Below, piece after piece: positions 1 to 64,000 of a stretch of DNA of 64,000 bases. A program made the translations under genes and the position numbers. Each line of letters starts with the position of its first letter. The first letter of the stretch is position 1. The DNA lies in the NCBI GenBank assembly GCA_032358255.1, contig JAULBX010030928.1, positions 62,001 through 126,000 of the forward strand. The letters run 5' to 3'. The notes beneath the pieces are model-generated. The model saw only the letters and a program-made list of their open reading frames with translations, searched no databases and had not been told where the DNA came from. The DNA is from Heterotrichella gracilis. Lineage: Eukaryota; Sar; Xanthophyceae; Tribonematales; Xanthonemataceae.

Positions 1-678
1 TGTGCTTTACAGCCACCTGGGTGTTGCAGACCCCAGCAGAAGGTGCCAGGTTGACGTTTCCCCATGAGTGCAGCGGTGGTGGCCTTTACTGATACGGTGA
101 CACCTGTCAGCATTGCAGATGTGCCACCTGGACACTGTGTGGATTGACACGTAGACGGAACGGTTTTGCATAGCCCGGGCACTTTGCCGGGCTATATGCA
201 TGCATTTGCTTCCGTCATTCACAAACAGCCCGGGCACTTTGCAGACAAGGTTGTTTTACTTGCTTGCACGAGTATATAACGGCTTTTGGGCACCGCCCAC
301 CGCGGCTATCCAGAGCATTTCCCTTGCATGCACTGTTGCAACAGGCATATTCAAGCAAGCCAAGTCTACAGTGGTTGCCCATAGCAGTACGGTTCTTCTT
401 GGCCCCCTTATGCTTTTGCTTTAGGCGCAGGTGTATTCTGACGCTCGCTCGCTGAGACTGTGGCAAAACAGAAAGCTTGCTCTTTAGGCAGCAAGTGCAA
501 TAACTCAAGGAAATAAAGTTAAGACAGCCTTTCTTTGTTGTTCCCAGTCAACTGCCTGTGCTAGTCATAGTTAACTGGGTTGGCGCTTGTTGGAGGCGAT
601 CTGGAAAGCTTGGTTCCGCATGTGGCAGTCATGCCCAACGGACTGACGCCATGGACTGACTGATACCACCGGACCCAC
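1..678. other. Intergenic, upstream of the ITPK-like gene
   Basis: No coding exon could be supported here on either strand. A 16-bp direct repeat, AGCCCGGGCACTTTGC, occurs near 175 and again near 229. A TATATAA-like stretch lies near 271. The 5' end and promoter of the downstream kinase gene presumably lie in this stretch, but no start site can be fixed from sequence. Confidence 0.5.
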
Positions 679-3600
679 ATGGAAGTCATCCTTGTGCACA
701 GCTCTTGCTTCACGGCTCAGGATGCAGGTGAGGCCCCTGCATGTACATGTGCCTATCGCAACAATGCAGAAGCCGTGGCTCACCACCCGTGTGTGCAGAG
801 GTGCAGGAGCTTGCGGAGGTAGTGGGGGCGCTCAAGGAGGAGGGGTTCCAGCTAGGGGTGCTGCCCCAGGCTGGAAATGAGTTGTCCATCCCTCAGCAGC
901 TGTTGGACGCGGGCTTGCCTGAGGCGGAGGCCACAACTCCCGGTCCGGTTTCTGCTGCAGACCTCACCCGGTGGGGCACGCCACTCTTGAAAGGAAAGCT
1001 GTGGTTCAGTGCATACCTTGTCCAGCTACATCATGAGGCACCTGTGTTGAGTGTGTGCGTCGCCTTGTCAAGGTCTGACACCAGTGACGTGTGGCCACTT
1101 GCTCAGGCCTGCTGGAGGTACCCTGGTGGTGGTGCGTGGCGCGAGTGCACAGGAGCAGCGCGAGTGGGCTGCAGCTGGGTGGCAGGTGCTGGACCTCTTA
1201 CAACACCAGGTGTGACGGGGGATGCCAGCTGCACCTGCACATGTTCCTAGCCCCTCTCGCTGCCCGCTCCCTTGATGTGCCTGCCCAAAGCATGGTCCTT
1301 GCGCCATGCACCATGGGTGCATTGTCTATCAGAAGCATGCAAATGACTGGCACCGCCCCATTGTGCGTGTTGCGCCATCATCCGAAGTGACTGCTCACAG
1401 CACTACTGTGTATCGCCAGTATTTTCTCAGTCAGACCCAAAAGAAGTCAGGCACCCATCGTGTAGTGTGCATGTCTACCAAGCAGTTACACCATCAAGTG
1501 AGGCATCCATGGTGTAGACATGTGGGCATGTAGTCAACACCAGTCCCAATGCCCTTCCCACTCCCTTGCATCGCACACCCCAGGCATGCGCCTGCCCCGC
1601 AGGCCCCAGCCATCTTCCACGCCATGGCCTGCGCCTTCCGGGCCGCCACAGGCGCCCTGGTGGTTGGATACAGCATGAAGGCGTCAAGGGTGCGCTCACT
1701 GCGGGCCGCGGGCCTCATGCCCACCCGCCCTCACCATGGCCTGTGCTTCGTCCCCTTGCTGGCGGGGAGCGTGGAGTGCTGCAAGGGGGAGACGGTAGAC
1801 ATACTGCTGCACAAGGTGAAACTCAGCAAGCAGCAAGTCATGAACCCTTGACCCAACTTGACCCACATGTACCTCAGTGCCACCATGTCACTCTAGCCCC
1901 ATGCTGCGTGGCAATGACCAACTCACGCACCACACATACTGACCCGTGACATGCGCTGTTCTTGCCGTGACATCTCCCCTTCCCCCTGTATCCAGGCCAC
2001 TGACAGCCTGGTCCCAGCGCCCGGCAGTGCCCTGCCCTGCTATGCACCTGCCATTGAGGCCCTGCGTGCAGCTGCACAGCTGTCGCCGCACGTGTGCGTG
2101 GTGGACCCGTTTGACAGGGTGTACCAGGTGGGGGTGTTTTTCAGTGGGAGCTAGGGGGGGCATCTGCAGGGCTTATAACAGGGGAGGTGCCTCATTTTAG
2201 CAAAACAATCAATACAACAGCTTTGTGCACTTTCATTGGCAAGCTGTATGCCCACACACCCGTGTGCGCCCACCCGTGCAGGTGGTTGACCGGGCAGCCC
2301 TGGCCGCCCTCCTAGACCAGGTGGAGGAGCATGTGCAGGGCACGCGCGCGCCCAAGTCGTTCATGGTGAGCGGGGTGCACGTGCATGGAGCGGCGTGCCG
2401 TACTGTGGCACTATGCTTGCATTCTGCATTGTGTATCATGTGGAAGGTAGAAGGTAACGTTGGTGGATTTATGCCCTGTTTCTATAGCAAAGTTTTGTTG
2501 GGCATGGTGCTTCTGACCCTGTGGAGGATCAGATCGCGCCTTCATACCATTTCCCATCCTGCACCTTGCTGCGCAGGTTCACACCCAAGCTGAAATGGAC
2601 GACCTAGCTACTGGCAGCCACCCCAGCCAACCCCGGCTACCGGTCATAGTCAAGCCAGTGGTGGCGTGTGGGGTGGCCGAGGCACATGCCATGGCGTTTG
2701 TGCTTGCTACCGAGGGGTGGCGTGAGCTGCGTGTGCCGCTGCCTGCGTGTGTGCAGGAGTATGTGGACCACAGGGCGGTGCTGTACAAAGTGTACGTCAT
2801 AGGAGAAGAGGTAGGGGAGGAGGACAACCCTCATGGATTAATATATGCATGTATATACATGTTGAGGTCGGACAGGAGCACAGGGGTAAATATTGGGGGT
2901 AATTCTACACTCTAGGTTCTCACGCGTGTCCATACATGTTAATAAGCAGCACCAGGGTTGGACTGCTGGAAATCGTGTGCAAATCCAGACTTCCTGCAAA
3001 TTTGCTGGACTTCCTGCAAACCTTGTACAATTTCAATAGTTCCTGCAATTATAAACACCACTTTTTTTCCGAATGTCCATTATACCACGACATCCGAGAA
3101 ACGTTTCATAGTTGTTGTGATGATATTTCCACATACTTGTTTAGCTTTTTTGGTAGCAAATGTGGGGCCAATGTGGCTCCATTAATTCGAAGACTTTTTT
3201 AGTGAGCAGGGTGACTCCTTTAAGCGCCTCCAACAGTCTTGCGAGCCCGGGTTGGCTCCCTGAATGTGACTGTCAAATAAATCTTGTATAAATCTTGTAT
3301 ATAAAATTTATTTATTGCTTGGATGCCAGGAAGCAATTCCTAGGGCACGACATGCTCTTATATGGAGCCCCACCTATTAGGGGCTTGCGAATGAGGCGTC
3401 CGCTGGAGAAGGCCCCACCCACAGCCCCCCTTTCCTTTACCCCTCAGGTGCACCATGTCGTGCGGCGCTCCACCCCCGATCTGTGCTGCCCCTTCTCCAG
3501 CGGCCCCGTGCCCCCCGTGTTCCACTTTGACAGCCTCAAGTCGCTGCCCACTGCCCTGCCCTGGGTCACGCAGTCCCAGGGACAGCAGCAAGGTACTGCA

Positions 3601-4557
3601 GGGGCATCCAAGGGCCAATAGCCACAAAATTATAAAGAAAATTAAGTAGAATAATACCGAATTGCTAGTTCAGTGTGCAGTAGCTGACTTCTACGATTCG
3701 TTTTGTGTGACAAGGCCAGACATGCTGTTTGGCGCCATTGGCATGGCATTGTCCTGCCCCATGTATGCATGCAAAGTGGTTGGAAGGCGCTTATTCCCTT
3801 TGCCCTGCCCCTTTGCCCTGCCCTGCCGCTTTGCTCATCCCCTTTGCCCTGCCCTGCCCCTGCCGCAGTTCCCCCCCTGGACCCCCGCACCACCCGCGCA
3901 GCCGCCACCTGGCTGCAGCAGCGCCTGGGGCTGACACTCATGGGATTTGACATTGTCATCAAGGAGGGCACAGGTGGGGGTGAGGAGGGGGTGGGGCACG
4001 TACATCTGGTTCCTGCACACGCTGCCATACATGTGCCTCTGCAGCCATCCTGGCACTTCCCATGCTATAATTCGTGTCCATGCACATGGCCCTGCCAGAT
4101 GCGATTGCAAAGCTTTGGCGGCTGCAGAGGCCTGGTGCCAGCGCGCCACATGTGGTGCATGCACCATAAAGGCCCACGCATGTACATGGGGGCATTTAGC
4201 CGCAGGCGCGGACAGCTCCTATGCATTGCGTGTGCCTGCACATAGCTGCTGGACCAGGTGGCATGTATGCGCACTGCACGCTGACCACTGCCTCAGGCAA
4301 GGTACGGTCCCGCACGCTGACCACCTTGCACCGTGGCATGTGAGGTTCTCCTCCCGGTGGCAACAATGAAATGGCCTACCACCCCCTGTGCATGCGCAGG
4401 CGTCCACGTGGTGGTTGACGTCAACTACTTCCCATCATTTGGCGAGGTGCAAGGCGCACCGGCAGCTCTGGCGCGGGCACTGAATGCGGCCCACGACAAG
4501 CACAGCAGGGGAAGGGTGGGGGCAAACGAGCCAGAGGACGTGGCCATTCAGCAGTGA
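679..4557 (+). CDS. Inositol-tetrakisphosphate 1-kinase, ITPK4-like
   Basis: Predicted ATP-grasp inositol phosphate kinase that phosphorylates (or isomerises) inositol tris/tetrakisphosphates on the way to InsP6, probably in the cytosol. Exons 679-727, 799-970, 1107-1209, 1603-1815, 1996-2127, 2282-2365, 2577-2810, 3448-3592, 3869-3973 and 4400-4557 join in phase to 464 residues. Visible family landmarks in order: VVGYSMKASRVRSL (about 130), VCVVDPF (about 215), VIVKPVVACGVAEAH (about 275), QEYVDH, FDSLKSLP, GFDIVIKEGTG (about 400), and the metal-binding VDVNYFPSF near the end. The N-terminal 110 residues, ending in GGTLVVVRGASA, resemble the extra N-terminal domain of plant ITPK4 rather than short ITPK1-3 proteins. 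The TGA is followed by a short convergent spacer to a HAD gene. Intron 7 holds a LINE fragment. Family assignment is firm; substrate preference is inferred. Confidence 0.9.
2930..3308 (+). mobile_element. 5'-truncated LINE fragment (3' end of ORF2 plus tail)
   Basis: Lies in intron 7 of the kinase gene, same orientation. One frame reads HHFFSECPLYHDIRETF, the zinc-ribbon-like end typical of LINE reverse transcriptases (compare HLLFECPLY motifs). It is followed by a short 3' UTR containing GAGCCCGGGTTGGCTCCCT and a tail of AAATCTTGTAT units. The AT-rich codon use differs sharply from the host exons. The same 3' end recurs near 6.3 kb and 19.4 kb. Confidence 0.65.
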
Positions 4558-5119
4558 TGCAATCAAGCGGTAGCTATCTCCCAGGGGTTACCCGTAATCC
4601 CTGCTTCATAACCTGTGCACTGCCCCAGCCAATAGCCAAAGGGTCTACAGTACTGGCAGTACTGAAGTGCAGTGAAGGTTCCTAGGGCTAATTACTGTTC
4701 AAATTCCATTCCTCGTGACAGTTGAACTTTCACAGTTACCGTTAGCCTTTCCCCGCTGTCAATAGCAGTCTAGGTTGCTGTGAAAGTACGATTGTATACA
4801 AATTAAATTGCTATACTGCCAAATAAATTTAGAAGGTACAGGATGCACATAAAAAACGCCCACAAGTGACAATGTAGGCTGCATGCAATGATGTACGTTG
4901 TTGTACGGGACCTATCAATTTTCTTACTGAAGATTTGCTGAGATGCAGTGCAATTACTAATCGTAAAGTAATAACTAACATTTGACAAAGGACGTGGTAT
5001 GCTACAAGGTCAGAATGTGGTCTACTCCAGATTGTAGACTTTTGACATGAGTGTAAGAATGACGTGTCGATGGGGAGGCATTGTTCCATATGGATGCTGA
5101 ATGCATGCACCTGCTGCCC
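4558..5119. other. Intergenic between convergent genes
   Basis: AT-richer spacer holding the 3' flanks of the kinase gene (+) and the HAD gene (-). No exon, RNA gene or clear repeat was recognised. Confidence 0.5.
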
Positions 5120-7987
5120 CTACTGCACAACTCCCTGCACCGTTTCCTCCCCTTGGCGCAAGGCCTCCTCCACTGCCCCCTCTGGAGGTTGCAGCTCCAC
5201 ATGCTCCCTCAGCAGCTGTGCCACATGCGCCAGGCTGGTTGCCACCAGGTCGGGTTTTGACTCCCCCTGCAGGTCCTCCTCGCTGTACCTCCCTTGCGTG
5301 TCAAGCAGGATGGTCATGGCACCCGCGCGGTTGCCGCACACAATCTGAAACAGGTGGGGANNNNNNNNNNNNNNNNNNNNNNNNNNNNNNNNNNNNNNNN
5401 NNNNNNNNNNNNNNNNNNNNNNNNNNNNNNNNNNNNNNNNNNNNNNNNNNNNNNNNNNNNTGAGGTGGTAAAGGAAATGCTGTTTGGGACTGTTGTGTGG
5501 GATTGACGCGGGTGCATGCAGTGCAGCGGGGCGGGGGGCAGTTCAGAGCCCATGGCAGGGCACGCGTACAAGTCAGCAAAGCAGCAACAGGTGGGGATGA
5601 GGTGGTAAAGGAAATGCTGTTTGGGACTGTTGTGTGGGATTGACGCGGGTGCATGCAGTGCAGCGGGGCGGGGGCAAGTTCAGAGCCCATGGCAGGGCAC
5701 GCGTACAAGTCAGCAAAGCAGCACGCACTGCATGCGGCGAAGGTTTACAGAGCCTGCCGAATGCACGGGGCAAGGTGGTTGCGCAGCAACTCCGACACAC
5801 ACCCATGGGCAACGTGTGCATGCAGCCAGACAGTTCCATGCAGTGAATGAAATGCATGCTGATGCACAGCGTTGGATGCGTTGGGATCGTACATCATCCT
5901 TAGCTGAATCTCCAATAATCACCGCCTCTGCCGTTGGAATGCCCCAGTGGTCGCAGATGTGGTGCATGGCCGCTGGGTGGGGCTTGTAGGGAAGGAACTC
6001 GCGCGATAGTGCGGGGGTGAATGGTGGCAGCGGAAAGTGGTTGAGGTGGAAGTATGACACACTAGCAGACACATTGCGGGTGATGAGGCCACTGCAAGGG
6101 GGGGGAGAATGGTCAGGGGTTATTCATTAGTGCTGAATCATTAGTAATGATCATTACCTTCACTCATTTTCAAACCGCTCATCTGCATGTGCCTGTAGCA
6201 GCTGCTGAAGCTGCGCTTCCGCTGCCACCATCTGCCAACCTAGGCCAGCCTAGCAATTTGGCGTATGGTGGCAGTGATAGCAACAAGCACATACGTATTC
6301 GCGGTGTGAAGATGGGTAGCACATCTATATATACAAGATTTATTTGACCGTCACATTCAGGGAGCCAACCCGGGCTAGCGAGACTGTGAGACGCGATACT
6401 ATACATACATGTCTATCTTGCACGCAACTCCATAAATTCAAAATAGCCGTGCACGGTTGATGTCATTCACATCTGTACTTGTGCAATTGTGATCCACCCT
6501 GCAAGGCTACTTTGAGATTATGGGGTTGCGTGCAAGGCACGGGGGTTCATCCCATCATGTCTACACAGCACACCCTTTGCACCCTCCTCACCGCGGCACC
6601 TTGGCCATGTCCAGCAGGGTGCACAGCTCCACTGCCCCAGGCATGACTGCCATGTCCCGCAGTGCCTGCACAGGGGTGAGCAGTGGGTTGGGGGGGAGTG
6701 GGGGGAGGGCATCAGCGTGAGGCGTACATGTGTCATCGATGGCAGTGGCGGCAGGGTGTGTGTGGCTGGCGGCGCCTGACGTGCAATTCAGTGGGGCATG
6801 AGCTAACATGGCGACCGTTTTGTTTCGGGGCCGGATGGCACATGCACATGCCATGCCCTTGATGTGTGCAGGTTTGCAACCGATCAGCTACTGGGCTACC
6901 GGTGGGGGCACCGCCGGTTATGAGTAGTCTGGCAATACCTGATCGAATTGAGAACCTCCACACATAACAGGCATGGCATTTGCATGTGTCACCTAGCACA
7001 AATCACAGCCGGCAACGCCCAACCCCATTAACCCTCACGCCACCGGGCATGCCCCCACCCCCCAACCCCCACCTGCGCCTCCACCTCTGCAATTGCCGCC
7101 AGCGCCTCCTGCTGCCGCTCCGGTGTGAAGGTTGCAATCACATCCAGGATGTCGCCAGGCCCAAACACACCCGCACGCCGCCTGGATATGCGCACAGCCC
7201 TTACTATGATCACTTCTACAGCATTCCTATTTCAAGTTCACAAGTTCACATCACAAGTTCACATGACCTTCCCCACGCTTGCTGTGCAATGGCGTCTAAT
7301 TAGGGGTGCATTGTGATGGCAACTGCAGTTTGGCCACGAGGGCGGCGGGCAATTGGGGTACATCCAAGGATCATGGACATGTAGCATCCACAGTTTGTTT
7401 AACATACATATGCGCTGGTACCAGTGTGTGTGCGTGTGCAATGCCAGCCACGGGTACAAGCAAGGGAGGGGGTAAGTGCAGGCTTGCTGGCAGCGCTCAC
7501 CGCATCTCAGCAAAGTCGATGACCGGCTTGGTGAGGGTCCCGTCCATGTCTGCACCCAGGAAGACGTATGTTGGAGGGGCTCTTGTCACCAGTGTTGGCG
7601 GTGTGCAGGCGTGGAGGCGCCATCAGCATGCAGGCAAGACGCCAACTACAATCCATGACAAAGTGCTATACCAATGTGGTACAAATTGCTACCTGTTTCA
7701 ACTGGACCGGCTCATCAGAATCCAGCCGCTGTAGCATTGCAGTGGAAAGCACGTGCATATGCATTGACGTTGGCATTGAACAATCATTGCACTGCACAAT
7801 GCATGCATATGCCCCGGTGCACGCATTGTGCCCCTAGTAGTGCCAGAGCTGCACTCTCACCAAAAACCACCCCCCGGATAACTCTCTTGGCAGCCGCCAT
7901 ATCAATCCCTGCCTGTGCCACCCCGGAGTAAGCTCTGAATTGTCTACACAGGCGCAGTAAGGCTGCACTGCTTGCACGCGCGCTCAT
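5120..7987 (-). CDS. HAD-superfamily hydrolase, At2g33255-like, putative organellar
   Basis: Predicted Mg-dependent phosphatase of the haloacid dehalogenase superfamily; substrate unknown. Minus-strand exons 7861-7987, 7501-7549, 7073-7181, 6592-6665, 5893-6091 and 5120-5344 splice in phase to 260 residues ending in TAG. Motif I appears only after splicing exons 1 and 2: RGVVFDMDGTLTKPVIDF (first Asp at residue 43). Later signatures are VMPGAVELC, RGLITRN (motif II region), REFLPYKPHP (motif III Lys), and GDSAKDD spliced to IVCGNRAGA (motif IV). The order matches the plant At2g33255 family. The first 30 residues (MSARASSAALLRLCRQFRAY) are Arg/Ser/Ala-rich with no acids, as in a mitochondrial or plastid transit peptide, which is why the ATG at 7987 was chosen over a later one. 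Intron 5 carries a tandem repeat with a gap; the intron before exon 5 carries a MITE and a LINE end. Confidence 0.88.
5361..5460. other. Assembly gap (100 N)
   Basis: Exactly 100 N, a conventional placeholder for a gap of unknown size. It abuts a 137-bp tandem repeat in the last intron of the HAD gene, so a collapsed repeat array is likely. Confidence 0.95.
5461..5722. repeat. 137-bp tandem repeat, about two copies next to a gap
   Basis: The block beginning TGAGGTGGTAAAGGAAATGC at 5461 recurs almost unchanged at 5598. The sequence left of the gap (CAGGTGGGGA) equals the repeat junction at 5588-5597, so more units probably sit in the gap. It lies wholly within an intron. Confidence 0.85.
6165..6314. 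mobile_element. Foldback MITE-like element, copy A
   Basis: About 150 bp with long imperfect terminal inverted repeats. The left arm begins CATTTTCAAACCGC and the right arm ends GCGGTGTGAAGATG, with further pairing inward (CTGCCACCAT against ATGGTGGCAG). No coding capacity. It lies in intron 4 of the HAD gene (between exons 4 and 5) beside a LINE end. A second copy lies at 57903-58061. Confidence 0.6.
6325..6395 (-). mobile_element. LINE 3'-end fragment, second copy
   Basis: Its reverse complement reproduces the 3' UTR of the 2.9-kb fragment, including AGCCCGGGTTGGCTCCCTGA and the AAATAAATCTTGTATA tail, with a few mismatches. It lies in intron 4 of the HAD gene next to the MITE-like element. 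Confidence 0.6.
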
Positions 7988-8842
7988 GGAGCAGTGCCCG
8001 GCCTGGTGGGAGGCAGGCACACTGCTGAGTGACATACACACCGTGAAATACAAAGGGGTTGCAGGTTTGACACCTCTGACGTTTGTGCGGGAATATGTGG
8101 CACTGGACGCCACAACGTGAGGAGCTAGGTTGTGTACTGACATCTGGATTACAGAGCTCGATCCGGGCTGATAGATATGCGTTGAGGTGCTTCATCCTCG
8201 TTGTTATACCCTGGGTAGCCCTGTTTATCACGCAACGATGTAGCTGAATACTGTGGTACAAGTGGGGGCCAGCATGCAGGGGGGAAACCCGCAATTGCCG
8301 CTTGAACGCGGGAGTGACACCACAAGCACCCAGAGCACACCGCTCAAAAGGAGTGCTACATGAGTGTCATAAGTGCTTCACATATTGGCAGCGGTGTGCC
8401 GCCATTCCAGAACAGACCTGCAAGTGAAGCAGTACAATTTGGGTCCACACGTTGCTTCGAAAGGAGGCAGCATTTGAAACCACCCATCTTAGGTATGGCG
8501 CATCACCGGAGGCTAGCACGCACTACCCAACGTCACGAACCAAACCTTCAAAAGTTTGCTATGCAATACAATACAGTAGGCCCTCTGCATATCCGGTACC
8601 ACCTGCCAAGTCCTGCCGTGTTGGCCAGTCCCATACGGCATGCAACCCACATGCGGGATCGACCTAGACAAGGCCGATGGGTGATAATGCAACCCAACTT
8701 CGCTGCACCGCTAGCTAGGACTCTCCACCCGTGTAATATTTTGCTCTATTTTAATATCTCATCGTTTTTTTGGGTTCTTCAGGTAGTTTTGACCGTGCTG
8801 GTCCTACCAGGGTTACCCCAGCGCAAGGGACCAAGCGATAGC
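7988..8842. other. Divergent intergenic region
   Basis: Separates the HAD gene (-) from the CAP-protein gene (+) and so should hold both promoters. A long open frame at 8360-8917 shows no family resemblance and runs through the start of the CAP gene in another frame; it is not called. Confidence 0.5.
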
Positions 8843-11800
8843 ATGGCGCCCACAGGCACAGCGAGCGCACAGGTAACTCGGCCACAATATACGGTAACAC
8901 AGCTGCATTATCTCTGAGGTTAAATTTAGATACTTACACCTTGTTGTGGCTGGTTTTTTCGACAACCCGACTGCCAGCCAAGGCCCACTCCGCTAGCACC
9001 CAGCAGGCATGCACACATGTGTCGCACACCCTGCGTGTACAGGCAGCACTGGTGCCCCTGTTTTGCAGTCAACAATAACGACAATATCATAAAGAATTCA
9101 GGAACTTGGTGCTGATTTGGTATAACGGCAGCGGTGAGTCTGGTGCTGCATACACCTGGCTAGCACCACACATTTTCCAACTCCCTGCCACCACCACCGA
9201 GCATGCGAAGGTCACGAAGGTAGTACCCTGACCATGCTCAACTTGTGTAGGTGTGCTGCTTGGTGCTGCTGGTGGCCATGGGATGCAGTGGTGTGGCAGC
9301 CCAGCGACGAGGTGAGGGGTGTTTAGGGTTTAGGATTTATGTTTATGGGGGGTGATGGAGGTGGCAGCCCATCGGCGAGGTGGAGGCTGGGCAGGGCAGA
9401 GCAATGAATTAGGGGCACGCCATAGCTGTGTGACTCTTTGGGTGCCTTCATTTCCAGTTGAGGACTGTATAGCAGCATTGTCCCTTTAGCAAACTTGAGC
9501 CAAGGCTGGGCATTTCCGTTCAACTCTCAAGGTCTACCCTGACCCCAAAACCCTCCTGGCGTCAGACCCAGTAGCTATATGTCATGCATAAATCAGCTAT
9601 GAAGTAGGGCCAACGCATGTGGATCAGCCCAAGTACGTACTTCATACTATTTCAAACTTTACTTGGCCGCCGTACCTCCTCAACACGTCCCCCATGCTCC
9701 TCGCCCAGAACTGGCTTCCACCCAGATGTACCTGGCCTCAGGGGAGGTCATCTATATCACATCAACCACTCTGGTCAACACAAACATTGACCCAGTGCCA
9801 GACCCGGGCGCGTCTGCCGCCCCTCCCGGCCAGGTTGGTGCGCAGTGGGGTCAGGAGGAGGATACTACTGGGGTGCAATGGGGGAGTGTGACGCAGGACA
9901 CCAACTGGGATGATGGCGGGGATGCAGTGGCGACCACTCCATCCCCACCGGTGGGGGGCCAGGAGGACGTGGGGGCGCAGTGGGAAGATTCCAGTAACGA
10001 GGAAGGTAAGCTTAGGGGAAGGCACCTGCACGCCTCCCATAGAACACTGAATCGCGCATCACCACTAGTATGCTCAATAGCTTCCTGTCTTCAACTATCT
10101 GCACTCGAGTGAGACGTAGGCATGTGTGCATGTGACAAGCACAGTCACAGAAATGCAGTAGGACAAATGCATACTCCTGCCTAGGCTGCAGCGTGTGCTG
10201 CAACATGTGCATGGATACAGTTCACAAAGCAAACCAAATGCCGCGCATGATATGATATCCACCTGGAACTTCAATGAGTTGTTTTAAGGCAGGCAGTGTA
10301 AGTACTTGTGATAGTATATGCATAAATATTAATGCTTTTGTGGTCCTTGCACAGGCTTGGCTCCCACCCCCTCCCTCCCCGATGGCGCCGTCTCCCCTGA
10401 CTCCGCACCCGCAGAGGCACCGGCACCAGAGGACGTGGGGGTGCAGTGGGGCCAGTCCCCACCACCACCACCAAAGAGGATAAGCATCCCTGGGTGAGCA
10501 GGCGGGGGTTAGACGGCCCCCCATGCAATTTAAAGAACTTTGTCAGCGCTTGGATATGGACCATGCTGCAGCAAATTGTAGTATTTAACCCTTGCAACAT
10601 GGGTCGTGACTTGGGCAGAAGTCGCTAGTTGTACACGTGGGCTGTGACACGTGTTGTGGGATCAAGCTCAACCTTCCAGGGCCTAACGAGTTTCAATCTG
10701 CCAATGGGGTATGATATACCCCTTACTGATACATATATGTCCTGCATGGTACCGTACCAATGTGGCTATAGCTAGGTGTGTGTGCAGCACTAGTGTCATA
10801 TAGCTCAAGCAGAGATTCCTCTCTGTTGTTGGTAACACATTCATTTTGCCATGCCCAGCAGGAAGTCAAGTCCGAAGTCACCGCCCCCCAAAAATTCAAC
10901 CACGCCTGGCCAGATATCCCCTCCCCCCAAGAAATCCTCCTCCAAGAGCCCCCCACCTCCAAAGAAATCCCCACCTGCCAAGCGCCCCCCACCCAAGAAG
11001 AAGGTCCTCCCACCTCCCCCTCACAAGAAGAAGGCGCTTCCCCCTCCCCCCCTCCGCCGCCGCCCCCCTCCCCCACGCCGCAAGCGCCACCCCACGTCAG
11101 TTCACCACAAGCCAGTGTCTCCCGCTGTTGGTAAGTTACACACTACCCTGTGGAGATAAGCATGCCTCGAGGCAAGTTGCACGTGACTGCAATTGCATTG
11201 CAGGGATTTAAAAATGTATAGGTTTTGTTTTATGGATACCACAGGGATAGAAATTTCAGTTAACAAAATTCAGAAAGTCAAACAAATAATTGGTGATTTG
11301 AATTTTCTGCAGCCCCTGAGCCATGGTATCAAAATCACCACCAGCTCCACCCTGCATGTGTGCCCTCATGTGCACAAGCTGACCCCCCCCGTCACCCCCT
11401 TGCCCCAGGCACCTACCCCTCCGCCCCCTCCAACACCGACCAAGGCCCAGACGTGGGTGCAAGCCCCTCCTACCCCTATCAGGATGCACTGGATTTCCTT
11501 GATGCCCTGTACGGCAGGCCTCCCTCCCCTGTGCCCTCTAATGACGAGCCCCCCTGCCTGGATGGCTGTGACCTGCCCCAGGCATACTACTCAGGGCCAC
11601 TGGAGGGAGGTAAGGCAGGCAATAAGAATCGTAGTACGGGAGCGGGTTGGCAGACAGTGCCACGCCGCAGGATTTCATTGCAAATGGTGCAACGCATCAA
11701 GCCCCAGATCTAGAAACCTCCCAAGCCGGGCTTGTGGGAACATGGTTTGCCGGCCTAGCATTCACCTACATGCTCTGTTTCAACCCGAAGCTTTGACCTA

Positions 11801-13990
11801 TCTGAGTATTCCCAAATTTGAACATGCACACACGGTGCCACTCCCCCTAGTACCTCCACTCCTGTCCCCCCTACGTAGCACTCACGCACCATGGATGGCC
11901 CCGTGGTACAGGCTCCTGCCCCGACGCCCAGGATATGCTTGACGCACACAACTGGATGCGCTCCCGCCACGGCTCAGTCCCCCTGGCCTGGGACCCAGCC
12001 CTGGCGCAGCGTGCGCAGGCATACGCGCAGAAGATGGCGGACTCTACTGGCTGCACGTGAGTGGGGGTGGGGGTGGGTGGTGCTGCATGATGCCGAAAAC
12101 ATTGCGCTGCGCACCCCCTTGCCCATAAACCCTTACCCACCCCAGAAACCCCACATCACAAACCCTAGAACATATACCCTAAACCTTATTCCTCAACGAC
12201 CACAACAGACCTGAAACCCTAAATCTAACCCCTGCCACCTCTTCTGCAGCAACATCTGGCACGACGATGAGCGCGGCACCGATGGCGAAAACATTGCGCT
12301 GCGCACTCCCTTGCCCCCCGCCCAGACGCGCTGCATGACTGTCATGAGCGCCTTCTATGACGATGAGCTGGTGCAGTACCAGTTCACAAAGAGCCCCACC
12401 TGGGACAACGAGGCCAGTGCAGTGGGCCACTTCACGCAGATTGTGTGGAGGGCTACGCGGCGCATCGGCTGCGGCATGGCCACATGCGGGTGAGTGTGTG
12501 TGAGGGGGGCTGTATTGGTGGTTGAGATAGGCGTGGATGTATCACTGTTTTATGTAATGGGGAAACATTTTATATTTAAATACACAACTGCTTTTTTTAT
12601 GTTGAACGTTATCTCTAAGAATGGTGTATCACTTTCTGGTGGCAATATTTTCGCAGCAGTCCTTCCAGGGGCCTTCTACTTGGCCCCCGCCACCCGGCGT
12701 TGCAAGAGTCCTAATTCTTTGCAACAGCGCCCTTCCCTGCTCACCATAGGTGGTATGCCCCACTTGCAGGCAGAACCTGGGTGTGATCGTTGACTGCCGC
12801 TTTGGCAGCCAGGGCAACCAGTGGCGGGACGACTTCATATTGCAGAACGTGAAGCCACCCATCCCTGGGGGCATGGTGGCGCCCGCACCCCCGCCGCCCG
12901 TGCCTGCGCAGCGTCAGATTGCACCCTTTCCCACCGACAGCACCGGAGGTGAGTGGACCAGTGCCATGGCTGTGCTGGTGCCAGCTATGAGAAAACAAGT
13001 GGAAGGTTCAGGGAAAATAATCATCAAATGAAAAATACAAAAAAAGACAATACACAAGATTCCTCCATTTCATAGCAACTCTACATAAATGGCACGTGAC
13101 GCTCGTGGACGCGTTACACGCTATCCTCGCATGCAAGTATGAGCACTCCCTCCTTGTTAATTTTCACTCAACTTGAACCCTGCCCTCCCCACCCTTGCAG
13201 GCAACTGCGCCCTGGACGACAGCCGCTCCATGCTGGACAACATCAACGGCAAGCGGGCGGCACACGCCTCCCCTCCCCTGCAGTGGAACACCTCCCTTGC
13301 CACCATGGCCCAGCAGTGGGCCGACTACCTGGCACAGAACAGCTGCGGCAAGACTCAGATCCCCTCAGGCAATGCCAAGTGGCTCACCACACTGGCCACG
13401 GGGTACCAGTACGGGCCCCTGCACCTGTGCTCATTCGCGGCTGACTACTGGTGAGTCATGCCAAACCACTGGAGAGGGAAAAACACCAATTAAATTTTAC
13501 AATATATAGAGCAACTCCTACCTCTCCCTCCCCCCTTTATATATTCATAAGAAGTAAAATAAGAACTAGATCCTGGTGGTGTGTGGGTGGCCAGCATGGA
13601 TGGTTGGCGGGGAGAGGCTGGTCCTTGTTGCCGACGTATAGCTGTAGCTGTCACATGGCAAGTCTGCATCCTGACTGCATGCTGCTCTGGCCTGTTGGGT
13701 GCGAATAAAATCACCACATCCACCAATCAACCCCCCTTCCTCCCACCCCCAGGTACGGTCGCGGCGCCAACTACCGCTACACCTCCTCCCCTGCCGACGA
13801 TAACAACTTCAACCCCAACGCGCTGTTCACCTCCCTGGTGTGGGACTGGGCAACCGACTTTGGCTGCGGGGTGTCTGACTGCACCTCGGCCAGTGGCGCC
13901 CCCACCAACATGCTGGTGTGCCACGTGTGGCCCGTGACATCGTCCTGGAGCAACAGCCTGCTGCTGGGGAATGTGCACCCACCGCAGTAG
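8843..13990 (+). CDS. Secreted hydroxyproline-rich-type protein with two CAP (SCP/PR-1) domains
   Basis: Predicted extracellular matrix or secreted protein. Exons 8843-8872, 9251-9311, 9709-10005, 10355-10493, 10859-11130, 11313-11609, 11912-12056, 12250-12489, 12770-12948, 13201-13450 and 13753-13990 join in phase to 715 residues. A signal peptide (VCCLVLLVAMGCSGVAAQ) spans the exon 1-2 junction. Then come an acidic region with repeated VG(A/V)QWGQ-like motifs (30-175), a Lys/Pro-rich stalk of SPPPKKS type (176-266), a linker, CAP domain 1 (about 370-510), a Pro-rich hinge and CAP domain 2 (about 555-710). CAP 1 keeps LDAHNWMRSRHG, GENI, GHFTQIVW and the IGCG...C end. CAP 2 keeps the fold pattern (LQWNTSLATMAQQWADYL, DFGCGVSDC) but has LFTSLVW instead of HFTQIVW and no GEN, so its metal site is probably lost. 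Intron 7 holds a stray copy of exon 8 sequence. Confidence 0.88.
12089..12240 (+). repeat. Intronic copy of downstream exon segment plus telomere-like run
   Basis: The segment 12089-12123 (TGCCGAAAACATTGCGCTGC and onward) repeats exon positions 12281-12315 with a few changes. It is followed by CCCTAAA-like units up to the real acceptor at 12249. The copy is non-coding in its present place. Confidence 0.8.
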
Positions 13991-15575
13991 ACCTTGGCTA
14001 GGGTGAAGAGCAAGTGGTGTAAGACCCTAGCTCGGGTGTTGATGTGGACGGGGACCCCCTCATGAAGCAACAGCCCACCGCAGTATTCCCTGGCTAGGGT
14101 GTGCAGGAGGCGTGGTGGATCCTCGCTAGGGTTTGCAGCAGGTGCAGTAGACCCTAGTTAGGGTGTTGATGTGGCCAGCGCAGCGGGGAGCATGTTGATG
14201 GGTAGGTAGTATCTGCAGCAGCCGGGTTGCCACGAGGAAGCCTAGGAGAGGGGCATCCCTGGCGTGGTGAACCCACGTTGGAGGTCATGAATTTGGGTGC
14301 CATTAGACGGAATGCGTGGTGCACACCCTTCTTGCTGTGGGATCTGGATTCAAGCCAACGTACAGCAGGAAAGTTTTTTGTCAAATGTTGCAAGCCATGG
14401 CTTTGAAGGGTACGGGCATGCAGAATTGAATTGAACGCGCGCTGAACATAATCATGTTGTTTTGTGAGGCAGCCCCATATAACTATTGTGTTGCAAAGCA
14501 AATGAATTAGCACAATATTTTTCTGAATGTGTATGCCTTGCATGGATTCACTGGCAGTGACACTTGATAGTTTGGTGTTGTGAAAGCACTTAAGTTTCCC
14601 AAGAAAACGTATTATTAGATGTAGCTCTAGATTATAACTATGACGATGGCGGCTGGGAATGCCTTTTAATTTGTTTGTTAGTTTTGAACATAACTATGAG
14701 CCAGCGCTCTACAATAACTAGACTCAGTTCCAGTAGCCTGATTTGACGTAGACTAGCATATTAGCAAGAAGTTGTAACACCAGTAGCTCGTATCAGTCGT
14801 AGACCGGTGATCTTGTGTGCTGCTGGGGCGTGTGATGCGTGGTGATGTGAAATGCCATTGCCATGCCCATCGCATGCCACAGGCGGGCATGCACCGAAGG
14901 TGGGCTGGACAAAAAAAATCCCAGCTGTTCTGCTGGCATTGTGTCTCTCTGGACAGGAAGCTCCATACTTTCCAGTTCAAGATTCACCTTCTGAGAAACA
15001 AAGCCCGCCGGCCGCTCATAGGTGGACGGCGGGGGCCACCCATCACCACGACGCATCGCATTTCATTATTTTGCTTGAAGCAAACGTCGTTTACCACACT
15101 GTGTATCATATATGCCAAACGACCTGTACATCTGCAAATGGTGCCTGAGGTCCGACTAAGCCGTGCAGAGACTCCATACCTTATCTCGGTTTAGTTGTGC
15201 AAAACGCATGCATATAACCTTCACGTGTTTGCGTCACGCCTTGACCACAATTCCTGACCCGTAAAGCCGGCCATTGCCACTTTCCAAACTAGAAGCTACT
15301 TCTCGCTTCTTGCATGGCGTTCCCAACTCTTTTTCCAAGGTGTTGGTAGCGATGGATAGGTGTCGGAGTTTGGCTGTGGACGGGGGAACACGCAGTACAA
15401 TGCACTGAGCACAACAGCCATACACGAGGGAAGGCTCGCTTGGCAATGTTAAATCCTTGAAAAGCTGCGTTGTACTTACCAGCCATCCTTGATTGCCCTC
15501 TACCGATACCACACGACACCAAGAGGCAGGACAGCAGCACCTCTGTAGACTATTCCTTGGCAGGGTCTGTGCACG
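13991..15575. other. Intergenic with short degenerate repeats
   Basis: Between 13983 and 14165 a roughly 20-30 bp motif built on GTAGACCCTAGCTAGGGTG-like sequence recurs about five times at uneven spacing, starting at the CAP gene stop. A TGTAA at 14018-14022, 28 bp past the stop, is a candidate chlorophyte polyadenylation signal. The rest (14200-15575) shows no recognisable gene. Confidence 0.5.
14018..14022 (+). promoter_or_regulatory. Candidate TGTAA poly(A) signal
   Basis: TGTAA, the usual green-algal polyadenylation element, 28 bp after the CAP gene stop. The motif is short and occurs by chance, so this rests on position only. Confidence 0.35.
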
Positions 15576-18500
15576 ATGGAGGGCCGTGTGGCTGTGCTGG
15601 CGCTGTGCATGCTGCTGGCGGGCAGCGTCAACACCATTGCTACAAAGTACCAGGTAGGCAGCCACCCACTGCACCACCACCAACACCACCACCACCAGCC
15701 TAGTCGCCCTGCTGGTGCTTGGTGCTTACCCAGGCACTCACATTATCCAACGCTATTGATTCACCGCCTTGCTTCATCCTCGGAATGTCAGGGCTCCTGC
15801 TCTTACTGCCCAGTGCACAGTCCAGGGTTGTATCCTTGCCTCCATGCCATGGGTACATGCCTCAGTGTGCACAAAACAAAGCCAACCACCAGGCCCTGAG
15901 CCACTGCACTGATGCACCTCTGCACAGCGCATGTGTGGCGTGTCACCTGTGCTCCATTGTACCACTGTGGCTCTGCTGCCCCTCCCACAGGAGCCTCCGA
16001 TTGATCTACCCACGCCTCCACACCCCACACTACCCCCCCTCCCTTCACACACGCGCACACTCTACCACCAGCAATGCACCACCACCTGCACCAACCCCAC
16101 CAACACAATCCATATCCTCCGACCCTAATGCAAAAACCCACCATCCGCTGCTCCACTGCCCGTCAACCCACCCCCCACCCCCTGCAGGACATGGTTATTG
16201 TTGGCCAGACCTCCTCGGGGGACGCCATATATTTTCGCCACCCCGCATTCCAATCAGCAATAATGTTTGCTGGCGAGGCGTGCTGCCTGGTGGCGTACGG
16301 AATATACAGGTTGGTATAATGGAATGTGTCGAGTTGTTAGGGTTTTAGGGGATTGAAGAGGGGTTTCTGCACACCTTTTGTATGTGCATATAGGGCGAAT
16401 GCCGCTCTCTGCTTGTCTCCCGCGATGGGAAGCCGCTCCGCCTAGGAGCTGCCTTTGGTATATCTGTAAATGCAGCATGAATTTTATCACTGGTGTGCCA
16501 TGGTGGTGTGCAGGCTGGTGCGGCGGCGGCGGGCGGACGGTGGTGGCGGTGTGGAGGGTGGGGCTGCCGGCGCCAAGCCTCCCCGGCAGTGGAACATGAT
16601 CCTGGCTGTGTTTGCACTGCCCGCGCTGTGCGATGCCACCGGTACCACGTTGCTGAATGTGGGGCTGTTCTACACGTGAGTGGGGGTGGGGTGTTTGGGG
16701 TTGCTTTGCGCGTGCGTTGGAAGGGGAGGAATTATAATGAAGGTGGGGTTGGTCACCTCCTGAATGGAACGGGGTGGGGGGGCATGGGGATGTTTTGCAT
16801 GTGCATGTGCAGATGCATGGGGGGTGGGGGAGGGCGTGCGTGGTTGAATCCCACCCCTGGTCCCTCCGAGGGTGGTGTCATTGCATGCCACCGGGGCTGT
16901 CTACACGTGGGTGGGAGGGATGCTGGTGCTGATTTACATGTGCTGAAAGGGACGGGGTGCATGCGGCTGTTTGGTATGTGTGGTGGAGGTGGGTGGTGAT
17001 GGACATCGGGTTGTTTAGCACGTGTGTGAATGGCAGGGGCCGTGGCACGCCCAGCACTGTTTAGAGTTTAGGGTCTAGGGTTTATCTGTCAGGGTTTAGG
17101 GTGACACGCCTAGCATGGCATGGTGCAGGCTGTGATAGCAAACCAGCAACTGATAACTGGTTGGAGGCAGCATGTGTGTTCAACCTGGGTGTGCTTACTC
17201 AGACGCAAAGAGCGGGTCAGCACGTCCTGCTTGCTCATGAATGCTGCTCCCAACTGCCTATTTGAATGTTGGGCTTGCTGACTAAGCCTGACCTGGGCCA
17301 TGCCAGGCGCCCACCGCACCCTGCTCCTACGCCAGGGTTTATCCTACACCAAAACTTTAAACCTAACCCCATCCCAAGCCTGCGGCAACGCCAGCATTTT
17401 TCAGATGCTGCACAGCATCCTGCAGCTACGCTAGGGTGTACCCTCACCAATAATCCTGAAACCCTAAACTCACCCCCACCCCCGCCCTGCAGCTACGCCA
17501 GCACCTTCCAGATGCTGTGCGGCACCCTGCAGCTACCCTAGAATATACCCTACACAAACCCTAAAACTCTAAAACTCTGAACCCCACTTCCACGCTGCAG
17601 CTACGCCAGCACCTTCCAGATGCTGCGCGGCACCCTGCAGCTACCCTAGAATANNNNNNNNNNNNNNNNNNNNNNNNNNNNNNNNNNNNNNNNNNNNNNN
17701 NNNNNNNNNNNNNNNNNNNNNNNNNNNNNNNNNNNNNNNNNNNNNNNNNNNNNAAACCCTAAAACTCTAAAACCCTGAACCCCACTTCCACGCTGCAGCT
17801 ACGCCAGCACCTTCCAGATGCTGCGCGGCAATTTGCAGCTACCCTAGAATATACCCTACACAAACCCTAACACTCTAAAACCCTGAACCCCACTTCCACG
17901 CTGCAGCTACGCCAGCACCTTCCAGATGCTGCGCGGCACCCTGCAGCTACCCTAGAATATACCCTACACAAACCCTAAAACTCTAAAACCCTGAACCCCA
18001 CTTCCACGCTGCAGCTACGCCAGCACCTTCCAGATGCTGCGCGGCACCCTGGTGCTCTTTGCCGGCGCCCTGACCATCGTCATATTACACCGCCCCCTGC
18101 ACGCGCACCACTGGATGGGCATGGTGCTCATCTGCGCGGGGGCGGCCCTGGTGGGGGCCTCGTCCATACTTTATGACCCCGACTTGCTGCCGGATGACGG
18201 TTATGATGGCGGGGAAGGGGGGGCGGGCGCTCGCGGGGGCGTGGGCGGGCTGGTGGTGAGTGGCCGGGGGAGGAAGGGGTGTTTGGGGAAGGGGTATAGC
18301 ACTTATGGTCCGCAGCGGCTCATTTGTAGTGCTGCTGCTGCTGGTGTTGGCGGTTGTTTGGTGCGCACTGGTTGTGGGCAGCGCACGCGCCCACCTGTGA
18401 ATCATATTCCAGCATATGCAAAATAGCTTGCTATCACCTTCCCCAGGCCGTAATGAACCACAAACTGTAAACCTCAAACCCTAAAGCCAGCACCTTCCCC

Positions 18501-20526
18501 TCCCACAGGCCTCGCTCTTTGGGTCTGCCCCCCCCGCACCCCCCGGCGCCACCAACCCCCTCCTCGGTGACCTGCTGGTGGTGGCGGCCCAGCTAGCGGC
18601 AGCTGCCCAGTTCATTGTCGAAGAGAAGTTCCTGTCAAAGTACCGAGTGCCTGCGCTGATGGCGGTGGGGGTGGAGGGGCTGTGGGGCCTGGCGGTGTTT
18701 GGGGCCGCGCTGCCGGTGCTTGCGAGGGCCAAGGGGAGGGATGGGCTGCCGTTTGACGACATTGGCGAGGCGTTCAGGGTGGGTGGGGGGTGGAGGGGAG
18801 GGGAGGCACAATGTGGTGTTGGTTCCCATTGCTTTTCAATGTATACCAGATGATGGTACCAGATGATGGTTGTGGGTTAGTTGGTCGTGTGTTCTACCTG
18901 CTGTGAATTTAGCTGGTTGCGGTAGCTGGTCGGGAGTAGGTTCTCACCAACAAGAGCATGGCCATTTCAGTGCTGCCACGTGCTGCGTCAATCCGCCATC
19001 ATACCTGTCCTCCCATGCCCACCTCATCTCCTTCTTACCTCTCCACCTGTCTTCCCATGCCCAACTTCGCACCCCTTGTCCCCCCACGATCCACTCACCC
19101 ACCCACCCACCCCTCCACCCGCAGCTCCTGTCCGTCAGCCGCCCCATCCTGCTGTCCACCCTTGCCCAGCTGGTGTCCATTGCCTTCCTCAACTTCTTTG
19201 GGGTGAGCGTCACCAAGAGGCTCAGCGGGGCGGCGCGCGCAACCATCGACGCCTGCCGCACGCTGTTTGTGTGGCTGTCGTGCGTGGCGCTTGGCTGGGA
19301 GCACTTCCACACGCTGCAGGTGGGCAGGGGTGGGGGTGTGGGGTTGCATGAGCACATGACGAGGGTGTGGGGGGGAGAGATATGTTTACAGAAACTTCGA
19401 GACAGTCAAGTGGGAGCCAACCCGGGCTCATTAGATTGTTGGAGGTGTTTGGTAATCATACAATGTAATAGAATACAGTAATTTATATATGTTGATTGTG
19501 TTTTTGCAGATCATCGGCTTTGTGGTGCTTGTGAGCGGCACCTCTCTGTACAACGAGCTGCTGCGCGCATGCCTGCCACTGCCGGACCCGCAGGCACCCC
19601 AGGCCAGGGGGGGGCAGAGGGAGCCGCTGCTCACACCCTACAGGTGGGCGGGGGAATGGGGATTACAAGGTCCAGTTCCAGCTACTGCGAGCTGTCCAAT
19701 GGGGATGGAGCGCTGCCCTTTGGCGTGTTGTATAGAGTATAGAGTCACGTTGGGGTGACCTGAGCACGCGTTCAACACACTGCTCATGCAGGCTTTCAGT
19801 TTGCTGCTGCCAGTGTCACAAAACACTGCCTAAAATACCTGGCATACCAGTGTTACCATACACCCCTGAGAAGGTGTTCCTTCCCTGTCCAGGCAAGATG
19901 GGGCCGGCATCGCCATTGACGGAGGGGCTGCAGGCGGTCGCCCGCCCCTTCCCCCGCAGGGTGCGCGTTTGGCCGCTGCGCGCCCCCGCTCCATCTTTGA
20001 CATGTACAGCCTGGCTAGGTCGCTCAGGGTGGGGCCAGCGGCATTCTCGCCGCACAGCCTGGCGTCAGGTGGGTGGGGTGGTGATGGGGTACTTTGGGGA
20101 AATGGGCACAGGGCGTGGGAGTGTGCTTGCAAAAGCAACTTTCTGGTTGGCAACATCACCACAGCAGGTTGCATTTGTGTGCCGTCTGGCATGCTGGATG
20201 TCTTGGCTTGGGCTGATGGCTTGAATTGATAAAATACGATTCCCCCTCCTGTTGCCGCAGGTCCCATGGGTGCCCTGCCCATCACCACCTCATTCGCGTC
20301 AGTGGCGTCTGCCTCCTCACTCTTGGAGGGCTCCCTTGCATCCTCCTACTCCCCATCCTCCATGCGCACGGGGGATGACGCACTGGCGCAGAGCGTGCAG
20401 TATGCGCAGGGGCTAAGGGGGGCGCAGCAGGGCGACTGGCAAGGGGAGGGGGGTGCAGTGGGCAACGGGCAGGGTGACGGGGTGTCAGGGGGCGAGGTTG
20501 GTCAACAAGGGCGGCCACAGAGGTGA
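15576..20526 (+). CDS. SLC35F6-like drug/metabolite-type transporter
   Basis: Predicted multi-pass carrier of the SLC35F6 (C2orf18/ANT2-binding) group in the drug/metabolite transporter superfamily, probably on an endomembrane or lysosome-like organelle; substrate unknown. Exons 15576-15653, 16188-16309, 16514-16675, 18015-18255, 18509-18778, 19125-19319, 19510-19643, 19893-20068 and 20261-20526 give 547 residues. Family landmarks: an N-terminal first helix LLAGSVNTIATKYQ, FRHPAFQSAIMFAGEACCL, ALCDATGTTLLNVGL, the spliced TYASTFQMLRGTLVLFAG, HHWMGMVLICAGAALVGAS, AAQFIVEEKFLSKYRVP, NFFGVSVTKRLSGAARATIDACRT and IIGFVVLVSGTSLYNE. About 145 extra C-terminal residues after the last helix are Gly/Ser-rich and probably cytosolic. 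Intron 3 is swollen by a satellite that repeats the start of exon 4. Start chosen at the first ATG of the hydrophobic helix. Confidence 0.9.
17381..18014 (+). repeat. 108-bp satellite carrying a splice acceptor and exon-4 start
   Basis: Units repeat every 108 bp (CAG of CTGCAGCTACGCC at 17490, 17598, 17796, 17904 and the true acceptor at 18012). Each unit contains an acceptor, about 13 codons equal to the start of exon 4, then CTGCAGCTACCCTAG and a stretch of CCCTAAA-like sequence. A more diverged copy lies near 17381-17450. A 100-N gap interrupts the array. Only the last unit runs into real exon 4. Confidence 0.92.
17654..17753. other. Assembly gap (100 N)
   Basis: 100 N placeholder inside the 108-bp satellite. 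The spacing of units across it (198 bp) is not a multiple of 108, so the true size is unknown and more units may be missing. Confidence 0.95.
19405..19450 (-). mobile_element. LINE 3'-end remnant, third copy
   Basis: The reverse complement shares CTCCAACA, GAGCCCGGGTTGGCTCCC and flanking bases with the fragments at 2.9 kb and 6.3 kb, but lacks the AAATCTTGTAT tail. It lies in intron 6 of the carrier gene. Confidence 0.45.
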
Positions 20527-21251
20527 TGACAGTGGAATGGTGCCGCACTAGCCGGTTCGACACCCTAGGTGCACAGCGTGTCATCAAGAGAATGCATGGC
20601 ACATCTTGAAATATACTTTAGACCAGGCAATAATTTGTGCATACGGCATGCCGGTCACAGCATGGGTGCCACCATTGGCAATGCGGTAGCAGTGGCGCCC
20701 TGGCACTCGGTGGTTCGGGGGCAGGAGTTTAAGGAGCAGAAGGCGCTGTACACGTGTGAGCCGGGTAAACTTTGTGTCCTCGAGCGCCTTGCTACCAGCT
20801 ACCTTGCTACCCAGGTCTGGCATGGACCACATTGGCGCCAGCTGTGAAGTGGACATACTGGGATTCAGTGATTTATGCTTTGGATGTACCCCATGTACGG
20901 GTCAACAAGTTGTGTGTACCCGATAGAGACTCCTGGCCAATGTTAAAGGAGCATTGATAAGTCAATTTGGGAATATCAAACGATGGTATCGAACTTAAAA
21001 ATATTCTGCGCCAGGAGCAATGGTAGGGGAAAATACTGTTCGCAAACAAAACCTAGCTTGACTCGAGTAGTTACCGTGCACAATGTGCATGCAGCAAGAT
21101 GCATGCATGCATTGGTGGGCAAAAAAGCAGCTTCGAGACAGGCTAAGCATTTACGCGTTTCTTAAGAGAGCTTAACACCAGAGGACGATGAAATACCGCA
21201 GTATGTAAGACTAGTGAACTATTTTGTGCAGCACCAAAACATTAGAGCACG
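20527..21251. other. Intergenic, carrier to TPR gene
   Basis: Both flanking genes are on the plus strand. No exon, RNA gene or clear repeat was recognised. The TPR promoter should lie in the right part. Confidence 0.5.
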
Positions 21252-23052
21252 ATGTCATTGAGGGAGCAAGGCAACGCCCAGTTCAAAGCGGGAAATCATG
21301 AGGAAGCCACTGCTTTGTACACTGTGAGCATTCTAGAGCAGCCAGAAGACGAACTGGCGTACAGGTTCGAACCTTCAGGGTCAGAGCATTCCGTGTTTTG
21401 TATGCATGCACTATGTCGTTGACAACGCAGTGTGCTGTTGTCTCTGCAGCAATCGCAGCGCTGCGTATTTGCAGCTTGACAAGCTCTCACTAGCTCTTGA
21501 AGATGCTGATAAGTGCATTGCGCTCAAGCCCAGCTGGTTCAAGGGATACACCCGGAAGGCAGCTGCACTGGAGAAAGCCGGTCAAACAGCAGAGGTGCAA
21601 GCACAAACCCACTTTCCTTTGGTCCTTCTCCATGCTTACACCATAACATCACACCTATAGTATATACAGTCTATGCACTTGTAAACAGTCCTGCAGACAG
21701 ACTGCAACTTGTAGTACACGCCTACAGCAGTCTAATAGGCAGTTGCCTGCCAGCGTTTTACCCGCTGTTGCAACAGGCACTAACCTGTACACCTCTGCAG
21801 GCCCTGGCTGTGTACAAGACAGCCCTGGAGCTGGAGCCAAGTCAGAAGGAGGTGCGGCAGCAGATCCATCGCCTCACGCCACGCGCGCCCAGCCCGCTTC
21901 GACAGCCAAGGCCGGTAAAGTGCACCTGGTGGTTACCTGGTGGTGGCGACCCTGAAAGCTGCATCTTGCACCATCCCTGCTGTCCGTTCAATCTACCAAT
22001 GGTGTATGCCCCGCCATAGCAGGAGGATGGGTTGGGTAGGGTGGTGCAGCTCACATGGTTTGGGGTGTAGGGTTTCGCAGCTCACAAGAGTACCACTCTC
22101 TGTGCCACCCACCCCATCCCACCCACCCCCCACCCCCCTTCCACCTCCTCAGGAAGCAGCAGCTTCACACTCCGGTGCCCCAGGTCTGCCAGCCTCAAAC
22201 TCCTGGGCTCATGGTCTGCCACAGCAGCAGCAGTACGAGTGGCTGACCGACTGCTACCGCATGCGCGTGGATGATGAGATGGCGTACCAGGGGGATGTGT
22301 GCGGGGTGTATGACCCAGACAGCACGTCCAAGAGCATAGCAGAGGACTTCCTGGTGTTTTGCAAACTGGCAGCGGCGATCGGCGCTATTCCCCGCGAGTA
22401 AGCTTGCTGCTTGCAAGCAATATCAATAATAGTAATAATAATAGAGGATGGTACATGGGTCACTGCCGCACCATCCTGCCTGTGCATAGCTTACATGCTC
22501 GGTGGTGGCATTGCCTGCTGGGTTGCTGGTTGACAATGCTCGGTAACGCCTGATTATCATGCACATGGCGTGATGCAGCCTTCCTTACCATACCCCTCAT
22601 CAAATTCATTTCATGCATGTTTAAAGTGAATATTTACATTATGGATCGTAGTGCATACTTAGTGCTGTCAAGGGTGACCACCTTTTCCTCCCCTATGCCG
22701 CAGGTGGGATTGGGACAAATTCCTGAAGAAGGCTGCCACACTGCTGCCCTACGCCTTTGAGAAAAGCGACGCACACAAGAAGTATGGCGGGGAGAATGTC
22801 TTCAGCGCAATGATGGGAGGCCGCTCGCTGCGTTTCACTGCAGAGGAGGTGTATGGCACCAGTGCCGTGGGCATGCCTGACGAGCAACCAGAGCTTGTGG
22901 AGCTTACGGAGGGGGTGGTGATAGGGCAATGGCGCTGGCTCATGCGTGCCAATGCGACATTGCTGGCTGATGTGGGGGGCAAGAAGGCGTGGGTGGGGCT
23001 GGAGAGGGCGGTGGCAAAATTGCATGTGCCACAAAACCGGCTTTGGGCGTAA
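21252..23052 (+). CDS. TPR-repeat protein with unassigned C-terminal domain
   Basis: Predicted co-chaperone-like or scaffold protein. Exons 21252-21364, 21450-21594, 21801-21914, 22153-22397 and 22704-23052 join in phase to 321 residues. The N-terminal 115 residues form about three tetratricopeptide helical hairpins: LREQGNAQFKAGNHEEATALY, then after splicing AYSNRSAAYLQLDKLSLALEDA, then GYTRKAAALEKAGQTAEALAVYK. The opening resembles the Hsp70/Hsp90-binding TPR domain of STIP1-type proteins. After a Pro/Gln-rich linker comes a C-terminal domain (about 155-321) containing YEWLTDCYRMRVDDEMAY, EDFLVFCKLAAAIGAIPREWDW, LLPYAFEKSDAHKKYGGENVFSA and QWRWLMRANATL, which I do not assign to a named family. 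The first intron donor was set at 21365 because it restores the TPR pattern in phase. Confidence 0.82.
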
Positions 23053-24363
23053 TCATTGGATTTGACACCAGAGCACGCCAACATTCCCAACGAATTCGTA
23101 GATCATTCTCGATCCAACGTAGAGTGATCTACCAGGATAGCCTCAAACTAGTGGGCCAAGGTGGCCACTTGGTTTCCATCAATGATCGTCATGTGCGCAC
23201 GATTGGAACCGTACTAGGTCAGTTGCTAGAAATATTGCACTGCCAGTGGCACACAGGACCCGCCCTGAAGCGCATGAGGGGTGATCGATGTCTTGCTTGA
23301 AAGCCTTGCAATATTGTATGACATATGTTGTATACATTATAAAGAATTTTACACGTGTACGCTGCGGCCATCATGGTAACGGTTAGGTTTACAATGCATG
23401 CCATGTATCAATTGATGATTGCGCACTGCCATATATTTTATTGGCGTTCACGATTAGCCTAAGCTGAGCCTAAGAAAGTAAATGCTACCGGTTACCGTAA
23501 TGCCATGGTGTCACAGTGATCAATTGATGTTATCGATAATCCACTGGCACGGTTATTTTGTTGGAATAATAAAGCCGCTCTGCGCATGCGGTGCAGCACA
23601 ATATTGTCATATCAAAATATGGCCATTACCTTGTGTGGCGCCGCAACACAATCTTTATGATCATGGTAGCACCTGTCAAACTGACAATCGCCATCATGAT
23701 ACATACATATTATGCACCCTAAAATCCCCACGTGGCACTGCCAGGCCACACACTGCCCACCGGCACTGAACTATCCCCAGGAGGCCTGGCAATGCCATGC
23801 CGTGCTCAGCAACATGCAGTACCGTCAGTAAGAAACAATCAAACAATTCTCTTCAAAGAAGGACTGCGGAGGACAGCAGCATACGACATAAATACATATA
23901 TAAATATTGGCACTGGCATGCCATGCGCATGGCATGCCAGCTGCTGCAATATCCCACCCTTCCTCCCAAAAACTACTCCAATTCAGTGGTCAGCCGTAGC
24001 GGCGCAAGCCCGCACCGTGCCTTCCCACCGCCTTCTTAGCCTTCCCCCTGCCGCCTTTGCCATTGCACCGGCCGCACCTCCTTCTGCACCCTTCCCTCCA
24101 CCCGAGCAAGGGAATTAAATAAAAGCACTTGTAAAAAACATCAAAAGATGCATTTCTTTGCATCCCTTGCCCCAATCTCCTCGTCCCCTGCAGTGGCCAC
24201 CAGCAGCGCCCATCCTCCTGTTGCGCCACGCCTTCCCCATGTGCACCCCCATCCTCATTTAGACCCAGGTTGGGAGGAGCCCCAGGGATGGCTATGGCGC
24301 CGCCGCCCTTGTCAAAATTGGCTGTTCCTATTCCCAACCATTACCCCTCCCTCCCACCCAAGC
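23053..24363. other. Intergenic between convergent genes
   Basis: AT-rich, no exon supported. Its right part (24176-24240) holds a diverged copy of the last coding exon end of the neighbouring minus-strand gene. A weaker third likeness may lie near 23995-24110. Confidence 0.5.
24176..24240 (-). repeat. Diverged copy of the final exon end of the fucosyltransferase-like gene
   Basis: Matches 24363-24425 over about 60 bp (CTCCTCGTCCCCTGCAGTGG against CTACTCGTCCTCTGCAGTGA, then a shared CCTCCTGTTGCGCCAC). It lies just past the stop codon of that gene. Confidence 0.7.
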
Positions 24364-27300
24364 CTACTCGTCCTCTGCAGTGACCAGCAGCAGCGCCAGC
24401 CTCCTGTTGCGCCACAGCCTGCGCCGCGCCTCCTCTCGCACCCGCCGCCTCCGCCGCCGCTTGGCTGGTCGCACCTCCACCTCCACCTCATTGGGGATCT
24501 CAGGCTTGGGCAGGCCCACCTGAAAAGGAAAAGATAAAAACTTTGATTTAAATAGCTACATGTACCCTGTTCTTGGGCATAGAATGCACATTCCAATATG
24601 AGTTTAGGGATTAGGATTTAGGGTCTATAAAAACGTACATTTGCATCAATGGCTAATAGTCATTAATTTCATCAATGGCTAATAGTCATTTATAAAGTGT
24701 AATATTACTCCTGTAAATACATGCTTCCTTGTGAAGGAAAGAAAAGGGTTGAGGCATGGCCCACCCACCTCCTCCCAGCGGTCCAGCGGCGTGATGGACT
24801 TCTTGAAGCTGTCGATGCAGTCGCGCATCTCCATGGCGCAGCGGTGGTGGCCCCACCACAGCGCCATGTCGCTGAAGCCAGAGGGCGAGCGCAGGAAGCA
24901 GGTGGCGCGCGCCATCAGCCCCAGCTCCACGAATGCCGGCCAGTGCAGCTGCAGCGCCCTGTCCTGGTTGTCGTCGTGCACGTAGTGTACGTGGTGCACG
25001 TGGAACTCGGTGGGGCCGGTCACGCCGTACAGGTACTTGTGGCCAGCCTGGTGGTGAGGTGAGGTGGAAAAAGGGTCAGAACATGGCGGTGAATATCTGA
25101 TGAGGAGTTGGGCGTCAGGGTGCCAACCTAAAGCAACTCGCCCCAGGCAAACTGTTCAACTCTAATGTATGAAATCGATACCCTCCCATAAAGATGTACA
25201 GATTTGGTCGGGGACGAACATGAATTGACAGCTGAGGTGTCGCTGTGTCATTGTACCCATGTGCCACCCGTACTCACCATGTATCTCACCATGTAGTTGT
25301 CAGCAATCATGAGCATGGGTGTGGACTCAACGTCCTCGCCCAGCTCGCCCCGAGTCATGTTGATGCCGCACTCCTGCAGGGGGGAAAGGGGGATGCAGGG
25401 TCAGGGGCGCACAAGAGTTGGCAAAAATAATGCCAATTGTTGGCATTATTCCCCATGTTTTGCAAAACATCAGTAGGCAATGTATTTTTATAGAATTCCC
25501 TTGTCCTTGGTAGGATGCGTGATACAGGACCCCATGGCTATGCAACCAGTCCACTATGTAGCGGATATGCCCCAATGATATTTGTGTGATGCCACTGACA
25601 CAGGTCCCCCTGTCTACTCCCATCCACATCCCCTCCCCACCCCCCCCCCCAATCCACCCAGCCACAGAACCATCCCCCCCCACCCCACCTGCGCGGCATC
25701 CTGCGCCCACAGCGTGCTCTCCGCCCCAAACCGCTCCTGCGCCCCGCTCTCCCCCACCAGCCTGCCCAGGCGCAGGTGCGCCGCCGTGTAGTGCGGTGTG
25801 AGCCCCCCGTACAGCTCCATCACAGCGTTGGCCACGTCCTCCTCCAGGCGGGGTGTGGGTTTGAACAGGTAGTGGAATATGCAGGCGATATCGGTGCTGT
25901 TCAGGGCGTTGCTGGCGGGGGGCAGGATGTCAACCTACACAATGACAACAAATATTTAAGATTTTCAATAATTCCATTGGAAGACATAAGAGCATATAAA
26001 GAGGAATAGGGATCATCTATTTACTCCCTTTATTGACAACATTTTGCTTTTAATCATTAATTATAACTTCTTACAGTAATATAGAAAATAAAATAGGGGC
26101 ATTGCTCATAAGTATTAATAGTGAGCATGATGCGATTAAAATGTCATGCTGGTGGCTGTACCTGGCTGTCTGCCCACTGGTTGGTTGTCTGTATGACCAG
26201 CTGGTTGGGCAGGTGCATCCAGGTGGACCCGTTCCGGAATGCCTCATCCAGGTCGTTCACGGCAAAGCTCATGTCGTGCTTGTCTGCCATCATGGCCTCA
26301 AGGTCCACAGGCTGGTGCGTGGCTGGGTCGCTGATGTTGTGCTTGCGCCAGTCGATGAGGTGGGGGGAGAAGGCAAGCTGCGGGGAGGGAGGTGATCATG
26401 CCCTTAGCGAGGGTTTTAGAACAGGAGGCAGTGCCGGTGGATCAATTGGTGGGGAGGATAGTGTGGGGGGTGAGAGTGGGCAAGGATTTCACTGCGGCAG
26501 GGGTGTGTGCACATGTAGATTGAGAGGTGGTGGGCATGAGCATTAGGAGTGCCGTGCACAGGGGTGGTCATGCGTGGATCACTCCCGCTCAGCAAATGTG
26601 GTGGCCAATGACCATCTGTACATTTTGCAGGATTGGCGCTCACCACGCGGTGTGGCTATAGCCCCCACCCCGAACGCTCACTCCCCCCCTTGCCCATCCT
26701 ACGCCCACCATACCCACCCGTTTCCCCGTGCATGGTCCACCCCCCCCCCCCCTCACCCACCTCCAGCTCGAATGGCTCCTTCCAGTCCACAAGGAACACG
26801 CGGCGGGAGGCAACCGCCACGCGGAATGAGAATATAAGGCCACGCATGCGGTCGCCTGCAGGCGCAAGGGGGACGCATGTGAGGAGGGCACAGGGCAGGG
26901 CAGCCTAGGGGAGGCACTGAGCGGAAAGCACGGGGGGCATGCACAGGGAGGCACAAGGGCGGTATGCGCAGGATCCCTCAAGGGTGGCAGGCAAAGAGGA
27001 GCACTGCAACCGCCGCAACCAGTACATCTACTCTACTTAAGACACGCCAACTGGTCAGAAGCATGGCCAAGGTGCACCTGCTACTAATCCACAGCTTGGG
27101 GTACACCACCCACACGCAAATCCTGTCGCCCCTGGGCCACCGCCTATCCCCGCCCCGTTTACTTGTTGCCCTCCCCACTGCGTGCGTGCGTGCCAACCCC
27201 TGTATTGAGCCTATTGCCTCACCCCAGCCGCCCGGGCGCCCTCCCCACTGCACATCCCTCACTATGTACTAAAAAACTTGCACCAAGCCACCACCCCAGC

Positions 27301-27639
27301 CTACCCCTTCTTATGCGCGCCCTTACCTATCCCCTGGCACCCTCCGTAGCAGAACCACATGAAGTACTTTGCGTCTTTCTTCCCCCTGTTGGCCTTGTGC
27401 CACTGGTTGTACTCTTTCAGCCAGGCGGGGCACTTGTTCAGGTCCAGTGGTGGTTTCTTGGAGTGGTGGGTGGCGTTAGTGGCGTTTTGGGGTCCCACAT
27501 GGCGGTTGGTGTGTGCTGCTGCTGCATCAGGGGTGGCTGACTGCACCTCGAGCACTGGGGCTGGGGACTCGCATAGGGCTGTTGCGGCAATGCAGGCTAG
27601 CAGCAGGGCTGTGAGCCATGGAGGGTGATGGGTGGCCAT
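24364..27639 (-). CDS. Secretory fucosyltransferase-like glycosyltransferase
   Basis: Predicted Golgi or secreted glycosyltransferase resembling alpha-1,2/1,6-type fucosyltransferases (GT11/NodZ-like fold). Minus-strand exons 27327-27639, 26761-26855, 26162-26377, 25689-25934, 25278-25373, 24769-25047 and 24364-24519 give 466 residues. An N-terminal hydrophobic segment (ALLLACIAATALC) acts as signal peptide or anchor. CYGGCQGIGDRMRG, formed across the exon 1-2 junction and followed by VASRRVFLVDW, is the donor-binding Gly-rich region typical of these enzymes. YTAAHLRLG (about residue 260) matches the H-x-R-x-G motif, and SPSGFSDMALWWG (about 390) the C-terminal Ser-Gly motif. The very C-terminus is strongly basic (AKRRRRRRVREEARRRLW), unusual for the family and possibly cytosolic or cell-wall-binding. 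Enzyme class is well supported; acceptor and exact linkage are not. Confidence 0.78.
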
Positions 27640-29165
27640 GGTTGGGCTGGCTACTGGTGGCGGTGGTGGTGGTAGCTGTGCTGTGGTGCAGCTGGTGTGG
27701 GGCTAGGAGTGGGGCCCAACGCATGCATATCCGGCACACATCTGGACAAGAGAGAAGGATTGGGAAGTGTTATGTCACACTGTCGTCGTTCACATTTTGA
27801 GGAGCTGTGGGGAATGCAGGATACCGAACTTGATCACAGGGGTCTGGCAATATGGCGGTGGGCTGCAATGTTTTTGCAGCACAAAGCCTTAATGCCGCAA
27901 GACCATGTTACCTCGCAAACTCCCTATTCATATTATCAATAACTCAAGTGAAAGACAACTGTGTTCGTGTGTATTGTCACCTGCTGCAATGCGCCTTAGA
28001 CAGTCAACGCCGTGTGTAGTGGTAGACGAAATGTGCTGGCGTTTTTAGCTAGCTGGGCAGTCTGTGTCTAACAGTCACTTCATGCAGCAGGACAGCTGCT
28101 CCATGCTGCACCTAACGGCGCTGCTGAAAGCTGACTACGGCTCGGGAATGTGGGCTCGTACACGGTACAGGAGAAACAGGTTGAGATGAGGCCCGAGGGA
28201 TGGTAATGTGCCCGCCAAGGGAAACGACCGAAACAGCGGCTAGACAACCCTTTATGGCTGATCAGCAACACGCCAAAAGGTCAAAACAGTCTTTTCAGGG
28301 CGGTTGAGCGTGTCCTAAGCGTGTGCGTGTGTGGAATTGGTGATTTTGGCGTTACAACTCAGCGTGCGTTCGAACGCAGGGTGACTTTGACGGGTGGGTG
28401 GTGGGTCCTAAACGTGCAACGTTCGTGGGTGCAGTTGAAGTTGTGGGTTTTGAAACAGAGCAACGTCCTGAAGTTTTTTGGCCAAGGCTGGAAGTTATAT
28501 TTTGCAAAAGTTTGAGACCCTACAGTCTGTCTGAGACCCTATGGCAGGGTTTCCCACGGGTGTGAATTCAAATGGTTTTATTTCAAATAATCTGCGAGAT
28601 TTGCAAAACCACTTGAATAGGATCCCCCTCAATGAGTTCCTCCACACGTTCATATCGCCGTCTCTTGTTACAATGGCTCCTTGATTAAAGGCAGGTATTA
28701 AATCAAACTGCTCCCCATGTGGCGATGCACTGGAGAGATACCCATCACGTTGCCCTTGTGGGGTGGTAATCTTACTCTTTTTTTCCTACCCTGTCACCTA
28801 CTCTGGATCCTCTGCAGCCACGCTCAACTTAGTGGCCTGCCTATACTGTATTGTTACCAAAACACTGCACGTATTTGAAAGTTCTACACCTCATACCAGC
28901 CGTGCAAGGACAATGGTATACAATATCTTACAAATCACTGAATGCTTTAAACAATTCACGCTCCAAGAAAATAGCCCCACAGCCAGCCTGAAAATAGCAG
29001 GGAAGGGGCCTGGAAAGAATCAGAATCATTATGCCTATGCTACAAACTCCACCTGTACGATTGCCACACAAAGAGGTACACTTCTACACCACTCTCATAT
29101 ACATCGAGTATGCACCTGCTATAAATATTGACACCATCACCACTTTCCCATTGGCACATCGATCA
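27640..29165. other. Intergenic, between two minus-strand genes
   Basis: Should contain the promoter of the fucosyltransferase-like gene (left) and the 3' flank of the lipase gene (right); TTACA at 28927-28931, a TGTAA on the minus strand about 235 bp past the lipase stop, is a possible poly(A) signal. The 28.5-28.9 kb part is AT-rich with a frame containing CSPCGDALE, which faintly recalls a LINE zinc motif but is not enough to call. Confidence 0.45.
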
Positions 29166-32100
29166 TCACTCCAGAACTGCATCTGGCACCTCAATCTTGA
29201 CTTCCACAGGAAAGGTGGTGACTCCAAAATCAGAGTACATGCGCGCCTCCAACCCACCCCCTTGCGCTACCAGCACGCCCCCCTCCTCCCTCACCACCCC
29301 TGCCCCTAACACCTGCGCCAGAAACCCTACTGGAACCCTAGCAACCGCCACCAGCTTGCCAGCTGGCATCAGGGCAGCCAGCGGGGATCCGAATGCATCC
29401 CCATCAGCACCATCCATCGCCCATTCTACTGCAGCATGTGTGCGCAGCGCCTGGTAGAGCTGCACCATTGGCGCGTGGGTGATGGTGGTCTTGAAAGCGC
29501 GGGGTGGGTGGTGGGGGTGGGTGGCCCCAGCCGCCAGTTCCACCTTGCGGCACCCCTCCAGCCCCACCCCCTGGAGGGTAATCGTCACATCCACCTTACG
29601 CTTGGATGCCCAGTGGGGGAGTCGGATGGGGGATGGCGGGGAGCCCAGGGGGGTGGTACTATCAGCAGACAGGGGAGGGACATCCTCTGATTGGTCTACA
29701 GCGTCCACCATCGCCTTCCCCCTGGCTAGTGCCGCCACCTGATTGGCCAGCTCCCGCACCGCCTCACCGTCCGCCACCTGGCACACTCCACTGTCCACCT
29801 CCATGCGGGGCGCAAGGGTGCGCGACAGGATTGGGGTGGCACCCGCGGGGGTGGAGGCGAGTGGCGGTGCAAGGGGGGTGGCTCCAAGTGAGAATGGGTG
29901 GACAGGGGTGGGCGCCATGAAATTTGCACTCAGCAGCTTCTGAATCCTGCAGGTGGAGTGTGTGGTGGTAAGGCTCAGTGTGACTTTGTGCAAGTGATTG
30001 AAGGATGTTCAACATGCCAAGCCCAGTGCATGGCATGGGCAAGCTGTCCGATGCCACACTTGAAGTCAAGACAGATGTGACTACGTGCGGCACATGAGGG
30101 ACAGGGTGGAGCGCAGTGTGCAGGTGATGTAGCATGTGGTTGTCACAATGCAACCCTAAACCCTAAATCATAACCACAAATGCAACACTGTAATGGCTCA
30201 TGCCACACCCAAGTAGTGCCCACCCTGGTGCTGAGCTGCTGAGACTACCTATAGTGGATAGATCACACCGCCACCGCTCACCTGTATCTGTGCAGCGGCA
30301 TGCGGTGCACGTTGAACCAGTAGGAGGGCAGGCCAAAGATGGAGCGGGGACGCTGGTGGTGGGAGGGGCAGGCGGACTTGGCGGCGGTGGTGCGGCGGGC
30401 GGCACGGGCTATGGTGGTGGGAAGGTGGGTGCGGCTGGCTTGAATGGTGGACTGGGTCACCTGAGGGGAGGGAAAGGAGGCGTGTTAAATCTAATGTAAC
30501 CCATTTGCAGATGTACAATGGGCAATGGCACGGCCATGTGCTTGCCCTGTCTTGCCCTGCTTTGCGGAGTCTGTGCAGGGGTGTTGCAAGATCTGAGGGG
30601 CAAGCATGTTGAATCTCCACAACAAATGCGTACAGTATATGTGCCTGGTTACCCTACACTAAACCAACCTCGGATCACCATGTACCAGCTACTTCCCCCC
30701 CACAACCTGAACCCCCAGCAACACCCACCATGTTGCTGGAACATAGAGAGAACTTGCTTTGAAATTAATTGGCCCAGGGCCTGTTATTCCCATACATGGG
30801 AAGGACTAATGATTAATTAAACTTAAAGATATTTAATAAAAATAGTTCCCCCTACCCTTCCACTCACCCTGTACACTCCATCCCTTGTGAGGTACAGCTG
30901 CTGTCCAAAGGGGTGGTACTTGCAAGACAGGTTGAAAGCGGGGAGGAGCAGGCGCACAGCACCCGCCACGCGCTGCGCCCACCCCACCAACCCCTTCAGC
31001 CAGTCCACGACAGGGTTTTGCTGCCCCCGCTGCCTGGGCATGCGCACCCCCCATCGGCGCCTGCCTCGCTTGCCTGCCGCTGCTTGGTCCACCTTGAGGG
31101 TGTGGGCTTGGAGGGAGGGGGTGCCGAATGGGGAGTGGGAGAAGAAGCTTTCCTCCCCTTGTGCCTGGTGCGCCTGTCCCACCCCTGCAACCCCATCCAC
31201 ATCCTGGCTGGTGCTGGTGCTGGCCTGGTGGATGGATGTGGCGGAATCTGACCGTGACACCATGCCACCAGCTGGGATCTCATCCAATGGTGCAGCCCCT
31301 GGCCTGACAAACGGCACGATCCCATGGCCCCCACCCAGCACACCGCTATGTAGCCTCAGGGAGGTCAGCAACAAGCTGCTGTGTGAGAGCGGGCCCGACT
31401 GTAGGGATGCGAATCCCGCCTCTGACGCGATGGCGTCCACTGGGGATTGGTGGTGGCTGGCTCGATCCCCGGCCCGCTCCCACACCTCCCGTAGGGTTTG
31501 GCTGCTGAACGACAGCAGGCCCGGCTGCATCCGCACCGCAGGCAGGGGCTTGAAGGACAGCAGCCGAGCAACAATGTCCTCTGCAAGAGGGAAATAATTC
31601 AGTTTGGGACATGCGAGTGCAGATCTTAGGACTAGCAGGGAAATCTGTGGTGTATGCAGATGCTGTCAGGGTCAAATTAGCACTTGTCATCTGCAAATGT
31701 GCATGTGCATGGCACCAAATGCATACGATATTTTGGGTGATTTATGTTGACACAGTGTACTGTTTTCGGTGACACTGCTGAGCACTGAGCACAATCCAGC
31801 ACTAATGTACACCCTCACCAATGCCCCGAAACCCTACGCTAGGGCATCCCCCACCCACCTGGCATGAGGTAGTTGACAAAGAACCTGTCCCACGCCTGGC
31901 TGCTCACCAGCCGCGCAAGCGCCGCGTTGCCCACCGCAGGCGTGGCAAACACGATGGCGCGCACCATCCCCGCAGCCCTTTGCGCATCGTCCAGCTGGCA
32001 CAGCAGGCGCAGCGTACACAGGGAGGCCACTGCGCCCCCCAAGGAGTGCCCCGTCAGCACCAGGCGCTTGCCCCTGGAGACAGCGTGGCGCAGCAGCAGC

Positions 32101-33873
32101 TCCGCGGGGATGGCCTCCGCGCGGCGGCTGAAGCCGGTGTGGGCCAGGGCGGCGCCGGTCTCCTGCAGGGGAGTCAGGGTGCGTAAGGCGTGAGGGTTGT
32201 AGAGGCTAGCCAGGGAGGGGATAGAGGAACCTTGAACCCTAACAATAGATCCTGGTGGGGGGAAGTAACGTGCCCCTTGGTGTTCCAGGGTCAGGCGGAA
32301 ACCCTAGATCCTAACCCTAAACCCTCAACTCTGTGGTCGGGCTGTGCCCCCTGGTGCATCAGCCACAGGACATGGACATTCCCACCCACAGATCCGGCTG
32401 AAAAGCCATGCATCCTCAGCAGTTAGCCTAACACTGCTCAATGGTGCACCTGCAAGCTTCATAATACCTGGTACATGTACCAGATTGCTGCATGCACCCC
32501 ACCCATTACCATGCACCCTGCCCCCCACCCACCTGCAGCTGCGCCAGCTGTGCCAGGAATCGCTGCACCGCAGAGTGCTGGCGAATGTCTGCATTGGCAA
32601 GGTAGTCCTGCGCCTGCTTGGTGCCAAGGAAGGAAACGTACAGGGCGAAGGGGCTCTCGCCCAGAAGGTACCTGCAGGATGGGTGATGGGTGTGGATGGT
32701 GGGTGAGCTAGTGGGGCCCATAATGTGGCTCCGGGCTTTTGAAGAGCGCACATGCAGAGTAGCACCGATGAGAGAGTGCCACAGTAGCCCAAGCCATGGC
32801 CAAAGTAGCAAGCAAACATGGATGCAGGTGCACGTGCCATCACATGCGGCAAGGATTTCTGACAAGCCCACGCACCACCTTCCCACCCTGCCCCCTGCCC
32901 CTCCCCACCTGTGCACCACTCCCCCCTCCGACCACTGCAGCTGCGTCACTGTGAGCAACCCGGGGAAGCCCTGCGCATAGCCAGGCAGCAGGGCAGCGGC
33001 CGCATCCACGCCGTGGTCCAGCGCCTTGTACACTAGCTCGGACAGGACGAGGCTATTCACGACGTCCTGGGGGAGGGGCCCAAGGGGGGTGAGACGGGGG
33101 AGAGGGTGGGGGCGGGGTTCAGATGTTTCTTTTTGTAACGGTAGGAGATGCGTAAAGTCATAATCCAGTTTGGTGATGCTGGGACCAGTCCGGTGGTGGT
33201 GCAGTACCCTTGGGTGTGTGCAGAGTGGGTACATGAAAGCCATCGTCTGTATGATGTATGCCGTTGTCAAAACCCTGGTAAACCCTAGTGGACATGAGGC
33301 ATTGTTGTCCTTTTGCCACTGGTGGTGCGTGCATACCTCGATGTCCGACGCTGATCCCACGTGAAGCGCCCTGCAAGCCTCTGCAACTGAGGACCCAGGT
33401 GAGGGGCGTGGTGGGGCCGAGGGGCCGTGGCGTCGATGCTGCTGATGGGTGTGGGTGGAGCTATGGGAACTCCCTTGGCGGCTTTGGTGCTGCCCCATTG
33501 GTGGAGCTGTTTCTAGTACAACTGGTCGACTGCGAGGCTGGCGATTGGCGGTTGAAGCGGCCGGAGGTGCGGCGGTGGTGGCGGTGTGGCGGGGTTGCGT
33601 TGTGGTGGGGCAGGTTCTCGAAGTTGCCGCTGCAGGGGAGACCTCGGGGCACAGCGTCCGTGCATTGCACGCGAGTGCAGGCCGGGTACCTGGATGGGCG
33701 ATCGCTGCCACTTCCCTCGATGCGCTGCGCTGCTTTGCGGGCAGCGACAGGGAAGGCAGTTGGCAATGCAACCTCCAAGGTTTGAGCAGCATCAGGAGGT
33801 TGGTCGAGAAAAGAGACGGAGCTGAAGGAGTGGGTCCATAGCTGTGGTCTACAGAGACGCCTGTTCGCCACAT
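29166..33873 (-). CDS. Class 3 (alpha/beta-hydrolase) lipase
   Basis: Predicted triacylglycerol or galactolipid lipase. Minus-strand exons 33337-33873, 32909-33066, 32533-32671, 31859-32162, 30868-31580, 30282-30460 and 29166-29946 join in phase to 936 residues. The nucleophile Ser (about 319) lies in RLVLTGHSLGGAVASL, preceded by the lid and oxyanion part with FLGTKQAQDYLANADIR and HTGFSRRAEAI. The acid is probably the Asp in NYLMPEDIVARLL (about 381, formed across a splice). The His is probably in WFNVHRMPLHRYR (about 667-676), separated from the Asp by a roughly 240-residue low-complexity insert. The N-terminal 140 residues are Ser/Thr/Pro/His-rich and may hold an organelle targeting peptide. 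The C-terminal 260 residues hold a beta-rich region with KRKVDVTITLQGVGL of unknown role. Start taken at the first ATG of the open first exon; a later ATG cannot be excluded. Confidence 0.85.
30150..30171 (-). repeat. Telomere-like repeat run in a lipase intron
   Basis: ACCCTAAACCCTAAATCA lies in intron 6 of the lipase gene. Similar short runs occur in a second lipase intron near 32291-32332. Confidence 0.7.
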
Positions 33874-35351
33874 AGTTATACAAGCCTGCGGTGGACGGGA
33901 TTAATTCGTGGTGAGGTGCCGTGGTGCAAGGATGTGGGCAGGCTAAATACATGCGCTGTCGAGACAGGGGTGCATGCGGTTCGAGCTGCAGGCCTGGTGA
34001 TTATGTAGAGGGGGCGTTACGACGCAGGAAAAGAAAGGAAATTTGAAAGACAGAGCTTCTAATTATTCACGCTAGGCGCAAAGACACACACGGATGTGAC
34101 TCTGTAAGTCCCCTGCATGCCCCTGCATGCAGGGGACGAGGTGGTGGAGATCTGTGCGCACGGCGTGTGGCCGAGGAAGAAAGTTTTTGCAAAAAACGTA
34201 CGGACATATATACACAGCATCGGTTGCATCTTTAACAGTTTGCTGGAAAAGACCTGGTGCCAGCAGGACCCTGGGCATGGCGCAGCTGAATGAAGCCATG
34301 CCCTGATGTCCGGTATGCAACGTCCTACACCCGCCTCCAAGACACCGTTGAACCCCTTTTAAGTGCACAGTGGTTATTAGCATAACCGTCGTCTTGATCA
34401 TACCTGGTTCAGGGTCAGGGCCTAGAGTTGTTGACCATATAAAGGCCAACGCAACCCGAATTTGACTCCTCGTGGCATGCCAATAGTTGTACTGATAGGT
34501 GGACTATTGGACTCTATGATGGAAACAAACTCTTCAGCTTTAAATGATTGCCCAATGCTGTTGCAACGGTTGCGCAACTCTCGACAAATTGCGCTGCGAG
34601 GGAGGGCACGTACAGGGCGAGCCCTCGAGTCTGGGGGGAACGGGATGGGCAGTTGGACGCAGATTATGTTCTGCGCAGTTAACAACAGGTAGCATCCAAA
34701 GCAACCCGTGGTTTCTCTTTATGAACACGCCCTACTGCGTGATGCTCCAACGTTTCAAACGCTTGAAAGTTCCACTGTTACAGCGCAACTCGAACAGGTC
34801 TGGACCGCGCACGGGTCCGCGGCCGGGCCGGGGCCCCCGCGCAAGAAACCGGGGGGAGCGGCGCTTTCACCCCTTACTGACTACTAAACCCTTACAGGAA
34901 CCCTACCCCATTGGCATAGCGCTGAGCTGGCTTAGTTAACACGAAGCTTAACTTTGGACGGGTGTTTATGTCACCTATTGGCCTGCCCAACCCCAGTGTG
35001 TACCCCAACACAAGTGCGGTTTGCCTCCTAGTGCCCTGCCTGTTGGCCCCAAACTGACTACATCCACTTGACAGCAGCACAACAACAGCACGTTCTCCCT
35101 GCTACCTTGCAATACTGCTTTGAAAGCTTACAGTGTGTCCCGCTTCGTGCACCCCGCAACACCCCTAACCCACCAGGCAGGCACCATATAGCCCACGGAA
35201 CTAGAGTTCCCACCGGAACCCCCCCTTCACACATACATAGCCACTGCCCATCGCCCTTGTCAACAACGCCCAAGGACCAGGACCCTGTAGGGCGCTACTA
35301 GGCAGGCATCATCCCCCCCCCAAAGGGCCCCCCACCACACATCCCCCCACC
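33874..35351. other. Divergent intergenic region, lipase to CIA30
   Basis: Holds the promoters of both genes. A palindrome CCCCTGCATGCAGGGG lies near 34120, and a very GC-rich stretch with CCGCGGCCGGGCCGGGGCC near 34817. An open frame at 34462-34692 shows no family resemblance. No RNA gene was recognised. Confidence 0.5.
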
Positions 35352-37552
35352 ATGTGGAAGCGCTTACTCACACACACCAAGGACTACATACAGCGAGGTG
35401 TGATGGCATTGCACACCTGTCTCCCCACTGCCCGCACCCACCGTACCTTTCGATTGCAACCACTGCAACCTGTAGGTCCCACCCCCGCCCCTGTTGGAGT
35501 TGTAGGGCTTCATTTTCTTGGGTACCACTCCACAGCACACTTCTTTCCCCCTTGGATCTGACCTACCTACACCTGTTAGCCTCCTCACAGTGGCTGCTCC
35601 CTTGCAGTGCACAACCCCTTTCCCCCCGATGAGAAGGTCCTGTACTCCTTTGGCCGTGCCGCTGACCTGGCCCAGTGGCAGGTGTTCACCGACCAGCAGT
35701 ATGGGGGCAGCACCACCGCACAACTGGACCTGTGCGAGGAGGAACAGGACGTGGGGAAAGGCCAACATATGGTAAGGGGTGGTGTTGCATGGTGCAGGAG
35801 GAACGGGACGCTTGGTGGGCCAAGTTTAAGTATGCATGCATATGGGATGTGGACTCAGTCTGTGTATGCATGCATATGCGGCATGGCATGCACATCCGGC
35901 ATGCACATCTGTGGCGTGAATAAAATACAAAAAAGCTTCAAAGTACATGAACCTGCATTACATAAAAAAAATGTCCCAAGTACTATTCTGTGTGGGGCCA
36001 CATGCCCCACCGCCCCCACCAGTTGTCATGCCCCCCACCAACCACTATCCAGGGTGGGCAGCTATGGCACACACCATTCCACACACCCGCGCTCACGCCC
36101 CCCACTCGTGCGCCCCCATGCAGGCCACCGCGTTGTTCCATGGCCGCGTGTCCTCGCAGCTTGCCCAGGCAGACACGGGCATGAAGCGCAGCGGGTTCTG
36201 CGGGATCAACTCACTGGTGCGCAAACCAGGATATGCCACTCAGTGACCTTTGGGCATGCTGGTTTTTACTGTGTGCCATTCCATTGCCACCGTGCACTAC
36301 CCCGTCACATTTGCCCATGCCACATATTGAGGACTGTTATGGTGCACCAACGTCACGCTGTGGGTCACATGCAACAGCAACAGCAGGCATGGGCAGACAG
36401 GCAGTTGCATTCAGGCAGTTGGTGCATATGCATTATGCATGTGCTTTCATGCTCACTGGGGCGAGCGGAGCGCCTAGATGTACCATGCACACTTGGAGGG
36501 TATTGAGCAAGCGCCTCGATGGGGTTGTGCTGGCGCAATGCACTGCATCGCTACGTGGTGTGGTGTCGCATGTGTCACACACCCAACAGTGCTGGTGTGG
36601 CTGCATCAGGTCTGCCGGTGTTAATTGGCCTGATTAACACCAAATTCCACCAGCCACATGCCCATGTGCCGCATCTCCCCACCCCATCATGCCGCCACCC
36701 CCATACCCACCCACACCCACCCCTCTCCCGCAGGACACCCCTGGCTGCCTTGACCTCGACCCCTACACCAGCCTGGTGTTCAGGGTGCGGGGTGACGGGC
36801 GCAAGTACCTCGCCAGCATACGCACAGAGAACTGGGTGGTGGGGGACGCATCGCATGACGTGTGGCAGGCATTCCTGTTTGCAAGGTGGGGGGGGCAGGA
36901 ACTTTAAACCCTACACACTTAACCCTAAACTCTCGCATGACGTGTGGCAGGCCTTCTTGTTTGCAAGGTGGGTTGAGGCATGAACCCTAAATATTAATTT
37001 CATCCAGCTACCCATGCACAATATACTCTTTGTGGAACAACGCATCCCCACCAGAAATCCCCATCCCTGCATATTGCACTTCCACGAGTTGGGTGTCACT
37101 TCAATCTGGAACTAGGTAAGAGAAAGGGGATGGTTTGTCAACTTTGAAACCCATTGCAGATTCAGGTTAAACCAACATGTGCACATGAGATTCAGCTGGT
37201 ACTCTTACATATAATCCCTGATCCCCGACGTTGGATCCCAGAGGTGGCGATGGTTACATTCCTTGGGGAACTGATCCGCTGGTTCCCCTGAATGCATGTT
37301 CACTTATTTTTATTTTTGTTCTTTCTTCCCACCCCCAGGGATGGCGAATGGCACGACGTCGAGATCCCCCTGCACCGCTTCCTGCTTACGTGGCGCGGCA
37401 AGCTTGTTGAGAACCGCATGGAGATGAATCCTAGCAGGGTAAAGAGCATGGGCATCGCGCTGGCAGGGGGGGAGAGCATGCAGCAGGAGGGGGAGTTCAG
37501 GCTGGGGCTGGCGCAGGTGCTGGCTCGCAAGGGGGGCGAGGGGGGCGGCTGA
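35352..37552 (+). CDS. Complex I intermediate-associated protein 30 (CIA30/NDUFAF1)
   Basis: Predicted mitochondrial assembly factor for NADH:ubiquinone oxidoreductase. Exons 35352-35397, 35608-35771, 36124-36216, 36734-36885 and 37339-37552 give 222 residues. The jelly-roll CIA30 domain spans nearly the whole protein: EKVLYSFGRAADLAQWQVFTD, GGSTTAQLDL, ALFHGRVSS, RSGFCGINSL, DLDPYTSLVFRVRGDGRKY and WHDVEIPLHRFLLTWRGKL, then MGIALAGGESMQQEGEFRL. The short first exon (MWKRLLTHTKDYIQR) is basic and free of acids until residue 11, consistent with a minimal presequence. Intron 4 contains a second copy of the exon 4 end including its donor. Confidence 0.92.
36903..36972 (+). repeat. Intronic copy of exon 4 end with its GT donor, behind a telomere-like spacer
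   Basis: 36933-36970 repeats the last 35 bp of exon 4 and its GTGGG donor (36851-36890) with two or three changes. The spacer between them reads ACCCTACACACTTAACCCTA, a degenerate TTTAGGG run. Using the second donor would change the reading. Confidence 0.85.
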
Positions 37553-37981
37553 GCAGGGGAGGGAGGAGATGGTGGTGCCAACTCATTCGGCATGATACAC
37601 CATGGCATGACGTTTTTGTCATGGTTACCGCCTTGCAGGGTGCCACCACCACCTTGCAGGTATTGCTCAACAGATTGCAAACAGCTGAAACATCTCAGAA
37701 ACACCCTTGCAGCTGATCAGCAAATCTTGCGCTAGCAGACATATCACTTTATTACTGCGTCTGGATTTTGGCATCGGGTGCAGGTTATTAACTTGCAACT
37801 CAGGCATGTAAATGAAAGTAGTAATAAATATTGTTTTTGCAGACACACATGCATTACTATGCACATGCGAGTGACACTAAATACGCCATGGCGCATGATA
37901 TTCCGCTAGCGAGCTCGATCCGGCAATTGTTCTTTGAATTGGTTAATCCCCAGGTTGGCACATATGTGTGACACTTATTGT
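37553..37981. other. Intergenic between convergent genes
   Basis: 3' flanks of CIA30 (+) and the Nudix gene (-). TGTAA near 37806 could be a poly(A) signal for CIA30. Otherwise nothing recognised. Confidence 0.45.
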
Positions 37982-39799
37982 TCACGTGGCGTCCCGTTGT
38001 TGTTGCCCGCCCTTCGCCCCCCCTGTCTGCCCCGCCAGGTACCTAGCCAGTATCATGCGGCCAATGGGGACAAATCGCTCCTCGCTGTTCAGGCGGGGGG
38101 CAACCTGCATGGAGGGAAGCCATTATCAAACTTGGTGTTTTGGCTAATGCATGGAAGCCAGTGGCTGAGCACGCATGCACACAGCTGCGCAGCTGTGTGC
38201 ATGCACGGTATGTTGCCCATGTCCAATTATGTGACACTCGCAGGTAAATAATATCATTGGGTTACCAGTGCATACAGTAACCTTCCCCCATTGATTCATA
38301 TAAATCATGATGCTGATACCAAGTCCCAGGCTGTATATGTAATATTATGCAGCCATGCAGCCATGCAGCCATGTGGTCCCCACCACACCTGCTCCAGCGT
38401 CTCAAAGGTGCCATAGTCCACCTCCTCCTGCTGCAGCACCAGCGCCCCCCCACTGTGGTGGTACGCAAACGCTGCCCCCCACACGTGGCAGTGTGCATCC
38501 TGGTAGGGGAACGTGAACAGGCGCACCAGGCCGGCGGCGACCTCCCCTGGGGATATGCCCAGCTCCTCGCTTACCTCCCTGGAGCCAAGGAGAGACAGGG
38601 GGTGGATGGCATGCGCATGCCTACTAGCCTATGTAGTTAATTATACTTCATTACAACATAGTGCTGGCCTCCCATTGTTCTTCATACTTTAAAGTCATTA
38701 TGATGATGTATCCGGTTTCACATATTATTTAGGTATGCTGATCTGCTTTCTACAAAGAACTGTCGTCGCTAGTATATCTTTATAGTTGCAAATTAAGAAT
38801 ACTTATATTGCATCTGGCGTGCCTGGTGGTCCTTAAAACTCAGTGTGCCGCCAGATCAGATTCACTGAACTTAGGCAGGGTTTAGTTAATGACGGGGTTT
38901 ACTTATTCTGGAGTCTACCAGGTTTTATTGATGAGATTGAACGTAATCAGTTCCAATGCCAGGCATGGTGCGCCCTGTGTTCCCTCCCCTCACCTTACTG
39001 CTGTGTCCTCGTACTCCTCCCCTGCCTGCACCACCCCTGACGACACCACGTCAAGGTAGGAGGGGTACACGTCCTGCAACCAGGGATGTGTGGGGCAGCT
39101 CAGGACCATGCATGCATCCAGGGGTGCCAGACACATGGCACCGGGACACACAGCCTGCGCGTACTTACAAGGGCGCATAGTCCACTGGCATGTCACATGG
39201 CATTTGATATGGCTGACCCCCAACTATCCTCCTGAACCCCCAAACCCACCCCGCCCACCCACCCACCCACCTTGGCAGCACTCCTCCTAGAGACAAACAG
39301 CTCCCCCCTTGCGTTGAACACAAGCACGTAGGAGCCCCTGCCCAGCAGCCGCTTGCGCACCGTCTCGTCCCTGCTGGCGCTGCCAACCACCCGGTTGTGC
39401 TCGTCCTGCAAGGGCGGCTCAGGGTTTAGGGTTTGGATTTAGGGTTTTAAGTTGTAGGGTTGTGCCAGTCCTGCAAGGGTGGCTTAGGATTTACGATGTA
39501 GGGTTTAGGGCTGTGCTCGTCCTGCAAGGGCGCTGGTAGGAGGAGGGTGAGGGCACGCGCCTCTCCTCCAAGAGTCAGATCCTGGCATGAACCTGTCCGC
39601 GTGCGCAGGACCTCTTGGAACATTTTCCTACCAATGGTGGGTGCTTGGTTCTCATGTACTCTGAAACCAACGATAGCGTGCAGCAATCATATTGCCCCTC
39701 CTTTCCACTCACCACTATCACGCACATCTCCACCCCATCCGCTGCATTGCATTTTGCCCTTCTTTGGCCCCGCCGCTGCGACCTGCACACCACACGCAT
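37982..39799 (-). CDS. Nudix hydrolase, YfcD/IPP-isomerase-like
   Basis: Predicted hydrolase of a nucleoside diphosphate linked to another moiety. Minus-strand exons 39713-39799, 39271-39405, 38994-39073, 38389-38578 and 37982-38104 join to 204 residues. The Nudix box (87-109) is complete once exons 3 and 4 are joined: Gly, then Glu at +6, then REVSEELGI; AGEEYEDTAVREVSEELG shows the catalytic helix. The flanks match the bacterial YfcD type: CVIVDEHNRVVGSASRDE, SYVLVFNARGELFVSRRS, DVVSSGVVQ, then HCHVWGAAFAYHHSG. The start is the least certain part: the ATG at 39799 gives a short basic leader (MRVVCRSQRRGQRRAK) in phase, but an upstream exon is possible. The gene is divergent from the COG0523 gene. 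Confidence 0.85.
39419..39532 (-). repeat. Two extra copies of the exon 2 acceptor between telomere-like runs
   Basis: Exon 2 of the Nudix gene begins at 39405 behind CTTGCAG (minus strand). Near-copies of that junction (plus-strand GTGCTCGTCCTGCAAGGGCG) recur at 39459-39483 and 39508-39532, separated by GGGTTTAGGGTTTGGATT-type runs. On the minus strand each copy presents an AG acceptor. Confidence 0.85.
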
Positions 39800-40753
39800 A
39801 CACAACTGTCACCGCCACAATACATATGCCACGGCCAAATGCCATGTAAACCATCTACACAATACAGCTCTGGACCTCCTTTCTGCGTGGGGTTCTGTTG
39901 CTGTGGTGCAGGTGCAGGGCCGCACCTGTGGTGGCTAGCTGGCTGGCTGCGCCGCTGGGACCCATGTCGTGTGGCAGTAGTGAAGGGTCTGGTTAGGGTT
40001 TGGCAGCGGGTGCCGACGCTAGCCAGGCTGCATGCAACCATGCTGGCTAGAACCATACAACTGGTGACAAGCTACTGGTGTATGCCGCCTTTTGACCCCT
40101 TCTTAGTTGTGGGGTGGTCTGTGTGGTGGTGGTGTCGCGAGATGGTGGGTGCTGCCTGGTATCACGTCAACAACGGGTGTAGGTATTGGTGGCACCAGGG
40201 CTCTTGCCGTGTTAATGTCACTGGTATGTTGGAAGGTACTGATGTAAAGGGTCCACCTAGCTTTCCACAGCAAGTTGTATGTGGTGGCTCTCGGGCAAGT
40301 GCGGGTGCATGCCACAATGGTTTAGATGGGTGGTGATGCTTGAGAGCCTTGGTACAACGGTATAGGTAGGGAGTGCCTGGCTGCAAGGCGACCTTGTTAC
40401 CTAAGTGACTGTGGAGAGAAGTGAAACGAGCTGATAAGGTTGCTGGTGAGTGCAGCCCCTTGTACACGGAAGTTGCACTTGTGGGTACGGTACAACAATG
40501 CCACGGGCTCGCTACCACCCGCCCACTGCTCGCCAACCACCTATTGTCCAGCGGCACACAAGCATAAAGACCCCGTCACTTACTACTCAGTGATAGAAGT
40601 CAAGTGGACTGTCCATAGCGTTATCTGTGTACACAACTCGCCCAGTTCTTCGCAGCCATCGCCGCCCCCATCTACCACCACCACACATGCCGCCGCGGGT
40701 GCCGGTGAACGCCCCGCACCCTTCGCGCCGCCCGTGACCGGCCCACCGCCGCC
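39800..40753. other. Divergent intergenic region, Nudix to COG0523
   Basis: Contains both promoters. No exon or RNA gene recognised. Confidence 0.5.
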
Positions 40754-43700
40754 ATGGTGGTGCTTTTGCACCAGCTGTCCCTGGGAGACGCCTTCGAGGA
40801 CCTCATCGTGGAGGTGGTGTCGCTGGATGGGGTGGACACAGTCACGAAAGCCAACGACCCCGCATACTCCGCCACGGTCCGCGACAGCAGCGGCTACGCG
40901 CGGCTCATATACCGGAGCAGCATATACTGCCGTCCCAGCGCGGTCAAAAAGGGGAAGGTGTATGCGATTGGAGGTGCGCAGGGGCGTGGGTGGCATGCAT
41001 GCCTGGCGGCATATGCATGCATGCAAAAGATGCATAAATGCATGCAGGGCAGTTTGTGCAACACTGGCGGCCTAGTGTGACACTGTCGGGTTTACCCACA
41101 TCTGGGCGTATCATAACTCTTATATGAAGTATATACTGCATGCGCTCGTAGGCTAGCTGGTACCAGCATGCATGCAGTATAGCGCACCGTAACTCACCAC
41201 CCCCATGAGTAGCGAGTCATTTCCTGCCGCTTGGTCCCGTGCCCTGGCCGGGAGCCGGGGGACCAATACGGTGCATTCATGACGTGTCAGCCTCAGTGAG
41301 TACATTGTAGCACAAGGTTGGGTGCCTGGCCAGTGTGGGAAAGGTGCTTGCCTGTTGGGATGGGTGGTGCCTGGCAGCGGTGTTGGCGGTAGGCTAGTGC
41401 TGCTGATAGATACTATGTTTTAACTTTATCTCCCACCTGGTGCAGGCAAGGTGACCTCGCACAACGGCCAGGTCCAGATCCAGATAGGCAGCTCGTGGGG
41501 GAGGGTGGAGCGGGTCAACGGGGTGGAGGTGGGTGGGGGCGAGGGGGGCATGATGGCATGGCGGGGCTGGTGGGTTGCGCTTTCAGGGTTGTGGCCGTGC
41601 ATGCGGCAGCACTGATGATGTTCTGCTGCTGTTTTGGGCCAGCCTGTCGGTCAGGTCTTTGCAGCGGGCACAGCAGGCACACGTTCAGGATGCCATGCCT
41701 TGCACCCGGCAGGAGTTTGGAGTCACACGCTTCCATCACACTACGCACACACCCTTTGGCGGCGCTTGTGATGCATCAGCCACGTGCACAATGCCTCAGC
41801 GCCTGTAATGATCACCAGTCACCTCTCCCTTCCTATATTGCACCCCTCCCCCATTCCCGACCTCCATCCCATCGCCCCCTTGCCAGGTGCACTGCCCCCT
41901 CCCCTTCACCCCCGCCTCCGACCTGTCAGCCCCCTTGCGCCGATACGGGGCCATGCTCCTGGCCGACCTCCCCCAGGGGGGGGTGCACGCGTGGGTGGTG
42001 TCAGGGGAGGGCGCCCCGCTGGCAGTGGAGTACGCGTCCTACTTGGAGACGGGCAGGGCGGCTGCGGCAAGGTGGGTGGTGGGTGGTGGGTGGTGGTGGT
42101 GGCACGGGGTTCGTTTTCTGTGTTGGGCAGGGGGTTGGGTGGTGGATGAAGCGGATGGTGGGTGGCAGCTGACGGGTAAAGGTGGATTACACGTATGGGT
42201 GGGGCAAGGCTTGCACACCCGCAATTTCAGATTGGTGGGTGGTGGATTGTACGTATGGGTGGAAGGATACAGGAACACAACACCACATACCTACAGCTTC
42301 CCACCACCCCTTGTGCATGCTGCGCATGTGGTGCACTATATGTGTCATGTCCCTTGAGGTCTTGCTGTCTGATTTGGGTGCGTAAACCTGGTGATGGTGG
42401 TTTTATATGCAGGATTTTTCACACCGCACTGTTACAAAAATAGAAGATAAAGAATCCACACATTTTATTCAATAATCCTGTTACCGCTGTTTTTATTCAC
42501 GCTGCAATCCTGGCGTAGGGTTGTTCAAGCCAGCCTGGAGCTTCGCCCCGGCTGCTTCCAGCTGCTGCCCCTGCCACCCCTGGTGTACCTGGGCAGGGAG
42601 CGGGGGGCGCCCCTGGTGGCCACATGCTTTGTGGCGCTGCTGAGCGATCCCCGGGACAAGTTTGCTGTGGGGACTGACAAGGGCGGGTGGGTGCCGCTGG
42701 CGCAGGTGGCGGAAAAGGTAAAGGGTGGTTTGTGTTGAGGGAGGGTTCGGGGGTGAAGGGGTGTTATAGGGTGGATGGTGGGTGCTGCGGGAGGTTGCAG
42801 CAGTGGTCACGGCATTCAGCAACTCTGAAGAATGCGCATGCACTCTTACCGTACCTCAGCATGATGCCGATGAAGGAAAGGAAGTGAAAAGTATTGATTG
42901 CACTATGTCTTTTAGCTGCTTTATAACATACGTATTTTTAAAGCTTGCTTTAGTAATGCTGACACAAAAAGGCAAAACAAGTGGAGGCATAGGGAATCGA
43001 ACCCTAGACCTCTCGCATGCAAAGCGAGCGCTCTACCAACTGAGCTATACCCCCGCAGCATTAGCGTCGTGGGGATTTCCTGCTAACTATCATTGTTTTC
43101 GCACGGTGGGAACGCCACCGAACTCACGCCCATCTTGCAACGCGGCTGCTTCCGCTTTTACACCGTTAAGCCTCGAAACAAACTACTGGTATAGAGTACG
43201 ATCAGTTCCTTGTGTCGCCAGCCGTTTACTCCGCGGCGCAGCGCCTACTCCCGGTCGACATGCGCGGCATGCCACCGCCCGGGTCGTCATCGCCGCACGC
43301 CTGTCCTGCTAACTGACTCCCCCCTTCGTATGTCCCCACTAGGTCAGCGAGGTGTGGCGTCCCACTGTCGCCGCCATCTTCCACCAGCTGGCCACCGCCG
43401 CCAGCGCGGGGCTTGCCCCGCCGTGCTTCCACCAGCCACTCCCACAGCCCCAAGCACCACCCCCCAGCACCACCCCCCAGCCCCCACAGGCAGCCCCCAC
43501 GCCCCCGACCACCGCGCATCACGAGGACTCCTCACACCAAGCCGCCTTCGCAACCACCGCTGACGTCACCCAGCAAGATGGAGAAACACCATCCACGACC
43601 ACCACCTCCACCACCCCTCCCCGCGCCCCCCTGCCCGTCACCATCCTCAGCGGCTTCCTGGGCGCGGGCAAGACCAGCCTGCTGCAGCACATTCTGCGCA

Positions 43701-46700
43701 ACCGCCAGGGCCTGCGGTGCGGCGTGATTGTGAACGACATGGCCGAGCTCAACATCGACGCGGCGCTCATCAAGAACAGCAAGCTGGTGCAGGTGCGGTG
43801 CCGGCAGGAAAACCCTCAACCCTAGACTCGTAACTTGAGCTTCGAACCCTGAAACCCCAAGAAGGGTGAGCTGGTGCAGGTGTGGGAGCGGGAAGGGAAC
43901 TCCAAACCCTTGGTCAGGGTCTGCGGTGCGGTGTGGTCGTGAATGGCATGGCGGAGTGGCGGTGGCTTGTTACTAGGCGGCGGCTTAACATACCCCGCCA
44001 ATTATTGACTTGTGCTGTCTGCGCACATGCTGTAGACTTACCGGCACATGCATGCAAGGCACCATGGAGAATGATAGCATAGTGGGTGGTTGGGCTTGGT
44101 CACGCACCACATTCCCAGTTGACACCTTGGTTGACACCTCCCTCACACCTCCACGACGCGCCACCTTGCCCCCTGCTTCTCATTCCCCTGCTGTGCCCAC
44201 AGGCTGAGGAGCGTCTTGTGGAGATGCAGAACGGGTGCATCTGCTGCACGCTGCGCGATGATCTGGTGCAGGAGGTTGGGCGCCTGGCTGCTGAGGGTGC
44301 GGTGGACTACCTCGTCATTGAGTCAACGGGGGTCAGCGAGCCCATGCAGGTGGGGTTTTAAGTTCACGGTTCAGAGTGCAGGGTGCAGGTTTAGGATGGA
44401 GAGTGCGGTTGACGATTGTTTGGTGAACAGGCGTTGGCAAGGTAATGCAGTGAGTGGAGGGGTGGACGTCAGTGGCGGGGAAAGGTCTTGGGGATGTGTT
44501 AAGTGGGTTTGGCCTGTGGCGGCGTTGAACTAGGTGCATCGCCTTTGCCTCACGCTCCCCCTGCCCCTCCCCTTTTGCAGGTTGCTGAGACCTTCACCTT
44601 CATGGACCCCGCCACAGGCCAATCCTTGGGGACCGCAGCCCGCCTGGACACATGTGTGACGGTGGTGGATGCGGCCAGCCTGTGGGAGAACTTTGACAGC
44701 ATGGTGTCCCTGGCCGACAAGGGGGTGAAAACAGGGGAGAAGGTGGAGGAGGAGGATGACAGGAATGTGGTGGATTTGCTGCTGGACCAGATCGAGTTTG
44801 CGGATGTGATCCTGCTGAACAAGGTGGGTATGGTGAGGATGCAATAAGGGGGAATCTATTCCGTAGAACTTGGGGATATCTCAGGGGGATATCTTGCAGA
44901 TCTTATCGAGTTTGCAGTGTGATCCTGCTGAACAAGGTGGGTGTGATATGATGTGATCATGGGTGTGATTGGATGTGACATTGGGGTCTGATTGGGTGCG
45001 ATGAAGTGGTGGACCTGAATGCTGGACCAAATCAAGTTTGTGGGTTAGATAGTGCTGAACAAGGTGGGTGTGATCGGGTGTGGTCATGGGTGTGGTTGGT
45101 GCAATGATATGTTGGACCTGCTCCTTGACTAGATCATGGGTTGAACGTGATTATGATTAGTTTGCAAATGTGATCCTGCAACCAGGTGGGTGTGATAATG
45201 GATATATAACAGCGACAACAGATTAACATGCATGGGGATGTATGCGTACCTTATGGATGTCGTTGCAGACCTAATCCTGTTGAATGGTTGGTAGGACTGA
45301 ATTAGCTGTCCACAGGCGCCCTGTGTTCTGCCTAGTTTGGAGCTCCAGGGCAGTGCTTGTTGCTATCCCAATCAACTCTGGTGGTCGGACTGTTTGTTTT
45401 GGTATTTTTCATGGACCCACTTGCCGCTGCCTGTGTGTGGTTGCAAACCAGGTGCAGCAATTCGGCCTATGAGGTGGCAATGCCAACAGGCCCATCCCAA
45501 AAGTTGCTTAAGCCACGAATACTCGCTGCACTGGCGCTTGACGGTAGTAAACAGCAAGGGAGCCGGCGGGTCAGGAGGTGGGATTACATCCCACATGTGC
45601 TTCACGTGTAAGTATTTCTCACTGTTGTTTTTGTGCCTCTACCTCAGGTGGACCTGGTCCCCTCCCCAGACCTGGCCCGCATGACCGCCCTGCTGCGTCG
45701 CCTCAACCCCGACGCCCACCTGCTGCCCACCAACCACTCTCAGGTGGACCTCACCCAGGTGATCAACACAGGCAGGTTCAGCATGGAGAAGGCCAGGCAG
45801 GCGCCCGGCTGGCTCAAGGTGAGGGTTGTGGGATAGATTGGGGATGAGAGGATGTATGGGGTTACAGGGTGAAGGGTTTGTGATTCAGCATGGACAAGGC
45901 GAGGCAGGCTCAAGGAGGACCATACAGCAGGGGGAGGTCAACCTGAAGTGGACTGTGACCGCCAGTGTCAGCAATTGCATTTGCCAAGTGACATGGCATG
46001 TGTGCCGTGGAATGCATGCATCGCAACAATTGATCACACGTACTGGATGTGGTCTCCAGCACTTTCATCCCACCCAATGCCTTCTCCACCGTGCATGCCG
46101 CCCCACGTACCAACCACCTTCCCCACTGTGCTTTCCACAACAGCATGCTGCCATCCATAGCGCCACCATAGGCCACTGCTCACCTCGCCGTCCCACCCTA
46201 AACTCAAAAACCTAAACCTAAACTTTAAACTTCTCCCCAGGCGCTTCAGTCTGACACCCCCCTTGTGCCTGAGACCGAGGAGTATGGCATTGGATCCTTT
46301 GTGTGGCGTGCGCGCGCCCCCTTCCACCCTGCCCGCCTGCACGCGCTGCTGCACGCCACCTGGCGCACGCAGGAGCAGGACTGGGCGCAGGCAATGGAGG
46401 AGGAGGATGAGGGAGAAGGTACATGTTGTATATATATTTAGTTACCACAACAGAGAATGCATTCGTAGTCATATTAACGAGTTGCGAACAACAAGCAAGT
46501 GCATAAACATATAATAGAAATAAAGGTACTGCCATGTCCCAAACAAAATTCTAGCAAAAACGCACAAAACATACCATGCAAACAGTTGTTTTACAACAGT
46601 CTTTGTTGCTCCTGCAGGTGCATCCCAGGACGAAGGTGCTCCATCCCCGCAACAATCCCCATCCCCGGATACCCACGCCGCCATCCAGGCCGCAGCAGAC

Positions 46701-48064
46701 ACTGCGCGCCAAGCGGCCGACATGCTGGCCGCCGCCCTCCCTACCCATTCACTTGATGCAAGTGACCCGCTCTCCCACCTTGCCACTGCAATTGCTGCAT
46801 GCTCCACTGCTGTTGGCGCCGCTGCTGCCGCCACTGCCACCGCCCTACAGCTGCTTCCCCAGGCAGCGCAAGCTGCGGGTGGAGGTGGCGGAAGTGGGGG
46901 CCTGCGGTCTAGATTCGGGCAGCTGCTGAGGTCCAAGGTGGGTGGACAGTTGGTGCTTACATGCAAACCACCCGCGTGCCTGTTGCCACTGCAATCTCAA
47001 TCGGCCATATGCATCCTCGCAACCACGGTGTCACAGGCTGGCCCTAAGCGCTGGCGCTAAACCCTAATCGCGCAGCTTGTGCCAAATGGAGCGCCGTGCC
47101 GTGTTCAAAATAACAGAATAATGACGAAAGCTTGAAGCCGCAACGCTTGCAGCGCCATAGACACCTCCCAAGCAGGGCCATTTCCAGGCGTGCCATTGTC
47201 CATTCATTTATTCCTCCCATGTCCTATCCATGCTCTGGATGATTGCTTTAGTTTCTATCTCCCCCCTGCAGGGCTTTGTGTGGTTGGCCACCCGGCCTGA
47301 CCTGTGTGGTGAGTGGAGCCAGGCAGGGGGGATACTGCGGCTGACTGTGGGTGGGCCCTGGTATGACTCGCTGCCCCAGGAGGCATGGCCACAGGAGCAA
47401 GACAAGGTGGACGACATAAAAAAGGTGGGGGTTGGTGGGGATGCTGCCTTGCTGGGCCGGGAAGAACCCCTTGCCTTGCAGTAGATCTAAAGGCCCTTCC
47501 ACGAAAGGATGGTGGAATGGATGTTGTACGAAAGGACATCGACTTTTCGTTGGTTGAATCATTTTGTGTTCGTATTACATAATCATATATCAGCCATAAG
47601 CAGACAAGGAATCCCCGGGCCTTATCTGGTGCCTGTCATCCCAGTGGCCCCCACCCATCATCAGACAAAACACCCGAAGGAATTTGATAATCCCCGCTTT
47701 TCAGGACTTTGTCCCCGGGATCGGTGACCGCCGCCAAGAGCTTGTGTTCATCGGCATCGATGTGGACCGCCAGGCACTGGAGGAGGCGCTGCGGGCCTGC
47801 CTGTGCACCCCCGAGGAGTGGCAAATGGGGCCAAATGTGGGGGCCCAGGGGCTGGAGGACCCTTTCTCCCCCTGGCCCAGCCTGGAGGAGATACTGGATG
47901 GGGGGGAGGAGGATGAGGATGAGGAGGGGGAGGAACACGACCATGGGGTGTGTGGGCATGACCACCACCACCACCACCACCACCACCATGGCAAGGAGTG
48001 CTCGCATGGGGAGGAGGGGAGCGTGGGTGGGGATGCTGAGTTAGCAGGTGGGCAGTTGGCGTGA
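40754..48064 (+). CDS. COG0523/CobW-family GTPase metallochaperone with long N-terminal extension and His tail
   Basis: Predicted Zn-delivering G3E GTPase (ZNG1/CobW group). Exons 40754-40973, 41446-41528, 41887-42071, 42519-42717, 43343-43792, 44203-44349, 44581-44823, 45648-45818, 46241-46418, 46618-46937, 47272-47424 and 47705-48064 join in phase to 902 residues. Start context GCCGCCATGG is strong. Motifs: Walker [15 protein letters not shown] (about 332), [12 protein letters not shown] with the metal-binding CxCC (about 391), ESTGVSEP, and NK spliced to VD (about 508-511). The C-terminal CobW_C domain holds [18 protein letters not shown] and, after an Ala-rich insert, [19 protein letters not shown] follows, and the tail has nine consecutive His ([13 protein letters not shown] region), a probable metal store. 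Residues 1-240 ([40 protein letters not shown]) match no family I know; a split into two genes at the intron carrying the tRNA is an alternative, though the phases agree with one. Confidence 0.87.
42982..43054 (-). tRNA. tRNA-Ala (anticodon UGC)
   Basis: 73-nt cloverleaf on the minus strand: acceptor GGGGGTA pairing with TGCCTCC plus discriminator A, D arm GCTCAGTTGGTAGAGC, anticodon stem CTCGC/GCGAG around loop TTTGCAT (anticodon TGC), T arm TAGGGTTCGATTCCCTA. Internal A box (TAGCTCAGTTGG) and B box (GGTTCGATTCC) are intact. A T5 pol III terminator follows (plus-strand AAAAA at 42966-42970). It lies antisense inside intron 4 of the COG0523 gene and has no intron of its own. Confidence 0.96.
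43862..43892 (+). repeat. Intronic copy of COG0523 exon 5 end with donor
   Basis: GAGCTGGTGCAGGTGTGG at 43867 onward repeats AAGCTGGTGCAGGTGCGG at the end of exon 5 (43781-43798). The stretch between contains AACCCTCAACCCTAG-type telomere-like sequence. Confidence 0.7.
44885..45192 (+). repeat. Three serial degenerate copies of COG0523 exon 7 end with donors
   Basis: The exon 7 end (CTGGACCAGATCGAGTTTGC to CTGAACAAGGTGGGT, 44784-44829) recurs at about 44890-44945, 45015-45072 and 45120-45192 with growing divergence. The first two preserve CTGAACAAGGTGGGTGTGAT; in the third the AAG changes to CAG before GTGGGTGTGAT. All keep a usable-looking donor. Confidence 0.85.
45883..45916 (+). repeat. 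Intronic copy of COG0523 exon 8 end
   Basis: TTCAGCATGGACAAGGCGAG and following bases repeat exon 8 positions 45778-45798, shortened by a small deletion before CTCAAGG. Confidence 0.7.
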
Positions 48065-48083
48065 TCCAATGTGCCCACAGGCT

Positions 48084-48190
48084 TGGCTATGTCAAGATAA
48101 ATTTATTTATTTTGACATAGATTATGATACTCACCGTGATAATTTATCTTCTGGTATGTATGTATTTATCTATTTATCTTGATAGATAAT
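48084..48190. repeat. AT-rich inverted repeats between tandem genes
   Basis: CTATGTCAA near 48088 is mirrored by TTGACATAG near 48112, followed by further ATTTATCT/AGATAAT repeats. The stretch fills most of the 205-bp spacer between the COG0523 stop and the next start; possibly a 3' end or termination structure. Confidence 0.5.
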
Positions 48191-48269
48191 ACACCCACCG
48201 TGTTTAACAACAGAACAACCCCTGTCTTCACTGTTAAGGGTTTAAGGGTGACAACCAGCGTGATTCACC

Positions 48270-51200
48270 ATGCCCTATGCAGGGTCAGATGGCGAGGAGG
48301 ATGGAGCGCCCCAGGTGGTCATTGTCATTCAGGAGGGAGCGGCGCAAATGCAGGAGGCGCTGGATGCCACAGGTTGCCGCCTGGGTGTGGTGAGCTGGCA
48401 TGCTGACTGGGTGGGGCCATGTCGCCAGGCGGAACAGCCACTCGCCAGGCTGGCGGCGCGCCACACCGATGTGGCACTGTTCCACCTGGACGTGGAGGGG
48501 TCGCAGGCAAACGAGGTGGGCATGGGGGTTAGGTTTTGGTCTGGTTTGATAGAAAGCAAGTAGCTGCATTCAAGCTATACACCAGAACGGCATAATGAGA
48601 AGCGCATAGCAATTCCTAGAATTTGTACATATCCTGCCTCCCTGCGCAGGCCTTTGCCTTTGAGAAGGTGGTCACCCGCCCCGAGGCCAAGAGGCAGGGG
48701 GCAAAACCCGTGCTGAAGGAGGGGAGGAAATTCCCCTGCTTCACCCTCCACTACCCCCCCTCCCTCCAACCAGCAGCCACCTTCACCGGACCCTCAGCTC
48801 TGGGGGATTTGGAGGAGGCCATCGCTGAAGGGGCGGAAAGCCCTGCCGAAAACCCTCCTGCTGGGGTTTCTGTGGCCAAGGGGGGTTCTGCAAGGGAGAA
48901 GAAGCAGGGGAAGAAGGCGGTGGGGCCGGTGGCTGCCCCCCCACCAGTGGAAGCAGAGGTACAGAAAATGCAGCTGACTGTTTTACCCAGGTTGTTGCGC
49001 GGGAAATGGTTTGAATCATGAAACATCTATACCTCACTTTGCTTCAATGAAGATTGCTTCAGCTGTGAATCATATGCCCATACACACCTACAAGATAGCT
49101 CTACTGTGTATACTCTGCAGTACAGGGATACACCCATGTGTTGGCAATGAGTTCAATCAGCAGCTGTCAAATGCACATGAGATGCCATCCAGTCCATCCA
49201 AGCACAGTATTGTCACGTTGGTCTTTTTTGCAATAATATTATATTTTAATTATATTCAGATATGTTCATGATTAAAATTGTCTTTATTTGGGGGTGCTGA
49301 AGCGCGGTGCTGCCAAGCTGCGGTGACTTCCTTTGACGCCTCAGAATATCCTCCTATTTTGAGCTTTCATCCAAGAATTATAAGTTTTTTTCTTTTCTTC
49401 CAGGTGCTGAAGCGCGGTGCTGCGGAGCTGCGCAAGCTTCTGTCCGACGCGCGCGACGTGGGTGCGCCGCTGCTTCTGTTTTGGCACCTGAGTCAGAAGA
49501 AGGGGTGGAACAAGGAGGCGATCAGGTGAGAGGGGTGGGAAAACAGGGTGCACAACTCGTGGGGGCAGTTATTATTGTTTTAGGATAAAACCTTCTTGGC
49601 AGTGCATCCCTGTGGGCATCGTTTTTGGTGAGTTTTCCTGCTATTCCATGGGGCATGCGTGTGACAAACCTTTGGTCGCAAGGCACTAGAGCCCACTCCT
49701 GGCAATCCGCCCAGTACAACCCCCCCTAGAACCCACCTGTGGCACAGCTTTTGAAGAAATTTCAAGTACCTAAGTAATTTCAGGTAAGTAATTTTAGGTA
49801 ATAGAGAGGCTTTAACTCCTACACTGAATAATCATATTGAAGTGAAAACAATGTATGAACAAATATCTTCACGTTTACACCCCTCCCCCCCACCTGCAGC
49901 GGCCTGGGTCGCCCCGCTGTGGACTCCGCCCTGCGCCAGGTGTCAGGTGTGCGGCTGGTTGATGCTGACGTGGCGGTGCTGGCCAATGAGAAGCTGGCGC
50001 TGGCGCTGGGGGTGCAGGAGTTCCCCGCATTCCAGCTGTATTTCGACATGAAGCTATACCGGTGAGGGGCCACGTTGGTTGCGCAGGGTGTGGAAAATAG
50101 GCCGTGTTCCCTGTTAGATCCTGTTCCCTCATTTTCCTTTCTTGTGAGGGGAGGTTGCGGGCAAATAAGCTGATGAGAGGGTAGTGCTGGTGGCGCGTTC
50201 CGCCTGGGTGTGCACTGTGCGGCTGCGGATTGCCGCCAGCACCTGTTGAAGTAAATTGCTAAAATCCTAAAACACTAAACCCTGGCCCTGGCCCCACCCA
50301 AGCCCAGATGGAGCAGTGGCTGGAGAAAGCCCTAAAATTTAAAACTCTGAAGCCCGAAAACCCTAAACTCTTGCCCTGCAGCTCTCTGGTCCGCCCCACC
50401 CAACCCCAGCTGGAGCAGTGGCTGGAGAAAACCCTAATGGATGCGGCGCCAAAGAGGGGCAAGGACCAGAAACCCCCACAGAAACCCCAGCAGCAGCAGC
50501 CAGTGGCAGAGCGCCAGGTGGCAGCTCAAGGATCAGAGGGCAGCGGAGTGGCCGAGCCACAGGCGCAGGCATCGAGTAGCGGCGGTGGTGCGGGCGACAA
50601 GGGGGTGGAGGTGAAAGATGAGGAGGTGGTTTGCAGCGAGTGGGACCCACCCACTGGCAAGTATGGCAAGGCGGGGGCGACGCGCAAGGTGGCTGGGAAG
50701 GTGGGTAATGTTAGGGTTTAGGGTTTGGGGTTAGGGTTTGGGACCCTCTCACTGGAAAGTACACAAACCTGGGACATCTCCCTGAGGGGAAAGAGTTGAG
50801 TGAGGGGTAGGGGGGTTCAGCCAGCCTGGTTACCCCCTCTCCATTGTTGCCGCATGGCATCTCCATCACTTTGCACACACGTCACATACACTCACAGTCT
50901 TGCGGTCGCATACGAGTACCACGCATGATAATATTGCCCGGATAATAGATCATCCCATCATGGGGCAACACTCGGGCGGGATATTCCTTCTGGTTTTACG
51001 TCACATACATCCACAGCCTGGGATTTGCATACTGATGCACGCCTCCCCTTGCTCCTGCTCCCACCCACCCTCCCACTCATCCACCTGCCACACCCGCAGG
51101 CCACCTTGACCTTCTGGCCCAAGATGCCCTGCCTGCGCTGCGGGTGCCCCTGGTGGACGGGGGATGGCTGGGACGCGCAGTGTGCGCGGTGCAGCTGGGA

Positions 51201-51734
51201 CTGCGAGGCAGGTGGGTGCGATAGGGGAATGACAAAAGGGGGGGATCGCAGTCACTGTGGGTGTGGTGATTACGCTGCTGGTACGTGTCAAGGGTTGGAA
51301 TGCATAGCGGTGCACCTGTCATGGCATGCGTAGTGTTCCATTCCCTGTCGCAGGCGGGTGGGTGGGTGGTTGCAGGCGGGTGGTGGTGGTGGTCCCCTGT
51401 GGTCGACAGGGGTATGTCAAAGGGATGCTGTGGCTCCCAGTGGAGTGCTCACACCTGGGCACCCGGCCCTGGCATCACATCCTGGCATATACGTGCAATC
51501 CCGCCGTGCAGCTGCGCAGCCACGCTTGTGTTTCTGATCCATGGGGTTATATGAGGAACCGCAATTCATCAAAATTATTTGCGTGTTGAATTGTTCCTTC
51601 CCCCCTTGGCCGCAGGTGGGTATGACGACGACTCCAACCCCCTGCCCGCCTACCGCCCCAAGTGGGAGGGCTTCACGCGCGCCATCGCAGCGGGGAAGAC
51701 ACCCGAGTACACACCCAAGGGGAAGAAGAAGTGA
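48270..51734 (+). CDS. Two thioredoxin-fold domains plus C-terminal zinc-ribbon-like domain
   Basis: I do not recognise a named family for the whole. Exons 48270-48515, 48650-48958, 49404-49525, 49900-50061, 50382-50700, 51100-51211 and 51616-51734 give 462 residues. Domain 1 (about 15-125) has a thioredoxin-like core: VSWHADWVGPCRQAEQPL followed by DVALFHLDVEG and KFPCFTLHYP. The usual WCGPC is WVGPC, so only the resolving Cys remains and disulfide reductase activity is unlikely. Domain 2 (about 186-300) has APLLLFWHLSQKKGW, VDADVAVLANEKLALALGVQEFPAFQLYF, again thioredoxin-like with the cis-Pro motif EFPAF but no CxxC. A low-complexity Gln/Lys/Gly linker follows. The C-terminus has PKMPCLRCGCPWW and CARCSWDCE, six Cys arranged as a probable zinc ribbon, then a Lys-rich end. 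Introns 2 and 4 contain copies of the next exon start. Confidence 0.72.
49291..49325 (+). repeat. Intronic copy of the next exon start (exon 3 of the thioredoxin-fold gene)
   Basis: GGTGCTGAAGCGCGGTGCTG lies about 112 bp before the same sequence at the real exon start (49404). It lacks the polypyrimidine-CAG context present at the true acceptor. Confidence 0.8.
50288..50335 (+). repeat. Intronic copy of exon 5 start of the thioredoxin-fold gene
   Basis: GATGGAGCAGTGGCTGGAGA and the preceding CCCCACCCAAGCCC repeat exon positions 50393-50430 (CCCCACCCAACCCCAGCTGG and onward). A CCCTAAA-like stretch and the true CTGCAG acceptor lie between. Confidence 0.8.
50703..50750 (+). repeat. TTTAGGG-like run directly after a donor site
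   Basis: GGGTTTAGGGTTTGGGGTTA and similar units begin within ten bases of the exon 5 donor (GTGGGTAATG). Confidence 0.8.
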
Positions 51735-52753
51735 CTGTGCGTAGAGGGAAGGGGGACAGGGGGTGGTTAGCCTAGGGCTGGAGCTAGGGCGTTTGCAAGG
51801 GGGGCACCTTGTGAGGGGGGAAAGGTGGCTGCTGCCTCGTGCTAGGGTGGTGGTTTGGGGACAGCAATGTGTGGCGTGGAGTTTGGAAGTGGAGTGCGTA
51901 TCTATTTGGGCATGACAAAACTGTAAATGTGACTGTACTGTGGCTGACACAGGCAGCTGGGCCCTCTAGTAGAGGGCTCTTTGGGGTCTGCATGCCGCGG
52001 CATGTGGATGCTCTAGCTTGAACTATCAGGTCTGCTATTTGTAACGAATACCATCTCAACGTTCGCATTTACTGTGGCTGAGCTGAAGCCCAATCGCTGT
52101 AGAGGGTGTGTGGCAACCTTCCATAGCGTCGGTTCGCCTCGCATCCAAAAGGATTACCTAGCTGGTTGCCTAACTGGTCCCCGTACCCGGTGCTGAGCAA
52201 ACCTCGGTACCACAGGACTCGCAACTCTAGTATAAGTACGATCACCAGTGTTTCACCAGGTCCATCTCAACCTTCTTTCTCGAGGTCTTTGCACTAGCTG
52301 ATTGCGCCCAAAAGGGTGCTGAGATCTGCCTGGTCTTCTCATCGTCTGTCAGTATTGTCTTGTTGTTGGACGTCGAAGAACGCCTGGAAGGTGAGGTATT
52401 CACTTCAAACGCCTCCACCCCACCAGTTAACTAGGGGTCTGAGTCTATCGCGTCCTATTGTCCGCTCGGGCCACGAACCCTGGCATCTACCCTGGCATTG
52501 CATGCATCAAGGGACATGCATGCACGCACCTTTTCGCATCTTAAGAACCACGAGCCTTAGGTTATCTCACTTGAACATGCCATGGTTTAGGGCAGCTTGA
52601 GCACGTGTACCCTGACCAGACCCCCCACCTCCACCCCCACCCACCCCACCCACACAGACTTTAAACTGGCACACATGCTTGTTCGTTGCAGGTACCTGGC
52701 AAGGAAATCCTCTCCTCCCACATCCCAGAGTTTCCCTGCCTCCTCGAGCTGCC
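51735..52753. other. Intergenic, thioredoxin-fold gene to MAPEG gene
   Basis: TGTAA at 51922-51926, 188 bp after the stop, is a possible poly(A) signal. No exon, RNA gene or repeat was recognised in the rest. Confidence 0.45.
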
Positions 52754-53936
52754 ATGAAGACCACAGCAGGTGAGTCAGACCCGCTCATGCCCACTTGCAC
52801 CCAGGTGCATCCAAACCATGCACAGCGAGCACACCCCACATGAGCTGCAAGTTTCCAGACCATCAACTTGTGAACCACACTGCCAGCACGCATGTGCTAG
52901 CACCTCGCTCCTGTACCTCGCCTGGGTTTCCGTCAAAGAACAGCAAAGGACAGAACAGAACAAGAGCACACTTCAGATCGTCCTAAGGGGTTCACACCAC
53001 CTGATGGAGGGATTCCACCAGCAACCACGCGACCCCCATGCACAAAACAACGCCCCCAGCTCATGCCCACACTTCACCCCAACACAATGACAGACCAATG
53101 TTGAAAAAGCCGCCCCAACTCCCCCCACGAACCCTCTCTCCTCCCCTGCAGCCTACTTGGGCGTCGCCTCCCTGCTGTACGTGTGGCTGACCATGCGGGT
53201 GGTGCGGCTGCGCATAAAGCTGCGCGTGCCGCTGGGTGATGGCACCTCAAACTGGCTGCTGGAGGTGGTAACAGCGGTGGCGGAGAGCGGCAAGGTTGCG
53301 CTGCAGGACAAAAGCGTGGGTGAGTGGGGTTGAGGGTTTCGGTGTGGTGGGGTCGTTGGGGTGGGGTGGCGGAGGGTGGCAAGGGGGCGCTGCAGGACAA
53401 GAGCGTGGGTGAGTGGCGGGGTTAGGCTTCAAGGGCTGGTGGTGCAGGACGTAACAAGGCAGATTGGCTGGCCCAAGCTGTGCAAAGAGTAATTGCTGAT
53501 CTGCAGTAGTGCATGTGATTGTCTGCTTACTGGCTCTCTTTTCACCACCACAACTAACCACCCTTGCGCTCATGTTCATCCCAACTCCTGCCTACACTGC
53601 TGGCACACGCAAGCATTGACCTCTCCCCACCTCCCTCCCGCAGTGCTGCTGTTCAAGAGCAAGTACTGGAAGCTCCTGTCCGCGGTGCGTGCCCACGCAA
53701 ACTTCATCGAGTTCTCCCCCCTGGTGTTCCTCACCATGGCCATGGCGGAGGTCAACGGCATGCAGAAATGGGCCCTACATGCCCTCCTGGGAACCTTTTT
53801 GCTGGGAAGGGTGGGGCACGTGCTATCATTGACCACAGCCAAGGTAGCAGTGGGGCCCGGGCGCACATTTGGCACGATTTCGGCAGTGGGGGTGTTGGTG
53901 CTGGCCAGTGTGTACAACATCTACGCGGCTGTGTGA
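52754..53936 (+). CDS. MAPEG-family membrane protein
   Basis: Predicted four-helix membrane protein of the MAPEG family (microsomal glutathione transferase-related, closest in pattern to bacterial YecN-type members). Exons 52754-52769, 53152-53319 and 53644-53936 give 158 residues. Helix 1: YLGVASLLYVWLTMRVVRLR. The loop carries the family LRVPLGDG. The core motif is RAHANFIEFSPLVFLTMAMAE (helix 2). Helices 3 and 4 follow, with LHALLGTFLLGRVGHVLSL and the C-terminal ISAVGVLVLASVYNIY. The family normally reads LGDGGN followed soon by AxRAHxNxxE; here about 37 residues (SNWLLEVVTAVAESGKVAL and more) intervene. The 16-nt first exon is short but in phase. Copies of exon 2 and exon 3 ends lie in intron 2 and just past the stop. 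Confidence 0.85.
53366..53416 (+). repeat. Copy of MAPEG exon 2 end with its donor
   Basis: GTGGCGGAGGGTGGCAAGGG through GCGTGGGTGAGTGG repeats 53276-53326 almost base for base, including the GTGAGT donor. The 40-bp spacer is G/T-rich (GGGTTTCGGTGTGG). Confidence 0.88.
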
Positions 53937-54941
53937 TGCTGGCAGCGGTGGGGAGTGGGCGCACCTTTGGCAGTGCTTTAGGGTGGGCTGGGTGGCGGTG
54001 CTGGCGGGGGCCCAGAGGGTACATCAACTGTGTGACAGAACGTGGTGGTTCATGTGCAATTACATTGCCATTGTTACATGTTAGTTGACAAAGTAGACAG
54101 CTGCATACCATATATGTGTCACGAGACCATACTAGGAGCCACTTTTCTTTTGCCAACTTGAAGAAAACGACCGCTTTTCAGGTTGTGGCCTGTGGTGAGG
54201 TTGGTGCCGTGGTAACACATTCAACGTGGCAGATGCTGGAAAGCCCTTTGCAATAATAACACAATAAATATGATTACATCGTTCCACTGTCTTTTTCTTG
54301 CAACATGTCTGTAAGAACATCTGTAGCAAGAAGAACAAAAGTGACGAGGGATGCAATACTGAGATATGTATTTCTCCAAGGGAAGAAATACAGTTGCTAT
54401 AGTAAGCAAACAGCCCGCTTCAAGCTTGAAGCTCAAGCTTGGACTTGAAGCTTGAACTCGAGGAAATACAATCCTAAGCCTTTAGGTCCAGCAATGAACT
54501 ATTACCTGCGGAGTCTGACACATGTACAGTCTGGCCGTTACAGTGTGACCTGTCAGTCTGATGGAAACAAGTGTTGCTGACTCAGAGCAGAGAAAGGATA
54601 CATGCGCCCGGGGGGGTGTTTCATTGAAAACTTCACTGACAGAACATTGGACAGCAATATATAAAGAAAGTGCTAGTCGAAGACCAGCTTAAGAACACAC
54701 AGGTCACCTCTAGCCACAAATGCCTACGGTAGGCTGCCAAAATTTCGATTTAATTACACTCTCACCCCCTCCCAAAGGCATGCCATGCCGTAGGCTAACC
54801 AACAGGAACAAAGCCCTATGGGGTTAAGGGTTGAGCAGTGGTTGGAAAAACAGTGGACAGAAGGTCAATGCCCTTCTTTTAGCTAAACCCTCTTCTTAAA
54901 TCGACGCGCCTATTCAAGGACAGGTTGCGTTGATATTTTTT
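53937..54941. other. Intergenic between convergent MAPEG gene and GH9 remnant
   Basis: After the exon copy no coding exon was found on either strand. In particular the minus strand shows none of the C-terminal GH9 motifs (HHR, or NEV/NEP with the catalytic Glu) that should follow exon 11. A cluster of AAGCTTGAAGC-type short inverted repeats lies at 54417-54462. TGTAA near 54310 is a weak poly(A) candidate. Confidence 0.55.
53939..54000 (+). repeat. Copy of MAPEG exon 3 end just past the stop
   Basis: GCAGCGGTGGGGAGTGGGCG, GCACCTTTGGCAG and GGCGGTGCTGGCGGG parallel 53847-53905 (GCAGTGGGGCCCGGGCGCAC, ATTTGGCACG, GTTGGTGCTGGCC). It starts three bases after the TGA. Confidence 0.7.
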
Positions 54942-55375
54942 TCATTTATTTATTAGTAGGTTGAGCAAACACGCCTCACCTAGTGGCGCCACAGCCAGAC
55001 CCCCAGGGGTGTAGGTGATACCCCCTTGGCCCCCTTGCCAGTCGCCCGCAAACTGCTTCAGCCCCGCGCTGCACTCCGCACCGCACTGCCCAACCTGCTG
55101 CATAGGCACCTCAACGCACACCGCCACCGAGTCCCAGTTGACAAAGCTGTTGCGGTCGCTGCCCAGGCGCTGGTAGTAGGCCTGGGCATCAGCCAGGTAC
55201 TGGGGTTCTCCTGTCGCCACGTGGAGCCACATGGCAGCGTAGGCGAGCTTGTCAAGGTACCTGCGCATTACAGAGCCAGGGACACATATGTTCAGCCCAG
55301 ATCCATCATAAACTCATGAACATGCCTCGCACTTGTTGCAATCGCTGCTCATGGCATGCACTGATATACTACAGT

Positions 55376-55461
55376 AAGCCTGGGCACCAAACAGATACTG
55401 GCTTCTCCTGTTGCCACATGGAGTCACATGGAGGCGTAAGCAAGCTTGTCAAGGTACCTAC
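55376..55461 (-). repeat. Intronic copy of GH9 exon 11 start
   Basis: Parallels 55195-55262 over about 75 bp (GGCTTCTCCTGTTGCCACAT against GGGTTCTCCTGTCGCCACGT, ending AAGCTTGTCAAGGTACCT in both). On the minus strand it precedes the true acceptor. Confidence 0.85.
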
Positions 55462-57001
55462 GGGGCGGGGAAAGGACCATAACCCCTGCTAGGATGATCA
55501 CTAATATTGATTACAAAATAAACCATGTAAAGCAATGGTACTAACGTTGTCCTTTAGCATGCCAACTTGAGTGATGAGGGCAGAAGGTCTTTGCTGCGCA
55601 TGTGCACACAGCTACTGGATGGTGCAGCCAGGTTTGGGGCACTTTCTGCACTACTCAAAATATACAGTGTAGATAAATAAATCAAGTATTTGAACTTTTT
55701 ATATACTATTTGCAACTTCATGAAGCAAGCAAGGTCGTGAGCTCTCAACAGTTTGAGAGCCTGACTTAAGAGGTGCGCCCAACTTACAAAAGCGTAATAT
55801 TTTCCATTAAAATCTGTTTATATGCTGATTTCAAATACAAAGTATCGTAAACTGATACCCCGCGTTATTTGATACCTGCGATAACTGATCAATGCGCAAA
55901 ATTATCTGACTTCACATATTTAGCAGTTACCTGGGGTCCCAGATAAAGCAAATTATCAATTGAGGATACTCTTTATTATGGAATAGTGTTTTCTAGATAA
56001 ATCGATTACTATACAAATAATGGTCAGGAATCAATTCAAAGAATTTGGAAAGGCATGATCTGGAAAGGCAGTAGTGCACTCACCTTGCTGAGGCGTACAC
56101 ATAGGTGGCAGAGGAGTACCAGTCGCTGTACTTGCCCTCGTACTTTGCCCCTTGCGCGTACACCTGGCGAGCTGCCTCCAGCGCCCTCCCCGCATACTCT
56201 GCATCGCTCCCCTTGAGAGCCACTGACACAGAGGCCAGGGCAGCAGCCACGGCACCCAGCAGGTCGGATGCGGGTTTTCCAGAATCAAAGACGTATGCCG
56301 GGCGGTCCCCAGTCTGGTCCTCGGGGCGTCCCCAGTAGGCGTGGTCGGGACCTGGGGAGGGGCACGTGGGGATGTGTTGCTGGTATATGTTGTTCTTGAA
56401 AAACATGTTGGCACATTTGCATGGAAGGCATCAAAATTGCAGTTCAAAATTTTCACCATGAGGTGCTGCTTTGGAGGGTTTATATTTAGGGTTTATCATG
56501 CCAATGGCTCATACCCTAGAGCGCAGTAGAACCCTTCATTGATTTCCACTGCCTTGCTTCCAAGGGTGTCCACACCCCCAACTGTATGCTGGTGGCATGG
56601 TACTCCTGGATATGGCCATGGAGAAAAAGGAAGGGGTTTGCTGTGCCCTAGGGTATACCCAGGTACAAGCCAATATTGTACTTGTGATTGAAGGATGCTC
56701 AGATGTCCCCGTGACTTCATGACTAAAGTAGCAGAGTTCTTGGCTTGCAAGAACTTCAACTGAAAAAGCAACGAAGAATTTAGGGGTTCTGCTGTGTTAG
56801 CGGTATCAATAGCTGGCCAAATGTAGGCTGTACACACATTCTCAAAGTTAATGCGAGTGCCTGCTGAGACCAGCACCAAGCTTGCGGGCCAAATATCACG
56901 CCGCGTATCTATGCACGGATGTCCGCCCCAGGGAAAATTGCAAGGCTCAACGACAGAAGCAAAACCCCAAATCCGATACAGTGAACTCACAATCCCAATC
57001 C

Positions 57002-57100
57002 TCACCTGGGGTCCCCTATCTGCCCCACGTACTGCTCCTCCCCCACCCTGAGGCAGAACCCTAAACCTGGTACAAACCCTAAATCCACAATCCTAATCCC
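57002..57100 (-). repeat. Intronic copy of GH9 exon 9 end with donor, plus telomere-like run
   Basis: CCCACGTACTGCTCCTCCCC at 57024 onward repeats 57121-57147, together with the ACCTGGG(T)CCC donor context. Between them lie AACCCTAAACCTGG and AACCCTAAATCC units. Confidence 0.85.
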
Positions 57101-57519
57101 TTACCTGGGTCCCATATCTGGCCCACGTACTGCTCCTCCCCCACCCTGCAGGCCATGAGGTAGTCAGCCGCCCAGCGCAGGTTGGCATCCGCACTCCCCT
57201 GCTGCCCCGCCCTGCTGTACCCCCCTGGGAACTCAGCCAGGCCCCATGCCAGGAACGATACAGTGATTGCCATGGGGAAGTTGAGCTTGAGGTGATCGCC
57301 GGCATCGTGCCAGCCTCCTGCAGAGCAACAGGGTGTTTGGTTATTGATAGGGGGTAAAGTATATCGGAGCACCGCACATGCAGAGAGTAAAAGCAGGAAA
57401 GGGCGCAGGTTGACACCAGCAGGCCAGGAAGGATCCGCGATGGGCATGTGCTGGTCAGCTTGACAGCAGCAAACCTGCAGCACTACTATGATGGGCGGTT
57501 GCTGCATGTTTAGGGTTGT

Positions 57520-57602
57520 AGGGTTTCACAGGAGCGACACAGCGATGGCCATGGGGAAGTTGATCAAGCTTGAGGTGGTCGCCAGCATCCATGCCAGCAG
57601 CC
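57520..57602 (-). repeat. Intronic copy of GH9 exon 9 start
   Basis: GCCATGGGGAAGTTGATCAA and flanks parallel 57253-57320, the start of the exon that encodes the DAGDH motif. The acceptor GCTGCAG-like context (CAGCAGCCTGCAATGG on the plus strand) is retained in altered form. Confidence 0.8.
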
Positions 57603-57770
57603 TGCAATGGGGAGAGGGAGAGAGGGAAGGGGAAGGGGTGGAGGGACGTGATGTGGGTCAGTGGCAACAGCTGGCGCGATGGAAGGGTTAAATTGAATTG
57701 GCCGCCGGTGTCACGCCAACCCCTTGCAGGGGTTTAGATTGAACCCTATTACCCGGGGGTGCTCCAGTCA

Positions 57771-58061
57771 TGAATGGTAACAGTAAGCTGTGGTTGAGTT
57801 GGAGGTATGACACACTAGCAGACACTTTGTGGGTGATGAGGCCTGTGCAGGGGCGCGAGGATGGTCAGGGGTTTAACCTGTAACTTACCCATTACCTGCA
57901 CTCATTTTCACACCGCACATCCGTATGTCCCTGTTGCGGCTGCTTATACTATGCTTCGTCTGCCACAGCATGTCTGCTAGCGTAGCAGCTTGGCAGCCAG
58001 TGGCAGAAAACACGGCGTAAGCAGCGCCAACATGCACATACGGATGCGCGGCTTGAAAATG
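57771..58061. mobile_element. MITE-like copy B with a captured HAD-gene fragment
   Basis: 57903-58061 is a foldback element with long inverted arms: left CATTTTCACACCGCACATCC, right GGATGCGCGGCTTGAAAATG, with inner pairing GTCTGCCAC/GTGGCAGAAA. The adjoining 57771-57902 matches 6018-6164 of the HAD gene, including the start of its exon 5 (GTATGACACACTAGCAGACA) and intron. It sits in the intron between GH9 exons 7 and 8, 51 kb from the source. Confidence 0.75.
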
Positions 58062-58288
58062 GGTAGCACGTTTTACTATACATATGGTAAGGGTTGTTGA
58101 CAGATGGCCCCGGTAGTACCTGATAATCAGGGACAGAGCACATGCAGCGAGTCGGAAGGCTAGGGAAAGAAGGAAGGGGCTCAAATAACTACTACCAGGC
58201 AAAGAAAGGGCCGCAATGGTCATGGGAAGGTTGTCTTGACATGGCATACACCTGCAGCAGTTCTAATGGGCGGTTGTAACAACAGCTG

Positions 58289-58312
58289 CATGTTTAGGGT
58301 TTAGGGTTCCCC
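58289..58312 (+). repeat. Telomere-like run at an exon edge
   Basis: TGTTTAGGGTTTAGGGTTCC abuts the donor of GH9 exon 7 (58315, minus strand) with only a few bases between. Confidence 0.75.
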
Positions 58313-59590
58313 ACCTGGCACTGGGTCGTTGACATGCGAGTCCCCCCGGTAGGGTATCCTGTTGCCAGCTGGCAGAGCACCGCTGCGCTGCGCCTCGTAG
58401 AACATCCAGGACAGGCCAAGCACCTGGGGAAGGCGGATGGTTTTAGGGTTCTAAGGGTTTGTAGGGTTTTATGTGTTTAGGGCGTGCAGTAAAACAGCAA
58501 ACCTTGTATTTGACAATTGGGCACTGCATCAGAAAGCCCAAACGGGTGTACCCTACAAGGATTACGGTGGAACAAGTGGTGGGAAAATATGGGCCAGGAT
58601 TGGACCCCCCATTGAACAGCATTTACCCCAAACCACGCCCTAGTACCCACCTTGGCATACTCCTCTGCATTTCCACTCATTCCCCCCGTGGTGGTGTCAG
58701 CAGTGGCGGTGGGCAGGGGAGCAACCAGGCGGGCGAAGGAGGGAAGGGGTTCTGAGGTTGCGCCTGAGGTGGAGGTGGACATGGATGTGGGGTTGCAGCG
58801 GCCGCAGGTGGCGGCGCAGTAGTTGCCCTGGGCGCAGGGGGGGTTAATTAGTTAATAAGTTTATCAGAGGAGCCAAGGGATGACCCAATGGCAACTGATG
58901 TGAATTTTATGCTACGCACTGTACAGCATCTTTTAGTACATACCAGCAGACAAACCTATCCAAGACCAAAAGCAATTGAAAGCTCATCAGCTTGGCAAAG
59001 CATGTAAGGGGCTATCAGCACGCTGCAGCATGTGGCACAGGTGTATTGCTACCAAGCATTGTGAACGTTTAGGTGCTATGGTATACCAATCATTGTCGAC
59101 CTTGAGGGTGAGCATACCTCAATGGGTGGGAACAGGACTGGCAGACTGGTTCAATGACATGTGCGCATGTCCGGCCTTGTGCACCCAACCTGCCCAACCA
59201 AACTCGCCTGCACCAGGAAATCTTGGTTGCACTTGCCCTACTGCTGCTGCTGCTGGCAGGTGAAGGAATCGGGGGTGGGCACATCCACGCACCCGCCACC
59301 GCCACCACTGGTCCCCGTCCCGCTCACATCCACAGCACCCATCAGCACCTTGGACAGCATCTGGCTGCCACCCGGCGCCTCCACAGCGCCCAAAGCAGCG
59401 GGTGGCAGGGTGGCATTGGTGGGCAGGGGCGCTGGCACTGGGGATGCCGCGCCGTCTCCAGTGCCGGGGTTTAACTCCCCCGCCAAAGTGGCGGTGGTGT
59501 TGCCAGCTGGCAAGGTGGCAATCACGTTGGCGCTGCTAGCAGTGGCGTTTGCAGCTGACAAGGAGCCTGTGACACTGTCACTTCCAGAGC

Positions 59591-59628
59591 TGGCAGTTGT
59601 GCCTGCAGCTGGCAGTTGTGCCTGCAGC
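59591..59628. repeat. 19-bp exact tandem duplication in the linker exon
   Basis: TGGCAGTTGTGCCTGCAGC occurs twice in a row, followed by a partial third. Nineteen bases is not a multiple of three and moves the reading from the expansin part to a frame that no longer matches the following linker. Confidence 0.9.
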
Positions 59629-60480
59629 TGGCAGTGTAGCGGTCCCAGCTGTGGCGCTGTTGGTGGTGTTCCCCCCTGCGCCGGATGGATCGGTGAACTG
59701 TATCCCCAGGTCTTGGTCTTTTTTGGTGATTGAGGTGACGGTGGCGCTGATGCTCTGGCCAGCGGCGTTGGTGAGGACAAAGTTGAAAGGGGGAGAAATA
59801 TTGCCTGCAGGAACGCCAGGGAGGGTAGGTATATTGCTGTTATCACTTGGCCCAAAACATTGGTATTTGTTAGCTTTATAACTCAGTTGCCCTGTTGCAT
59901 CGCATCTGCAACAGGGCAAGTACGGATGTCAAAAGTTTGCCAATCAAGGGCAAAAGCAATATGAAGCAACGTGAAGGCTATTGGCAAGGTAAAAGGCAAC
60001 ACCAGTATTGTAAGGGGCAGTAATTGAAAACCCACCACTTGAAGGAAATCAAAACATGGATCTAAGGATAATTATCAAGTGACTGCAAGTTACTATAACC
60101 TTGAGTTGAAACTGAGTCGGGAATTGAAGACTGTTGCCTGTTGTTTAGCAGTACATGGATTGGGCTATCAATACCACCGCCATTCTGAGATTTACATGTC
60201 TTCCTTAGTTAATACATGAATTGTTAGTTACCGTATAACTGTATTCCTACCTGCAGGCCTCCACTCCCAGTGCCCCCATGTTGTGTTGGTCAGGCTGGCC
60301 CCATTGCATGTGACAGCGGTGATGGGGGCCAGGCTGTTGGCAAAGTTGAAGGCCTGGTAGTAGGAGTTGACACCTGGAGGGGGTCGGGAGGTGGGGGGTG
60401 GGTTGATGGGTGTAGCCTCAGGACAACAGACACTTGCATGGGAGTACGGAGTATTAAATCATGATTTAATAGGGGAAACC

Positions 60481-60585
60481 GGTATACCGTACAATCGTAT
60501 ACCGTACAAATGTACCTTATAAAACCACTCCAAAGTATAAGAACATGATGTAATAAGGTATACCTTACAATCGTATAGCGTACAA
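60481..60585. repeat. 29-bp direct repeat, 76 bp apart
   Basis: GGTATACCGTACAATCGTAT at 60481 recurs with two changes at 60557. It lies in the intron between exons 3 and 4 of the GH9 gene. The function is unknown. Confidence 0.75.
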
Positions 60586-60842
60586 GTACAGTTTAAAGCT
60601 GATTGAAATTGCTGCAGAGTTTCTGGACGGGGATCCCAAATGCATTGTAAGCAGTCTACTGGCTGGAACCCCCCAACACACTCCATTCCTCACCCATTGT
60701 CTTTGGTATAAAGTGGATGTTCCTGGTCATGAAGGGGTCGCAGGGTGTCCACTCCCACTGAATGTGCAGGCGGTCGGGCCACATGCCTGTCACTGCGGTG
60801 TAGGCGGGGTAGGACATGTCCACGTCGCCTGGGACAGGGGAT

Positions 60843-60882
60843 GAGATTTAGGGTTTTAGGGATTAGGGTTTTGGGTTTTGGA
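60843..60882 (+). repeat. Telomere-like run in a GH9 intron
   Basis: GATTTAGGGTTTTAGGGATT and further GGGTTTTGGG units lie directly upstream of exon 3 (minus strand). A similar run, TTTAGGGTTTGGG, lies at 62047-62065. Confidence 0.7.
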
Positions 60883-61340
60883 GCACCCCGCATTCTTGTC
60901 ATATTGGGGTGATGTGGTGTGGTGGATTAAAATGCCCCGGTGCAAAGGAGGAGTCACTGGGAGTCACATGACAGTGACAGCAGTGTAGGCTGGGGATGGG
61001 CAGGAACAAGTGTCACTATTGGGGGGGTTTGGATATACATATATGCTCCATGCATGCCATGCGGGATGTGTGGCAGTGGTGAAGGAGGGATTTACAAGGG
61101 GGGTGCAAGCCTAGGCTAGCTGTACTGGCCCTGCTGCCTGACAGTGCACGCATGGCATGCCATACTGCACAGATGCAAACACACCACCTGGCAGCTGCAA
61201 CCACTATGACATAAGAGCGCCAAACTAATACTGCTAGCCAGTGCTGGTACTACAATGAATCTTGGAGTGATACCTACTCTGTGGATATCCCAGGATGGAC
61301 ATCACCTCTGGCGGCAGTGTCCTTCCGAAGGAATCAACGC

Positions 61341-61499
61341 CCTCCTCCCTTGGTAGCTGGGTGCCCCACAAATCATGCCACTGCAGTCTGGAGGTTTGGA
61401 CCACCACCAGCCACCACACCAGCACTGGTTGTGGTACCAGCACACACCACAGACCACAATGACATGGTTTGTGGGGCACCCAGCTACCAAGGGAGGAGG
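61341..61499. repeat. Long hairpin (159 bp) with near-perfect 36-bp arms
   Basis: 61341-61376 and 61464-61499 are reverse complements with a single mismatch (core GGTAGCTGGGTGCCCCACAA against TTGTGGGGCACCCAGCTACC). The inner 85 bp pair further, imperfectly. It lies in the large intron between exons 2 and 3 of the GH9 gene. No open frame of note. Confidence 0.9.
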
Positions 61500-61506
61500 T
61501 GGAGGT

Positions 61507-61539
61507 GCTTGAGCACTGTACTACGCACAGTGCTCAAGC
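61507..61539. repeat. Short perfect stem-loop beside the long hairpin
   Basis: GCTTGAGCACTGT and ACAGTGCTCAAGC form a perfect 13-bp stem with a 7-nt loop, 8 bp after the long hairpin. Confidence 0.9.
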
Positions 61540-63445
61540 AAAGTTTGTTATGTTCTGCTATATTTTAAACTCTTGCAACATGGGGCAGCTTATGCAGAAT
61601 GACACATACAGCCATGCATGACTGCACAGTAAATTGATGAGAACGCTGCACCAGGGGCCTATGCAGGCGGTGGATGGGCTTAGGGCTTTAGGAGAGTAAG
61701 CTTGGATGCCTGTGCCAGGTGGCGCTGCTGCATGCTGTTGGATGCATGTGCCAGGGATGCACCTGAGCATGCCTTGACCCTACCCATGAACGGCTCTGAA
61801 TCATTCATGATCTAGGGTCAAACGCATGCATGACATCACGATCAGGCGCACCCGTGAACCACGTGGTAGGGTTCAAGCTGGCCGCCATCAAGTGACCCAT
61901 CAGACGCACATCACCTGGCACGTGCAGCAGGGCACATACCACAAGCAACTGCAACATTCAATGCTGCAATTTGTCACTAGATGCAAGACAGCCTTGGTTC
62001 AACAGCCTTGCATATAAACCCTGATCCTAAGTCCTGTTACTAACTAGGAAGTTAAGGGTTTAGGGTTTGGGCTCAGGGTTCGTCAAAACCAGCAAATGGG
62101 TCCCACGCCCTAGTAGTACTCACCATGCTTGCACTCCCCGCAGTGGTCCAGCACCTGCATGACCACGTCCTGGCCCTGCACCTTGCACTGGGGGTCGATG
62201 AGCGCGCCTTGACGCACCGGCCGCACACAGCGCCGCCCTCCCACTGGGCGTCGTTCATGGCGCAGAAATACTGCCTGCAAGGAGTGGTATAGTTTCCAGG
62301 TAAACTCATATATCTATGTATGCAAATTTCAATGTTGATTTTATTGGAAAGAGCGTAAATCCTAGCAACACCCCACAGTTTGTCACTGTCTGGAAAGCTG
62401 GTGGAGTACCTGGTAGCCAACGTGGGGGGTTGATGAAGGGGAGACACCATACCTTCAAGGCGAATTTGAGTCCCACCACATGCAACTGTGCACGCAACAG
62501 GGGATGCAATGGGAATGCCTGGTTCACAGTCTGACTCAGCGTACTCAGGATTCAACTTGAGCTGAGTATGGGACACCCAGCAGTGTACAGTGCATCTGGG
62601 CAGGTGAAGGGACGCACGAGTGTAGCATCGCGCTTGAAGATGCAGGGACTAGCTACAATGAAGCCTTGGGATCAGATGTGTGTGAACTGCAGAAAGGGTA
62701 CCTTGCATCCGGGACTGCGCATGAATGGCATTACCATGAAAAACGCGGTACCTTCTGGACCCACTGACATGTCATCAAAGCACAACCAACAGTGGGTCAT
62801 GTCTGCACTCAGCACTAACCCAGGGTGCAGATGCTGCTTGCCCTCGTGGCTTTTGCTCTACTTGGAGTGATCATAAATCTTGGGTAGAGCAAAAGCCATA
62901 TGAGCAACCCGCAACTGCGTTGGCCCAGTGCTCAGCACACATATGCAGTGCAGCACACATATCCCACTGTGGGCAGTGCTTTGATGGCCTGGCAGTGCCC
63001 CAAAAAAGGTATCGAAGTTGCAAATTTGCATGCAATGGGTGATAACATACTCCAAGTTGGCCGCCATGACATTGCAATTGTGATCAACATATGAATGCAT
63101 TGTCATGGAGTCTACAAGCCTACCGAGTTTAAGGTTGACCCGAGGCACAGGCGGTGCATTCATTCAACTTCAACTTTTGAAATGAGTGCGTGCAACACAG
63201 ACTGCACCGCCTGGAGGCCCTGAGGGTGCACTAACTGCTACGTACCTGAAGTGGTCGTTGGTGTATCCGAACCCGCAGTTGAACTTCTCCCCTCCTGTCT
63301 CGCTGATGGCAGCGCTGAAGGCAGTCCCGTCGCCTGTGAACTGCTCCTGGGCACTGGTGGAGGTGAAGGCGGCGAGGCAGGCCAGCAGCAGCAGCAAGCG
63401 GGCAGCCAACATGGCGCCAGCAGTGCGATGGGACATAGCTGACAT

Positions 63446-64000
63446 GGATGGGTGCTGTACACTCCTTGCAAGCATGACAACGGATCACAAAACACTCGAG
63501 GCCGCCTTAAAGTTTGGCTAACACCTGTAAAATGGGTAACCCGTTGGTGGCTGGTGGCGAATGAAACCTTCAAGCAGGATGCACAACCTGCTGAGCACGG
63601 CAAGCAACAATTCCTACCTGACACTCAACCCACTAGGCAATCGAACCACAGCACTAGTGACTGGCCCCTGAGACCAGTGGTTGTCCTGCTAGGACTTAAA
63701 AACACAACAGCACAACAATGGGGAAACCTGGTAAGCCTGGAGGTCGCCAGGTCACTACTACATCTGAGCAGGTCTATTTGACACTAAAGCGTGCAACATG
63801 GTGGCTTTTATATGCCGCCGCAGCCGTCACCAAGGAGGGCCCCTCAGCATCGCCAGCCACCTTGGTCCGACTGGCGGGTGGTGCAACTGTGTGGGCCCAC
63901 AACCCATTGAGTCGGACCCACGGCGGGTGTTGCAGTCTGGCCCAGCGGCTTACTGACGAGGACTTGCATACCCACGTTGCCCCAACCTGGTGACACAGCA
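63446..64000. other. Right-edge intergenic
   Basis: Upstream flank of the expansin-GH9 gene. No exon or RNA gene was recognised. A gene extending beyond the window cannot be excluded. Confidence 0.45.

Follow-up and report, generated by a model that had tools for sequence, protein, structure and literature searches.

Why do so many introns of this locus hold a second copy of the edge of a neighbouring exon? An earlier note on the window (the whole stretch of DNA shown, 64,000 nt) had pointed to such repeats in at least nine genes, and self-comparison of the window at lags of 20-599 bp recovered them where that note had placed them. Outside an array in the carrier gene, the repeats are ungapped segments of 21-57 bp with identities of 0.83-1.00 at lags of 65-279 bp. 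Pfam matches were found for 7 of 10 scanned predicted protein pieces (CAP, NUDIX, CIA30, cobW, MAPEG, GH9 and EamA), and at a threshold of 0.001 there was none for two thioredoxin-like pieces and a fucosyltransferase-like piece.

Copies of exon edges in neighbouring introns

On the forward strand, a segment inside exon 12250-12489 of the CAP gene (12281-12316; Pfam CAP) is repeated at 12089-12124 in the upstream intron (12057-12249), with C-rich telomere-type units in the spacer. The carrier (EamA) gene has an array at 17351-18051 (forward strand) whose unit of ~108 bp combines the start of exon 18015-18255 with telomere-like DNA; the array is interrupted by a 100-N gap at 17654-17753. The fucosyltransferase-like gene (reverse strand) has a copy of 24367-24397, in its last predicted exon, just beyond its 3' end at 24180-24210. 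In the CIA30 gene (forward strand; Pfam CIA30), the end of exon 36734-36885 with its donor (36851-36890) recurs in the intron at 36933-36972, and the joint between them (36891-36932) holds C-rich telomere-type units. The Nudix gene (39393-39532, reverse strand) shows the start of exon 39271-39405 with its acceptor at 39393 and further copies at 39458 and 39512, all separated by telomere-type tracts. Three places in the cobW (COG0523) gene, all on the forward strand, carry copies: exon segment 43706-43747 is repeated in the next intron at 43915-43956 (region 43706-43956); an exon end with donor, 44780-44829, is followed by three intronic copies from ~44905, 45006 and 45159 (region 44780-45195), the ungapped segments of the self-comparison starting at 44780, 44918 and 45020; and exon segment 45777-45802 has an intronic copy at 45884-45909 (region 45777-45909). 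The thioredoxin-like region (forward strand, no Pfam match) has an intronic copy at 49293-49322 of exon start 49403-49432 (region 49293-49432) and another at 50291-50335 of exon segment 50393-50437 (region 50291-50437), the latter pair with a telomere-type tract both in the spacer and outside the copies. In the MAPEG gene (53276-53416, forward strand; Pfam MAPEG), exon end and donor 53276-53327 are repeated at 53365-53416. Finally, the GH9 gene (reverse strand) carries an exon start with a copy at a distance of 197 bp (segments from 55206 and 55403; region 55206-55459), an exon end with donor at 57107-57148 with an intronic copy at 57009-57050 and G-rich telomere units (sense strand) in the spacer (region 57009-57148), and exon start 57250-57284 with an intronic copy at 57529-57563 (region 57250-57563).

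We analysed 314 kb in total, comprising the window and 250 kb of the same assembly (200 kb of contig C2 and a further 50 kb). The 50-kb sample was drawn from contigs in a TTTAGGG listing, partly adjoining the listed matches, and so risks sampling bias; the results held when C2 (200 kb) or the window was taken by itself. Genes were modelled with our own small hidden Markov model, trained on the window exons and then on itself, which sometimes labels a copy as an exon (e.g., 55428-55457) and fuses adjacent genes; little of the modelled set (30.6 kb) is intergenic. Exons were compared with their own introns for the 372 of 469 introns of at most 1,500 bp whose flanking exons both reached at least 30 bp.

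The idea that exons match their own introns no more often than random ones did not hold. At a score of at least 20, 42 of 744 pairings of an exon with its own flanking intron matched, compared with 1 of 3,720 pairings with length-matched introns elsewhere and 0 of 744 pairings with the own intron reverse-complemented. Of the earlier interpretation, a recurrent local process with telomere-type filler is supported, one that is strictly local and works gene by gene. About one intron in 10 holds a nearby copy of its own exon edge (38/372 overall, 11/83 in the window alone and 23/233 in contig C2). Across all 121 local pairs, exon-related or not, that passed the looser version of a filter for low sequence complexity, median identity was 0.92 (5-95% range 0.81-1.00); because the copies differ in sequence, they are unlikely to be an assembly artefact.

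The copies stand in direct orientation, mostly ~93 or ~198 bp apart. A lag mixture with two components, at 93 and 198, fitted better than one (BIC 475.1 vs 484.4); three components gave 461.0, with one of them a single point. With arrays included, local repeat pairs numbered 76 at lags of 30-400 bp, 3 at 400-770, 7 at 2000-2370 and 0 at 5000-5370. With overlapping pairs merged to single events, and the carrier array and a second array (L021:8115-8330) left out of these event counts and of the lag fit, 44 events were exon-intron, 27 intron-intron and 12 exon-exon. Since local duplication is also seen within introns and within exons, the slippage at splice-site motifs that the earlier note had suggested need not be invoked. 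The focus on exon edges may in part reflect a filter, in that exons would tolerate few duplications inside them, and copies derived from conserved exons may stay recognisable for longer than intron-intron pairs.

Most copies that span a splice site appear to preserve the predicted site: the 10th percentile of scores of real sites is exceeded by 13 of 14 copied donors and 13 of 22 copied acceptors. Copy-bearing introns have a median length of 403 bp, compared with 292 bp for the others, although longer introns also give more room for matches. Copying may lengthen introns and leave spare splice sites behind.

Telomere-type units between the copies

The earlier note had also linked the copies to TTTAGGG-like spacers. 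That link stands as an excess above chance, also in a spacer motif count that left out the carrier array, but does not extend to every case. Of the sequence between copies, 9.2% consists of TTTAGGG-type heptamers, compared with 3.1% of similar stretches beyond them. A pure base-composition effect was rejected, as 19 motif families of the same composition reached at most 1.4% of spacer DNA and at most 11 of 73 spacers. These 73 events were collected at a score cut-off of 16 and include some same-intron pairs and some likely mislabelled exons. Telomere units occur in the spacer in 33 of them and beyond the outermost copy in 15; the tract is inner only in 22 and outer only in 4 (sign test, p 0.0005), in both places in 11 and in neither in 36. 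Taken as a population, the events show an excess of the telomere-type tract at the joint over the flanks. Its content did not differ between lag classes, with a tract in 11 of 29 events at lags under 130 and in 6 of 15 others (p 1.0).

In 20 of 51 cases the exon-interior edge of the copy has a telomere heptamer within 40 bp, compared with 7.3% of random intron pieces, and in 13 of those 20 the heptamer is within 6 bp. Masking of these heptamers ahead of the alignment may favour copy edges that end at a tract. We counted own-exon similarity at or above the 99th percentile of the null, each group against its own null. Where a tract lay within 70 bp of the donor, 26 of 62 introns showed such similarity, compared with 37 of 260 where none did (p 4e-6); on the acceptor side the figures were 17 of 41 and 27 of 281 (p 1.5e-6). 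A tract near a splice site thus goes with a roughly three- to fourfold higher share of own-exon similarity (odds ratios 4.4 and 6.7), and at a fixed score of 18 the shares with and without a tract were 0.226 vs 0.077 and 0.268 vs 0.068.

The 33 spacers gave 35 orientation counts, in 29 of which TTTAGGG is directed away from the exon: the donor side has 15 G-rich and 6 C-rich counts, and the acceptor side 14 C-rich and 0 G-rich. A requirement for a pyrimidine-rich tract can account for the bias on the acceptor side. Genome-wide, TTTAGGG follows CAGGTGNGT within 30 bp 390 times and at 100-130 bp 169 times, and CCCTAAA follows it within 30 bp 149 times.

Seven extra loci (L034-L040), chosen because paired matches were visible, showed varied arrangements. 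Tracts lie between the copies with none in the visible outer flank in L036 and L039 and also outside the copies in L037 and L038; L040 has one isolated unit of opposite orientation outside the copies, and the visible flank of L034 and L035 is too short to place the tract relative to the copies. Judged by eye, the bases at the break site may be in register with the telomere repeat in L036 and L040.

A probable repair process and its alternatives

What the data show directly is that the copies are local and in direct orientation, that they fall into two distance classes and that telomere units are in excess between them. The probable cause is break repair that has repeatedly made small tandem duplications, adding telomere-type filler at many of the joints. 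A strictly local repair process would duplicate ~20-100 bp spanning or adjoining an exon-intron junction, in direct orientation. It would start from overhangs left close to the junction by a staggered break or by paired nicks; filling in both ends would copy the overhang. Either ahead of the joining step or in the course of it, one 3' end, as a rule that on the exon side, would acquire TTTAGGG repeats, added by telomerase or taken from captured telomeric DNA. Most exon-internal events would then be cleared by selection; those at exon edges would survive because the splice site nearer the exon remains functional and splicing removes the additional copy with the intron. Arrays could form by repetition of the process or by unequal exchange on its product. 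Filler is not general: 36 of the 73 events lack the heptamer and another 11 carry it inside as well as outside, so that many can be explained by plain duplication. A search with one region found no empty ancestral site or second allele in the genome itself, returning just the window and a weak nearby intron repeat. A more specific version, which we regard as doubtful, is that telomerase heals exon-border breaks in active genes by acting on the exon-side 3' end and that the healed end is rejoined to its own filled-in copy, steadily lengthening introns and seeding spare splice sites genome-wide.

The chief alternative, possible but clearly less probable than repair with filler, is that slippage, or fill-in at staggered nicks, made plain small tandem duplications in introns that already carried telomere-like tracts near their splice sites; the tract would then be part of the unit or would provoke breaks or fork stalling, and the joint would receive no filler. 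Consistent with this, 53 of 121 pairs are contiguous or have at least 80% of the spacer accounted for, the tract lies both inside and outside in those 11 events as it does in L037 and L038, DNA outside one copy matches the spacer at 57009, and in arrays such as L030:7855 the tract recurs together with the exon edge. However, an excess of inner-only over outer-only tracts is not expected if the tract is merely part of a plainly duplicated unit. Plain duplication also explains less of the unit in telomere-positive exon-intron events (median 0.67, 5 of 17 nearly complete) than in telomere-negative ones (median 0.88, 16 of 27), and the tract often adjoins the exon-interior breakpoint. It is improbable that tracts are instead retained for splicing, as pyrimidine tract, branch site or G-runs, and simply carried along by duplications. 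Even in introns with no detected copy, C-rich units occur near acceptors and G-rich units are somewhat commoner than C-rich near donors, and genome-wide the 30 bp before TGCAGG hold 1,984 CCCTAAA vs 1,326 TTTAGGG. A splicing role leaves unexplained, though, why a tract predicts an exon copy, and downstream of donors, too, units are C-rich in 6 of 21 counts.

Birth of introns by tandem duplication of an AGGT-bearing exon piece, with the copies as two birth scars, is very improbable. Such a boundary-crossing duplication made an intron in potato, as the available text of PMC4974935 describes, and one intron here (L012:4371-4630) matches in register at 13.5. Yet among 322 introns, in-register donor and acceptor contexts numbered 3 at a score of at least 9 (2.9 expected), 3 at 10 or more (1.0 expected), 1 at 12 or more (0.1 expected) and 0 at 14 or more, far too few for 38 copy-bearing introns, and in most window events the intron reaches beyond the copy. 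AGGT-type creation as a general cause was thus not supported. An introner-type mobile element would suit the many introns affected but has next to no probability, as exon edges match their own introns and hardly ever others. Within the 314 kb, with the two arrays left out, just 38 of the 469 introns have a match to another intron at 1e-5, and the largest such group counts 17, in agreement with the earlier view that this is not one transposon family; no sequence was common to the introns of many genes, and introners were not supported.

Comparison with known systems

Intron lengthening and the origin of spare splice sites are otherwise mostly inferred from rare single cases. Here a single genome, with about one affected intron in 10, offers products of many ages, as the identity range of all local pairs indicates, which makes it possible to date and count the process and to test it by comparing strains. 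Simple scaling of the 73 events in 314 kb gives ~16,000 events in 68.5 Mb, a rough figure that uses the lower score of 16. Telomere biology would also be tied to break repair inside genes.

Introners, in the accessible part of PMC9860276, likewise affect many introns at once but differ in having a shared element, for which no sequence was found in the 314 kb. The potato RdRp case, as far as PMC4974935 is available, shares duplication across an intron-exon boundary; the copies here lie mostly within existing introns. Closer are the interstitial telomeric repeats at double-strand breaks of primates, rodents and horse. According to the available portion of PMC7215372, telomere repeats are inserted at breaks there, so that telomere-type DNA lies at a repair joint, and the flank is sometimes directly duplicated at staggered breaks (3 of 66 horse loci, with 2 more within complex changes). 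Duplication alone is rare in that system, whereas here it is the main feature and is found at exon edges, and the tract here is degenerate, unlike those repeats. Fill-in of complementary break overhangs by CST-Pol alpha-primase gives small tandem duplications that are direct and adjacent, as are those found here, and according to PMC8355091, in its accessible text, natural insertions in humans and plants hint at a break-repair model. The same text describes no telomere filler, which is present here, and compared with what it reports the distance classes of ~93 and ~198 bp are a feature of this genome. The component processes are thus known, and their combination at exon edges looks new.

Exon-edge copies in the introns

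The copies are real and local. Lag-by-lag self-comparison of the window recovered the repeats of the earlier note where that note had placed them, and its gene names were borne out by Pfam domains in 7 of 10 predicted window protein pieces, each as the name predicts. For chance tests, 250 kb from the same 68.5-Mb assembly (903 contigs, the window being on contig 835) were added to the window. Genes were found with a codon model and a small Markov model, both trained in this analysis; the final Markov models for the combined 314 kb hold 534 exons and 471 introns (469 used in tests), with a predicted median intron of 303 bp and predicted splice consensus of about CAG/GTGNG at donors and TGCAG/G at acceptors. 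We then aligned each exon locally with its own two introns. At a score of at least 20, there were 42 matches in 744 pairs versus 1 in 3,720 with length-matched introns elsewhere, the comparison that the earlier note had proposed, and the reverse-complement control gave 0 of 744. Copies lay in 38 of 372 introns; the upstream and the downstream exon each accounted for 21 of the matches. Contig C2 of the added set (200 kb used; 23 of 233 introns) and a 50-kb sample, taken partly beside listed TTTAGGG matches (4 of 56), gave copies as well as the window (11 of 83), so the result is independent of the window. Direct repeat pairs, arrays included, numbered 76 at lags of 30-400 bp, 3 at 400-770, 7 at 2000-2370 and 0 at 5000-5370.

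Dropping two arrays and merging overlapping pairs left 83 independent events (44 exon-intron, 27 intron-intron and 12 exon-exon). Exon-intron lags across the 314 kb form two classes, at ~93 and ~198 bp: two components fitted better than one (BIC 475 versus 484), and 4 lags fell within 130-180 bp versus 10.7 predicted by a lognormal (p = 0.009). Lags of exon-exon pairs were divisible by three in 8 of 15 cases overall (5 expected), some of them in the further loci L009, L012, L023 and L032.

The reading frame is carried on by the exon-proximal splice site, with the copy inside the intron. Most site-spanning copies retain good sites (donors in 13 of 14, acceptors in 13 of 22), so that, judged by sequence, spare candidate sites exist. 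Copy-bearing introns are longer than others; longer introns offer more room for a match, and their length is thus no proof of growth.

Several other features were seen. An exon-edge array with a 108-bp unit at 17351-18051 holds a 100-N gap (17654-17753), so its assembled copy number need not be the true one; at 5361-5723 a tandem repeat with a 137-bp unit, its copies 98% alike, comes straight after a further 100-N gap. A weaker repeat (71%) pairs 58166-58308 with 57390-57525 within one predicted GH9 intron. A tRNA gene on the reverse strand (42982-43054) is flanked by two predicted opposite-strand exons and apparently sits either within an intron or in the gap between neighbouring genes whose models were fused. 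Among the introns of the 314 kb, 17 form a connected group by shared sequence, probably an ordinary dispersed repeat. The intron at L012:4371-4630 is the sole one with in-register similarity between its donor and acceptor surroundings (score 13.5) and may have been born by duplication.

Telomere-type units at splice sites

Telomere-type heptamers (TTTAGGG, G-rich, or CCCTAAA, C-rich) cover 1.83% of introns, 0.41% of exons and 0.65% of 30.6 kb of intergenic DNA, and families of the same composition cover 0.59% of introns on average (maximum 0.91%). The earlier note's report of such units in the spacers held: 29 of 61 spacers, some overlapping, contain a heptamer versus 9.8 (sd 2.7) expected, and coverage in spacers of exon-involving repeats is 9.1% versus 1.9% in equal-length random intron pieces. 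The units cluster within ~50 bp of donors and acceptors alike, and they do so even where an intron has no detected copy. C-rich and G-rich units make up 4.5% and 6.1% of the first 30 bp past the donor, 4.8% and 0.3% of the last 30 bp ahead of the acceptor, and mostly 1-3% deeper in introns.

Introns with a tract within 70 bp of the edge more often reached or passed the null's 99th percentile for similarity to their own exon than those without, both on the donor side (26 of 62 versus 37 of 260) and on the acceptor side (17 of 41 versus 27 of 281); the tract thus predicts the copy. Raised similarity persists at scores below 18, as would be expected of decaying relics.

Filler or passenger

The tract might simply be one part of a plainly duplicated unit, in which case it should be equally frequent between the copies (inner) and beyond the outermost copy (outer). 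The counts are unequal: tracts were inner in 33 of 73 events and outer in 15. Eleven events had them in both places and 36 in neither, which leaves 22 inner-only and 4 outer-only events. Inner-only exceeded outer-only cases in C2 (11 versus 2), the window (7 versus 1) and the 50-kb sample (4 versus 1), and 19 same-composition families, averaging 0.65% inner and 0.66% outer, had no inner excess. Plain duplicated units account less fully for telomere-positive than for negative events, and the tract often adjoins the copy's exon-interior breakpoint. Under break repair with filler, telomere-type repeats would extend the exon-side 3' end, and 29 of 35 orientation counts agree with this. At acceptors, however, the same bias would arise if selection favoured a C-rich tract.

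Seven extra loci, chosen non-randomly from pattern listings for paired matches, gave a mixed outcome. Tracts lay between the copies in L036 and L039, with none in the visible outer flank (36 and 78 bp); in L040 the tracts between the copies are G-rich and a single isolated C-rich unit lies outside, and L037 and L038 had tract outside as well. L034, where an exon edge and its donor occur eleven times with telomere DNA in between (8 of 10 steps being 96 bp), and L035 have visible flanks too short to judge outer tract.

Relation to known repair outcomes

The phenomenon is real and strong, beyond what the earlier note could show. Its best reading is a local repair of breaks in which exon-intron borders are duplicated and telomere-type filler is often added. 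A literature search, mostly of titles and abstract openings and largely of open-access papers, gave no paper joining telomere filler with exon-edge duplication among the matches listed, which is weak evidence of absence. Insertion of telomere repeats at breaks is known in mammals, and in the horse 3 of 66 loci show flank duplication alone (PMC7215372); staggered ends, once filled in, yield small tandem duplications (PMC8355091); and one potato intron was made by a boundary-crossing duplication (PMC4974935). The process described here looks like a variant of these known outcomes that is itself new.
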